A stretch of DNA of 64,000 nt from Cristatella mucedo (Eukaryota > Bryozoa > Phylactolaemata > Cristatellidae), in the NCBI GenBank assembly GCA_009760855.2, contig WPIO01000002.1, forward strand, positions 9,294,001-9,358,000. The letters are read 5' to 3'. Positions 1-64,000 of this stretch are shown here, piece after piece. The notes beneath the pieces are model-generated. The model had not been told where the DNA came from. It ran no database searches and worked only from the letters and a program-made list of their open reading frames with translations. A program made the position numbers and the translations under genes. The number at the start of each line of letters is the position of its first letter. The stretch's first letter is position 1.

Positions 1-46
1 TGAGAGATAGGCTGGAGTTAAAGAACGAAGTGACCTAAAAGTGAGC
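1..46 (-). mobile_element. LINE-A fragment (window edge)
   Basis: The first ~46 bases match, in reverse complement, the LINE-A segment that encodes the last part of its ORF before the DRAFS...WNSLP block (compare 22016-22066). The rest of the element lies left of the window. Confidence 0.6.
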
Positions 47-1350
47 ATCTCTGAGTGGAAATGTAGACATGCGAACGATACTTTTGCCATTATTTCCGGA
101 AGCTTGTGGATATTCAGCACCAATGCTTTTTCTGTGCAGATCCTAGATGCTGTTGATCCCATATCCCACATCGTCAGAAAGAATTTCACACTCTGAATAA
201 TTTCCTAGGAATTTGAGTTAAAAGAGATTTATTTGTTAGTAGACGAAAAATTTCTGACGATTACGGCTACTAGTTTAAGGTCTCACTTATTCTTTCAGTG
301 TCTATTTCAACATCTCTAGTTGTGTGGATTCTCATCGCTACATTTTTCAAACAAGAGCCGCAATGCATCGTCCAAGCAAGGGGTGTAGTTCGTTTCTAAT
401 CGCCAAAATAATTGATTAATGCACCTCTGATTTGCACAGAATGCACAGCCGAATGAGCTCAGCGGTGACAGATTAAAACGAAAACGTGGGCTACTCGTTC
501 TGAATCTATCCTGGGAGAGGTCAAAGTCAGACCGCTTCTTCTTAGGTGGCTTAGATGGCGGCTCATAGGTTAGAATGTTTCCTCTGGAATATTTTGCTCG
601 CGGTAAAGTGAGAAAAGGACGGTTGGCTGCTTACAGAGACTAATTTTGTCACAGATCGAGGTTTCGAGGTTAGAGAGGGAATGAGAACCCACCCACCGCG
701 TGGCATCCCATTAAGTAGGCTGGTAGGAATTTCTCGAAATCCGATCGGCTGCCCGCGTTCGGCTTCTTTTTAGCCGGACTTCCTTGGGTCACCTCTCGAT
801 GAAGCAGCTAAGACTTATTTATTTTTCTCCTTCGCAGACTTGCTAAACCGACGACACTCATTTTCCCACACGCGGAAAACAGAACGTTCTGCATAGTCCT
901 ACAACTTCCACATAGCGTGCTACATATTTCTAGGTTTATAAGTCAGTTTGTCCGACCCTGGCGTTACGCTTATGTTAAGTATTTCGTAACGTTACTACAA
1001 TTCTACAGCAAGTCTAGAAAAACGACGAGTGTCAAACGAGGAAGAGAAATAATTTACTAATTTGCATATATAGCTGCAACGCGAACTCCCACAATTTATA
1101 TCATGAAAATATTGAAATGTAAAGTACTTAAGCGGGTTTAAGCTTAAATAGGATTTGAGTAAGATTGGCCGTGGCATTCCAGAAGCTTTCACTCTCAGCA
1201 CTTTCACGCCCAAATGACGATTGGCGCTTCATGTGCTGTTGAGCTTCAGCTTGGCGTAGCCGAGTTTGCGTGATAAAAAAGCTGCCCGATTACGGTAGAG
1301 TGTCGGGTCTTACCAGTGCTGCTAGACGTCCCGAATGAGCGGCGCACTGT
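46..1350. other. No supported gene
   Basis: AT-rich single-copy-looking DNA. I see no exon, RNA gene or repeat family in it. Confidence 0.5.
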
Positions 1351-1352
1351 CT

Positions 1353-1552
1353 AGGTGAGCCGTGATGGCACGCTAGGCAAGGCAGTCGCTTTCCACGACC
1401 TCGGTCCTTTCCACGACCCGACGGTCCCACGTGTCCCGGATTCGCATGCTGCGGTGGGCGATCCTTTATTGCTGCTGCAAGCGGTGGCGATGGCCAGAAT
1501 GGCTCTTCCGTCGCTACGCATATGAGGCTGTTGAATCACCTAGTACATTTGT
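1353..1552 (+). mobile_element. SINE-1 copy (tRNA-derived)
   Basis: Starts TGAGCCGTGATGGCACGCTA (tRNA-like 5' end and A-box region) and has a degraded B-box near 1435-1447. It then has the SINE-1 body (gcaagcggtggcgatggcc) and ends gaggctgttgaatcac. It aligns along its length with copies at 62480 and, reversed, 8078. Confidence 0.8.
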
Positions 1553-1789
1553 ATAAGCGGAAACTGAAAATAAAAAGGACGTCGTCATTAGCAGCAGCAA
1601 TTGGTTGGAGTAACCCCCGAAGAGACTGCCGAATAGCAGCGCTGCAAGAGCTGACAGAAAGAGCGGCAGTCGCCAGCTAAAGCATGCCGGGAAGACTGAG
1701 AGGAAGAAGCAGAAGCACGACGACGAATTCGGGAGACGAATAACTTCCGCCATACTGTGTGGGGCTGAAAAACTAGCTAACGTATATTC

Positions 1790-2860
1790 GCGTGTCGTAT
1801 TTCACTTCAAAGCGCACGATTTATCAAGAAAAGATGCTCTGCCAGCATATCTCCTCTGTTGAATCTGCACGAAAGCTACGTGTCATGTTCCTAAGTGACC
1901 TTTCGTTAGACGACGCATCAGCTCCACAGTCAATTCCTGAAGTCCTGCCAGACGGAATCAAAACAAATTTTTTTTACGGTGACCGAACAACTTGCTTGCC
2001 AATTCTGAGCGGACTCACTCCCAGGATATAACCAGCTTGGTCGGCGAGCTTGTATCCTTCAGCTCCACAATCAAATACGCTTACTTTCAGCTACATAAAA
2101 TTGCTAAAATTCGGGCCTGTTTAGATAAGGATACCACATCTAAGTTGGTCCAGGCTTTTGTGACATGCCGTTTTGACTTCTGTAACTAACTGCGTTCTGG
2201 CCCAGCAGTATGTGCACTCAGGCGCTCACAGCTCGTGCAAAACTATGGAGCTAGGCTTGTCTGTCGTTAGCATCGCAGTTGCCACATCTCACCACTTCTC
2301 GCTGACCTGAGGTGGCTACCAGTCAAGCAACACATCAAATTCAAGGTATTGTCCGTCACTTTTAGGCCCCCTTCATTCTCTGACTCCAGCCTACCTATCA
2401 GATCTACTCCCCCCCAGGCCAAGCACCAAACAACCCGCTTTTCGGAATCTAAATTTTTACCTGTACCTCGTAAAAATCTTAAATCTTTTGGAGACAGTGC
2501 ATTTAGTTCTTATGCTCCCAAAGCCTGAAGGGCACTCCTGACTTCCTTCACGAAATCCCCTGACTTGACCATATTTAAAGAGATATAAAAAACGCACCAA
2601 TTTATGGCAACATTTAGTGGGTCCCTGTGATTCGTCCTTTATGTGTTTAAGCGTGCTGACACTGTTGCATGCTGCCACTAACCACACTTGCATGCTGACC
2701 CTGTGCATGTCACCCCTAACCATGCTATTCGCGTTGTTTATCAAGCATGATAATACTCACCATTCGATCGTGTTTCTTTTGCAGAAAATATAAAGCACCT
2801 AGAAAGAGGTTGAGATCTCTCCGGAGCTTTATCTAGTGTTATGTTATTGTTATTATTTGT
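1790..2860 (+). mobile_element. LINE-A copy, 5'-truncated, with internal insertion
   Basis: Carries the C-terminal part of a CR1/L2-like reverse transcriptase ORF, broken by stops and frameshifts: a YFQL block near 2080, CRFDFCN near 2165-2188, then the 3' UTR and hairpin (gcacctagaaagaggttgag, near 2790) and a short ATT tail ending about 2860. It is interrupted at 1929-2069 by a foreign segment flanked by an 11-base direct repeat. Non-functional. Confidence 0.85.
1929..2069. mobile_element. ~130-bp insertion in LINE-A with 11-bp target duplication
   Basis: The 11-mer tcagctccaca occurs at 1918-1928 and 2059-2069. The uninterrupted copy at 53020-53100 has it once, with the neighbouring sequence continuous. 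The insert has no recognised ends; there are no obvious terminal inverted repeats and no poly-A tail. Confidence 0.7.
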
Positions 2861-2944
2861 ATGCAACGTGACTCTCTTCCGGTATAACTGATCCTGGAAT
2901 CTTATCTTTAGCTCTGTGCCAAAATTGAGCTAACATTTTTCGCT

Positions 2945-3098
2945 ACGTACTGTCATTAATAGCCTCATTTATATAGCGGCAGGAGAGCCTCAGCTGCTAC
3001 TCTGCTACCTTCACAGCTTGCAGAGAAATTAAGAATCGCCTACTTCAAGATTCGAACCAATGACCTGTTACGGGAAGTGCGACAATCTCACCCCAAGG
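2945..3098 (-). mobile_element. SINE-1 copy, diverged
   Basis: Reverse-strand match to SINE-1: body around agcctcagctgctactctgc, then aagaatcgcc and the B-box complement gattcgaacc at 3051-3060. Adjacent to the LINE-A tail that starts at 3108. Confidence 0.65.
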
Positions 3099-3107
3099 TA
3101 ATTATAT

Positions 3108-3835
3108 GTTAATAATAATAAATTTGTTATTGCGCCCGAAAAGAAGTCAATCTTTCTAGGTACTTCGGAATTGCCGCAAAAAGCATGATCGAATGGGTAG
3201 TGGTAGCATGCTCAATGAACAACAAGCATAACACGGTCAGAGGTCACATGCACTGGGTCGGCATGCATAAGCAAAAAAAGGACGAATCACATAGGCCCAC
3301 TAAATGCTGTGATACAAAGATGTGTTTTTAGTTTTTCTTTAAATTGTGGTCAAGTCAGGGGATGTCGTGACGCAAGTCTGAAGTTAATCCCTAGGCTTTG
3401 GGAGCATGCAAACTAAATTCGCATTTTCCAAAGGATTTGAGGTGTGGGTAAACGATTGGATTCCAAATATCGGGTGGTACTATGCTTCATCTGGTGGGGG
3501 AGTAGATGTAACAGGTAGGCTGGAGCCAAAGAATGAAGGGTTCTAAAAGTGATAAAACATTGAAGTCGATATATCGCTAGACTGGTAGCCAGTGCATGTC
3601 GGCGGGAAGTGGTGTGATGTGGCAAACGGAATGCTCACGACAGACAAGCGTGGCTGCAAAGTTTTTGATCAACCGTATGCATCTGAGTGCACAGGCCAGT
3701 AGGCCAGCAAGCAGCGAGTTACAGAATTCAAGGCGGGATGTCACAAATGCATGGACCAATTTAGATGTGGTGTCAATGCCTAAACAAGTCCGAATTGTAG
3801 CAACGTAATGCCGCTGCAAGTAATCAGACTTGACT
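3108..3835 (-). mobile_element. LINE-A copy, reverse strand
   Basis: Begins with the complement of the (ATT)n tail, then the hairpin region, 3' UTR, the region coding WNS...-type end, and on to the thumb region (LVHAFVTSRLEFCNSLLAGL, minus strand 3710-3780). Broken by stops. 5'-truncated. Confidence 0.85.
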
Positions 3836-4540
3836 TTGGAGCCGATGTTAAGAAATTATGCGTGAATTATGCGCTATTGAGTATTCATTCCATGCGGAAA
3901 GCAGTCGAGTCTATGATTAGGGGGATAATTTCACAGGGCGACCTCATCAGATGTCATCGATGATGTTCAACTACTTCGCCGTTTAGCTGCATATGAAAGC
4001 GAGTGACCACGAGCCGCGAGACCTTCGCACTGCGCTTTCGCAAGCGTAAATAATATATAGGATATATCATATAGACGAAAACTAATACATATTGTAAAAG
4101 TTGTGAATACAGAGCTTAAGCGGTCGCCATTGCCGGCGTGCCTATGCACTAAGAAAAAAGGTTCGTGTCATCGTGACGTTATTATGCAGCAATTTTTTCC
4201 GCTTAGTGCGTCGTGTTTTTTGGCTGCGAATTTCATAATTGTTGCCTGATTTTATTTGCTTATCATGAGATTAAATTGTGCGGCAGACATGTACATTGCT
4301 TCAATGGCCGCTACCGTCCAATTCAAATGCTGAGACCCATGTCACAGCAAAAAGAAAGATATTCTTTCTAGACGTTCTAAATATCTGAGAGAAGCTGCCT
4401 CGCATGTTCAATCACGAGCGGCATCCGGAGAGATCCGCGGGAGATTTATCCGTGAATGGTTCATTTAGGATGATTCATTCTGAGCAATTTGTATCCGCGG
4501 AAAATGTATCCACGGACGTTGTCACACGTAATTAGCTTCT
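3836..4540. other. No supported gene
   Basis: No exon, RNA gene or named repeat seen. Confidence 0.5.
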
Positions 4541-4544
4541 AGAA

Positions 4545-5250
4545 TAGTCCGAAATTCCGTCTTCCACGTTAGCTCTTTAGTTCTGTCTCGGCTTGATTAT
4601 TGTAATTCCCTTTCGCTGGGCTACCAAAGAAAGCTATTATGCCACTACGGCGGATTATGAATATGGCTGCAAGGCTGGTCTTCAAGTCCCAGCGGTTTGA
4701 GCACGTGTCACCTTTGCTGGAAGAGCTAGGATGGTTGCCGGTTGAGCAAAGGATACAGAGCAAAGTTCTTACACTGACCCACAAGGCCCGCCACGGCTTG
4801 GCTCCTTCATACCTAGCTGAACTGCTGCATCAGTTTCAGCCTGATCGCGCCCTCAGGTCCTGTGTGGACAATAAATTAGCTGTCCCATTCCTCCGCTTAA
4901 AGACAGTTGGCGACAGAAGATTTAGCTCTGCAGGTCATAGACTGTGGAACTCGCTTCCACAATTCTTACGCAACGACATCTACTCTTCAACTGCCGACTA
5001 TGGCACATCTTTTTCAGCGGTCCTGAACTGCTACTTCTATGCTACTGACTGCCTCAACTGCTCTCCTAACTCTGCTATGCTTCCCACTTTCTTTTTGTTG
5101 CGTGAGACGAAGTCTGTTGGGTACCGAATGCGTACCGAAAGCCGCTTAGGCTGTGAGTGCACTATACAAAACTCTCCTGCGTAACACCCACATGCTCTTT
5201 ATGACTTTGTGGAGTTACTGACGGAGATACATTACATTACATTACATAGC
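4545..5250 (+). mobile_element. LINE-B copy, 5'-truncated, best preserved of its family
   Basis: Encodes the C-terminal part of a non-LTR retrotransposon polyprotein. LDYCNSL lies near 4590. A 181-codon open stretch (4639-5184) has RRIMNMAARLVF, HVSPLLEELGWLPVEQRIQ, KARHGLAPSYLAELL and FSSAGHRLWNSLPQFLR, the usual end of CR1/L2/jockey-like ORF2. The 3' end carries a short ACATT repeat tail at 5228-5248. Related to LINE-A by architecture but with a different tail and little nucleotide identity. The reverse transcriptase core is absent, so it is dead. Confidence 0.88.
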
Positions 5251-6120
5251 TCATATAGCAGCAGCTGCAGCAACGCCTGGGGTCGCTTTGAGTTGAGGGA
5301 GTATGAGTCCAGAATGTTCCATCTGCAGCCTGCGCTGGGACATGTAGAAGGTTTCAATCTGCATGAAGAATTTACCAGACCATGCAACAAATGCTAAACT
5401 AACGTTAAGTCAGGACGATTCGGGCACCCATGCGAGCTCGGTAATAGAATTAGGCTCCAGGGTTAAAGAGTGATTGATTTCTTTGTATGAATCTGCAGCA
5501 ATTTTAAAGCAAGTGCTCTGAATTGACTTAGGACGATAAAAGCGGCGTCCTTGACACGTTCTTTTTGAAGCATTTCTGATCTTGGTCAAATTATCGGCTA
5601 CATATGTGTGATTCGCTGTGTGCAGTAACCCGAAGTGATGCGACGCAGTAGCCTTTCTAGGGACGTACTTTCAAACAATTGAACTATACATTAAGCACAC
5701 TTAACCTTGCAGACAGGTCATCAGAGTTCCTAGAGCCAATACAGCAATGCGTCGCACAGCTGATGCAACTAGTTGGTATCCTCATGCTCTCTATTTCCCT
5801 CTCGCTAACTCTGGCTCTGTCCGTCTTTGTCTCCCTTTACGGGTTCTCTGTCTCTTTCACTTTTCTCAAATCCTCTTCTCTCTCTTTCTCTCTCTCTCTC
5901 TCTCTTTCTCTCACTCACTCACTCTGCCTTTTATCTGTCTCGTATTATCTCTACTTCAATTTACTTGTAATTTTCCTTCCTTCCAAAGTAGATACGGTAC
6001 TAGCCACAAAGGTTTTCCAGATTCGTTAAAGCTACTTGTTACTTCAGTCAAATTTATTCTGTGGCAAACATCCTTATTCTGAGGTCAAGCTGATATTGCA
6101 TCAAAATAATTACCGCAAAG
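5251..6120. repeat. Pyrimidine-rich stretch with (TC)n array
   Basis: A polypyrimidine region around 5785-5925 contains an uninterrupted TC-type run at about 5878-5915. Reading frames here give Ser/Leu repeats and are artefacts. The rest holds nothing I can name. Confidence 0.6.
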
Positions 6121-6640
6121 CGAGCCTCTCCAGCTCAGTTCTCATCCCCGCCGCCGCCGCTGGCTTCACGTGTGGCCACTGACTAACTAGCAGCAAAGAT
6201 TCTGCAGACGTCACCGCCAGGATTTGGCGCCGTCGCCGCTGTCGCCGCAGGCAGCGGCCCTGGCAGCGGCGACGGCGGTCCCCTTACCAGGCGATCGATC
6301 CGTGTGTGCACACGGGCAACGTCAAACAGACGCATTCCTTCATCGCCTTCGGGAGCCTGTGAGCAAACTAGCGCTTAAACTGTGCAAACAGAGCCCGAAG
6401 GAGGGTCAAGTTGATTGACCCTGCGCCAGTGCACCGGCCGCCGCTGCCGCTGCATCTTTCTTTCGGTCGAATGCAGCGCGGAGAATCTACATTGTACGCC
6501 ACTACCGCCTCCGCCTCGCTAGCCTCCGGCTCACAGTCGCCGCCACCTACTCGAGCCTGTTCAAGCCTCCATTCATGGCGCCAGTCTTGAAAAACAGCGT
6601 CCGAGTGGCAAAACCGCACAACCTGGCCGCACTGGAGTGG
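6120..6640. other. GC-rich segment, no exon proven
   Basis: Rich in GCC/CCG triplets (6148-6165, 6230-6275, 6435-6455). It could be a small CpG island. No domain or splice-supported exon. Confidence 0.3.
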
Positions 6641-6697
6641 GAAATTTGAGTGACCGTGACCCTTAGTAGGAAGTCAGTCGTAGAGCAAGCGAAAAAT

Positions 6698-6737
6698 TTG
6701 CAGCTAGAAATACAAAGAGAGGATTGAAAATCCCATG

Positions 6738-6773
<36 letters not shown>

Positions 6774-7030
6774 CAGGGGATTTTCAACCCTCTTTGTATT
6801 TCTAGCTGCAAATATATATTATATATATATATATTTATATTTATCTATCATATATACACATCAATATGTAAATATATATATATATATATTTACATATTGA
6901 AGTGTATATATGATAGATAAATATAAATATATATATATAATATATATATTTGCAGCTAGAAATACAAAGAGGATTGAAAATCCCCTGATTATATATATAT
7001 ATATATATATATATATAATCAGGGGATTTT
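6698..7030. repeat. Large AT-rich palindrome and partial neighbours
   Basis: 6771-6990 is a near-perfect palindrome of ~220 bp centred at 6880/6881. Each arm holds a unique ~45-base sequence (tttgcagctagaaatacaaa and flanks) plus AT-rich DNA with a second unique block (tatctatcatatatacac). The arms differ by only a few bases. The outer unique block recurs at 6698-6740 and 7017-7030 in alternating orientation, separated by (AT)n. The central unit could extrude as a cruciform. Confidence 0.9.
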
Positions 7031-7085
7031 ATATATATATATATATATGAGTATATATATGAGGGATATATATATATATATATAT
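7031..7085. repeat. (AT)n microsatellite
   Basis: Imperfect AT dinucleotide run with GAG interruptions, continuing the palindromic block. Confidence 0.85.
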
Positions 7086-7867
7086 GAGTATTCTGGATTC
7101 GTGAGTAGAAAAGCGCAGAAACACGCAGCCACGCAAGATGCCGCGTCTAACGGCCGCTCATTTGAATTACCCTGGTTAGTAACAAGCATTATGTACAGTG
7201 GAAGGGAGCATGGACTCTGATGGCGGTAATGTTTAGGTGACTGTTGCCTTCACCAAACTTACGACATCGTCAATTAAAGGAAAGTTAATCACTGCACTTG
7301 TGGAACTGAAATAAAGTGTTTGCTGAATCGGTTATAGGGATGGATTGGTTTTCTTTTATATTGCGAACTGAAACAACTTATTTCTTCATTGCGTTTCAAG
7401 TTTCTGCCTCTGATTAATCGCTCAGTTGTGAGATCTGCTGAAAGTTGTTTATGAAACCTGTACTTCAAACTCCATTGAATTAAATATCTTTGAATTGTTC
7501 GATGCAACTTTGTAAATTTGCGATGGATTTGTGAATTTGCAACCGTGTGGACAATGGGTTCTCTTTGGGTTTGTGTGGATGTATCATGTTCTAGTTTGAG
7601 GTAACTTTTAGGAATATTACTGACGAGACTGAGGCGCTTGGTGCTTTTTATTTGAAGCCCAGTGAACTGCAGGTGATCTGAAAGTTTTCAGCCGACGATT
7701 CAGACGATCCTGTGAAGCCGTGCATGTTGCTGTAAAGACCAGCAAAAAAGAAGATGACAAGAAGACAGCATGAACGAATGGAGTGAAGTCCTGGTTTGAA
7801 AATCGTGGCTACAATTTGGCACTAGTTTCTGGTGAGGTGGCAAAGTGGAATCTAATATTCATGAGAC

Positions 7868-8060
7868 TAAGTGTGTGTATGTGTGTGTGTGCGTGCGTGT
7901 GTGCGTGCGTGCCTGTGTGCGTGCGTGTGTGCGTGCGTGCATGCATGCGCACGCTTGTGTGTATGTGTGTGTGTGCGTGCGTGCGTGCGTGCGTGAGTGC
8001 GTGTGCGTGTGCGTGTGTGTGGGTGTGGATGTGGTTTGGGTGTGGGTGTGGGTGCATAAT
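7868..8060. repeat. (GT)n / GTGC microsatellite, ~190 bp
   Basis: Imperfect GT array with GC interruptions. Several Cys/Val or His/Thr frames on both strands come from it and are not genes. Potential Z-DNA former. Confidence 0.95.
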
Positions 8061-8077
8061 GCTTGCGTTCATTAAAT

Positions 8078-8255
8078 AAAATAGCAGCTGATTTAACAGT
8101 CTCTTTTTGTATAGCAACAGAAGAGCCTTTGCGGCTATCACCACCGCTTGCAGTGGCAATATAGAATCGCCCACCACAGGATTCGAACCCACGACCTCAG
8201 GCCGAGGTTGTGAAAAGAAACCGCCTTACCCAGTGAGCCATTACGGCTCACATTC
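8078..8255 (-). mobile_element. SINE-1 copy, nearly complete
   Basis: On the reverse strand: 5' tgagccgtaatggctcactg, B-box gggttcgaatcctg (8177-8192 region), body with caagcggtggtgatagcc, end ctgttaaatcagctgc. The best copy for defining the family (about 170 bp). It directly abuts the GT array and a short spacer. Confidence 0.88.
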
Positions 8256-8259
8256 GCTT

Positions 8260-10075
8260 GTGTTCTCGTGAGAGTTTTCGTGTGAAACAAAGGTCCATAT
8301 TAAATCATCGCTGATTAACTTTCTGCAAGAGTTTAATCCGTGGTAGATGTATTCTGAGAATCTCAAACCACCTCTATTAAATGAAAGCTTAATAAGTGAA
8401 TAAGCAAAATCAACATGGGAAGTTTTTTAATATTCACTGAACCTCAGGAATATGAATAGATCGGAAGTTCTGCGTTGTTATTGCAAATACCTAAAATATA
8501 GATTACGGGTGATTACCAGCTGTAATTGACCGTTATCTGCATACCTGCTCGCGTTGGAAGTAGGGTTTCTGGATTTAAAAAAACAGCATGTTACAGTCTT
8601 GAATTTTCAAAAGAACAGCGTTTAACAACTATTTTACTGGTTTGCCCTCCATTTTTTCACTTATTGTACACTCCAAAGCTTATTTTTATGATGAACACCG
8701 TTTTATTGTGTGCCTTTCGTGGTAATTGTTACACAAATACATTTTTATTTCAAATAGTAATAGTAGAAGAATACAAGTGCATTAAGCAAATTTTCTTGTA
8801 GACGCGATCTTAATTATGTACAGAAACTCACACAGACCGAAAAAACTCTTTCACCATCCGTTGATGTCAGTTTAGCAGAGGTTCGCTGTAAAAATTTTGA
8901 ATATTTTCATTGCACTGGTCAGAGTTCGTGATCAGCGTGAATTTGAACTTGAGCCATTTGAAAATTATCGTATTATCTGAATGCAGCTGACGATCTATAT
9001 TTTTGGAGCAACGCACTCAATTCATCTTGAAGGAACAAGTTCACGCTTTTAGCATCATTTGACGACTTTCCGACGACGACTTTTACATCTGGACTCAAAA
9101 TCGAGAAGGAAGTTAGATTTCCTGCGAAATTTAACTTCTTGATGGGGCAAAAGATATATCTCTGAGATCCCGCAAGAGGTTCGGGATATTCTTGTCCACT
9201 CGCTCTTTAATGCGGCACTTCCATATTTTCCATGAGCTTTGTACCAAGGTCATTATTCAGGTTAGGGAGGTTTTAGAACATGAGTTCAAAAATTGTTTCA
9301 GCACTCATAAACGTTGCTTCTTCTTGACTTAGGTTCTTAGCAGCAAGTTTCAAAGGCTCGATTGCATCTACAAGATTTTTGAGAGAGTGAAAATCAAATG
9401 TCACTTCCAGCATTTTGAATTTGGTTGGTGTCTCGCGGATAGCGAAATTTGATAATTTTCTTGCATCATCTGCATTGAACTTCTAGCTCGTCTGTAATCG
9501 GATTCTTTCTTTTGTGGCGTATTCCTAAGCTAAAGGCTTGGCTGAAAATACTATCAATATTTATTGATGCCACAAGATAAACTGAGTTAGTATCTTATTT
9601 TTTTCAAAATTTCACTTTAATTTTAGTTTTGACAAATTTAAGAAATTCCTCATAAGAATCACTAAAACGTACGAAATAATGAAAACAAATTTTGTTTTCA
9701 GTTACATATTTCAGAGCTGAAATCAACGTTGGAGCTTCAGTTGCAATACATTTTTGTTTTAAGAGTTCGTTAGAAACAGTGAAACTGTTACTAAGACAGC
9801 TGCGTTTTTAAAGTATGGACGAAAACCAGCTGCTTTACTGTTACCGTTGAACAGTTACCAGAAACGCCAGTTGGATGCTTGGCTTCGACGATTCATTCGC
9901 CATGCCAAAGCGCCAGCTCTTTCTTAACGAGCCAATGCCTTTGAGAGAACCGAGTGACCTGAGATCTGAGAGAGCTGCGTTTTTGCGAAAGTAATAGCCA
10001 GGATTAGTTCCTCACGTTTGCGACAGCATGCGAAACGAGACACGCTGTACTTATCGGCGGCTTCGATGTTCCAAA
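8260..10075. other. AT-rich DNA without supported gene
   Basis: No exon, RNA or repeat family recognised in about 1.8 kb. Confidence 0.5.
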
Positions 10076-10079
10076 GCCG

Positions 10080-10800
10080 TGTGCACGCATGCGCGTCCGC
10101 TCAGCCACGACAGCAGTGAACAGTGACTTTTGGCCGCTATTCGTCGCCTCTCTGCTGGCGAGTGCGCCGGTCGCCAAAAGGAAGACGCGCCGGCGAGCGA
10201 GGAGGCACGACTGCGCCGGCCGTCTTCGTCGCGCGCGCGCGCGCGAGGCGCAGGCCCCGGTCTCAGCCAGTTCGCCCGAAACTGCCGGCGATCACCGATC
10301 GCCGATCGCTGCTCTTTCTTCGGAACGTTGCTGCAACTGTCTCCGATCCCCCTTCGGACGAGAGAGCGTTGAGCTGCGAGCGCGTTGTTCGCGCTGCTCG
10401 TCCTGCCGCGGCTCTCGACGCTCGAGCGCCGCGGCAGGACGATCTGGGATTCGGGATGAGATTCTGGGATCGGCTAGGAACCGGTGCCTCGCCAAGGTCC
10501 CCTTCCGTCGAGTCACGTCGCGGATGTCGGGTCGCGATAGGAGGGCGCCAAGTGGCGAAAGCTACTAGGCGCCCCACCGTCCGGCCCGCGGTCACTGTCT
10601 CTGTCGCGCACTGCCACCGTCATGCGGTAACTAGGCGTCAGTCGCTCGCGGGGCCGCAGCAACGCGTACGAATCGCTTCCGAACTGTTTACAGGTCTCGG
10701 GCGATCGAGGTCACGATTACGTATCGGCGATTGTCGGCGGCAGCTTCGCTGGCGAGTCAAGCGTCGTAAGCAATGGCCGGCTTCCGCTGTCTGATCCCTG
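10080..10800. promoter_or_regulatory. GC- and CpG-rich island A
   Basis: The block is strongly GC-rich with many CpG and runs of alternating CG (10229-10245), in contrast to the AT-rich DNA just before it. All six frames look open because stop codons are AT-rich; no frame has recognisable protein similarity. It contains an almost perfect 45-nt hairpin (10398-10442). It could be a CpG-island promoter or 5' untranslated exon of the gene starting at or before 20 kb, but I see no decisive core promoter signal. Confidence 0.35.
10398..10442. repeat. Near-perfect 45-nt GC hairpin
   Basis: Arms 10398-10412 and 10428-10442 are perfectly complementary (15 bp, tcgtcctgccgcggc). The loop itself pairs (ctcga / tcgag) after one mismatch, leaving a 3-base tip. 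Confidence 0.9.
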
Positions 10801-11439
10801 ACCCAAGCCACTTGCTTCCGATCCATCGAAGGTTGAGAGTGGCTGCGAATGAGTTTCGTGCCCGAGCAAGGCAGATCGCTACGGACGGATGGACGCTCGC
10901 GTCTGTCGACTTGGTTGAGCTGGCTTGACTGGAATTTCTGACAGATCGTACGTCGCGGCAGGTTCGACTCTCGAAGGCGACGGTGTAGTGCGCATTCTTC
11001 TCTGTCTAGTGCTGCGCTATCTTCTTTGACTCTTTAGCGCTTCGCAAATCCAGCTGAGGCAAATTGTTTTCAAGCATTTTGGATACATTTCAAACTTTAT
11101 CACAGCGCACTCGAGCGACGTCGCCGTCGGCACACCCACTAGACAGAGCCCGATGCTGCGGGATCGGACGAAATGCCGGAAACGACGCGTCGGGACGTAT
11201 CTGCTGCTGAGTTGCTCGGTGGTCCTGGCTTGACTTGGCTTGCTGTGGCGCCCAGCACCTCACTTACAATCGTCGCCGACGCGCATAGAAGGTGACTGAG
11301 ACTGGCGACGGTGACGAGTCTCTCGCTAATCCTCCCTAAACGATCTCAGCCAAAGCCGCTGGCGCTGACAAAGCTCTTCACCTCTCGGTCTCAGTTGCAG
11401 AGTGTAAGCATCGTTGCTGTGGATCGGGTCGCTTCCGTT
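10801..11439. other. Spacer between CpG islands
   Basis: Mixed composition; no gene seen. Confidence 0.4.
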
Positions 11440-11598
11440 TAAAGCAGGCGGACTTGGATTTCCTCGCGTTCCTCCTGAGGGCATCGGTCATCACCCCCCC
11501 CCGCGAGCAGCCATGGGATAATCCGGCACATTTAACAGCTATTTTAGCGCCCGTCGCACGGCGTCGGCGGTGCCGGTGGCCACGGCCGGTGGAAACGT

Positions 11599-11629
<31 letters not shown>

Positions 11630-13430
11630 CCTCCGGCGAGCGCCGCCGCCGCGACCGCGCGCGGCCGCACGCGAATCTCGCGGGCCCGCTTTTTGGGATT
11701 CATCAGCGCGCGGCGCGCATCCACGCTCCGGCGCACGACGCACGCGCGTTGATGTTTAATTATTTACTCTTCACTGGATCTGGTTGCGAGTTGCCAGTTC
11801 GCATTGGCGGAGGCCATTGTGCGTCGGCCGCACCCTTTGAAAGGCTCCGCCGATTGTTTTCAATGCGACACTCCAACACCAGCGGCGCGCTCTTTATCGC
11901 AGACATATGCCTAATTAGCATGCGAAACGAAAGGCCTCGGCCGGTCGCGTCCGAAGGACGCGGCCTGGCCGCGAGCATACAGCAGCCGAGCCAGCTTACG
12001 ACAGCAGTCGATACGCGAGAGCGATTTCGCGAGATTTAAACCTCCACTCGGAGCGAGTTTAGAGGCGGCGGCGGCGGCTGCGTCGGAGCCCAACAGAAGC
12101 AGCCGCACTGACGGTCCGTCGCCGAGTCGCCCGGAAGCTGTGGCGGCTGCTACTGCTGGCACGCGGCGCTGAGACCACGACGACGCGTTCCTGGCAATTC
12201 CTCCGCCGGCGCCCTCGCACAGCCGCCCTCGCGCGTCGTCGGCATCGCGGTCGTCACCGACGGCCTCAGCGGCGGCTGCGATGACAGAAGGTTCGCGAAG
12301 CGCGCTGTCGGCTCGTCGCAAAGGCATCGCTGGCTGCCACCACCGCCGACGACCGTTCCGAGCGGCGCTCGCAGCGATCCGTCGTCGCTGACGCTTTCGT
12401 GACGTTGCCTGGCTGCCGAAATCATGTCCGTCAGGCTGCGCGAGACGGTGAAGAAAATACGGCGGAACCTGAGCTTACGCTCATCGAGGTGAGCCGAGCT
12501 GCCGAGCTGCCGCTAGTAGAGTTCGACATGCACGTACTGGCGAGGTCGTCGCACTCACCGCCGCTGCTCCGGCCTCTGCTGCCGCCGCAGCAGCGTTCGT
12601 CCGATCCTCGCCCGCTTCGTGCTCTGCGTGCTTCGTGCGAAAAATGGCGCAGCCGGAAGCGCCACGATAACGCAAGCCAACTCGGCTCCGAAGGCCAGCG
12701 AGCGGCCACGCCGGGCCGGGCCGGCGCGTGTCGACGGAGCGCTCGCGATCTTGCCCGAAATGTGGCGGCAGAGCGCGCGCCGGCCCGCTCGGTGGCGCCC
12801 GCGCTGAGCGTACGCGCGCGCGAGTCCCCTTGCGGGCTCTCTTCCGGTGGCAAGCACAAGAAAAGGACCGCCGCAGCGATGGCAGGGAGCAAGAGGCGAT
12901 TCTCAACCGGCGCTCTCGCCGAGCGTGCGCCGCCGCCGCCGCGCGCTCGGCCGTTTCCAGGTCCGAGCGCGCCGGCTGGTAACCCGCGGTCGCTGGCGCG
13001 ATGCCGAGCGCAGGGGTCGCGCGCGCTCGGCCGTCGAAACTACAGCCGCGGCGGCGAAGCGCGGCGGCGGACGGCGGTCTGCCGGCGGTCTGCCGGTCGC
13101 GGCACAGTCGGTCGCGCGAACGCTACCGCGCGCCGCACGAGTCCCAAGACTCGCGACCTTAGCAGACCTTGCGGGATAACGTTCGGCGAGGATGTTGCGA
13201 GTGGGCGAGACCATTAAGTGGCGATGTCTCGCTGGCTGCTCGCAAGGCGTCGCTCGAGTCGCTTACGTGGCGGCCGTCGCCGTCGCAGGTGTCGTTCCGG
13301 CGAGCCGTCGCGAGAATGCATCGCCGCCATTGCGAGCTCGGTCGCGGCCGTGGAATGCGAACGTGGAATAGCGAGCGCTTCTCGCCGGATTCGCTGATTC
13401 GCTGGAGGAAGTCGAGCTAAGCTTCCGCTC
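11440..13430. promoter_or_regulatory. GC- and CpG-rich island B, ~2 kb
   Basis: The longest CpG-rich block of the window, with a (GGC)n run at 11601-11630 and many short GC repeats such as the ggcggtctgcc repeat near 13072-13100. Overlapping open frames up to 272 codons occur on both strands, as expected from GC content, and their products are Arg/Ala/Ser-rich nonsense. It is a plausible promoter or 5' UTR region for the downstream gene. No start, splice pair or domain could be tied to it. Confidence 0.35.
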
Positions 13431-13594
13431 AGCCTCGTCATCAAGCTTTGCATTCCCTTTGATCTCCCGAGTTAGCGCTGGCACTACGGCAGAAATGTCT
13501 TCCCTTTTTCGATATCTTTCTCAGCTTTATCTCTAACTTCTCTTTATTTTCAATGTTTTTGCCGCCATCGACAATGCATGCTCAATTTGTTCAC

Positions 13595-13785
13595 CCACAT
13601 CGACAATGCATACTGACCCTGTGCGTGTCATCCCTAACCATGTTATGCTTGCTGTTTGTTGAGCATGCTACCACTAACCATTCGATTGTCCTTACTTTGC
13701 AGCAACTCTTTAGTGCTTTGAAAGAGATTGAGTTCTCCGAGGGTGCTATATCAAATGAATTATTATTATTACTATTAGTGTCAAT
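13595..13785 (+). mobile_element. LINE-A 3' end
   Basis: 3' UTR (tgcatactgaccctgtgc), degraded hairpin (ctttgaaagagattgagttc) and ATT tail ending about 13785. No coding part. Confidence 0.8.
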
Positions 13786-14925
13786 TGCCTTCCCGGCATG
13801 TCGCTGATTTTGCAGAGCTACGAAGCACCAACTGGTCGCGACAACGGCAGTGGGGTGGGGAAAAAGCGGCCGCAAACTAACCGAGTTCCAACGCCCTTGC
13901 AGCCTAATATTGAAAAGAGAGCAAAAGTCAGCTGATTCAAATACTTCTCAGCGTGCAGCAGAGACGTCCTGCTTGCAGCCGCCATATGCATGCCGCTGGA
14001 CCAGAGCGTCCTGTGACTTAATGGGCAAGTGCCTTACTGCTGGGCTAAGACTCAACGGCATGAGTTCGTGCATCCGTGGGATAGAGAGTAAGAGAAGGCG
14101 AAAGGCTGCGGATGGAACGACTGCTGCTAGCAAGCTTTTTAGGGTACGCTGTACAGACAGAGCGGAGAGCATTCTTGTTAGCCCGCAGCCTTACCGGGTG
14201 TGCGATCGCACTCTGTTTATGAAAAAGGCGCACCGTTTAGGAAGTGAAATTACTGCAGTCGCTCGATCTTTGATTCGAGGTTTTTGTGACCACCTTTGAC
14301 GGAATGCCGTCTCTGCCAGGTTAGAACTGTCATCGGGATTTACCGCGCTGGTGCGCCACATGCACAGACTGCTGTAATATGCGTCTGACTATATTTGCCT
14401 TCTGAACAAAAGCTGAATGAAAAACGCAAAATAACTTCATAAGAAAGCGTAACTCAATATCTAGAGAATGCAAAAAAAGGAGCACGCGCATTTATTCTGA
14501 AAAGTGGCATTCCTCCTATGCATCCTCTTAGCAAACAGTCAGCGCATTTATTGTAGACGCTACTAAGTGCATGCACCTGCATGCTTATGCGTCACTTGCA
14601 GTCAGCATCATTATGCTAGTTGAGTAAAGCCAGTAAAAGGTACTTACAAAGGTAAAGAAAAGTGTTTAAAGTAAAGAGTAAGCACAAATTTGCGGTTGTG
14701 TAGCGTCGCTTAAACTGGGGCCCAGTCATTAATCTTAGCGAATTTTTCCCACCGCCGGCAGATTGCTTCGGGTGAGCAAGAATTTATTTCCGCGCTATTC
14801 AAATCGACAAGTGCACGCGAGCGTCTTAACGTCGTGCTATGGGTACGTGCTCGCATTCGCCGAAGCATTAGCGCGCGAGCCTGTGTCAGGAAGTTTGGGG
14901 CAAGTAAGTAAGTACCCAAGGTTAC
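13786..14925. other. No supported gene
   Basis: Several open frames below 150 codons without similarity. Nothing else recognised. Confidence 0.4.
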
Positions 14926-14929
14926 CCAA

Positions 14930-15340
14930 GGTCGAGCGTCGGGAGCATCGTCTTCGGCGCCCAACTAGGAATCGCAGTCCGCACAGGGATTACATGTGCC
15001 GAAGATCATTCGAGAAGTCTTCGCCGCGTTCGATCGTTGCTGTTCAAAATACGCGAGCAGAGAGTGCTTGCGATCTGTACGGACCGACAGGATGCGAGAA
15101 GGCGGAGGCGTCGCGGAAATCAGAGCAGCGCCTCGGCGCGGCGGCCACGCGAGTGCGCCGTCGCCGCCGCGCCGAGGCGCGCTGCGGGCGAGCTGGACAA
15201 ACAGCGCATCTGCGTGTCGGTCCCGGCCAGCTTCCGACCGTCGCAAACAGCGCTCGGCCCCGCTCAGACCGAGCTTAGGGGTAAAGCGAGTGCTTTTGCT
15301 TTGCGCAGCAAGCGGCGAGTGAGTACAAAGAGAGACTGAC
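14930..15340. promoter_or_regulatory. GC-rich island C with a perfect 17-bp inverted repeat
   Basis: Short CpG-rich block. Its main feature is the inverted repeat 15128-15144 / 15164-15180. No exon supported. Confidence 0.25.
15128..15180. repeat. Perfect 17-bp GC inverted repeat with 19-nt loop
   Basis: gcgcctcggcgcggcgg at 15128-15144 and its exact complement at 15164-15180. Confidence 0.92.
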
Positions 15341-16515
15341 GCCTGTCGTCGAACGAATGGTCCGATTTTCCGCTGCACGAGCTCAAGCGCTAGCTCAGAT
15401 TTCTGCTACGAACCGGTCGGTCGTAGAGGTTACTCAACGAAATCTCTTTTGCCGCCAATGCAGAGCGCGAAAAACGGGTGCTAGACCTTGCAGAGGAGTG
15501 ACAGACACTGATATCGAGTCGGGATGTGCGGCTAAACGAGTCGCATAGGCTGCATTGGCAGACAAAGCTATGCCGATGTTAGAATAGCGCGGCCGCAATC
15601 AACGACGACTTACAAATGGTAGACGTTCCAGATATCTGGGGAGACATTTCACCATACAAGATCTAGGAAACATAACCTTTGAAGTTGGTTTTTTATTTAA
15701 CGAATCCTTCTGAAGCAAATAGTTGCTACTGTTTAGTTCAGCGTTGTAAAATTTGCATATCAAAACGGTTGGTAAATTTTAGACTTATCAGCAGATGACT
15801 TATGACGGGTTCCAAATATATATTATGCCTGGGCCCTCTTTGAGGTTTAATCTGGCTCTGTTTTTATCAATACCTCATAAAGCAAGAATACAGTTACAAG
15901 TCCGCTGCCTACCGCTTATAATTCACGAATTATTAATAATTGTTTGCGCGTTCGCATTCGGGTTGATATGTCAGCGCCTGTCAGCGCGTCACGCCCCCTT
16001 TTTGCGGCGCACTACGGAGCATTTCTTTCGCCCGACTATCGCGAAGCGGAGCAACTGAGAAAATCCAACTCGCTACCTATCCAGTGGCCGCAAGACTAAA
16101 CCGAATGCCAACGGTTAAGGCTCACTGCTCAACGACACACCAATAGGCTAAAGCTAGTAGGAGGAAAGGCACACACCGGATTGCGAATGCCTGCACACGG
16201 TTTCATATTTACGATGCACGTGGTAAAGAAAAGCAAGCACTTATTATTTTATTTCATGATTGACGGCGGCGAGGGGTTGCGAACCGTGCGAACACCTGAG
16301 CCTTTCCCCGGGGCGTGGCAGCGTTGCGCTGCATTACGCGTAGCAGATCAACCCAGAGGCTACTCGCTTAGTACTAATTCAAACTTATTCGAGAGAGATG
16401 AAACAATGGGTCTCAGGCGGATGGCAAACTCCGTAGAAAAAACGCCATTGGAAGTCCGAGATAAGAGCAGTGCCTTGGGCGCACAGAGCAGGTACCGGCA
16501 TGGGGCAACCTACAC
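15341..16515. other. No supported gene
   Basis: AT-rich and mixed DNA; nothing recognised apart from weak tRNA-like strings not good enough to call. Confidence 0.4.
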
Positions 16516-16521
16516 GACAGC

Positions 16522-16690
16522 CAATAATAATTATAATAATAATAATGCACTTTATAAAGCACCCTCAGAGAACTTAATCTCTCTCTAGGCGCTTTAGATT
16601 TGCTGCAAAGAGAAATGAAATTGAATGATGAGTAAAATCATGCTTGATAAACAAATAACATGAATAACAAATAGCCCTTCAAGTTCTCGC
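16522..16690 (-). mobile_element. LINE-A 3' end, reverse strand
   Basis: Complement of ATT tail (16522-16548), hairpin (actttataaagcaccctcag ... taggcgcttta) and part of the 3' UTR. Confidence 0.85.
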
Positions 16691-17699
16691 GTGAGCATGT
16701 AATAGCAGTTAAAATAAAGTGAAATATCTAAATGGCTAGCCCGTTATTCTCAGATGAAGGCAGTAGCAATCAAGCAGCTGCGGCACTGTTGCACTAGCTT
16801 CGCGCCTGCTCAGTGGCGCAACTCTGCTTAAGCCGAGGCGTCTAATTGTCGACATTCCCGACTGTAATTCAACTTCGACCAAAATTTGCGCCAAGTGTGG
16901 GGGTCCCAAACTGTAATGTCGCGATTTATTGTTAACGACCGCCAAATCTCCCTCATTATTCGACGCATTACTTAACTAATGACCCGGAAGCAGTTCGACC
17001 GTCTGCTTCTGTGAGTAGGGTTCTAGCTCCGGACTCGCTGTTCATGCGAGCGACCGATACTTGCAGCCAGACGGGAATGCAATTTTGCCGCATAATTCTT
17101 TCCAGCTTTTCATGCTGAAGGTATATGTTCTCGCAACCAATTGAGACCCTAGCTTCGTGGATCGCCACCGCCGCCGGTGCTTCGCTCTTTCGGCTAGCTC
17201 GCGAGTAGCTAGCGCCGGCCCTGCTACCGGCAGCTAGACGCTGCTCGGTAAGGGGACCGTGGCTGTACATATGGCGCTAGCCAGCCAAGGCTGAGCGGTG
17301 GGCACGTGCTTGAAGACCACTCAAGGCGTCAATCCGCTCGCGCGAGCGGACGTGCGATTTGTGCCCCGTCGAGGGCAAACACTGCGTGCAGGCCGGCAGG
17401 ATATCCAGCGCAAAGTCGATCGACCCAATGCGCAGGCAATGTCAATGCAGATGGCCGTCTAATGCATCTCAGTGCAAATAGTTGCACAGCAGGCCCGCAT
17501 AGCGAACCGCCGCCTCGGGGCAGTGTTGTTTCAGCCCAACCCGACTGATTCGCAACCCTGTGCTGCCGCCATGGCTGCATTGTTGTCGCTCTGTTTACGT
17601 TTCTCTGTTGGGCAACAGCAGATGCATCGCCATTCATAAAACTCTCTGCTGCCCCCTTTGGCACCCTCAAGGGGGCGCTTGCAAGCTGCGGGCCAAGTG
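16691..17699. other. No supported gene
   Basis: No repeat family or exon recognised. Confidence 0.4.
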
Positions 17700-18225
17700 C
17701 GACGACTTCAAGGTTCTGTCACTTGCTTGTAGGTCCCTTCATTCTTTGGTTCCAGCCTACCTGTCAGATCTACTCCTACCATACCAGTACCAGTCTAAAG
17801 ATCGCATTACCCGCTTTACGGAATCAAATTGTTAACCCGTACCTCGTGCGAACCTCAAATCCTTTGGAGACCGTGCCTTTAGTTCACATACTCCCAAAGC
17901 ATTGAACTTGCTTTCGACTTGCGGCACGACATCCCTAATTTTACCATAGTTAAAAATAAATTAAAAGCTCGTCTATTTAGCTTAGCATTTAGTGGGCTCT
18001 TTTGATTTCTCCTGTGTGTTGTTATGCATACTGACGTTGTACATACTGCCACTTACCATATTTGCATGCTGACCCTGTGCATTTCACCCTTAACACCTTA
18101 TGCTTGTTGTCATTAAGCATGCTACCATTAACCATTCGGTCGTGTTTCCTTTGTGGCAAATTTAAAGTGCCTATTTTAGCCGAGGATGCTATATTAAATG
18201 TATTACTATTTGTATTATTATTCAA
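17700..18225 (+). mobile_element. LINE-A copy, 5'-truncated
   Basis: Covers the end of the ORF (SLVPAYLSDLL region at 17738-17775, frameshifted), the 3' UTR and a degraded hairpin, ending with a short ATT run at about 18200-18225. Confidence 0.85.
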
Positions 18226-18600
18226 AGTCCGATAGATTTTTCACTATTTATCTTCTCTTTAAATTAAAACTCTAGGAGCAGGCTTTTCTGAGCTTGCTGC
18301 TATGTATGTGCTGTCATCCAGACCAACGTTTGCTTTGCTTTAAAACAGGGAAGACGTTCGAGCTGACGAACGAACGAGAACTTCTATTCAAGACATTGGA
18401 TTGAGTCGCCATGCAGGTGAACCCCTCAGCCACGCCTCATGGTCAGACGCACCGCTTGCCAGTGGTACTGGCCTTCGTGGAACGACGTCAGTCTCGTTTG
18501 TAGCTCCAAGGTAAGACTGGATAGATTACAAGAGTCTGCCAATGTGGCACTTACTACCACCAGCGGCCTCTGCGAGGCTCTGCTGATGATGGAGATCAAA
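18226..18600. other. No supported gene
   Basis: Spacer before the AG array; no exon seen. Confidence 0.4.
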
Positions 18601-18604
18601 TTAC

Positions 18605-18652
18605 AAAGAGAGAGAGAGAGCGACAGAGGGAGAGAGAGGGAGAGAGAGAGCA

Positions 18653-18742
<90 letters not shown>

Positions 18743-18804
18743 TAAGAGAGCGACAGAGAGACACAGAGCGACAGAGAAACACAGAGCGACAGAGAGACAC
18801 AGAG

Positions 18805-18866
<62 letters not shown>

Positions 18867-18976
18867 CGACAGAGCGATACAGAGAAAGAGGGACAGAGAG
18901 AGAGACAGAGACACAGAGACAGAGACAGAGAGACAGAGACAGAGAGACAGAGGCAGAGAGACAGAGGCAGAGAGAC

Positions 18977-19012
<36 letters not shown>
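18605..19012. repeat. (AG)n microsatellite with GACAGA/GACACAGA variants, ~400 bp
   Basis: Pure AG runs of up to ~80 bp alternate with acagagcgacagag-type variants. Arg/Glu frames on one strand and Ser/Leu frames on the other are artefacts. It lies 1.1 kb upstream of exon 1. Confidence 0.97.
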
Positions 19013-20077
19013 AGAGGAAGGAGCTAGAGAGCATAGAGCGACGGACGACGGAGATTATGGCTGCTTGGTGTGGCTACTCGGCTGTTCGGTGCATTTGGAT
19101 TGGTTTGCTACGCTGCTTCTGCTGTCATGCATAAATCGGTGAGTTGCAGGCCACACAGCGAGCCGCCGCTGCTGCTGCTCTACTGAGCTCGAAGTCCGTA
19201 GAATGTAGAGGCTACTTATTAGCTGGTTTGTTTACTGGTCTATCGTTTTTGGCTAACCGGGTGCATGGCTGGCAGCAGTTGGCAACTTTTACCCTTGTAC
19301 GCTGAATCTTTCGGGCATGTAGTCGGCTGCTTAGCCAGGACGAGCCGAAGCTTCGGAACACTTGCTGGAAAGGAGCGCCTAGCCAAGACGGTGTGTTCTC
19401 GCCATTCACGAAGTTAACCTCGTTTCTGCTTCGGCAGGGCAGCAAGCACCCAGTGCTGCATTATTTTGCGAGCTGATCCTTCGAAATTCGTTAAATTCGC
19501 ATTTCGGTTATGCACATTACCCGGCGAGTGAGCGGCACATGCAGCCGCCGACCCCTGGGCGGCTTATGGAGCTGGCCGAGGGAAAGCGAGCTGTGGGGAA
19601 AGCCGAGCATCCGTGGCAGCTACTGTGGCAACTGGAGCTGCAGCGGTAGCTGCCACGGCTAGACTGACTGCTCGATGAGTGGCCATCGTACAGCCAAGGT
19701 GGCCGTGACGTCATTTCCTCGGATTGCCCGAGCCCTTCTCCGGGCAAGCTGGCAGAGCTCAGTTCGGCCGGTTCGGACGAGAACAAGGCAGGTGCTGCAC
19801 AAATACGGCCACAATGAGCGATTGTATGAGCCCTGCTCGTTCGACCGATTCAGGCAGAAACTCTCTCACCCTCTGCCGATAAAGACTGCAGTCACAGCCG
19901 GCCCGTCAGCTCAAGCTGCTGAGGCAGCCGCAATAGTTAGTACCTGCAGTGGCCAGTAGGCCCACTGCCTGCCTGCCTTCCCGTTGCTTAATAGTCGGCC
20001 ACATAGTCGGCCACGGCAGCAGCCACAGCAGCTGCACCGGCAGTGTATTGCCCTCGTCATGCTGTAGCCAACACGGA
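19013..20077. other. Region upstream of exon 1
   Basis: Mixed GC. A possible acceptor (tacctgcag) ends at 19949 and the exon 1 frame is open back to 19937, so part of 19950-20077 may be transcribed or coding. No clear TATA box or initiator. Confidence 0.4.
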
Positions 20078-20345
20078 ATGCCAGCCAACAACGGCTGCCC
20101 TAGTGGACTGACATCATCTGCTGCAACCTGCCTGGATAGCAGGCAGACGGCCGGAGATCTGGGCCGAGCAGCTGCCGCCGAACACTCCGGCGACGACTCG
20201 AATGAGCAGCAGCCGCAGCCGCAGCCGCAGCCGCAGCCGCAGCAGGAGGCTCGAGCTGTTGAGCTGGTCAGAGCAGCAGGCGGTGGTGGCTTTGGATTCG
20301 TCGCCGGAGGCCAAAGGCCCACGACCGTGCGCACGGTCGATGCAG
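20078..20345 (+). CDS. FRMPD-like: FRMPD-like exon 1: Gln/Pro-rich N-terminus and start of PDZ domain
   Basis: Residues 1-89 if translation starts at ATG 20078 (G at -3). The frame is also open upstream to an in-frame TAG at 19934, and an acceptor-like tacctgcag ends at 19949, so the exon may begin earlier with a different N-terminus. Residues ~44-56 are alternating Gln/Pro from a CAG-CCG hexamer repeat. Residues ~58-89 form the first PDZ strands: ARAVELVR, then the GFGF loop (residues 71-74), then VAGGQRPTTVRTVDA, close to the FRMPD1/4 PDZ start. The donor is gtaaga at 20346, phase 1, splitting a glycine codon completed by exon 2. Codon use is GC-rich, like the surrounding island. The downstream open frame past the donor does not match the family. 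Confidence 0.8.
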
Positions 20346-22554
20346 GTAAGAAGGCGTACGCCGAAGCCTAGCCATTGCCTGTCAGCGTTCGATTTCGGCC
20401 AAGCAAAAGCCGCTGCATGCCGAATCTTGATTGAGAGTGTGGCGGACGTGCAGCGCTGTCGCACATGCGGCAGGCCAGGCAACGGGGCCGAGCCGAGCGA
20501 TGGTGCGAAACCTGGCAAGGTGAACTGGCTGTCCCCCTTTTTTGACTCAACTGACAAAGAAGCAGCATCAGCAGCTGCCGGCACCGCGAGAAAATCCGAT
20601 TGTCTGCTCAGCCCCAGAAGCAGACCGGAAGCCGAAGGAAAGCAGCTAACATCCAGATCGTGGCTCTCTCAGGGTGTAGCCAAGAGGACAGGGTAGCCAG
20701 TTGAAGCCAGCAGGGGTGAACCTCACCCCTGCCCTTCAGCTTCGCCAAGGTGGCCGCCAGCAATCAAACTGAGAGACTATTCTGAGGGCAGCCCCGATGG
20801 CAAGCCCTTTGATCCTGTCAACTGCTCCTGCAGTCGGCTGCGCTTCCTGGACTTTCGCCTCGATGAGCTGACTCAAAGGGCGCGACCTGCAACACGATGC
20901 GAACCGCAGTGAGCTCTAGCAGCCGACGGCCGATCGGCACTGACATGCCCGCCGTGAAGGCGCTCGGTTTCAAGCCGACAGACTCAACAGACACGGGCCT
21001 GATGCTGAGTCGGCTAGGGCTCACTTGGTATTTATTCGATTTCTGTTGCGAAAGAAGCCATGGAAGGAAGCTGCTCTCTCACGGAGTCAGGGAATGGCGC
21101 TATTTCGACTGGCATCACCGTGCGATAGCCTCCGGACTGCAGCCACGTGGGGTAGGCAGCCAGCTCTGCTGAGCAGGGCAGGAGCAGAGCAGGTTGATGC
21201 AGAGGCAGAGCCTCCTCGGAGAGTTCAGAGTCGCTTTTCAGAGTTGGGTTTCCACTCTTTTTCGCAATGAGCGATCATATTTTAGAGGCATCAAAGACGC
21301 AGCTTTCTTTATGGACAGACCTAGACAGGCCAGTCGAGCCGTTGGCTTCCGGCAAGCCCCTCCAGAGTTGAAGTATAATTTATTTTTTTAGGGCAGATGG
21401 GTCCACAGATGCTTCTGGTCAGCGTGCCTAGGGTGCACACAGCTTCACGCTGTCTCAAAATAAAGACTAAAATTTTTTAGATGCTCTACAGAGTCTTTCG
21501 GGGCCAGGTAATCCGAAAGGTTGAACTATCTATCTATCGCTAGACTTTATATTAATAATAATAATAATAATTCACTTGAAAAAGTGCCCTCAGAGAACTC
21601 AATCTCTCTCTAGGCGCTTTACATTTGCTGTAAAGTGAAACGCAATTGAATGGTAAGTAAAATCATGCTTGAAAAACAAACGAGATGAATAATATGGTTA
21701 GGGGTGACATGCACAGGGTCAGCATGCAAATGTGGTTAGTGGCAGCATGCACAGTGTCAGCACGCATAAGCACATCAAAGACGAATCACAGGGACCCACT
21801 AAATGCTGTCCTAAATAGGTGTGTTTTTAAGTTCCTTTTAAATGTGGTCAGGTCAGGGGATGTTTTGACGCAGGTCGGGAGGGAGTTCCAGGCTTTGGGA
21901 GCATATGAACTAAATGCACGGTCTCCAAAGGATTTAAGGTTTGTACGAGGTATTTCTAGACTGTTGGATTCCGAGAAGCGGGTGGTACGATGCTTGGCCT
22001 GATGGGGTAGTATATCTGACAGATAGGCTGGAGCCATAGAATGAAGGGACCTAAAAGTGAGCGACAAAACTTCGAGTGCTATTAAGAACTGATTCCTGCG
22101 CCCTGCTTGACCACGAGCCTTTTTTGCGTATTGTGATTGCATTCTAGATTTATGATTTATGAATTATGAATTGGATAATGCTAATGCCTCAACCTTCAGA
22201 ACTTCGCTGTCAGATGAGCAGTCGTGTCACTTTGGCATGCCCCCAAATTGCTTGGTTTCTTCAGCAAAGGCTATAAGTGCCTATTGCTCTTGTCTGGAGA
22301 GATCTAATGCTCTATAAAAACACTAGTGAAACAATATGTCACTTTTATTCGACTCTAAGAGAACTTGATCTCTAGTCACGTGAAATACAAATCACTGCAA
22401 GAGAATCAATAGCCAAGGGTTAGTGACGTAAGTGGGATCGAACATGCAGCAGTAGACGAGAAGCATGCCTAGGTCAGCATGTTATCGCAAACGTGAACAT
22501 CAGTGTTATAAAACACAGAGAGATATCCAGCAGAACTATTATTGAGAGGGAATT

Positions 22555-22606
<52 letters not shown>

Positions 22607-25600
22607 CACATCTAAATTGATATTTCTGAGGTTCTTATGTGCTAATAGTAGTGTAGACTTTTAAGAGCGACTGGGTCAAAATCCTTAACTTAACTTGCAT
22701 GCTAGGTTTAATGTTGTGGGTTTAGGATCTGGATTAACGAGTGATTTTGCGTCTGTGGGTGCGAGTACGTATGTCAGTATCGTGTTCGGCCACAGGTATG
22801 CAGGTACGAGTGGGCTGGTATGTTCTTGCTCCCGGGTCTTAGCCCAGGAGTAAAGTGCTCGCTGTCTACGACCCAAGTACTGGGTTCGAGGACTGCAGTG
22901 ATCCATATATAATGTAATGTATCTTCGTCGGTAACTCCACAAAGTCATAAAGAAAATGTGGGTGTAACGCATCGTGATCAAGTCCCAGAAGTTTGAGCAC
23001 TTGTCTCCTTTGCTAAAAGAGCTAGGATGGATGCCGGTTGACCAACGGATTCAGAGCAAAGTTCTTACGCTGACCCACAACGCCCGCCACGGCTTGGCTC
23101 CTTCGTACCTAGCTGAACTGCTGCACCAGTCTCAGCCATCCTTTGCTGACCACTGTATGTGGTGTTGATAGGCTTGATGTTGCTAAATCAGCTTACCTTG
23201 CTTGACTTATATAATAAATGAGGAAGCAGAAAAGAGTGATGTAGACTCAGGGTTGAACCAGTGCAATCGAATGGACAGGACCGAATCAGCTAGATAAGCA
23301 TAGCTGAACGTGGCAGTGTGCCACAGATCCTTTGTTCGTCATTTTACCTCTAATCGTTTTGGCCATGCCATCGAGCTCTCCAAAGTTAAGCTGAGAGGTG
23401 AGAGCTTGCAGCTGCGATGGCTTTGGTCTACACCCATAAAACCAAAAAGCATCAGCAATACGATTCACTTGTATGGCGTCCTAAGAGAACTCTACCTCTA
23501 TCCGAGCGCTTTACGCACGTAAGCCGCAGGGCTCGAAGCCGTAGCCTTGGATTGGCTGGCCAACTGTGCTCTAACAACTGTGCCGAGCGAGAGGTTATAT
23601 GAGGCTTGCTATGAGTCGTGCACGACTTCATCGGGTGCCCGTATAGCTGACTGCCCGTCACCCCCCCCCCTCTGTGGCTGGCAATTCGAGAGCCTCAAGC
23701 CTCGAGCTGTCATGAGTCAGGAGTCGTCAGCACGGAGGAGGAGGAGGAGGAGGAGGAGGAGGAGCAATCAGCGGGCACCTGCCCTCTTGCCCCTGCATCG
23801 ATGCTTTCATCGAAGGAGTCAGCTCGAAGAAACCGCAAGGTTTTTCGTAGACTGGAGTCCCTCGAGTTTCGTGTTCCAAGTTGCACTCGTGTCTATTATT
23901 CGACTAACTTTTCAGAAGATTCGTGACCAGCGAGTGACCTGCGGCATAAAGGTGATAAAGGCCAGTCCAGCAGTAGCAGCAGTGTACGTGCATTCAGTCC
24001 AGCGTCTGCTCACTAAATGAAGAACCATAAAACGTGGCGGCATGTGCCTGGCGGGCCGGCCGAACAGCTCATTTGTCAATGAGAAAGTGTTACGAGACTG
24101 AGCATTGAGCAGGTTTTGCTGTGGTCGTCAACATCTCGCACACACGAGCACTTTTTTCCGTACGAAAAGCCAATGCCTGCTATGACTAGCGAGTTATTCC
24201 CTCCCCCGACGGGCGCTATACAAATTTATGATTATTATTAATATAAACTGCAGTCGCATGCCACCATTCGATGGAGAACAGCTGCTTGCTAAACACGGGA
24301 AAGAGAAGAGCTCGTAAATGCTGAGTGATTGCTCGAGGCCACATGGGTCGCTCGAGCTGCCACTGCCAAGGAATGCCATAGCTATGTTTGATACATTTTG
24401 AGAGTGACTGTGTGGAACGTGAGGTGGCTTTCCCTTAGCATTCGCTAGCCCGTAGCCGAAGATTAATGAAGAAAGCAATAAAACTCTTGCCTAAGCATTG
24501 GAGCATCCAAGCAATTTAATTCGTTTGCATATTGCCCTGCGAGAACTTAAATCTCTATTCAGGCACTTCACTTATGCCACGGGGCTCGAGCCAATGACCT
24601 CGATCATCAAACACTTTCACCTTGACCTTGATTGAGGCGAGCACCTTAACCACTTGGCTAAATCAGCGAGGTTATGGCTTCCAATGTCCATCTATAAGCA
24701 AGGCTGTTTGCACGTAGTTAATATATCTACTCAAGAGTACTGACAGTTTTGGCAAATTCCATTGGTAGAAAGTTCAAAGTGACTGCTAAGATGTCTTCGT
24801 TCCGGCTGTCCATTTTTAACTGTTTTCGGATATTTTATTAATATTCGTCGCTTTTCTATGGAGGATAACACATTTTTACTTCTTGACTAGATGATTGGAC
24901 AACGGTACTACTGCGTGTCTGCTTTAAAAGCAGTGAAAAAACTTATACTGTTTCAAGCCGGCCCTGGTTTAGTGGCTGCCTAACATATCACGTTTGGTTC
25001 GCTGAGCTTTGTACTTGTAAATGGCAGTCGCATCCCATCGCTAGCTTATAAGAATCACTAGTGCTAATAGTGTGGACAATCACAATATCCTACGACAGTT
25101 TCTTACTTCATTTGCACTTCTCAAACACTAGCCTAGCGTGAGCATGTCGTTTTCCTTACTCAGAGTTTTGATTCGTACGTTCTTTGCCATACTTACGGAT
25201 GCCCACCAGTAAAAATGGCCCCCTTTAGAGAAGTACGGATAGTCTTCTCGACACCCTACCAAAACTAGCTCCAAGTGAATTCACGACTGTAACAGTCAGT
25301 TCAAAGAAACCGCGATGTTTTTTGTAGACTGGAGTCCCTCGAGTTCCGCCTACCAAGTTGCACTCGTGACTATGACTACTAACTTTTGTTTGTAACCACC
25401 AGTTCTGGAAGTGACAGCTGCGTGAGCTGCAGGATGCTGCTGATCCCTCAGGCGACTGACCTCGCAAAATTATCTGACCTGATGACAGTAAAAAAAAAAT
25501 TAAAACTCGACTTTTATCCTCACAGCATTTGCACTGTCTGGCTTAATTTGTCATTTGGGCACTTAGGCATGCATGAATAACCATGTGCATTCTGTCACTA

Positions 25601-28600
25601 AGCAATCAAAATGCTCTCTTTCAACCACAAGAAAGGTGCATAGAAAGAGATTTACTTTTCTCAGCGCGTTATACAAATAATTTATTACTGTTATTGTCAA
25701 GAGTGGCCCGGATAGTTCTCCGAGTTTGAACACGTTGGCTTCAGACGACAGATTGAATTTAGGTAACTAAGGCAAGGAATTGGCCTCCTGGATCTGTATC
25801 ATTACTCTAACCTGATTCTGGAGACTAAAATGGTGTGTTGTCTCTGTGGCGCGTTTGACAAGGCCCTGTAGGTCTGGGCTTCTCCAGCAGCAGTAGTAGT
25901 GGCGAAAGCCGAGTCAGCTGCAACCTACAGTTCATTATGGTGCTACGAGCCATCCTGGGCATCTGAGCCAGGTTCTAACCGGAAAATTGCAATCTTGTAG
26001 ATATCAGATGATGCCACTGATGTCCCATTTAGGTGCTCAATATTTAGCAATAATAGTAAGGCGTTTGTAGCGTCCCAAGGGAACTGAATCTTTGCCTTTA
26101 GTCACACGTTGGAAGGATGCATTAAGTTGGTTAGTGGCATTACATGCACAGCATTGGTATGCATATTGCATACACGAATATTCACTTGGATAGGGGAAAT
26201 GCAGCGAGGAGCAGTCGGATGTTTTAAGCTTCTTTCAAAATGTCGCCAAGCCAGAAGAGGTCACCACATCAGTCAGCAGCTAGTTCCACGCCGTAGAAGC
26301 TTGTGAAATGAAGTCAGGGTCTCCAAAAAAATTGGTCAGGGTCAGAACTTAGCGTCTCGAAGTCGCTAGAGTGGGCGCTGTGACGCGAAGCCTTACGAGG
26401 CAGCGTTCCCACAAGGTGCGCCAGAGCAAGAGTACGAAAGAAGCCAGAGATACGGAAGCGGGAGCAAAAGAATCGCGGGCAAGAAGCTCTCCGAGTGCCA
26501 AGTTGCAGAGCATTTCCATTCAGTTTTTCAGAAATGCATGCACCAGATTGACTGTAGTATCTTTATTTCAGCTAGCCGAACATTTTGCAATGCTGCGTAG
26601 CGGAAAGTAGGCATACTTGAATGTGGAATTGACGCTTTCCATCTACTAAAATGTCGCTTTTGAACCGGACAATCGGATTTCATTAATTAGGATGCATCCG
26701 GTCATCTGCTGGTCTAGCAATTTTAGACGGCCAGGCTTTCTAGTTCCCGAGGAACGCTAGGTTGGTTCGTGAATAGTAAGCAGGATTTTCTCAGTATTCA
26801 TTAGTTGTTCTGCATTCTAAATGCGAATTGTCGGATATAAATGCTGCAAGGCAGTTAAAAGTGTGTCGAGCTGCAATGCCGGGAGGAAATGCAGTGCAAG
26901 TACAGCTGTGGGTTACTTGACATTAGCCTGGATCGTGCCTTGCGATTGCATTGGCAAGAGGAGAATAGGACAGCAAAAAATCTGACCAAGGGCAGATCCT
27001 TGCGTATCGAGCAGATCAGGCTGACAGATTCCACCTAACTCAGCATTGGCAACGGCTGACTGAGACTGCTTACATGGGAGCACTCTCTGTAACTGTAGGC
27101 CAGGGTTAAAACTGCCTCAAACTTTCATTCACCCCTGCGGCGCTATATGGACCCTATTGGTTTCGGCGTCGCGGCCGGACGATTGAAGTTGGTGCTTTTA
27201 GATACTCTATCAGACTAGTTGACGGACTCCTTTATCGCCTAACCCAGGCTAAATGGGTCCCTCGGAGCGATTTGAAGAAACTGTCACACGCTTCTGATGC
27301 AGTGTTCTCGAGACCCTATATAGTTCACTGCCAAAGCGAAAACACTCTATACCCCTTAGAGGTTACAGCCTATAAGCTGCAAAACCTAGCGCTTGAACTG
27401 CTTGCTAGTTCATCTTCACTCCTGACTGCCTAGCAGGGTCACTTGCTGTGATCACCAATCACCGTGAAGCCATCGAACAACCCTGCTTTGGCCATTAATA
27501 GATGTACTGATATCATCTGGGAAGCTGTCGCGATAGCAGCGTTCGATACTTTTACGAGCTGTCGTGGGCTTCGCTGCTGAGTATTCTTGATTGCACCATT
27601 CTCCTTGAAACGTTGGATAAGGGGGGCAGGTGAAATTTGCACAGGTAAGGGTCCAGCCGTTTTTGGTCTGGCTGCTACAAGGTCAAGCGACTGCGATTGG
27701 AATATAACGAGGACCCACGCTATTTGCTGCAGATGATAAGAGAGTGGGAAAACAAAGACTCAACCAGCAGTACGTCAGCATCTTGAATGAGGCGTGATCT
27801 AGAGCCCTTCCTTAGCCCAGTTCTTTAAGTGCGCGCCACCACCGCCGTAGGCATAAGTCTGATTCATTTCCTTTGCCGAGTTCTGGGCCGCCGCCGCGAA
27901 AGCACAGCCCCCTTAATAAGAGTGCACTTTTCGACGGTAGCTTACACGCTGTTCCGGCCGAGGGCGTATGATTAATCTGACGAATTAGACGCAAAGTGAA
28001 AAGAGAAGACCCGCGCCTAACCGGCAGCAGGTGCAGACACCTTGCAGGGAAACAGGATTGGGCGTACTCGCAGCGAGATCCCTTTCAACGCAACGCTTCG
28101 TCGACGTTCATTCGCCGCCGCAACGACTAGCGAAGGTTGGCGGCTGGATGGGCGAGGCGCGGAAAAGCCGGCGGCGGCTTTGCGAGCCATTTGTGGCTCG
28201 AAAAGCGAACGAGGGCGCGCGGCTGCACGTACTTTTCAGTCGCCGCAATCTAGCTCGGCGAGGTGCTCGTCTGCGGGACGCGGGAAGCAATCGTGGCGGC
28301 TGGCGGGAGCACCTCGAAGCCCGAGAGGCGGCGCGGCCGCTCCAGCGATCGCGTCGACGACGCCCGATGCGATGCAGCATGCTCGACTGTCGGCGAACCT
28401 CAATCCTCGGCCTCCTGCAAGAAAGAGTTGGCGCCGCCCTCTCGCGGCATATGGAGAACAGCGATGCGACATCGGGCACCGCTCGCGTTTTCGCGTTGCA
28501 ATCTGAGCCGCCGCGCACCGTTCGGCGCACAGACCGGCGAAGCCTATCGATCGAGAAGTCGAGCGCGAGCTTTGACGGGATTGGACTCTGCCCTCTGCCC

Positions 28601-31600
28601 CTATCCGATCTCGTGCTGCAGCGTCGAAATGGGCATTGCAGTGCACTAGAGTTTCGGCGCCGCTCCTTTTGCTTCCGGATAAGCGGCAGTGTTCGTGGAA
28701 GTAAACTGCTTCGTACTAGCCACGCGGTGGCGGATGGGTGCATAGATGGGCTGAAAACGGCAGGAAAGGACAGCCGTCGATGGCCGTGGCTCTCCTTGTG
28801 CATTTTCAGTAGCCGAATTGCAGTCAACTCCGCTTACAAGAACACGGTCGGACCGGCAAATAGGCATTTTTACATGCGAGTATTCCTCAAATGCGGAGCG
28901 AGACTATATCTACTTGAGTAAATCTGTGACGCAGAACTGCTATTCTTATAAGCAGAGTATTCCTATATCCAATATTCTCATAAAGAACACTACCTGATTT
29001 AACAGCCTCTTTAATATAAGTACAGAAGAGACTCAAAGGCTATCGCCACCGCTTCTTACGCAACGACATCTACTCTCCAACTGCCGACTATGGCACATCT
29101 TTTTCAGCGGTCCTGAACTGCTACTTCTATGCTACTCACTACCTCAACTGCTCTCCTAACTCTGCTATGCTTCCCTCTTTCTCTTTGTTACGTGAGACGA
29201 AGTCTGCTGGCTACCGAATGCGTACCGAAAGCCGCTTAGGCTGTGAGTGCGCTATACAAAACTCTCCTGCGTAACACCCACATGGTCTATATGACTTTGT
29301 GGAGTTACTGACGGAGATACATTACATTGGAGCGGCAAGATAGAATCGCCAATCACAGGATTCGAACCCACGACCTCGATGACGAGGTTGTGGTAAGCAA
29401 CCGCCTTTCCTAGTGAGCTATCACGGCTCGCCGTACGCAGTGTCGACTTTAATACAGAGTGCACAGACTTTGAAAATGGGCGAGCCAGCGAGCCCCGCAC
29501 ACCCCTCGGACCGATCTGAAAGAATAGCGTCACGCTCCCTCTGGCTTTGATTGGATGTCAATGTCATGTCCCCACTTTCGCTCGATATTCCAATGTCGCT
29601 GATTAGATGACGCATCAACGCCGTAACACAATGCTAAACGATAAAGGAGTCGGGCGCTCACCCAGTCACAAACGAATGGCAGCGGTGAATGCGGCACGAA
29701 TCGTGCCCGAGTCGCGATGACTGCGTCCGTCGCGCCCGCGACACTTAAACAAGTGGCCAGTGGAAGACGTTACGACTAGTCAAATGAAGAACATTTGGTG
29801 TCCAGAATATTGTGCATCTATCCAGCGGCGTCGGAGGCTCCTAGTTCAGCTCCTGAGTTCGACACAATTCGTCCTCCTTTCAATCACCCGCCGAGGCCTA
29901 CGACGGCCCGTCGCGCTCGCAATAGAGCTTGATGAAGCCGCAGCATTTTCACAGCATTTCGTCTCGTCTCGAATCTCGCTCAATTAGGCAGTGTGTCAGA
30001 GCACCACGGCCACGCCACCCCAGCAAGCCCGTTCGGGTTCGACCGATATATTCGTTACAATTCTTCTCCCAGACTTCGTGTGCCGACGGCCGCTGATCGA
30101 GCCCTGCGATTGGCGGAGCTTTGAGGGGTTTCGATCGGGCCCAGCTGCCGAGCTGGTCTGAGGCTGTCCGGGACGTGATTTCCGATGCGCCTTTAGCAGG
30201 TCGCCTATCGCCTGACACATCGCCGACGCACTGCCGCCGGCTTTGGTGCACTGCCGAAGAGCTGACGAGGGGACTGCTAAATGTCGCTGCCACCGAAGCT
30301 CCACTTTTTGAGAGCGGCGACGATCGGTGGTAGTTGCTTTCTCAAGCTGGCGACTCAGTTGACTGTCGCCGCGAGCTGCTAAATGAGGCCACTAGCTCCG
30401 TTAGCTCGATAGGTAGCTTCGCCCGAGCTCGCAAGCGTCCGCCGGCTTCGTCACTTACGCCGAGGCCGTGTGCTACGCAATCGGACGGATGGAAATCTGG
30501 CGGGCATCCATCCGATGGGTTTTTGCCAAGTCCCGCTAGTGGGCAAGGCAGAGCATTGGCGGGACGTCGCGGTTCTTGAGGCGTTGTTCCACGCGTCGCT
30601 CGCCGAGCAGTCGGTCAGAGCGCGTCGCCTCGCCTCGCTGTTTCTGATCCGTCGCTCACCAGCGGCGCATACGCATACTTTCTTTTGCATAGGTGGACCC
30701 AGCGACGGTTTACTTCTTCCGGGCGACCAGATTTTCGAAATCAACGGCGTGGACGCGACCAGTTTAGAACAGTCGAGAGTATTCGAACTCATAAGGTATG
30801 ATGACTGGCTGACAGTAAAACCGCACAGCGGCCCATGTAAAGGCGTCAGACTGAGCCGTGCTAGCACCGCAGGGCGTGTCGCCTCACGCGGCAGACAGGG
30901 CGAGCCGTTAGCTCAACTGCTTCTTGCAAAATGTCGAAGGTGTCGTATGCAGCAAAATCTATTTCCGGATTTCGACGGAATTGATCTAGTAATTACCGAG
31001 GCCGTGCGTTTAAGTGAATATTGAGGAGGCCACATGGTTAGCCGCACGGGAAGCCACCTGCTCGCTGTAGCGAGTCGTTACGAGGAGGCAGAGAGTGACG
31101 ACCTTCCCAAGAGCGTGGTCACGTGGTGAGGGCGCACTTCGTAGCGTAAACTTGTTCGCTTTGTTTGTGCTTTTCTCGACGGAGTCATGGAATATTCGTT
31201 CGTATTTCCTGAGCCTTACCGAGCGGGAAAGTTGCCGGTTTATGTGTTGAGCTAGCACCGAGGCATTCGGGACAATACGAGGTTGCAGTTGCTACAACTT
31301 TTCCCTGGACCAATTCAGAGTGGCGTCGCTGGAATTGTGCCCCATACGTCCATAGCTTTGGTTTTATAGAATCGCTTTAATTAAAAATTACTACTAATAA
31401 AAAAACTAACAGTGCTCTAATAGAATTAATTTTTTTCTAGTTCTGCAGATAGATATCACACCGGAAGCGCGTCAGTTGATTAGTGATATCTGCACATTGT
31501 CAGCGCCCATGAGCACGCAAAGGACGAATCGCACGGACCCAGCATCAGCTGTTGGGTACAGGCTGAATTTTAACTTTAACTTTGAATTTTAACTTAACTT

Positions 31601-34600
31601 TGAAATTTTAACTTTGAATTTTAACTTTTTTTTAACTTTACTTTGTCCTTAAGTCAAGAGTGCATCACAGATTGCAGTCAGTACTGATCTCCAGGCTCTG
31701 GAAGCAATAGAACTGACGATTTGTCCAAAGGATTTGCGGTTAATTATAGGCACACCTGAACGATTAGATTCAGAGGAGCTGATGTTGCCAGGGCGAGCCT
31801 GATTAGGAAGGCTGCAGAGTGGTAGGCCGTAGCAAGACAACTGAGGGACGTAAACGTGACTGCTCCTCATTCTCACTTCCTGAGTGAATAGACTCTTCGC
31901 GGCGCCTGTACAAGCAGATCTCAAAGAGCTGCACGAATGCTGCAGTACCACCGGTCACGTGCTACTCGCTCGCTATGCTCTCCGTGAGAAGTGGCGTTCG
32001 GTTTCCTGCCTCTGACTATTTGCCGTTTGGCTGCAACACCATAGAAACACGCTACAAAGGGATCGAATAATGTTTTGTGCTTACTTTCAAGTTGGATGCA
32101 GCCAAAACGGCAGCGAACGACGATTTCTTGCCGCTTTCCGTACTGCTCAGCCTTAGCGCTCGATGAGAAAGTCACGAAAGTCAGTTGCTACCTGTCGGCT
32201 TGCGTACAATCAGAGCAACGAATTGTGCGCGATGCTTCCTGTCATGCAATGGCATCGTGTGGTGGCGCTTTGCGAGATTTTTCCGCACCCCCACCCTAGC
32301 CAGTAAGTCACCGGGCAACTTCAAGCTCTCATACTGTCTAACGTGGTCCTACTCAAGTTAACTATATGAACATATTTTCGTAGCAGCAGGATTTCCTAAA
32401 TGTTATCGCTTGCAGGAGTGGAGCGCAGATAAAACTGGCTGACAATGCGTCTGGCTAGGGTGCCAACCTCTTTGGGTCAAATTCAGAATGACGAGATTCA
32501 GCTCGAAGCAATGGAGGCTTATGAGGAAGCGAGCTCAACTCCCGAGGGAAACTAGACAGTGCCAAGATAACCCGCTTCGAGACGATACAAATTGAAATAC
32601 GGATGTGGCCATATATGCATTTATATTTTGTTACGAAAGCAGCGGTAGGTGAAATATATGTCCAGAGTAGATGCCGGTTTGTTAACCAGCATACAAAAAC
32701 TACAGTCGCTGTCACGGTAATCGTAGGCTTAATGTGATAATGGAGTGGGTGTAGTCAAATGTGTCAGAGAACCTTTATTCATGGGTTAATTTATGTTTCC
32801 TCTTGGTTGAAGTAGCTGGCGTGACTTCTTATAGCAGAGCAGATGTAGCCTCTTTCAACTTTGGTCAATTTATTAAACACAACTGAGTTTCTTACGCGTC
32901 TTTTAGACGCGGTTTCCATATTTCAAACTATGCTACATAGAAAACAAACAGTAGTTAACCATTTACTGGAATTTACTCTCACAGTTTCATAATTGATTTA
33001 AATGAAACATTTGTCATCAGCGCCTCGCTTTTAAGCCCCCCCCCCCGGGCGAGGAGCTTAAGTGATGTGTCAAAGTGATCATTCTAGCCATACAGCCGTA
33101 CATGCCTAGCGTAACCAGCAACGACACAGCTGATGCCACGGTCCAAAAGTGCGTTGCTGCGAGCATTGCGCCAGACGACGGTAATGGCGGTTAAAGAGGC
33201 GAAAGGCAAATACTTTGGAAATTCCACGAATCCATAGCCCGAGGGGCTCCACTTCGCTTTGGCCCTCCCTCCCTCCTCCCTCCCTCCTAAGGCCCTAGCA
33301 GACTGTCAAAGACTGAGCGACTGTCTGACAGAAGAAGCTGCGACGCTTCAAGGTCGGCTGAACGCCACCTTACGGCCACCGCTCTCCCCTGAGCCGCTGC
33401 CTACCCCTTTCTGCAGAGGGCATGTCTCCCGAAGGCGAACGATCTGACGCCACGATCCCTAGATCTTAGTGCCTCTTAGCGCTACATACATGTAAGGCAG
33501 CCCTTTCAGAAGAAGATCGAGGCTCTAAAGGTGCGTCACCGTCTAGTTGTTCTGTAAAAGTCTGATTAGCCTGACAGCCGACGGTAAGGAGCTGCAGACT
33601 TCCTTAGTCTGAATGGGTGGGACGGTTGACACCTTGTAGCGCCCGCCGCTTCCGGGTCGCTTTCGTAGAAAAATAAAATGCCCCGCCTCTCCCGTCCGAC
33701 GTCCGGAAAATATGATGCAGCTCTACGCTAGTCCGCAGAACCACGGGTTCTTCGTGCAAACATTTCGCCTGCTGGCTGATGTTGCAGCAGCACCAGCCGT
33801 ACTTTTTTGTACCCTTTCTCTGCCACACGAGAGCAGCATATAATCTTCTCACACATTCCCCGATTTTCTTTCAGAAACGCGGGTGATGTAATCGCTCTGT
33901 CGGTACGGCATGCTCCACAGGTGAGTTTACCTCCGCTGTGATGCAATCCGAGCGGCAGTCGCAGGTAACACAGCTTTTTCCCAATTCTTGTCGATCCTTG
34001 ACCGTTTTCAGCTAGAGGCGAAGCATTTGCCTAAATGTGTCGTGGTCAAAAAATCAAGGGTAAATACATATGGTCCAAGAGAGTTTGGAAGCCATTATGC
34101 AATAAGAAATGACGGGCCATTTTCTTCGAATAAAATTTAAAGTGAATGACATAGCTCCATTCTCTTTCAATGTCTTAACGAGAAAATAGATAACGAAAAG
34201 AGTTTACAGTCAATGCTCGATTGACAGATCACTCTACTACGCGAGGTTTTACCTCAAGAGGCTCACTGTCTCATAAATATGTTATTGATGTTTGCATACG
34301 CCAAAGCTTTTCCACACCTTAAGAGCATTTGAATCAGCTTTATATGGAGCTTTCATTATGAGAAATTTGAAATTTCTCTCAGCCAATACTTTGCTTCTTC
34401 AAGTCAGTAAAAATGCGCGTTAACAGAAAACGCAGAATGCTTTGGAAGGCATAGCTGCGTGCCGCTGAGGTTCTTCTGCTCCCATCTCCTTAGATTGCAC
34501 ACCCACGGAACAATTCAAGATCCATCAAACACCAGCCTCAAGGAAAAGCCCAAATAATGTAATGACATTCTAGGTTGTGATATAAGAGGCCAAACACAGT

Positions 34601-37600
34601 CCATGCGTTACTGGGCTTAACGATAGGTGCAAGCCTTTTCAGACGTCACACTGGCTAGTCGCTCAGATGTGGGCAAGGTGGAGCGATTCCCGTGAAAGTT
34701 CCGCCTCTTGAAGATGGCTGGAATTTAATGTATCTCCGTCTGTAACTCCACGAAGCCATAAAAACCATGTGGGTGTTACCCAGGAGAGTTTAGTATAGCC
34801 CACTCACAGTCTAAGCGGCTTTCGGTGCACATTCGGTAGCCAAGAGACTTCGTCTCACGCAACAAAGAGAAAGAGGGAAGCATAGCAGTGTTAGGAGAGC
34901 AGTCGAGGTAGTGAGTAGCATGGAAGTAGCAGCTCAGGACCGCTGAAAAGGATGAGCCATAGTCGGCAGCAGGAGAGTAGTTGTCGTGCGTAAGAATTGT
35001 GGAAGCGAGTTCTACAGTCTAGAACCTGCAGAACTAAAGCTTCTGTCGCCAACTGTCTTTAAGCGGAGGAATAGAAAAGCTAATGTATTGTCCACACACG
35101 ACCTGAGAGCGCGAAGAAGCTGAAACTGGTGCAGCAGTTCAGCTAGGTACGAAGGAGCCAAGCCGTGGCCTTGGCCTTGTGAATCGGCGAGAGAACTTTG
35201 CTCTGTATCCGCTGCTCAACTGGGTGTGCTCGCCTGCTCATGCCAGCCAAAGTTTAAAAAGTTTATACAAGGTCGTCTGTATATAATACCCGTACAAACA
35301 CACCGTCGGAGGAAGCCTCCGCCATCCAATGTATAAGAATAAACCGCTGATTGTGACTTTCGAGATTTTATTCACGGTTCCTGCAAAATGATCACTGGGA
35401 GCCGGTAATGTCAAGTTCTGCTGTTATGCGGCATACGTGCGGAAGTCATTAGATTGTCAGTCCATTGTGCTGCAGGCTTTGGGCATTCCTTTAGCCAATG
35501 GTGTGCATGAAATAACAACAGGCTTTCTAGCCTGGTACGAAAAAATACAAACCCGGAAGAACGAGCCCGTGCATGAATCGCTGTGGGTCTGCATAACAGA
35601 AGTGTAATCAAAGCAGTGAATTCCGAGCCTATTATTGCATAATACATTTTTGAACTCATAACACTCGGCTAATTCATAAATAAAAGAATTTGCAAGGGCA
35701 AAGTGCTCCGGTTTCCAGTTCTGACTGCAAGGGCTAAAACTCAGTCAATAGATTCTTGAAGGTATATGCTCTTAAGTGTGGCTATGTTCACATGTATGCT
35801 GTGAATTAATTTACTCAGACATGACTACTTTAATCACAATGCTAACTCTGAAATTGTATGTCATAAATACAATTCCCTTTGCTTTTTCTTCATGGAGGGG
35901 ATCCTTTTTGAACCCCCGTCTTAATATATGCTCTTCGACCTGGTTTGGCCATTGGGTAAGGTGCTCGCCTTTAGCTGCCAAGGCTGCGAGCCGTGGGGCG
36001 TATGCAAAGCTTTCGGACGGAGATTAGGCTCTGCCCTTAGGGTGCCATACAAATGAATTATATTTACTTTTATTTTTTCCATGTATTAATTTTGGTCGCG
36101 AGTACGTTAACGCACAGTGCACTTAAAAGAGCTTTTTCTGTAGATCGGAGTTTCTATACGACTCTATGTAAATACTTTCATTGCAGTCTAGTAGCACCAG
36201 GTCGATTCTGCGAAGTAGCTCGGACGACGGAAAGAAGCTCAAAAAGTCTCCGTCTAGGGTACGCTTCTCCGAGGCCGTCGAGGAAGTAGATGGCGATGGC
36301 CACCTCGAGCCGACTGCATACGTAAGTAAATGCACCATGCTGCCAAAAACGTCTGCTGCCCAGACGCTTGGTAGAACTAGGTGACCAGATTCTTCTGAGC
36401 AGTGGTGACATATGGGGAGCGTGGATATACGAGCTCGGCACCTCTCGCGGTGCGATCTCGCGATTATTGGACACCTATGCCGCACGCGGCGCTGTGTTTT
36501 AACTGGATCTCCTGCCGTGGGCGTGTCTGGCGGCACCCTTCGTCTGGGCTGGACTGGGCTGGGCTGCAGTGCAGTACTCGTTCCTCTCTTCTGCTGTCCC
36601 TGTTGGGGGGCAGGCGATGCGATTGAAACTCTAGTAGCAGCCATCTTCTCCTTGGCTGCTCTGAGCATACTAGGTACAGCTCGCTCGGATCTCGTGGTCT
36701 AGCTGACACAAGACGACATTAGCAGTGGTGACGGCAGAGAAAGCGACGCAGAATGAGCTGATGGCTGAGTGATTTTTGAACAATCGGCGATGGCAAGCGT
36801 CCCGGCAAAACTGAGTATTTTTACTTGCCGAGCTAGAGGGCAGTAATTAAAGGGAAACAGTGGCAGCACGGAGCAGCGATTCTCGGCGTTGTGACGTAAG
36901 CGACTTCGATGTACCTCGTGGGGATACAGTTATTGCAGGAAGCTAATGTTGCCACCAGCACTTTGAGGAGATGAAAGTCAGGGGAGCAAAGAATGTGGTA
37001 GCACGTTCCCAGGTAGCAGACCGATATAATCGTATTCTTTTCATACCAAGGCCACTTATGAGAAAAAAGTGTGAGAAAAACCGCGTCCTTTGCCGACACG
37101 TGCTTTTGATCCATTAGCTGTTCCGTGATAAAGAGAACTGCAAATCGTTATCGGACGCGACAGCTCCACTTTTCACCCGCCTGAGACATGAATTATCTCT
37201 GTATTTACGCAAAACCGTGTTTTTGCAGAGCACTGGCGGGTCGTGGCCAGAGCCGATGGCACAGATTCTCAAGGTATACTTGGAGAATCGTCAGACTCGA
37301 AGCTTTCAATTCGATGACTATGTGACGGCAGAGGTTCGTCAATTCGCACGCAGCCTTACCCCTCATTAAGTGCCTGCTTTGAGGCCACGTGTGTGTGACA
37401 CATATGAGCCGCACCAGTCTTCGCAAGTGACTCCGAAGCTGGCTCTGCCTCAGTGTCAGCTTTTGTTATTCTGCTACTTCGTTTTCATTCGAATGAATAA
37501 TATCTAATTCTCGCGTGTTGCTTGAGTGACTTTGGATAGGAGAAGGCGAATACGGCCGGGATAAGAGCCAGCCTTGTACAGTAGCTGGACACTGTTTTCC

Positions 37601-40600
37601 TTTGAAGGAGAAACAATGTATGGTTCCAATCTAAGAGATTGAAATGAATCCTTCAAAACCGACACCTACAATTGTAAGGACTTTTTAATTAAAAGACATT
37701 GCTCAGTAGCTGCATCATTAGGATTAAAACTTGCTTCGTTCAAAGAGTGAAAAGCGAAATTTTGTTAGAGGGGAGGGTAAAACAATCTTGGCAGGTAAGC
37801 CGAGGCTGGATCAGCTTCGGATTTACTGTGAACCTTTGAGATGTCAGCAAAGATCTGGCTGCAATACAGATTTTGAGAGCAGCCTAAATGTGAGCCTTCC
37901 ATTTGACATAGTTTGCTTCCTACTTTCTTTGTCGGAATCCAAATACCAATAGCATTTTTCTCTCACTGCAACACTCATGACCAGCATTATGGTTTGGATA
38001 GTATAAATATGCAGCAATAATCTATTGGGCCTCGAAGAAGTTTGTCAATCTCTCCGAATCAGTACTATAGCACTGCTTGGTGTACAGGCTTATCATATCC
38101 GTTCGCATATTATTAACGATAGCTAAAGTATCTTGAAGATGTGAATTATAATCCGCATTGATACTGCCAGTGTTGATCTCATCTACTTTTGTGCTACGTC
38201 AGCTGCATGCCTCGGTACGGCACTATTAAAACAAGCGTCTCGTTCTGCTAGATTACGAAGTCTGTCAGATTCGCTCGGGGGATTCAGCGGCGTAGTGCCG
38301 CAAGCAGCAAGGAGCCCAGTTTCAGACCACGATGGAAATGCGCAAGTAATATTCTCCGACATGTAATATTATTAATATTATATAATAATTCAATGTAATA
38401 TATAATATTAATTATTATTATTAATTAGTAGTTATAGATAATTAATATTATATAATAGCAATTAATCGGATATTATATATTATTCTATTATATTATGTTT
38501 GAAGAACGAGCTGTACCGCGAGTGCACGGTCCCAGTATATGATACTTTAGATGCCAGCGGTGGGAGACTCGGTTGCTCAATGGTAGACCCCAGTCGCAAA
38601 ACTAAGGGACATCTGCTCTGTGCAGCAGCTCAGAGCAGACTGATGAAGGGCAATGTAGAGATGGGCGAATCAAGTCTTCAGTGAGACTAGGCAGTCAGCA
38701 GTGCGTCGGGCGGATCGACTGACTGGTGGAGTATATAGAGATAACTTCCGTGTCTCCTAATCAACACCGTCACGAATCAATTAGCAATTGGGTGGCTAGG
38801 AGGTCGCAGGGGGACCCCGACCCTTGAGGCATCTACCAAATTTCAGCACCACTCACATGTACGACCATCCAGTGCGGACACCTAAAGGCGCCTAAAGCCA
38901 TGTTCCTACGACAACACAGGTGGACTAGAGCTGTAGCCTCGTCGATATCACTAGTAACCAGGGTTTAATCCATGCCGAGTTTTATATCTTTCGGTCATTT
39001 ATCCGAAGAAACCTCAAAGCTGGTGTTCCAATTTGCCATTGGCGGCGAGAAAGCAGCCTCCGACTGACCAAACAGGTACACTGCCCATTGTACAGGTGTA
39101 TGTGCTATAGTAAAATGTTTGCATGTTTAGACCCATGCATGAGCGAGCCTAAATGGTAGCAGGCTGCTAGCCAACTGGCTGGACTTGGCCGGGAAATGCA
39201 TGTGCGCCTTGACATATTTGCGAAAGGCGATGAAGGAAAACTCACACTATAGAGGATATCAATGGGTTCAACAGATGTCTTCATGCTCGCTATTACGTGC
39301 CTCTTTAAGCTCATAAACATAACCTAGTTAATGTTTCGCCTGTGAACGCTTTTCAAAGCAGTTTTTATCTTCCGGGTTATTGCTCTTGATTGTTTTTCTT
39401 GCAGCGAGTGGTAAAACCTCTGGATGGAGATTTGGCTCACTTAGGCTAAGCAATAGACTTATAGTCATCACTCTATTTGGCAGCGAAGACTGTGTAGCAG
39501 ATATGAAATGAGTGGAACACGTTTCATGAAGCTAGCAAAATTCACGAGGAAAGTAGGAAAACGACTCTCCAGTTCATCACTAGTGGCGATTTCAAGAGTT
39601 CTGTGATACTTTACTAAGTTTCGACCAGAAATTTATTTAGCTGACGGAGTATGTCGAGCTGCTTCTAGCGTTGCTAAGATACCATCAGCGATTGGTGACA
39701 TACCTAGCCGGCACAGCTAAGTTTGACCAGCCTGCTGTGACAGCGTCGGTCATGGCGGAAATGGTTTTTACAGTGAGGGTGAAGGCTTGTTTGCCGGCGG
39801 AACCGACGGCTGCTCCTACAGTGACCCCGAGCAGCTAATTTGAAGGTGGCACACGCCGGCCGTCTTCCTATAGAAGATTCAGCTGCTGAATGGCAGGCGC
39901 AGGGGCCGCAGGTGTGTGATGCAGGCTTCGGCACACAATGATTGCGACTACAGGAGCTAAGGCAGAAGCTGCGGTAGCCACAATCGAAGAACTATTGACT
40001 GCTAGTGTGGCTGGGCCGACGGAGGCAGCAAGAAAGGCTGAACTGAGACGGTGGGAAGAACGTTATAGGTATTATCGAGCTTCGTGGCTGAACTGGCAGC
40101 TACGCCCCAAGGTAAAAGCTGACGTCGGTGGTAGTGAGTAGCAGGATCGACTGGGGATGCTGTGGAAGTGAATGCATTGTTCACAGTAGCAGCGAAAGAA
40201 CGGGCCGAGAGCACTCCGTCAGCTGCAGAGCTAGTCTCGCAGGGCACGGGCAGGCTAAAGTGTCGTGTACTGACTGGAAGCACATTTGGAAGTGGGGCTA
40301 TGGTCACAAGATGGCCTGCTGTGTCACCTCATCCGGTTGAGAGGAGAAACAGTAGCATCAGCCCGAGTATGATACCTGCCCGATGCAGTTCTTCTTACTC
40401 TTGCTCTTTGGATACGTCGTGAGAAGATATGCAGTCTGAATCCTACCGAAACTTTCGCGTGTTTAGACCTGGGGTACAGCGAGCAAACTTTATGTGTGAC
40501 TTACCAGTCAAGTTGCAGAACTTAATTGGGTAATTAATGCGGCCAAGCAAGTATTTCAAATTTTTCTTAGTCTGCCGTACCGAAACATTCGCGTGGTTAG

Positions 40601-43600
40601 AACTGGGCTACAGCGAGCGAACTTATGTCAGATTTCCCAGTCAAGTTGCAGAACTTAACTGGGTAACCAATGCGGCCAAGAAAGTATTTCAAATTAATTT
40701 TTCTTAATCTGCTCTCTGTCGGTAAATTCTGGCCACATGGTACAGGCCGGTGCGATGCAATCTTGACATGAGCTGCTGCTATATACATATTTCTTCTTTC
40801 TTCCGTGCATAGGACGTTAAACAACTGCTGCTGCAAAAGCTGGAGATTACGGCTACGGAGCACTTTGGCCTGGTCATGGGCGAACTAGGTTGCACGGACA
40901 TCAGTCGGTTTCGAGCCCTAGCACCCGAGGAAATCATTACAGAGGTAGAGTATGAAATGAATTAGCCATTGTGAACGAGCGAATCGCGAGTTTGCTGTCA
41001 GCAACTTCTAGCCGCCATGGTAACCACGTGACCCATCGCCATCTTTCAGACCTTATCTACCGAGACAAGGTGCAGCCTACGTATTCTGTATGCACCAAAG
41101 GATCCATACGACTTACTCAGGCAGGATCCTTTGGCATTCGATTATCTCTACAAGCAGGTATGCAGATCGCTTTCACCCCAGCCTGCCAAGCTTCTATATG
41201 TGCCTCCTAAAATGTATTGCTATGGTTCGTGTCCAGCACTTGCAAAACCGCTTAAAGTGAAAACCTCTTTATTCTTTACAATGCCTTTGTCACATAGACT
41301 AAGCTTTTCTGCTTTATTTCTACCTGTAAGAAATTCCAAGGCAAATTTTATACTGTGCTCAATCATAATTTTAGTAGGTTTTTTCTAACTTACGCCCACG
41401 ATTGTCCTGAGCCGATAGCAGCCCGGACTGAAAAATGCATGTAAAATAGAATGCGGTTGCTAGCTAATGCTGTTTGCTTCCACGACTCTTAACCTTACTC
41501 GGCTCTCTCCTCTGACGTCACTACGTGAGATGAATGCTGTTGGCTACGGATTGTTGACAACAAACAGTGCACAGAAAGCTGAGTGACTCTAATTGATTTA
41601 AGGAAGTTGTAGGCAGAGATACCTATAACTCTGCTCAATGACAGCTCTGTCCACAGTAAGCTTGAAGTCTGTGAGTGGCCATTTTTGTATTCTCACTCGA
41701 GACGCTTGACGTACTCGTGATCCGCAAATGTAAAGCGCATAGAAAGAGATTGAGTTCCCGAGGGCGCTTTATCAAGTGCATTATTATTATTATTATTATT
41801 ATTATCATTAACTGTGAAGCTAATCCACCGCCTCATATTTTTGTTGATGCACAACGTTTTGATATTTCGTACTGCTGCTTGGCGGTAGCAGATATTTTTT
41901 CCAAGGTGGGCAAGAATATTTCGTACGGGCTCATTTATCCGGGGTCGTCCGGTTCAACCAGTAAAGCACTGAGTAATTATTGATTTTTTCATATTAAAAT
42001 TTCAGTGCCAGCTGCCTGCATTAAATCGTTTGGCTTCTGAGATGTAGGGGCTTCATCCAAATTGCCGAATCCTGGAGTCGGAAAACAATAATAGAGTAGG
42101 CAAACGATCCTAGAGTAGGCAAACAATCCTAGAGTAGGCAAACGATCCTAGAGTAGGCAAACGATCCTAGAGTAGGCAAACAATCCTAGAGTAGGCAAAC
42201 GATCTATCTGCGGCTCCATGCCCTCCAGCTGGAAGCTGCAAAAGCAAAAATTAATTAAGGTAAAGAAGGCGGTTCCATAGTAGCGTCAATTCCAAGCGAC
42301 CTGCGCGAGATTTTCTTCCACCAGTGCTGAAATGCTGAGCAATAATTGACCAATCGAAGCACACGAGTTAGAATGACTGTGGACTTTGGTGTAGCAGATA
42401 GTGGGTTACTTCCTAAGAACATTCAGAGCAGCATATCTTTCTAGCACTAACATGTACCTCTGGGATGATAGGTCCTTTTTGAATTCCTCTGAAAGTTTAG
42501 AAAAATTATTATCATTACTAACAGAATAGACGAGAACAGTTGAAATAGTCAAACTAAGTTATTTCACAGGTTTCTGTAGCTTTGACGCCCTATTCTGAAC
42601 TAAACTATTTAAACTTATGGTTAAAATCGCGGAAGCTTTAGAAACAGGTGCTTAAAAGCCACGTTGAATTTCCTCGAAAGATGCCACCAAGTTGGATCGG
42701 AGTAATTTAAAAGCGCAAATACTAACCTGTATTCGCACATTTATTTCTTATATAGCACTCAACTAGCACTCCTAAAGGTGTGCCATTTATTCAAATAATC
42801 TTTTATTAAATGTTCTCAATATTTTCTTGAAACATCCAGCGCACCATGAGTGCTTAAATCAGACTACCCGATATGTACAACATATACCCGGATGGGCTCA
42901 GCATGCACTTCCTTAAACATTTATTCCTTTTTTGTTCCAGCATCCGTCAATAGGAGCGATGCTGAAAAATTTAAAACAGCTTTGAAAGCATCTATCCACA
43001 AGCAGCCCAACGGTCAGCACAGAGAGACTAGTAGCAAAACATGGCTGATCATTACCTCGCAAACCAAAAATATAGTAGAAACAGCAATTGCTTTCGAATA
43101 ATATTGCTCGTGGTGAATGAGTAAAGAAAACTATAACTGCTAATATTCATTGGGAAGCATTCCCACTGCATAATATTACCTAGTGATCCTTGTGATGATC
43201 TAGCTGATTGCTTCTCTATCTTCTTTGTCAACAAGATACAAAATATCAAGGAGTCCATCCTAGGATGACAGCAGCCCCCTGGAATCCCGCCCCTCAATTC
43301 CATGCAGCACCTCAATGTCTACATTCAAGTAGGCCACGAGTGACCTTGTCCTGAAGCTCATATCCCAATCAATGAAGACAACTAGTCCTCTAGACCCTAT
43401 ACACAGATCTGCTGCTGCCATACATAACTAACATCATAAATATGTCATTAACCTCAGGTAATGTCTCAGCACCTTTCCATAAGGCTGTAGTCAGGCCACT
43501 TCTCAAGGATGTAACACTAGACCAAGAGAACTTGAGCTACTTCTGCCCACTCTCCCGTTGACCGTTCCTATAAAATAAATTGGAACGAGTCGCGGAAGAC

Positions 43601-46600
43601 TAACTGAACTCGTATATATTGAACCTTCAAATCTTGCTAGTAAGTTCCATACTGGTTTAAGAGCCTATCACTCTACAGAGTCAGCATTGCTTCGGGTTTC
43701 TAAAGATCTACTTAAAAATGCAGACTCAGATAGAGTCGCTGTGTTTGTTTTGCTCGATCTTTTGGCAGCTTTTGATACTATCGATCAGCAAGTCCCTCTT
43801 GAGCACCTATCATGTCGCCTGAGCATCACTGGCACTGCACTGCAACTGCTCAGGTCCTGTGTCAGTGGGAGTCACCGGAGTATTGATTTTAAATGAACGC
43901 ATATCATCAGGGAAACTTCTGAAGTATGGGGTACCTCAGAGCTCTGTGCTTGTTCCCGTTCTTTTCAAGGTTTATACTCTCTCTGTTACCAATGTGATTG
44001 CCAGGCATAACCTACGCTTTCACTTCTATGCAGATGGCACAGCTGTACCTTTGCTGTGATCCCTTCCAGCCCTCAAGAGCGTCGAATTCTCTCAACTAGC
44101 TTGCTGCATGTCATCATGACATCTGCACGTGGATGGCAGCAAAATTTCCTAAATTTAATTATGATAAAACCAGATTACTAGTTATGAGCAAACCAAAGGC
44201 GATTTAGACCTTGGAATAGTAAACGCCTTAAATCGGCTCTTCGAACATATGTGCTTGTAATCTGCACGAAATCTAGGCATCCTGTTCCAAATTGACCTTT
44301 CATTAGACGGCCACATCAACACCACAGTCAGGTCTGCCTACTTTCACCTAGATAACATTGCTAAAACCTCAAATCCTTCTAGTTCGTGTGGTCCTGAGGC
44401 CTGGAACTCACTATCGACTTGTGTCATGACATCCCCTGACTCAACCACTTAAAAAAATAAAAACGCATCTATTTATCACAATATTTCGTGGGACCCAGTG
44501 ATTCGACCTTTATGTGCTTATGCATGCTGACACTGAGCATTCTGCCACTAACCACACTTGCATGTTGGCCATATGCATATCACCCCTAATCATGCTATTT
44601 CTGTTGGTTATCGAGCATGCTGCCACTAATCATTTGATTGTGTTTCCTTTGCAGCAAATGTAAAGCGCCTAGAAAGAGATTTAGTTTTCTGAGGGCGCTT
44701 TATTAAGTGTGTTACTATTATTATTATATAGTTTCATAAGCAAAGACATTAGCGAGCTATACATCATTTACAAATATTAACAAACGATGTATAGCGTGCA
44801 TTGTTATGGCATTTTGGAGGTTCGCATTTAATAGATAATTTGAGTAGTTGAAGGTATATCTTTATTCCAAGGGTTCGCAGATTTTTCGGGGGTGGCTCTG
44901 TATAGAAATATCCTTAACACCACTTTATTGCGACTTGATTAAGGTAAAATAATCTCTGCCCATCGTGAAAACAAGGTTTGAAATCCCATAATAATATTGT
45001 CGATTAGCAGCTTGCAAGAGTTCTCCAGGCTGGTACTTAATGGAAAAAATCTTAGGCGTCGATGAGGCCAGTAATTAGCTCAGCAGAGAGATTCGACTTC
45101 GACCGTGTCTGGTAACGCCACTCTGGCAACGACATTGTAGCAACTACGAAACAGCATCTAGCTACAGATAGTCAGTCCGGAGGTTAGGACAGCAAGCATT
45201 CAGACAGCATGCATTGGTAAATAAAAAATTGTGCTACGTTGTGCCTAGAGAACTTGAACTGCAGTCGGCAATAGTGCTGCTTTGGGAGAGGCCTGCGACT
45301 GCGAGTCAGGTCGCGGTCAAGCTGAGCCTCTCTGGACGAGAGCCATGCAGAAAAAGCCAGTGAAGCTAAGTACCAACCCCCATCTAACTCCAAGGTCACT
45401 GGATGACAGAACGGAGTCTAGGTATAGTGCACCTGGGTCCTGACCAAGTGGGGACGGTACTGGTTCTTCAAGTTCCACTCCGCGGATTCGAGTCCTGCCG
45501 CAGACAGTCCTGTATTGCCTGCTGCAAGCCCCTGCGATAGCCACCGTGGCTCGTCTGCCGAGGTTGGATCTGCTGACCTTTACTTCATTGTACTCTTACT
45601 TGACGGACTACTGCAGTCGGCAGGAAAAGAATGCATTGTATGTCAGCTGTGCCGTCTGCCCCTGTCAGCAGCCAAAGGCCTGCAGGCCGTGGCAGCAGCA
45701 GACGCAACACGTGAACGGAAGATGGGTCAACTGACGGAACCTTCTTCACCCTCGACCATCTGACTATATGAACGATTACCATAGCAGTAAGATGTTCCAC
45801 CCTCCTTGCACACATGCCTACCTTATTCATCTCCCTATTTACACTTAGGGTGCTTCTAGGACACTTGCTTACCTCGTCACGTTATTTGTGCTGAGGGTGG
45901 CCGATACTGCTGCCAGAGCCTGATTGCTCCCTGGGTATGCTAGGTGACCTTTGCTTGCACTATCTCACGTCAACATCCATTCCAATCCCACACCAAGGTG
46001 AAAGGTCATGACTCGAGCTGAACTGTCGAGGCTCGCCCAAGCATGCTCGGACAAGTATCGACCTGCTGGCTCAAGAGATCCCAGTGGCTTAGCTAGTATT
46101 ATCAGCTTAGGCAGCTCTGCAGGAGACAGGCAATCTGCCGGTCTGCTAAACTGTCGTGGGGACACTGGTGTCAGCGACTGCTGTTTGTGAATATCTAGCT
46201 GATCCCTCTGCATGCACAGCTCGGTGCAGTTGGCTGGCTAGTAGAGATGGGGGTGATAATGCTAATAGCTTGCCCTCACTAGTGCCAACTAGCATCAGAT
46301 GCAGAGGGCCGTGGGATTGAGGAGACAGAGCTTCACGATCCGATGATTAAATGCAGCCTCGACTGCTTGCTTGCCATAATCTCCTTCACTTGAGAAAAGT
46401 TATGAAACACTTAAGCAGCTATTTACCCGACACCAGGAACCACCCGATCGAAGGCTTTGTCACTGCTCACAACTGGATTGATCCCTGAGATTGTCTTATT
46501 CACATCAGTTAGCATTCGACTGACAGTGTCAGTAGATATCCTTCTTTAGACACAGAACGGCATTAGATCTACTTACAGCTGAAGTGCTGTGCTACCTAAT

Positions 46601-49600
46601 GAGGCTGCTGACGTTGGAGGGCCAAGCCAAGTTCCACAAACTCCGGTTGATTTGTGACAATGCGCAGTTTTAGAAGGTCCTCATTGCTATGGCAACTGAT
46701 TATTGGAAGTGACAGACTTTAATTAAGGTAACCTATCTAGGGATGTTAAGAGTGTATCGAAATGGCCATGGCCAAATAGCATCATGCACAAGGAGGCAAA
46801 GGAGATAGATGCACACTCCCTTCTCTCCCTCAGCACCAGGTCTGGTTAGATCAACTTTTTGCTGCTGCCGTATTGCTGCTGCCGAGACAGCACCGGCAGC
46901 TCTCTCTGGCTGCTCTCCTTGTTTGCTTGCCTAGCTTACTCATCACCTGTCAAGTCGTTCTGCACAGGTGGCCGGCCCATCTGCTAGCCATGTCAGGCCC
47001 CTGTAAGCTCTACAAACTCGCGGTTGAGGAAACCGCAACACGATCGCCATCGCATTGACAGGACACTGGAGAAATTGTTGCAGGCACATATCTCACGCAG
47101 CTGCTTCTTAAAGTCGGTCTTCCACCTGGTATCACTTCTCTTTCACGTGACTTTCAGTGGGATTAGCATAGCACTTGCCATTGGGTGTGCTCCTGCCGGA
47201 AAAGGATTATGCAAGTCAGAGTTTATTATAGCTACCGCATGTAAGACCGTGGCACAAATCGCCGTCTGAATGAATGGCAAACTGGCTCTTACGCTACAGA
47301 ATACTTTGCCTTCGGAAATGCTGACTGTGTGGGTCATATGAAAGAACTAATATGTACAATTTAATAATTCGCAGTGCCACCATTACTAAGGGGCCTGCGA
47401 CGGATTTTTGCCTGGCAGTCGGCTCAGTAAGAGTTCTCCCTCTGAGCTGCACAGCAGACTTCTGTATTGGCTACCGACTCAGCAGCCATTGCACACGAGC
47501 TTCCTCACCACCGCCGGCTCTGTTTGGACGACCACACAATAATACTTTAGATGCTCAATTGTTTACTTACATTCAACAAATCTATGCATCAACCACTCAC
47601 GTCGTATGATCAGCAGATTCACACGGACACTTATTGTATGCAGTGAGCACAGAAGCTACGGTTGCACCCTCAGCATGTCAGACTGTATTGCTTATGTCTA
47701 TCCTGTGATGTCATTTCTCTATTTCCGTCTTTGCGGCCAGTTCTACTACCTCAGAAACTTATCTCATTTACGCACAGAAGATAATACCTGCAAGCGTCTT
47801 TGCCTGCCATCTCTGCACCGACATAAATGCAATCTCTGGCAAGCCTGTGAGCAACTTTTGATTTTGCATGCGCTTACCCTTCGAGGGTCTGTGAATCTTG
47901 GCAAGAAGATGCATCGTGGCAGCTGTGCAGCTGCTCAAACTTGAGACAACTCTATAGCACGTACTTAAGCGGTGATATCCCCGTTTGTTCGCTGCGATGA
48001 TATGATCCCTAGATCCTGTTAGCTTGAGCCGAGTGAACTCCTGATGAACCAACGTGGTCTAAGACCATTTCTGTCTGTCTGTACAGGCTCTCTCTACTAT
48101 TTCAATAAGGCCAATAAAGACCGCCGATGTGCTTGCATTTTCTAGCTATGGTAAGGCACTTGAACGAATTGATATCTCAGCTAGTTGCTGTAGCCAATTT
48201 GCACCCACCTTCAAATATTGTAGCTGGATGTTTTTAAATGTTTACATGCACCCGAGTATACTCTGCCAGAACCCACTGGCAAGCAAACAACGCTCCATCA
48301 GTGTCGCTGCACCATTTAGCTGCCACGAAAGAAGCTATCGAAAAGCTTTGCAACAGGTGGCCGATGGAGCCACACTTTGAATCGAGGGAGGCAACAAATC
48401 TTTTGACGAGTGGTGGGCGTGTGTGACTGATGGCTGGATGCCTGTCACAATCATCGTTGGTCTGATGGGTTCAATGGAGCATAGGGCTAGCTACCTCTCC
48501 CGGCATGACACTGCACTAAAATAAGGATGAGCTACACAGCCAGTAAGAAACGGTGACAGATAATTTTAAGAAGTCAAAGCAAAAGTAATTTAGCCGAAAG
48601 AAATGAAGAAATGTACGAGTAAGAATGTTAAATGAAAGCTAATGCTGAATTTCCACCTAATACATAAATGGCAGTCTTCTCCTTCGTCCAAGTGTAAGAC
48701 TAGTTGTCGTTTTTTCTGACGTGCAAGGAACGATAGTTCTTTGTTTGTAAAATCATATCAGACCTAATAAGGCATGCTCTTGATTTCTACCTGGATCCCG
48801 TGAGATTGAGAACCATGTGGAGATAAGCACTCCCACAATATGGCTGCTGGGTCTGTGTTGATCTTAATTCAACTGTCAATGCGATGCTTTACTGGGACCA
48901 AAATTAGCTCTATGACGTTGCATTTCGGAAGCTGCTCTTTGTCAATTCTTGACCGGTATATGTTTATCCTGACCGTGATTTAACCAAATCGTCTGTCGCG
49001 CTGCTTGCAGTGCTGCAACGACCTGGTTGATGAGCGGCTAGTGCTCGACCCGAGCAGCAACGCCGTGGCTCTACGTCTCGTCTCGCTGTACATGCTCGAG
49101 CATGCTCTCGTCCACGATATCCCACCGAACAAGGTCACGGCCAAAAAAGTCGAGTAAGTAGCCGGTCATGTGTGCCTACAGTGCTTGTACCCATGAATGT
49201 GATTCCTTGACCGATTCTCAGATGGACCAAAGAGCTGTTGGTTGAGCAGTAGAGGCAGCAGTTGAAGAAGCTGATCCATGTTTGCTCTTTTATGTTTACT
49301 GCAGAGGGTGCATGCCATAGGTGACACTGCATGTAGCCCTATTGACAGACGACCGAGGATTTTTGCGTGGCCCGAGTATTGGCTGGTTTGCTCGGCAGCC
49401 AGATGTGCTGAAAAAAGCATGACCTTTTATTCCGTCTTTCGGTCTCTGATGAAGTGCAAGATTTGTTGGTCTTAGCTCATAGCCTGCTGCCTGGCAGACT
49501 CAGGATCCGGTCGCCATCTAAATGCATTCACGAGGCAGTGAGTATCCCCTATTAGCCTGACCCTAAGAAGCTGCTCCTGCGCTATCCATTGATAGTCTAT

Positions 49601-52600
49601 TGCTATCCTGCCTGGTTCATAGTGATTTTTATGTCCAATAGACTCAGCTATATGTCGGAAGTCGCGATCGATGTGTGCTCTGTTTTCCAACTACCACCAG
49701 CTGCTAGGCAGTTGGTTGTCCCGAGAGTGCAGAGTGTTGTGTGTACAGCTGCTTTCTGTTGAAAAAAAGCAGCTCAACAGAAGCCTGACCAGGGAACAGC
49801 ACGTGCCCACAAGATGGGTTTGTCTTGCCCCATACCGAGTTGAAGCGCTGGCACATCACCAGTAGTGCTAGATTCAGCAGCATCAGATGGAGCGGCTTGA
49901 CAGGCATACAGCTTCTCCCGGTCGTAAAATTAGCTCTCGGTCAGTTACACCGACGTCATCACACAGCCGAGAGGCACATAAAGCATCACTCTCAGCTTTC
50001 CAGGCTTATAGACAGACCGAGCCCTGTCCAAGCTTTTCACCACTTAGAATCGAGGATCCAGCGTTTGCTTTTGGGCGGATGCCGGCCTTTGCATTAATAC
50101 CATTTCACACCTTCCCTAGGTATGCGATCTCGTGACCAAGTCATGAGCAAGCTCTCGCACGAGTACAACGCCTACACAAACGCGAACGTGCAAGCTTGGG
50201 TATCAATGTTCACCTGCGTCGACCATCATGCGTGAGCTTATTTTGTTCTGAAATATTTATTTGGCTAAGCAAATGTCACAGATCCCATTATGATTACGTG
50301 CAACGATTACGTTAACCGTAGCCCATGCACGAGGCTTGTCACTCCATTCTTAGGCCACGGTCATTACTTGGGCAGTAGTTCTGCTATGTTAACTAGCTCA
50401 GGCTCTTGCCTGGTAACTTTCATTTTGTCTAAGTCGTCATCGTGAGCCCTCGTTGACTGCCACTTCTCGATTGGCTCCTTTCACTATCTCACAGAGACCG
50501 GCTCAACCTTTTTAGCATGGAGTTGAGGAATTAATACTGATACTTGAGAGCACAGGCAGGGGCCAAGGGCGAACGGTGAAAGGCGAAGGGCGAAGGGCTG
50601 CGTTTTAGTAGCTTCCATTGGGCCAACACGGATGGGAGTGCCGACCGGATCGCCCATGTGAAACACTCTTCCTGCTACGATAGCCTGCTTTTGCAGGCAT
50701 GTGACAGCCTGCTTCTGCAAGCCTGTGATAGCCTGCTTCTGCATACTCAGGCTTAGCCCCATGCCAAAAGCCCTGGTAGGTAGGTGATCATGTGCCCCAA
50801 TCCATTGAGGTGAAAGTCGTCAGTTAAGCTGACACAGTTCTGGCACTCAGCAAGAGCTGGGTATCCGGGCTTGACTTAAGGTGTATACGTGCTGCTGCTC
50901 CTGCCTCCATGATGGCTGTTGGTAAAGGCTTTCCTGCCCAAGTTTGTTAAAGCATGAAATTGGAGAATCACCAAGATTCGTTGCTTGATTGCAAGTGCTT
51001 TCGACTGTAACCATATCTCTTCCAACTGATCACAGAGCAGCATCTAAGTACACCATGGGCATGAGTACCAGAGGCCACATTCACTTTCCTGTTTAACAGT
51101 TTAAATTATCCTTGCGAGATCTGTTATTCAGATTTCGGAACATTAGAGGCTCAAGCAAGCACAGCCGCAGTAATGCTTTGCATTCTTAATCTACATCGAT
51201 CGATTGCAGGCAGGCTGGTATGGTCCTTCAACTAGAAAAGAGCTCACTTGAGGCGATATTTAGATAGGCATTCCAATAATTGAACTTTGGTAAGCTTAAT
51301 GCACCACAGGAAGTGAGACCGATTCCCCATTACCCTGTATTTTGAGAATCACATAATAATAATGATAATAATACTAAGTCTTTTGCATAGCACTCTGGTT
51401 AAAGTTAATATGCAAAAAGGCCTGTAGGTTAGCTGGAGCCCCAGCCCCAGCCAAACTCGAACAATCATTCACATGTAAGGATATAGATTCCAGTCTGAAC
51501 CGCTACCTAAAGCCAAGGGCCAAACCAAAATGTAGGTTGGTTGCTCTAGAAGTAGCCAAAGGATTGATTTGAGAGCGAACCACTTCCAATTAAATCAGTA
51601 TATGAATTGCTGAATAAGATTGAAAGGCTTGAGATTCACTGGTATCCATGATGCCATTGGAATCCCGGTATGTCAGCTGTGTGTCATATAATTGCAATTA
51701 TATGTCAAAGAGAAAACTGGCTTCATTGGTTTTTGCATGCCTGAGTGCACTGATCTCACAATGCACGGCTGTTCAATTTTGCACCTGAGAATGCACTTGA
51801 CCGCATCTTCATTCGAATAAAGGATTGCATTCGAGCTTTGACAAGCCAGTCAGTACCTGCCTGCTAGCAGTCGAGATCAGAAGTAATCAGCAGAATCAAT
51901 TTTGCCCTTTGCTAGCAAGGAGTTTGGCCTGAGGTCGTTCTTGGCACCCGGTTTGGTGTCCAGCATGCAGCCAAAGGTTCTGCACCGCAAGCTGGACGGC
52001 TACCTGAAGCTCAATCGTGGTCTAGCTGCCCCTGGACAGAAACGGGTGACGGCTCTCCAGGCGAGGATGCACTATATGCAGATCGCAGCCGGCCTGCCGA
52101 CGTTCTGCGGGAGACGCTTCGCCACTCGATCGTATGAGGTAACTAAGCAAGCACGAGCAGATTTGCTTGGTAACTCCTGATTAGCTGCAGCCAGCTTTTC
52201 TGTACATGCCAGTCTTTCCTGGTCGCAGCTGCTGATCACCCACTACAGTAATAATAACAACACTTTAGTTCATTAGCATGCAGAACTATGTCTCTATGCT
52301 GGTGCTTTACAGATGCTGCATAGCTCGAGCCGATATCCTTGGTCGGTACGGCCAGGCGCCTCACCTCGAAAGGCCAGTCTGATGCGGTCGGCCGTAGGAA
52401 TAGCCTGTTACTTTCGCAGAGGTCCAGCCGTCGCTTTGCTTTGAGAAGGGAGCGTTTGGCTCTGACTTCGAGAACTTCAAGAGGCTGTTCTTGTGAGGTC
52501 GATTACAGTTACCTTGCAACGGTTGCCCTGGTCACTCGAGGTCTATCTACGGATAGGCTGAGGCTGCTGAGACAGTTGAGTTAGCATAACTTGCTTTCTC

Positions 52601-55600
52601 TCGTTTAGTAGTTCGTGGGATCAGCTAACTAGCTTTACCCACAACACGCCATCTTTCTCTTTCTTTTCGTTGTATAGGGCAGTACAGTCCTGATGCAACT
52701 AAAGGAAGCTTTTCATGGTTTATACTCTCCCTCTTGCCGATGTGATTGCAAGGCACAATCTAGGCTTTCACTTCTATGCAGGTGAAATCAGTTGTATCGT
52801 TGTTTGATCCCTTCCAGCCCACCAGCACATCGAGCTGTCGCAGCTCCCTTACTCCATTGATATATTGATGTATTAATGACATCCGCATATGGGTGGCAGA
52901 AAAGCTTCTTAAATAGAATGATGATAAAACCAACTTACTAGTTAAGGGCAAACCAAGTCGATTCAGAAATTGGAAAGTTTAACGCTGACAATCGATACTA
53001 CCAAAATATCTCCTGCTGAATCTGCACGAAATATAGGAGGCATGTTCCAATGTGACCTTTCGTTAGACGACCGCATCAGCTCCACAATCAAGAATGCCTA
53101 CTTTCAGCTACGTAACGTTGCTAAAATTCAGACACGTTTAGATAAGAATACCACATTTAAGTTGATCCATGCATTTGTGGCATCCTGTCTTGACTTCTGT
53201 AACCCACTGCTTGCTGGCCCACCAGCTTGTGCAATCAGGCACTTACAGCTGGTGCAAAACTTTGCAGCTAGGCTTGTCTGTCGTGAGCATCGAAGTTGCC
53301 ACATTACACCACTTCTCGCCGACCTGCGTTGGCTACCAGTCAAGTAACGCATCGAATTCAAGGTTTTGTCCGTCACTTTTAGGTACCTTCATTCCCTGGC
53401 TCCAGCCTACCAATCAGATCTACTCCCCCACCAGGCCAAGCACTGTACCACCAGCTTTTCGGAATCTAACTTTTTACCTGTACCTCATACAAATCTCAAA
53501 TCTTTTGGAGACCGTGCATTTAGTCCGTATGGTCCCAAAGCCTGGAACTCACCTCCGAATTCCTTCACGACATCCCTTGACTTGACCACATTTAATAAGA
53601 AACTAAACAGGCATCTATTTATCAAAGCAGTTAGTTAGCCCATATGATTCGTCCTTTATTTGCTTGTGCGTGTTGACACTGTGCATGCTGCCACTGAAGA
53701 TATTTGCATGCTGAGCCTGTGCATGTCACCCCTAAACATGTTATGCTTGTTTTTGTTGAGTGTTCTTGTTGAGTGTTCTACCACTAACCATTCGATCATG
53801 CTTCCTTTGCAGCAAATTTAAAGTGCCGAGAAAGAGATTAAGGTCTTTGATGGTGTTTTATCAAATGTATTATTATTATTCTTATAAGCCTGCATTAGTG
53901 GTAATCCAGTAATCCACTATCGGGTAACATTCCCAAGTATGACCGAGACGCAGACCGATGCATTAAAGTAAATACATAAATAGTGAGCTAATGCTTGTAC
54001 AATTTAGTAGCTTATTTTCTTGAAATGCCGGTTGGGTCATGTTATGGTCACGAAGATAATTACATAAGTCAATTTACTTTGGAATTTTTTATATATGCAA
54101 CTTGAATCTTCCTGCGTGATTGAGTCATTTACTGCATACTAACTCGAAAAGATATGTATTTTTTCACTGGAACTGCCAACGGGTGGTCAAACTGTTTGCC
54201 CTATTACACGATGCCGGTTATAGTTAAAAGCAGCCAAAATGGACTCATAACCAAATGGGTGTCCGACGATCATTTGCATCAGTATAACTCTCCTCACCTT
54301 CGTGCTTACACTGTGCTTTCTGCTTGCAGATTTTACCACCAATCATATGGTAATGCTTTCCATGCAGCATCTGCAAAGTGCCACGAAAGAGTTTCAGTTC
54401 CCCTAGGGCGCCATGCAAATGTACTGTTATTTTATTATTATTATTATTAACTATACTCCTCCAGCTAGTCATGTAGTGGCCGGCTAATGAATTTTCTCTG
54501 CACAGCCCTACCAAGACTTGTGCTGTCAGCTCTGCTGTTGGCTCGGCTTTGCTAGGTGAGACTGTAGCTTTCCAGCTGGGAGGTTATGAGAATAAGGTCC
54601 AAGGCAAACCAGATAGGCTTCACTGTACTCTGTCTATTGGCATGCTACCTATTGGCGTGATATTCTACCGGGCTCGGATTGATCATACTATGCAAATATG
54701 GCAGGTCACTCGTTGACGTTTTGTGGTTTTCTCCTTTTACCGTTTTTCTAGCAGCCTCTTGTGTTAGTACATTCACCTATGATCCACATGATGGTACCAC
54801 TGAAGTGGTGACAATATTCGAAGTCAAATTCCTACAATGTATAGAGGTAGTTATCGGGCTGTGGTTGTCTCAGCTGCGCTCAAGCATCACGATCATTAGG
54901 CTGGCCCAGCTTGCCATACTTTATCATTTTCATATTATTAGTTATTTGAGGCTGGTGGTTTTACATAAGTATGCCAGTAGCCATTCAGTTCATATCTCGG
55001 CAGTCCACTTTTTTTATCAGTTCAAGTGCTCCAGCAACGTGTCACTATAGATGCTTTCTTCTCTTAATAGACCCTATGAAGAAGGATAGTGTACGAATTT
55101 ATAGAGCACCGAATTGAACCTCGGAGGGGTCGGCCAGGTGCTGACAGTCATCGCAGTTGTCTGCAGCAACGGACCCTTGCTGGTGGCTACATCTGTCGGA
55201 GCTTTAATAACTTCACCGAAGCCAGTAGAGACGGCCGCAAACAGAAAAGCTCCTACCTTCAGCAGAGAAGGCTGACCCACCAAGTAATGCAGCCAAGTTT
55301 TCCTTTAAGGCTCGTCCAAGCAATTTTCAAAGTTTCCATTTGTCTCGTGTGAGCGGCCCTGTTTCCGGGCAAACTACTTCACTAAGAGTGGGCCACTGGC
55401 TGCGGTCCGCAGCTGCCACGATCCCTCTTCCTCTAACCGAGAAAGAGAATACGTCGACCCATTTGGCTTGCTTGGGCTACTAACCAGTGTTCCAAGCCAG
55501 TGCTGTCTGCCGGAAGCTAAGGTAGCAGCCATCGGTGAGCCTGCTTACGGTATGGGAGAGCACGGAGTCCGAAAGTCATTTCAGAAAGTTTTCCTTTCAA

Positions 55601-58600
55601 ACAAGCCGCCGGCTCTACTGGTATCCTATTTACTCTGACTTGCCAGTTGCCTTCTCGTACCATGTAGTCTTCGCAGCAGCGTGTCTGGTTCTTTCGAGGC
55701 GGTTTCATAGAGCTTGATCAGCTCGGTGGCACCGCGGTTGAATACAAACTCCTGACGTGCTTTATTGTAGGGCCAGAGACTTGTGGATATGCTGCTACTG
55801 GTGGGGCCCAACTGTGGAATCAGCCGATTAGTAGACGCTCTGAACGATTCAGTAAGTATACAGAGCCTGTATTCAGGTCAGACCACCATTTTTTTGGATT
55901 TGCTGCTTGGCTGTTGTTAGAGTAGGATCACTAGGTGCCGATGAGCAAAATTACCACACACATGCAGGACCCATTTTAACGAGGAAGGAAACTTCTTATT
56001 TCTCAGATGCCTGCTGACAAGGCGCATCCGATAGGGTGGGATCGTGGGAAAACACGCCAGGCCGTATGCTTACCAAATCATCTCCCGAGTTCGGACTTGC
56101 AGACATGCCATGGTTAAGCGATGAATCTGTAGCAGAGTTGAAAGGCCCCAAATATACGATTTATCAATTTTGAGAGATGATGGCTAGTAGTACAGGGCCA
56201 AGACAGGTGCAATAAAAAGAGACCCGTAACCGATATACTAGTGATAACAAAATTACCTAGATGGTTTGATCTTCAAGAACAGCTCCTTAGCAATGCTGGG
56301 CACCTGAGTTGATTTATCAGATGACCTAGTTACAGCGACTGTCAGGATTGATCATTCCAGTAATAAGGTCAGCAAATGCTCCGTGCTGAGTGACCAGTCT
56401 TGAGCCAAGTCACAGTTTGGGTGTAGATCTAGAGTTTGCTGGAAGGCGATTTCACATTTCAGCACATATCTCCAGCAATAACAAGCCTTCGGATATTGTA
56501 CACGAAAAGAAAAATAGTGCTGCTTTCTTTGCATAATCGCATTGGAAATTGAATACCAAGGTGTCTCTGAAGGACTGTGTGGAGTGTAATAGTCCTCAGA
56601 AACCACAATCAGATGACCTCTCTTTTTGGACATCAAATTCAATCAGAAATACTCTGCATAATAAAAAATATTTGTATTAGCTGGATACTCAAACTTATAT
56701 CAGTAAGCTCCAAGTCCTATAATACGAATAATGTGGTTGCACTTTACGATCCAAGCAACTGACTCAACCCTGCGATAGACCATCATGTAGTGCTCTGTTC
56801 AAGTAAGGGGATCAAGCCGCTCAGGCTCTTCTGCTTCTACATAAATGGATCAGTTTAACTTTGCTTATTTGCTGCGTTTTAATCTAGCTATTAATCTGTC
56901 GTCTGCTCTCTATAGAAGATACCTGCGTCGTAATGCTAGCTCGGCTTGCTATGGCTGCACCTCGGCAATAACCATTGTAGCCGCCGAAGTGCTGAAAGAG
57001 AGCGCTCGAAATGGCTAGGCAGATGCGGTATTGCCCTGTCGACCATGCTTGGCACAGTACATATCTTTTGATTTTCTTTTGACAAACTCTTTTCGGCTGG
57101 CGGTCTCACTCGTTCGCATAATCTTAGTGACAAACTAACTGTAACGTAATGTCTTGCTCCAGTCCGTCGGAGCAATTCGAGCTCCTGACTCGAAGATACT
57201 ATTGTTAGGGCGAGCGAGCTGATCACACATACAAATGCCCTAGGCACTAGAAAAGTAACAGCACGATTACTCGTGCCTCGGTGAGTGGAATAATAGCTCA
57301 GCTCTTCATGCGGCGTCACTTCGAAGTGATGTCAATGTCATTAAAATTCACCTAAAATCTGCTATACTCTCTTAACGCCCACTCACAGTCCGTGTTTTCT
57401 CAAAGCGATCAAGTCACAAGGCATCTGAATGTCTTGGACTGACCATCCCAGAGGTATCTTTGCCGGCTGACGACAATTCACCCCGGCAAAAGAGCTTAAT
57501 TCCGAGAGCTTAAATCACGCGGCCCGTGGGTCGCGAAAAAGCCACTTAATAGAATTATGCCTGATTGACATCTGTGACGCTTTTCGGAATGCTTTCGGTT
57601 TGCTAGCTGAATGCAGGACAGTGGATAATACTAGCTGACACCAATAGGTTTATAGTCACCCAGTGGTAGAGCTTGGACTCGAGGAAATAATAGAATGCAA
57701 CTAGACCTATTTAACTATTCAGAAATAATCGTTCTCACGCTGTCAGCATTCGTAATGGTAGGCGAACTTAGTTGCAAGAGAATGACAGTAGCTGAGGCTT
57801 GTTCAGATGATGCAATGGGAGAGATCTTGCTCGCAGAATGGGATTGCAGTAACGCAAGACTTTCAGCATCAGACACGTCCAGAGAAGAGTCCGCGCGTAC
57901 CGGTCTTAGGTACGAATGATAATAGACAACGAAAAACTTGATTCAAGGCAAAAGGAAACTCCTTGGTGTGGGACGTGGGGCGCTTTGCATTGGAACGAAT
58001 GGACGGCACGTGGATTATTTAGCTAAGTCAATCGATGGAGAATTTACATATTCAGAAAATGAGACTTCAGTGTGACAGCTGTGAGCAAATTTTGACCGAT
58101 AAAACCGAGATTGTGTAGCTACTACAGGAGCTCAATCTAATAATACTAGCTGACATATATATAATAATACTCACTTTTAGGTCTCTTCATTCTATGGCTG
58201 CAGCCTATCTCTCCGACATACTCCCCCCATCAGGCCAAGCAGCGTACCACCCGCTTTTCGGAATCCAACAGTCTAGAAATACCTCGTACAAACCTCAAAT
58301 CCTATGGAGACCATGCATTTAGTTCGTATGCTCCCAAAGCCTGGTACTCCCTCCCGACCTGCGTCAGAACATCCCCTGACCTGACCCCATTTAAAAGGAA
58401 CTTAAAAACACACCTATTTAGGACAGCATTTAGTGGGTCCCTGTGATTCGTCCTTCACGTGCTTATGCGACCTGACACTGTGCATGCTGCCACTAATCGC
58501 ATTTGCATGCTGACTCTGTGCATGTCACCCCTCACCATGTTATTCATTTTGTTTGTTTTTCAAGCACGATTTTACTTACCATTTAATTGCATTTCCCTTT

Positions 58601-61600
58601 GCAGCAAATGTAAAGCGCCTAGCAAGAGATTGAGTTCTCTGGGGGTGCTTTATCAAGCACATTATTATTATTATTATTTTGTAATCTATCGCTGACTCAT
58701 CGTCTAACCGCTTAGACTTGGTGACAACTAATGCTTGCAAAGTCAAACCAATGCTATGCTTTATTCATCACTTGAAGACATACGCAGGGAGAGAAGTGTT
58801 GCTATTCACTGATTTTATTGCCGAGTTAGTGTACAAGAGTGGGCGTGACGGCTCAAAAGGTAATGTGCTAGCTCTCCGCGACCGAGGTCGTGGGTTCGAA
58901 TCCTTTAGTAGGTAATTACTCATTCCTACCTGCAAGCAGTGGATATTTTCGTTTAAGCTCGCCTGCCTCTATTAAAATGAGACAGTTAAATTAGCTAATT
59001 AATAGTTTATTTTCCTTATTTAATTTAATGGACACGGTTTGTTTGCTATAGTTGCAAGCACGCGATTAGCCAAAACTTTCTACACAAAGCCGAGCTAAAT
59101 TTGCAGGGAGGCTCAAAAAGAAACCTTTAATGTTTTATTCCTTTCCAATACGGGAAAAAGTTTTTTTAGTACCTAGAAATATATTGAGTTCTCCGAGGGC
59201 GCAAAACAAATGTATATTTTTTTGATATTTTTACTATTATTACTTTATTTATTGTGGTGGGGATTGTGAGAGAATCTATCACCCAAGAAGGAATAGATGA
59301 TAGGCTAGCAACAAGCATAGATCTGGCTCACTGCACTAATAATATCCGAATTCAATGTCTGCTAAACACGATTAAAATGCCTTTTTCGGCATTGCATAGT
59401 CCTCGAGAAGATGCCTGCACCTGTACGAACGATTACGACAAACGGCGAGCCCATCAGTAGTAACAACGTCTTTGGTGTGGCTGTCAATAGCATTGGATCG
59501 CTTCGTCTATTCTTTGCAATTTGTACGATCTGCTGCAGTTCCAGAAAATCGTGAGCCTAGAGGATGTCACGGATTTGAGAATCTGCGAGCAGCCTGGCGA
59601 TGAACATGAAGGGATTTGGATGAAACGAATCGAATTAAGAAGCGCTCACAATACCGAGGTACGGTTTACTGGACTCGCGCGAGTTGCTAGGCCTTGGCTG
59701 ATGAAGGACGCGTGTAACCTTGAGTATCTGTCCGATAGACTTTTCTAAGCTGTGGATACGGACTTTTTGCGTTAAAGTAGGTGGGCTCTTTTTTGCAGCA
59801 CTGTTCCGCGATTGTCTGCTTACTTGCGTGCATCGGTGCTCTACTTACAAGTATCGAAAGCTGTGTGCCAGGGCTCGGCCTTCATTGGTATATGTCGAGT
59901 TTCGGGCAGGACTGGCGCTGTGACCTGTGATGTGTCAGAGGCACAAGGATATTTATCGCAGAGAGCTATTCGTCGCGACAGTAACAATAGCTGGACGTCC
60001 TTAGCCGAACCGTAGCAAAAGTGCGACGGCTGGATGTGTATGGTATGTGGTGCTCATCGAAGCAAATGCTTTGGAGTAAACTTTGTTCATTTGGGAAGGA
60101 GCGTGCAGCCCTACTTTCCAAATGTTAAGCTGAGGGGGGACAGGGAAATGGGCCTTTGGCCCATGCACTCCGATGAATTCCGATCACGCTCATTTAAGAT
60201 TCGTACCTCCTGTTATTACTCCTCGCCGTGGGCCTACACAAACATACTGTCCATCTTTCGTGGATCTATTGAGTTCAGAGAAATGCAAGAGGATAGCATT
60301 AGCTTAAAATGCCACTGCTCTAAACTGTGACAGGAGTATTTTATCATTAGTATAAACTTTGCCATCCTATTAACATTCCCGTGATTGGGTGTTCGATCTC
60401 TTCTTGGCTGTTAAGTCTTCTGCTTCAGTGCTAGGCTTTGCATCAACTCGGATGTCAGCAAGGTCGTTATCACTTCTATTAAATTTTCGCAGGATTGAGG
60501 AGATTACAAAGTGCTCTAGCATAGCCTGTAGCACGGCGCCGGGCGAAGATGGCAGAAATGTTAGCTCGAGGCCAATGAATAGATCTGGGCATCCACGTAA
60601 TGAAAAACTAAACGACTGTCGTCTGAGCACCAATGGCTATTGACTCATTGAAGGATGGACGATTTGTAGCCCTAGCTGACTTGCATCGACCGAAAGCTTC
60701 TCCTTTTTTTTCTGCATTTGCCATTCCATCGAAGGATTCGCTGACCCTCGTAGATAAACAGCATGCAACCACGCTTCATTAAAGTCCGAAACAATATCAG
60801 TCTCCAATTTTCTATTATTCACTGATTAGTAATGAGTACGAGCTCGCAGCCGACCCAGTGTTTGGCACGAGTATTTTTGGGTGTCAATGGTTTCCTTGTC
60901 GCATAGGTGGGGTCTAGTGAGCAGCAGGTACAAGTGCTGATCCCCCCCTAAAACGCCACGCTCCATCGTGGTAATGTTATTGACACTGGTCTCAAAGATA
61001 CGCTTGCAGTGCTGCAACACCACGACTCATCATTAAACGATGCCGGGACAACGAAAAAAGCTAACTCGTTGTGCTTAAGTGGAATTGAACCTACTGTCAG
61101 CGCCTTGCTAGCTTAGAAGCCCTCGGTGAAAGAGACCAAGTAAAACGCATGTTCTCCTGTTACGCAGGTCACTTGCCTATACATGAAAGACGCATCGGCC
61201 CACGATTTCTGCGCGTTCGTGGACGGCTATAGAGCAGCTCTGACCGGAAAGGCAGTCTCGAGGAGCCCATCTCTAAGGCAGCCGAGCAGGGAATGCTTGA
61301 TGAGCCCAGCAGACGTGAGCTCGATCGTTTCCTGCAGCGAATGCGACGAGCTTATCGTGCCACCAGTGGATTACGACGAGGTAGGTTGCTCAAGGCCAGC
61401 CATGTTCACAGTTTAACTTAGCCGATTGCCAGCTCATAAACTTGCTCTTGGAGTAAGCGAGTGTGTGCATTGAAATGCCCATTGAGAACGCGTCGTCGAG
61501 CAGTTTCCAGCTCGGTGCATCACCTGCTCTGCTCAGTCCAGTATTTTACTAAGCCGCTACGTGAGCCAGCTGGCTGTGCAGCCGCAATTCCTCGACGCTC

Positions 61601-63289
61601 CTTCCATCCATCATCACGTCGTGCGGGCAATAAATCATCGCCTGATAGCTTCGATCCTGTAAGATGCTATGACTAACTCGGCTTTTAGTTCGCGATTACC
61701 TCTGGGACGTGAGCGGCTTAAAGCATGGTAGTCTCAGGAGTCCGTACACACCAGATAATCCCAGAAGCTTGAGAAGGGCGTCGTGCTGTAGGGATGCTTG
61801 GCCAGGTTGGGGGTACTCGAATAGCACCTGACATGTCTGTCACATGCAGACTCCAGTAAAATTAATATTGATTGATCTTTCAATTTGAGAGCCGGCGAAA
61901 TGCCTTGATTGATTAAATATGCGATTAGTTGCCCTTTTCTCTGAAAGTTATTAGCATTATGGCAGGATTACTGTGCAAAAATTTAAGAAATTACGTAACT
62001 GGAAATGTTTTTCGGATCGACTGTACTTTGCTCTTCCTTTGGCTAAATCCTTAGAAAAATGATGGTGTGATGGACTTGTGCATTCAATACGCTCGGCATA
62101 AGAAATCTCCATCTCTCCGTAGAGGACCTATATCCTAGAGCTCTAGATCTCTTAAATTTCGTTCTCCACTTCCTCGCGTCTCCTTCGGTTATTAATCTCT
62201 TAAATTTCGTTCTCCACTTCTTCGCGTCTCCTTCGGTTATTTCTTTCCCCTTTAGCATCAAGAACTGACTATTTTGCCGCTTTAAAATCAGGCACCATTC
62301 GTAGGCCACATTCCCACACAGGCTTCATCAATTTATACGAGTACTTTGCATGCGACCAAGTAAGTAAAAATTCTGTAGCTCGTAATTCATGGAGTACGTA
62401 AAGTAAACTGCCTTTGTTAGTGGCAGAGGCTTGAGTTGCTAGTCACTGGAAGTTACCTGTTTGTGAACCATGAATGATGAGCCGTGACGGCACGCTAGGT
62501 AAGGTGGTTGGTTTTCATAACCTCGGTCTCGAGGTCAGGGGTTCGAATCTTTCGGTGGGCAATCCTTTATTTCGGCTGCAAGCGGTAATGATAGCCGTAA
62601 AGGCTCTTCTATCGCTATAAAAAAAGAGGTTGTTAAATCAGCTATCATTATTATTATTGCCATTATTATTATTATTATGCATATTACATCCGCGTTCGGA
62701 GAGGCGTGTGCAACTTAGGCAGAGGTAACTCTTGTTAGAGTAGACGCGAAGATAAGATCGCATATAAACGTATAATGATTCGCTGAAGAACGAACGGGTG
62801 TGCCAACAACCAACCAGTCACGAGGGAGACTATTCGCGCCTTAATTTTCGCCTCAATTTTTAGCCAAAAGCATTTCCTGCATCTGCACAGTTCTCTAAGA
62901 ACGAGCAACCAGCGTTAGCAATGACCGTTGAGTGTCAGCTAGCACATATGCAGAGGCGCGCTGAAACTCCTTTGAACCGGAAGAGCTATCGCATGTCATT
63001 CAGAGGCGTCAACTCAAGCTTCTCCTACAGGCCACTACAGATAGCGATGGTGAAGCCGGTGAAAATGCTCATGCTGTCAACAGCGTCCTGTCGGAGGCGT
63101 TCGACGACCTCGACGATGGGCTACTGGGGGCTGACACCACAGAAGACTGCAATGAACCAACGGCTCATTTGACCAGCGGCAGTAAGCTAGTAGGCGATTC
63201 GTCGAGTAACCCGTCTAAAAGTCAACTGCTACTGGATGTTGAGACTGGCCGGGCGCAGTTGGTGGGAAGTGCACCTGACACTCCCTCTG
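20078..63289 (+). CDS. FRMPD-like: FRMPD1/3/4-like FERM and PDZ domain scaffold gene, 12 coding exons, 3' incomplete
   Basis: Joined coding exons: 20078-20345, 30693-30814, 36187-36321, 37229-37333, 40813-40944, 41050-41157, 49011-49153, 51916-52138, 55771-55851, 59539-59658, 61168-61380, 63031-63289. The sum is 1909 nt, 636 codons plus one base, open at the 3' end. All eleven junctions keep frame and every intron is GT-AG. What is seen: a PDZ domain with a GFGF carboxylate-binding loop (residues ~58-130), a linker with RVRF (~155), and a FERM domain (~188-505) carrying family signatures such as LKVYLENRQT, APKDPYDLLRQDPLAFDYLY, CCNDLV, TALQARMHYM and LLVGPNCGIS. This order and these blocks are those of vertebrate FRMPD1/3/4. 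Family knowledge: cortical or synaptic scaffolds. The FRMPD4-type WW domain is not seen in the exons found, but upstream exons may be missing. The start at 20078 is the best visible ATG, not proven. Most introns are phase 0; the exceptions are exon 1/2 (phase 1), exon 7/8 (phase 2) and after exon 12 (phase 1). Confidence 0.9.
20205..20246 (+). repeat. (CAGCCG)n coding repeat in exon 1
   Basis: Hexamer repeat encoding alternating Gln-Pro; likely length-polymorphic and in frame. Confidence 0.9.
20346..21540. other. Intron 1, first part
   Basis: GC-moderate DNA with open frames (for example one running to 20694) but no similarity. Confidence 0.4.
21548..22078 (-). mobile_element. LINE-A copy, reverse strand
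   Basis: Starts with the complement of an ATT tail, then a perfect hairpin block (gtgccctcagagaactcaat), 3' UTR, and the ORF end read on the minus strand: KSFGDRAFSSYAPKAWNSLP, then TSPDLTTFKRNLKTHLFRTA. The reading frame is intact over this stretch, so it is one of the younger copies. Confidence 0.9.
22340..22505 (-). mobile_element. SINE-2 copy, diverged
   Basis: Reverse strand: B-box-like tgttcgatccc (near 22438), then a body and a 3' end like the LINE-A hairpin (gagatcaagttctcttagag, 22355-22375). Confidence 0.5.
22555..22605. repeat. (AG)n microsatellite
   Basis: About 24 AG units. Confidence 0.97.
22910..23155. mobile_element. LINE-B copy with 5' inversion (twin-primed)
   Basis: 22910-22976 is the LINE-B 3' end on the minus strand (complement of the ACATT tail, then the final ~65 bases). 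From 22977 the sequence switches to the plus strand and matches LINE-B about 500 bases further 5' (HLSPLLKELGWMPVDQRIQ region, equivalent to 4682-4845). The part between the two matches is missing. Confidence 0.85.
23457..23600 (-). mobile_element. SINE-2 copy
   Basis: Reverse strand: A-box-like cacagttgttagagcacag, B-box ggcttcgagccctgc, then a LINE-A-type tail (gtaaagcgctcggatagag, agttctcttaggacgcc). Confidence 0.75.
23735..23765. repeat. (GGA)n microsatellite
   Basis: About 9 GGA units. Confidence 0.95.
23816..23925 (+). repeat. Unclassified ~105-bp repeat, copy 1
   Basis: Highly similar to 25290-25395 (shared blocks include gtagactggagtccctcgag and aagttgcactcgtg). No coding or transposon signature. 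Its neighbours do not match. Confidence 0.8.
24527..24667 (-). mobile_element. SINE-2 copy, best defined
   Basis: Reverse strand order: gctgatttagccaagtggtt (A-box TAGCCAAGTGGT), gctcgcctcaatc, B-box ggctcgagccccgtgg, short linker, then gtgcctgaatagagatttaa and gttctcgcagggc, which is the LINE-A 3' hairpin. About 140 bp in all. Confidence 0.85.
25290..25395 (+). repeat. Unclassified ~105-bp repeat, copy 2
   Basis: Direct-orientation partner of 23816-23925. Confidence 0.8.
25490..25700 (+). mobile_element. LINE-A 3' end, diverged
   Basis: Recognisable by the order of ORF-end remnants, tgcatgctgac-like 3' UTR, then gtgcatagaaagagatttac and an ATT-type end near 25690. Old copy. Confidence 0.65.
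26042..26425 (-). mobile_element. LINE-A copy, diverged, reverse strand
   Basis: Hairpin-like start (gcgtttgtagcgtcccaagg) at 26060-26090, then 3' UTR and the ORF-end region (gttccacgccgtagaagctt and gggtctccaaa), reversed. Confidence 0.65.
26426..28049. other. Intron 1, no supported feature
   Basis: No exon or repeat family recognised. Confidence 0.4.
28050..28700. promoter_or_regulatory. GC- and CpG-rich island D inside intron 1
   Basis: CpG-rich block in the large first intron (20346-30692) of the FRMPD-like gene. Frames are open on both strands by composition; none has domain similarity. It could be an alternative promoter giving a shorter product. Confidence 0.25.
28990..29432 (-). mobile_element. 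SINE-1 copy split by a LINE-B insertion
   Basis: The left piece 28990-29056 (ctgatttaacagcctcttta ... ccaccgctt) and the right piece 29333-29432 (ggcaagatagaatcgcc, B-box complement gattcgaaccc, tRNA-like end) together make one SINE-1. The break falls inside the conserved ccgcttgcagtggc block. Confidence 0.9.
29052..29332 (+). mobile_element. LINE-B 3' fragment nested in SINE-1
   Basis: Nearly identical to 4967-5240: cttacgcaacgacatctact through gactttgtggagttactgac and an ACATT tail. Severely 5'-truncated, and younger than the SINE it interrupts. Confidence 0.92.
29433..29829. other. No supported gene
   Basis: Spacer in intron 1. Confidence 0.4.
29830..30660. promoter_or_regulatory. GC-rich island E just upstream of exon 2
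   Basis: Moderately GC- and CpG-rich stretch running up to the exon 2 acceptor. No coding similarity. As it abuts the PDZ core exon, part may be ordinary intron with raised GC. Confidence 0.2.
30693..30814 (+). CDS. FRMPD-like: FRMPD-like exon 2: core of PDZ domain
   Basis: Residues 90-130. The acceptor is ttcttttgcatag at 30692; the first two bases complete the split Gly to give GGPSDGLLLPGDQIFEINGV, the PDZ core (betaC, alphaA, betaD), followed by DATSLEQSRVFELIR, the alphaB helix that borders the ligand groove. FRMPD1/4 have the same GGPSEGKLIPGDQI pattern. The 3' end is less sure. The donor gtaaaa at 30815 gives phase 0 and fits exon 3. A donor at 30796 (gtatga) gives phase 2 and does not fit. 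The open frame running on to 31021 is intron read-through. The last strand reads YDDWLT and is shorter than the vertebrate one, so a small extra exon before exon 3 is possible. Confidence 0.85.
31475..31960 (-). mobile_element. LINE-A copy with AT-rich TTTTAACTTTGAA expansion
   Basis: The reverse strand encodes a diverged ORF end (minus-strand IINRKSFGQIV, RAWRSVLTAI near 31670-31750). The 3' UTR part (31490-31550) is followed at 31565-31645 by a local array of taactttgaatttt units that is not in other copies. Confidence 0.7.
31961..34720. other. Intron 2, no supported gene
   Basis: Contains a C13 homopolymer at 33034-33046 and a ccctccctcc run at 33262-33288. No exon recognised. Confidence 0.45.
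34723..35222 (-). mobile_element. LINE-B copy, reverse strand
   Basis: Starts at the complement of the tail (aatgtatctccgtctgtaac), continues through the minus-strand ORF end (LWNSLP-equivalent degraded) to about the VEQRIQ region near 35215. Several frame breaks. Confidence 0.88.
35935..36060 (+). mobile_element. SINE-2 copy just upstream of exon 3
   Basis: A-box region tttggccattgggtaaggtg followed by ctcgccttta, degraded B-box, then gacggagattaggctctgcc and a cttagggtgcc 3' end. It ends about 125 bases before the exon 3 acceptor. Confidence 0.7.
36187..36321 (+). CDS. FRMPD-like: FRMPD-like exon 3: PDZ-FERM linker with RVRF motif
   Basis: Residues 131-175, 45 codons, phase 0 on both sides. 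The acceptor is ttcattgcag ending at 36186; the donor is gtaagt at 36322. The product is basic and Ser-rich, then SPSRVRFSEAVEEVDGDG. It aligns to the segment of FRMPD1 that reads KVRFSEEV between PDZ and FERM, which is one of the few conserved linker blocks. A long antisense reading frame crosses this exon and is only a shadow. Confidence 0.9.
37229..37333 (+). CDS. FRMPD-like: FRMPD-like exon 4: start of FERM F1 (ubiquitin-like) lobe
   Basis: Residues 176-210, 35 codons, phase 0 both sides. The acceptor is gtttttgcag ending at 37228. The sequence ILKVYLENRQTRSFQFDDYV matches the first F1 strands of FRMPD proteins (LKVYLENGQTKSF). The donor is gttcgt at 37334, a weak site because +3 to +6 are not GTAAG-like. 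It is chosen because reading on reaches a stop without family similarity, and because exon 5 continues the frame and the alignment directly. Confidence 0.88.
37334..40440. other. Intron 4, mostly featureless, with AT-rich block
   Basis: 38365-38495 is very AT-rich (TAATATTA-type inverted repeats). A 9-bp inverted repeat tctgctctg/cagagcaga lies at about 38610-38637. No exon recognised. Confidence 0.45.
40442..40713 (+). repeat. Two-copy tandem duplication, ~134-bp unit
   Basis: Copies at 40442-40575 and 40576-40713 share long blocks (agtcaagttgcagaacttaa, atgcggccaag, agtatttcaaat) with scattered substitutions. In intron 4, ending 100 bases before exon 5. Confidence 0.92.
40813..40944 (+). 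CDS. FRMPD-like: FRMPD-like exon 5: FERM F1 lobe, middle
   Basis: Residues 211-254, 44 codons, phase 0 both sides. The acceptor is cttccgtgcatag ending at 40812; the donor is gtagag at 40945. The product begins DVKQLLLQKLEITATEHFGL, matching the F1 helix and following strand of the family (KDV...LQEKL...EHFSL). It then runs through a variable stretch to EEIITE. A two-copy tandem repeat lies in the intron about 100 bases upstream. Confidence 0.9.
41050..41157 (+). CDS. FRMPD-like: FRMPD-like exon 6: F1/F2 junction of FERM
   Basis: Residues 255-290, 36 codons, phase 0 both sides. The intron before it is only 105 bases, the shortest in the gene. The acceptor is catctttcag ending at 41049; the donor is gtatgc at 41158. 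The product includes CSLRILYAPKDPYDLLRQDP and LAFDYLYKQ, matching the very conserved family block that ends F1 and opens F2 ([23 protein letters not shown] in FRMPD1). This is one of the strongest family identifiers in the window. Confidence 0.95.
41715..41812 (+). mobile_element. LINE-A 3' terminus
   Basis: gcaaatgtaaagcgcataga, agagattgagttc, gagggcgctttatcaagtg and an (ATT)n tail of about 8 units. Only the last ~100 bases are present. Confidence 0.85.
42087..42200 (+). repeat. 19-bp minisatellite, 6 copies
   Basis: Unit gatcctagagtaggcaaac with G/A alternation at position 1. Units lie at 42087, 42106, 42125, 42144, 42163 and 42182; only the first (most 5') is diverged. Confidence 0.96.
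42201..43030. other. Intron 6, no clear feature
   Basis: A-rich DNA. The last part may already belong to the LINE-A copy that follows. Confidence 0.4.
43040..44735 (+). mobile_element. LINE-A copy, longest, with reverse transcriptase core
   Basis: Broken ORF2-like coding. Linker block CDDLADCFSIFFVNKI lies near 43195. RT finger blocks follow around 43400-43560. Then come AYHSTESALLRVSKDLL (43665-43715), palm motif A VLLDLLAAFDTID (43745-43785), GVPQSSVL (near 43930) and the catalytic box FHFYADG (near 44020-44040) with the second Asp lost. It continues to the SLDGHI / YFHL region, then has a deletion straight to CGPEAWNSL (near 44390), 3' UTR, perfect hairpin (44660-44705) and (ATT)n tail. 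CR1/L2-type by motifs. Inactive. Confidence 0.9.
44736..49010. other. Intron 6, second half, unidentified
   Basis: Over 4 kb with evenly spread small open frames but no domain I recognise on either strand. Contains short ctgctgccg-type repeats near 46860-46890. May hold an old degraded transposon. Confidence 0.35.
49011..49153 (+). CDS. FRMPD-like: FRMPD-like exon 7: FERM F2 (acyl-CoA-binding-protein-like) lobe
   Basis: Residues 291-337 plus two bases of codon 338. The acceptor is cgctgcttgcag ending at 49010; the donor is gtaagt at 49154, phase 2. The product starts CCNDLVDERL, directly continuing LYKQ of exon 6 as in FRMPD1 (YVQSCNDVVQERF). It goes on with helices VALRLVSLYMLEHALV and ends PPNKVTAKKV. 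It sits alone, 7.85 kb after exon 6 and 2.76 kb before exon 8. Confidence 0.93.
49154..51915. other. Intron 7
   Basis: No exon recognised. Contains the 24-bp tandem repeat at 50679-50750 and a short (ATA)n run at 51355-51375. Confidence 0.45.
50679..50750 (+). repeat. 24-bp tandem repeat, 3 copies
   Basis: Units at 50679, 50703 and 50727, consensus gatagcctgcttctgcaggc plus four bases. Confidence 0.92.
51916..52138 (+). CDS. FRMPD-like: FRMPD-like exon 8: end of FERM F2 and start of F3
   Basis: Residues 338-412. The acceptor is ccctttgctag ending at 51915; its first base completes codon 338 (GAC, Asp), then KEFGLRSFLAPGLV. Vertebrate FRMPD1 has EKEWGLETFLPSAVL here. Next come the helices HRKLDGYLKLN and TALQARMHYMQ, the F2 signature, and FCGRRFATRSYE entering F3. 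The end is phase 0 at a gtaact donor (52139). An alternative acceptor after cagcaag would break the frame. Confidence 0.93.
52243..52370 (-). mobile_element. SINE-2 copy just downstream of exon 8
   Basis: Reverse strand: gaggcgcctggccgtac, B-box-like ggctcgagctatg, then LINE-A-like ctgtaaagcaccagcataga and an ATT-type end at 52243-52255. Confidence 0.65.
52690..53885 (+). mobile_element. LINE-A copy with RT palm to 3' end
   Basis: Starts at the FHFYA region (52765-52785, catalytic box lost), runs through the thumb region with a 125-codon open stretch (52970-53347: SLDDRISSTIKNAYFQL, CLDFCNPLLAGP, NFAARLVCREH, LLADLRWLPVK), a stop, then DRAFSPYGPKAWNS and the LNRHLF end (53510-53630). The 3' UTR, hairpin and (ATT)n tail follow. 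The best copy for the C-terminal consensus. Confidence 0.92.
54300..54455 (+). mobile_element. LINE-A or SINE-2 3' end
   Basis: gcaaagtgccacgaaagagt, cagttcccctagggcgcc and an (ATT)n tail at 54424-54450. The upstream part is too diverged to say which family. Confidence 0.7.
54456..55770. other. Intron 8, no supported feature
   Basis: Open frames up to 123 codons (54679-55050) have hydrophobic, non-conserved products. No exon beyond the F3 exon at 55771. Confidence 0.45.
55771..55851 (+). CDS. FRMPD-like: FRMPD-like exon 9: FERM F3 (PH-like) strand exon, 27 codons
   Basis: Residues 413-439, 81 nt, too short for a simple open-frame scan. The acceptor is gctttattgtag ending at 55770; the donor is a strong gtaagt at 55852. 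Both ends are phase 0, matching exons 8 and 10. It encodes GQRLVDMLLLVGPNCGISRL and then VDALNDS. The block LLVGPxxGIS is almost invariant in the F3 lobe of FRMPD proteins (TLLVGPRYGISHV). Without this exon the FERM F3 lobe would lack its first strands. Confidence 0.9.
55852..58170. other. Intron 9, no supported feature
   Basis: Nothing recognised on either strand. Confidence 0.45.
58172..58678 (+). mobile_element. LINE-A copy, 5'-truncated
   Basis: ORF end (SLRPAWYSLPTCVRTSPDL-like, frameshifted), 3' UTR, almost perfect hairpin at 58612-58652 (aaagcgcc ... ggtgcttt) and (ATT)n tail. Confidence 0.92.
58838..59005 (+). mobile_element. SINE-1 copy
   Basis: tgggcgtgacggctcaaaag, B-box gtgggttcgaatcctttag (58888-58906), body ctgcaagcagtgg, end gagacagttaaattagct. 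Confidence 0.82.
59170..59250 (+). mobile_element. LINE-A/SINE-2 3' terminus, degraded
   Basis: tagaaatatattgagttctc, cgagggcgcaaaacaaatg and an AT-rich tail. About 290 bases upstream of exon 10. Confidence 0.6.
59539..59658 (+). CDS. FRMPD-like: FRMPD-like exon 10: FERM F3 lobe, middle
   Basis: Residues 440-479, 40 codons, phase 0 both sides. The acceptor is gatctgctgcag ending at 59538; a second AG at 59544 would also work in theory but shifts frame. The donor is gtacgg at 59659. The product begins FQKIVSLEDVTDLRICE and ends WMKRIELRSAHNTE. It aligns to FRMPD1 [26 protein letters not shown]. It carries an insert rich in Asp/Glu and Gly (PGDEHEG) in the loop between strands. Confidence 0.87.
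59659..61167. other. Intron 10, no supported feature
   Basis: A weak tRNA-like string on the reverse strand near 61080-61140 (ggttcaattccac complement) is not good enough to call a SINE. Confidence 0.4.
61168..61380 (+). CDS. FRMPD-like: FRMPD-like exon 11: F3 C-terminal helix and post-FERM segment
   Basis: Residues 480-550, 71 codons, phase 0 both sides. The acceptor is ctcctgttacgcag ending at 61167; the donor is gtaggt at 61381. It starts VTCLYMKDASAHDFCAFVDG and continues YRAALTG, the last F3 strand and the long closing helix (in FRMPD1, [24 protein letters not shown]). The remainder is Ser/Pro-rich with SRSPSLRQPSRE, then a Cys pair (SCSECDE) and PPVDYDE. It looks flexible and matches no domain I recognise. 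Confidence 0.92.
62147..62242. repeat. 48-bp tandem duplication, 2 copies
   Basis: Copies at 62147-62194 and 62195-62242 differ by about two bases. The unit is a multiple of three and stays open on the minus strand, but there is no evidence of a gene. Confidence 0.93.
62478..62690 (+). mobile_element. SINE-1 copy with (ATT)n tail
   Basis: tgagccgtgacggcacgcta, A-box region, B-box ggggttcgaatctttc (62536-62552), body gcaagcggtaatgatagcc, end gaggttgttaaatcagct, then (ATT)n. In intron 11. Confidence 0.9.
63031..63289 (+). CDS. FRMPD-like: FRMPD-like exon 12: acidic C-terminal tail, continues beyond the window
   Basis: Residues 551-636 plus one base. The acceptor is cttctcctacag ending at 63030; the donor is gtaagg at 63290, phase 1. 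The product begins ATTDSDGEAGENAHAVNSVL, followed by SEAFDDLDDGLLGADTTEDC, and is rich in Asp, Glu, Ser and Gly, so probably disordered. Vertebrate FRMPD proteins also have long unstructured tails. There is no family block here. The call rests on splice-site quality, phase match with exon 11, and an open frame of 86 codons with even codon use. An overlapping reading frame upstream of the acceptor is not used. Confidence 0.75.
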
Positions 63290-64000
63290 GTAAGGGCATG
63301 TAGCATTATTTACGGCCAGACGACGGTCGACCCAGCAACGAGCAATTTCCATCTCAACCGAGGTCATGGCCGCTGCTCCTTAAACCACCAACCATCGATT
63401 TCGCCTCTTTTCAGCGCTATCATTACTTTGACATTCTCACTGAAAAGGCATTCCTTAAGTTATAACAACCTGCTTTTGATACTTTGCTTATATTTGTGAG
63501 TTATAAAATACCACGCTGAGCGACGTGAGGCTCTCCATGCAGAGGGTTGTTTAACAAGTGCTTCATAGTGTCACTTACAAATGAGAACCTAGATACAGAC
63601 AGCCCCTGATTTCCAAAATGGATAGGGAGCAGTAGAAAACTTGTCGTGAGCTTTTTTTATTTGATTTTCCATTTTTTCCGTGATTTTCTATTTTGCTGTG
63701 TGACCATGTCCGAGTGTACATTTCAGAGTTTTCGTAAGTTGAACCCTCGTAAATCGGGGGTTGACTGTTCCGTGCCCATGATTCTTATGAACATAGCATG
63801 GCACGGCTTGGCAGCAGCAACCTGCTAGCGAGCAGCTACAGTTTTTTACACCATCTATCCATTCGCTGATGTTGCATTCGAGTTTCAATCTATCTGATGC
63901 ATTACTAGCCCCTTGTTTGGCCCAGAGGTAAGTTGCTCCTCGTTAGCTACCAAGGCCGTGGGCGACGATCTTCAAGGTCGTGGGCCTGGACAGAGACTGA
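63290..64000. other. Intron 12 (partial)
   Basis: AT-rich. No clear exon; see the weak micro-exon candidate near its end. Confidence 0.5.
63909..63927 (+). CDS. Possible 19-nt micro-exon after exon 12
   Basis: A strong donor gtaagt starts at 63928 after cccagag. The nearest upstream acceptor-like AG is cattactag, ending 63908. A 19-nt exon between them would enter in phase 1 and leave in phase 2, adding about six residues with no stop. This is weak: the polypyrimidine tract is poor and nothing in the family predicts it. Confidence 0.15.

Follow-up and report, generated by a model that had tools for sequence, protein, structure and literature searches.

A thirteen-exon model of an FRMPD-like PDZ-FERM gene

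The 64,000-nucleotide stretch of DNA analyzed here (the window) carries on its plus strand a gene of the FRMPD family, and in this study we determined its exon structure, the order of its domains and the family to which it belongs. We conclude that the window almost certainly holds the 5' part of an animal FRMPD1/3/4 gene, encoding a scaffold with one PDZ domain, then a FERM domain that probably has all three lobes and, judging from its relatives, a tail encoded beyond the window.

Results

Between positions 20078 and 63289, 13 exons (Table 1) join into a single frame that runs through 645 codons without a stop; all borders are GT-AG, the phases are consistent at all 12 junctions and the introns measure 105 to 10347 nt. 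To rebuild the gene we combined open segments with splice sites, and the choice of exons was made partly by eye with FRMPD sequences as a guide. Ranked among 3462 GT sites, the 13 donors average the 97th percentile; the 12 acceptors average the 96th among 4509 AG sites. These values are biased because the sites were picked with the consensus in mind. Compared by span, exon number and size range, exon 1 begins and the last donor lies (after 63289) where the first-pass annotation had placed the ends of the gene, and the GT-AG borders and agreeing phases that it described also stand. Its count of 12 exons does not, and its size range of 81 to 268 nt fits exons 10 and 1 at the extremes and excludes the 46-nt exon 3. 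With the borders used here, exon 3 is required because exon 2 leaves in phase 2 and exon 4 enters in phase 0; it is the sole phase-compatible candidate in that gap at our stricter limits and the first of two at lax limits. Since 46 nt falls below the stated minimum of 81, we infer that the 12-exon reading lacked it. Exon 1 has an open frame and the donor CAG/gtaaga; its start codon is a guess from splice signals and the frame, which is open back to 19937. At the other end, reading through exon 13 meets a stop at 63301, so it could be the final exon here. The gene probably leaves the window after the exon 13 donor, in which case the window would contain the first, 5' part of the gene with the remainder 3' beyond it. 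A candidate for exon 10 at 55105-55224, whose splice sites scored badly (-1.2 for the acceptor and -3.8 for the donor), was dropped in favor of the tabulated exon.

Table 1. Exons of the rebuilt gene model (positions in the window)
Exon	Position	Strand	Length (nt)	Content	Basis
1	20078..20345	+	268	First PDZ strands with the GFGF loop, after a putative start and a Q/P repeat	Donor found by 2edv spliced alignment
2	30693..30795	+		Mid PDZ	Both borders found by 2edv spliced alignment
3	33875..33920	+	46	Last PDZ strand	Acceptor found blind by 2edv alignment, which ends before the donor
4	36187..36321	+		Basic linker KSPSRVRFSEAV	Phases and borders
5	37229..37333	+		Start of FERM lobe F1 (LKVYLENRQTRSFQF)	Aligns to 7byj; donor found blind
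6	40813..40944	+		Remainder of F1	Both borders found blind
7	41050..41157	+		PKDPYDLLRQDPLAFDYLYKQ, start of F2	Both borders found blind
8	49011..49153	+		F2	Both borders found blind
9	51916..52138	+		End of F2	Both borders found blind
10	55771..55851	+	81	Start of F3 (MLLLVGPNCGIS)	Acceptor found blind
11	59539..59658	+		F3 strands	Alternative start 59545 has a better splice score
12	61168..61380	+		Last F3 helix and linker	Alone without Pfam match
13	63031..63289	+		Acidic Ser-rich stretch 3' of FERM	Phases and splice sites; donor CTG/gtaagg

The joined protein matches Pfam PDZ at 1.3e-8 (35.5 bits, cut-off 23.2) and Pfam FERM_M at 1e-7, above the cut-off, and both the model and Pfam place the PDZ domain before the FERM domain in exon order. 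When eight exon pieces were scanned singly, three gave some Pfam match and five gave none up to E=10; exon 2 alone reached PDZ at 1e-4 (23.1 bits, against the cut-off of 23.2), and exon 9 alone reached FERM_M at 0.04, under the cut-off. The basic linker encoded by exon 4 may resemble the FRMPD linker. Simple pattern scans of both strands of the window revealed no WW-like motif; a second pattern set, applied to the plus strand of the first 30.7 kb, returned three bare GW[EKRD] matches (28135, 28298 and 30487), which we judged not to be WW.

Against the PDB, the PDZ domain matched FRMPD1 (2edv) at 2.6e-8, fourth of 41 distinct sequences, with the PDZ chains of PSD-95 and InaD-like proteins scoring slightly higher. 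Because these chains are similarly strong, the PDZ domain by itself cannot name the family, and the assignment depends on FERM together with the order of the domains. Among the FERM families with solved chains, 12 distinct sequences reached E=10, led by FRMPD4 (7byj) over 320 residues (4.6e-50, 173.8 bits); no FRMPD3 chain was among the PDB matches listed. A better match to another FERM family was sought in the PDB and none was found, with FAK1 and PYK2 coming next at 5.7e-4 (22.2 bits). FRMPD4 thus stands ahead of the next FERM family by 46 orders in E-value, and the FRMPD-like PDZ-FERM identity that had been proposed for this gene is supported.

Since the choice of exons had been partly guided in this way, we ran blind spliced protein-to-genome alignments with hand-set splice scores, giving as reference only the FERM stretch of 7byj or the PDZ stretch of 2edv. 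On the plus strand, the 7byj stretch scored 369.3 in eight exons, compared with a maximum of 66.9 for 60 shuffled references (mean 53.1, SD 5.8) and 52.0 for the reverse complement. Its path reproduced exons 6 to 9 exactly at both borders, the donor of exon 5 and the acceptor of exon 10, the latter with a donor at 55876 instead of 55851; two of its eight exons (61313-61380 and 63041-63133) deviate from the model. The 2edv stretch scored 105.1, above all 60 of its shuffles (maximum 55.2) and the reverse complement (34.0), and its path, unaided, met exon 2 at both ends as well as the exon 1 donor and the exon 3 acceptor. In-order spliced matches to FRMPD proteins, which the first-pass annotation had named as supporting evidence, were recovered for the FRMPD1 PDZ domain and for the FRMPD4 FERM exons through exon 10, and failed to appear for exons 11 and 12. 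Its view that automatic annotation would probably miss the gene looks doubtful, because a single FRMPD4 sequence was enough to locate the core exons of the FERM domain without other help.

The third FERM lobe (exons 10 to 12) is less firmly placed. Exons 11 and 12 were chosen by eye, and the blind 7byj alignment over the window took others in their stead: its third-lobe path ran through 61313-61380, which shares only the donor with exon 12, and then 63041-63133. When the third lobe alone was aligned, the spliced path changed as the intron penalty was lowered through four values, and some of the paths had very short exons; 57837-57909 was used in two of the four runs and 59539-59658 in none, and both borders of exon 10 were met at the two lowest penalties. 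The scores of these runs (71.4 at penalty 14, 94.8 at penalty 10) nevertheless exceeded the maxima of 60 shuffles per penalty (59.5 and 67.5, respectively), so a third-lobe signal exists and the exons are not fixed by it. Under the limits applied, the gap between exons 10 and 13 holds 10 open candidates of phase 0-0. Among these, 61168-61380 ranks top by similarity plus splice score, tying in similarity with 61168-61314. On similarity, 59545-59658 comes fourth and 59539-59658 fifth, after 57656-57757; adding the splice scores puts them third and fifth. The product of exons 10 to 12 scored 61 against the third lobe, compared with a maximum of 42 in 500 shuffles, with exon 10 contributing much of it. 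We regard exon 12 as likely correct and exon 11 as probably correct.

The window also contains several repeats. Interspersed copies of one family lie at 2059-2820, 13585-13778, 17789-18171, 43579-44730, 53006-53888 and 58224-58680 on the plus strand and at 3181-3847, 16524-16669 and 21546-22082 in the other orientation. Its frames presumably resemble the end of a LINE. Nine of the 133 open reading frames of at least 90 aa, plus one of 66 aa, all ten of them outside the exons, were compared with Pfam, and the single match was a weak one to reverse transcriptase (0.0068, under the cut-off) in a frame of this family at 43579-43893. A second interspersed family, about 89-96% alike among its longer pairs, occurs at 4682-5238, 22978-23137 and 29053-29328 (plus) and at 34717-35169 (other orientation). 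A 410-nt AG-rich tandem tract (18607-19016) lies upstream of exon 1, a 133-nt unit is present in 1.9 copies with 88% matches just upstream of exon 6 (40444-40695), and the 7.9-kb intron that separates exon 7 from exon 8 contains a 19-nt tandem repeat of 7.2 copies (42068-42204). At 6744-7017 there is an AT-rich inverted repeat whose 137-nt arms adjoin without a gap and are 97% complementary. The region 12001-16000 is G+C-rich (56%), and long frames overlap there on each strand; of these, 12288-13214 was compared with Pfam and had no match up to 0.1. The window gave no match to Rfam and none in ARAGORN with the bacterial code, and a search of viral contigs with 237 FERM residues gave two pattern-matching stretches and no confirmed relatives.

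Discussion

The FAK1 and PYK2 matches, together with a Pfam FERM_C_FAK1 match at 0.018 that lies under its cut-off, would be expected if a FERM gene of the FAK/PYK2 type stood beside an unrelated PDZ gene. FRMPD4, however, leads FAK/PYK2 by about 150 bits, and the PDZ and FERM exons connect in phase via exons 3 to 5, so we consider such a pair of neighbors highly improbable. FERM and PDZ domains are also found together in FRMPD2 and PTPN13, where the FERM domain comes before the PDZ domain. A protein of that type is extremely improbable here, as the window gene has its PDZ domain ahead of FERM; the order given for FRMPD4 in PMC10965980 is N-terminal WW, PDZ, FERM.

There is likewise very little chance that we are dealing with a pseudogene, a decayed or duplicated copy of an FRMPD-type gene. 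Divergence is high, with 112 of 306 aligned FERM residues identical to FRMPD4, and several interspersed repeats lie within the introns. Yet the 645 codons run without a stop between GT-AG borders with agreeing phases, although these features themselves guided the choice of exons, and the G+C content is 56% in exons versus 47% in introns and 62% at third codon positions. The gene is real yet ordinary: an intron-rich animal gene with a fly counterpart already known.

By analogy with its relatives, we infer that the gene is expressed, and a scaffold role would be the natural one for its product. In the most likely mechanism, the PDZ domain would bind partner proteins by their C-terminal tails, FERM would dock on receptors in the membrane and adaptors would be recruited by the window protein's own tail, the coding part of which lies outside the window; the protein would in this way tie receptors to signaling complexes beneath the membrane. 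In Preso/FRMPD4, group I mGluRs are bound by the FERM domain, and Homer- and PDZ-binding motifs are present at the C terminus (PMC10965980); residues 895-938 of FRMPD1 bind Gpsm2/LGN (PMC9581579).

The window protein resembles FRMPD4/Preso in a collinear FERM domain and in having PDZ before FERM, and differs from it in showing no WW-like motif by simple patterns and in having its tail beyond the window. Its PDZ domain aligns without gaps to that of FRMPD1 over 69 residues, 25 of which are identical. In ungapped alignments, the His of the PSD-95 groove (HEQAA) corresponds to Gln in the window protein and to Trp in FRMPD1. That the gene is a fast-evolving FRMPD orthologue in which WW was lost and the PDZ groove changed is a tentative and rather unlikely reading; if it were true, the scaffold may have been re-aimed at different partners.

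The sequence fits an invertebrate counterpart of FRMPD. According to a preprint (PMC13060437), domain identity to human reaches up to 89.7% in zebrafish and up to 58.9% in the fly; the FERM and PDZ identities of the window protein are well below these figures, which speaks against a vertebrate, in measures that are not strictly comparable. Among the papers listed by a literature search on flatworm, tick and oyster, none contained the phrase "FERM and PDZ domain". The same preprint names Drosophila ngh (CG42788) as an invertebrate FRMPD4 orthologue and reports that it modulates hearing. With an invertebrate FRMPD orthologue in print, the window gene adds a member to a known family, one with a diverged, long-intron gene structure. 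The family has been linked to human, mouse, zebrafish and fly hearing (PMC13060437, a preprint) and to synapses (PMC10965980). As an outgroup, the gene could help to date the FRMPD1/3/4 split; apart from this and the family context, it is routine annotation.
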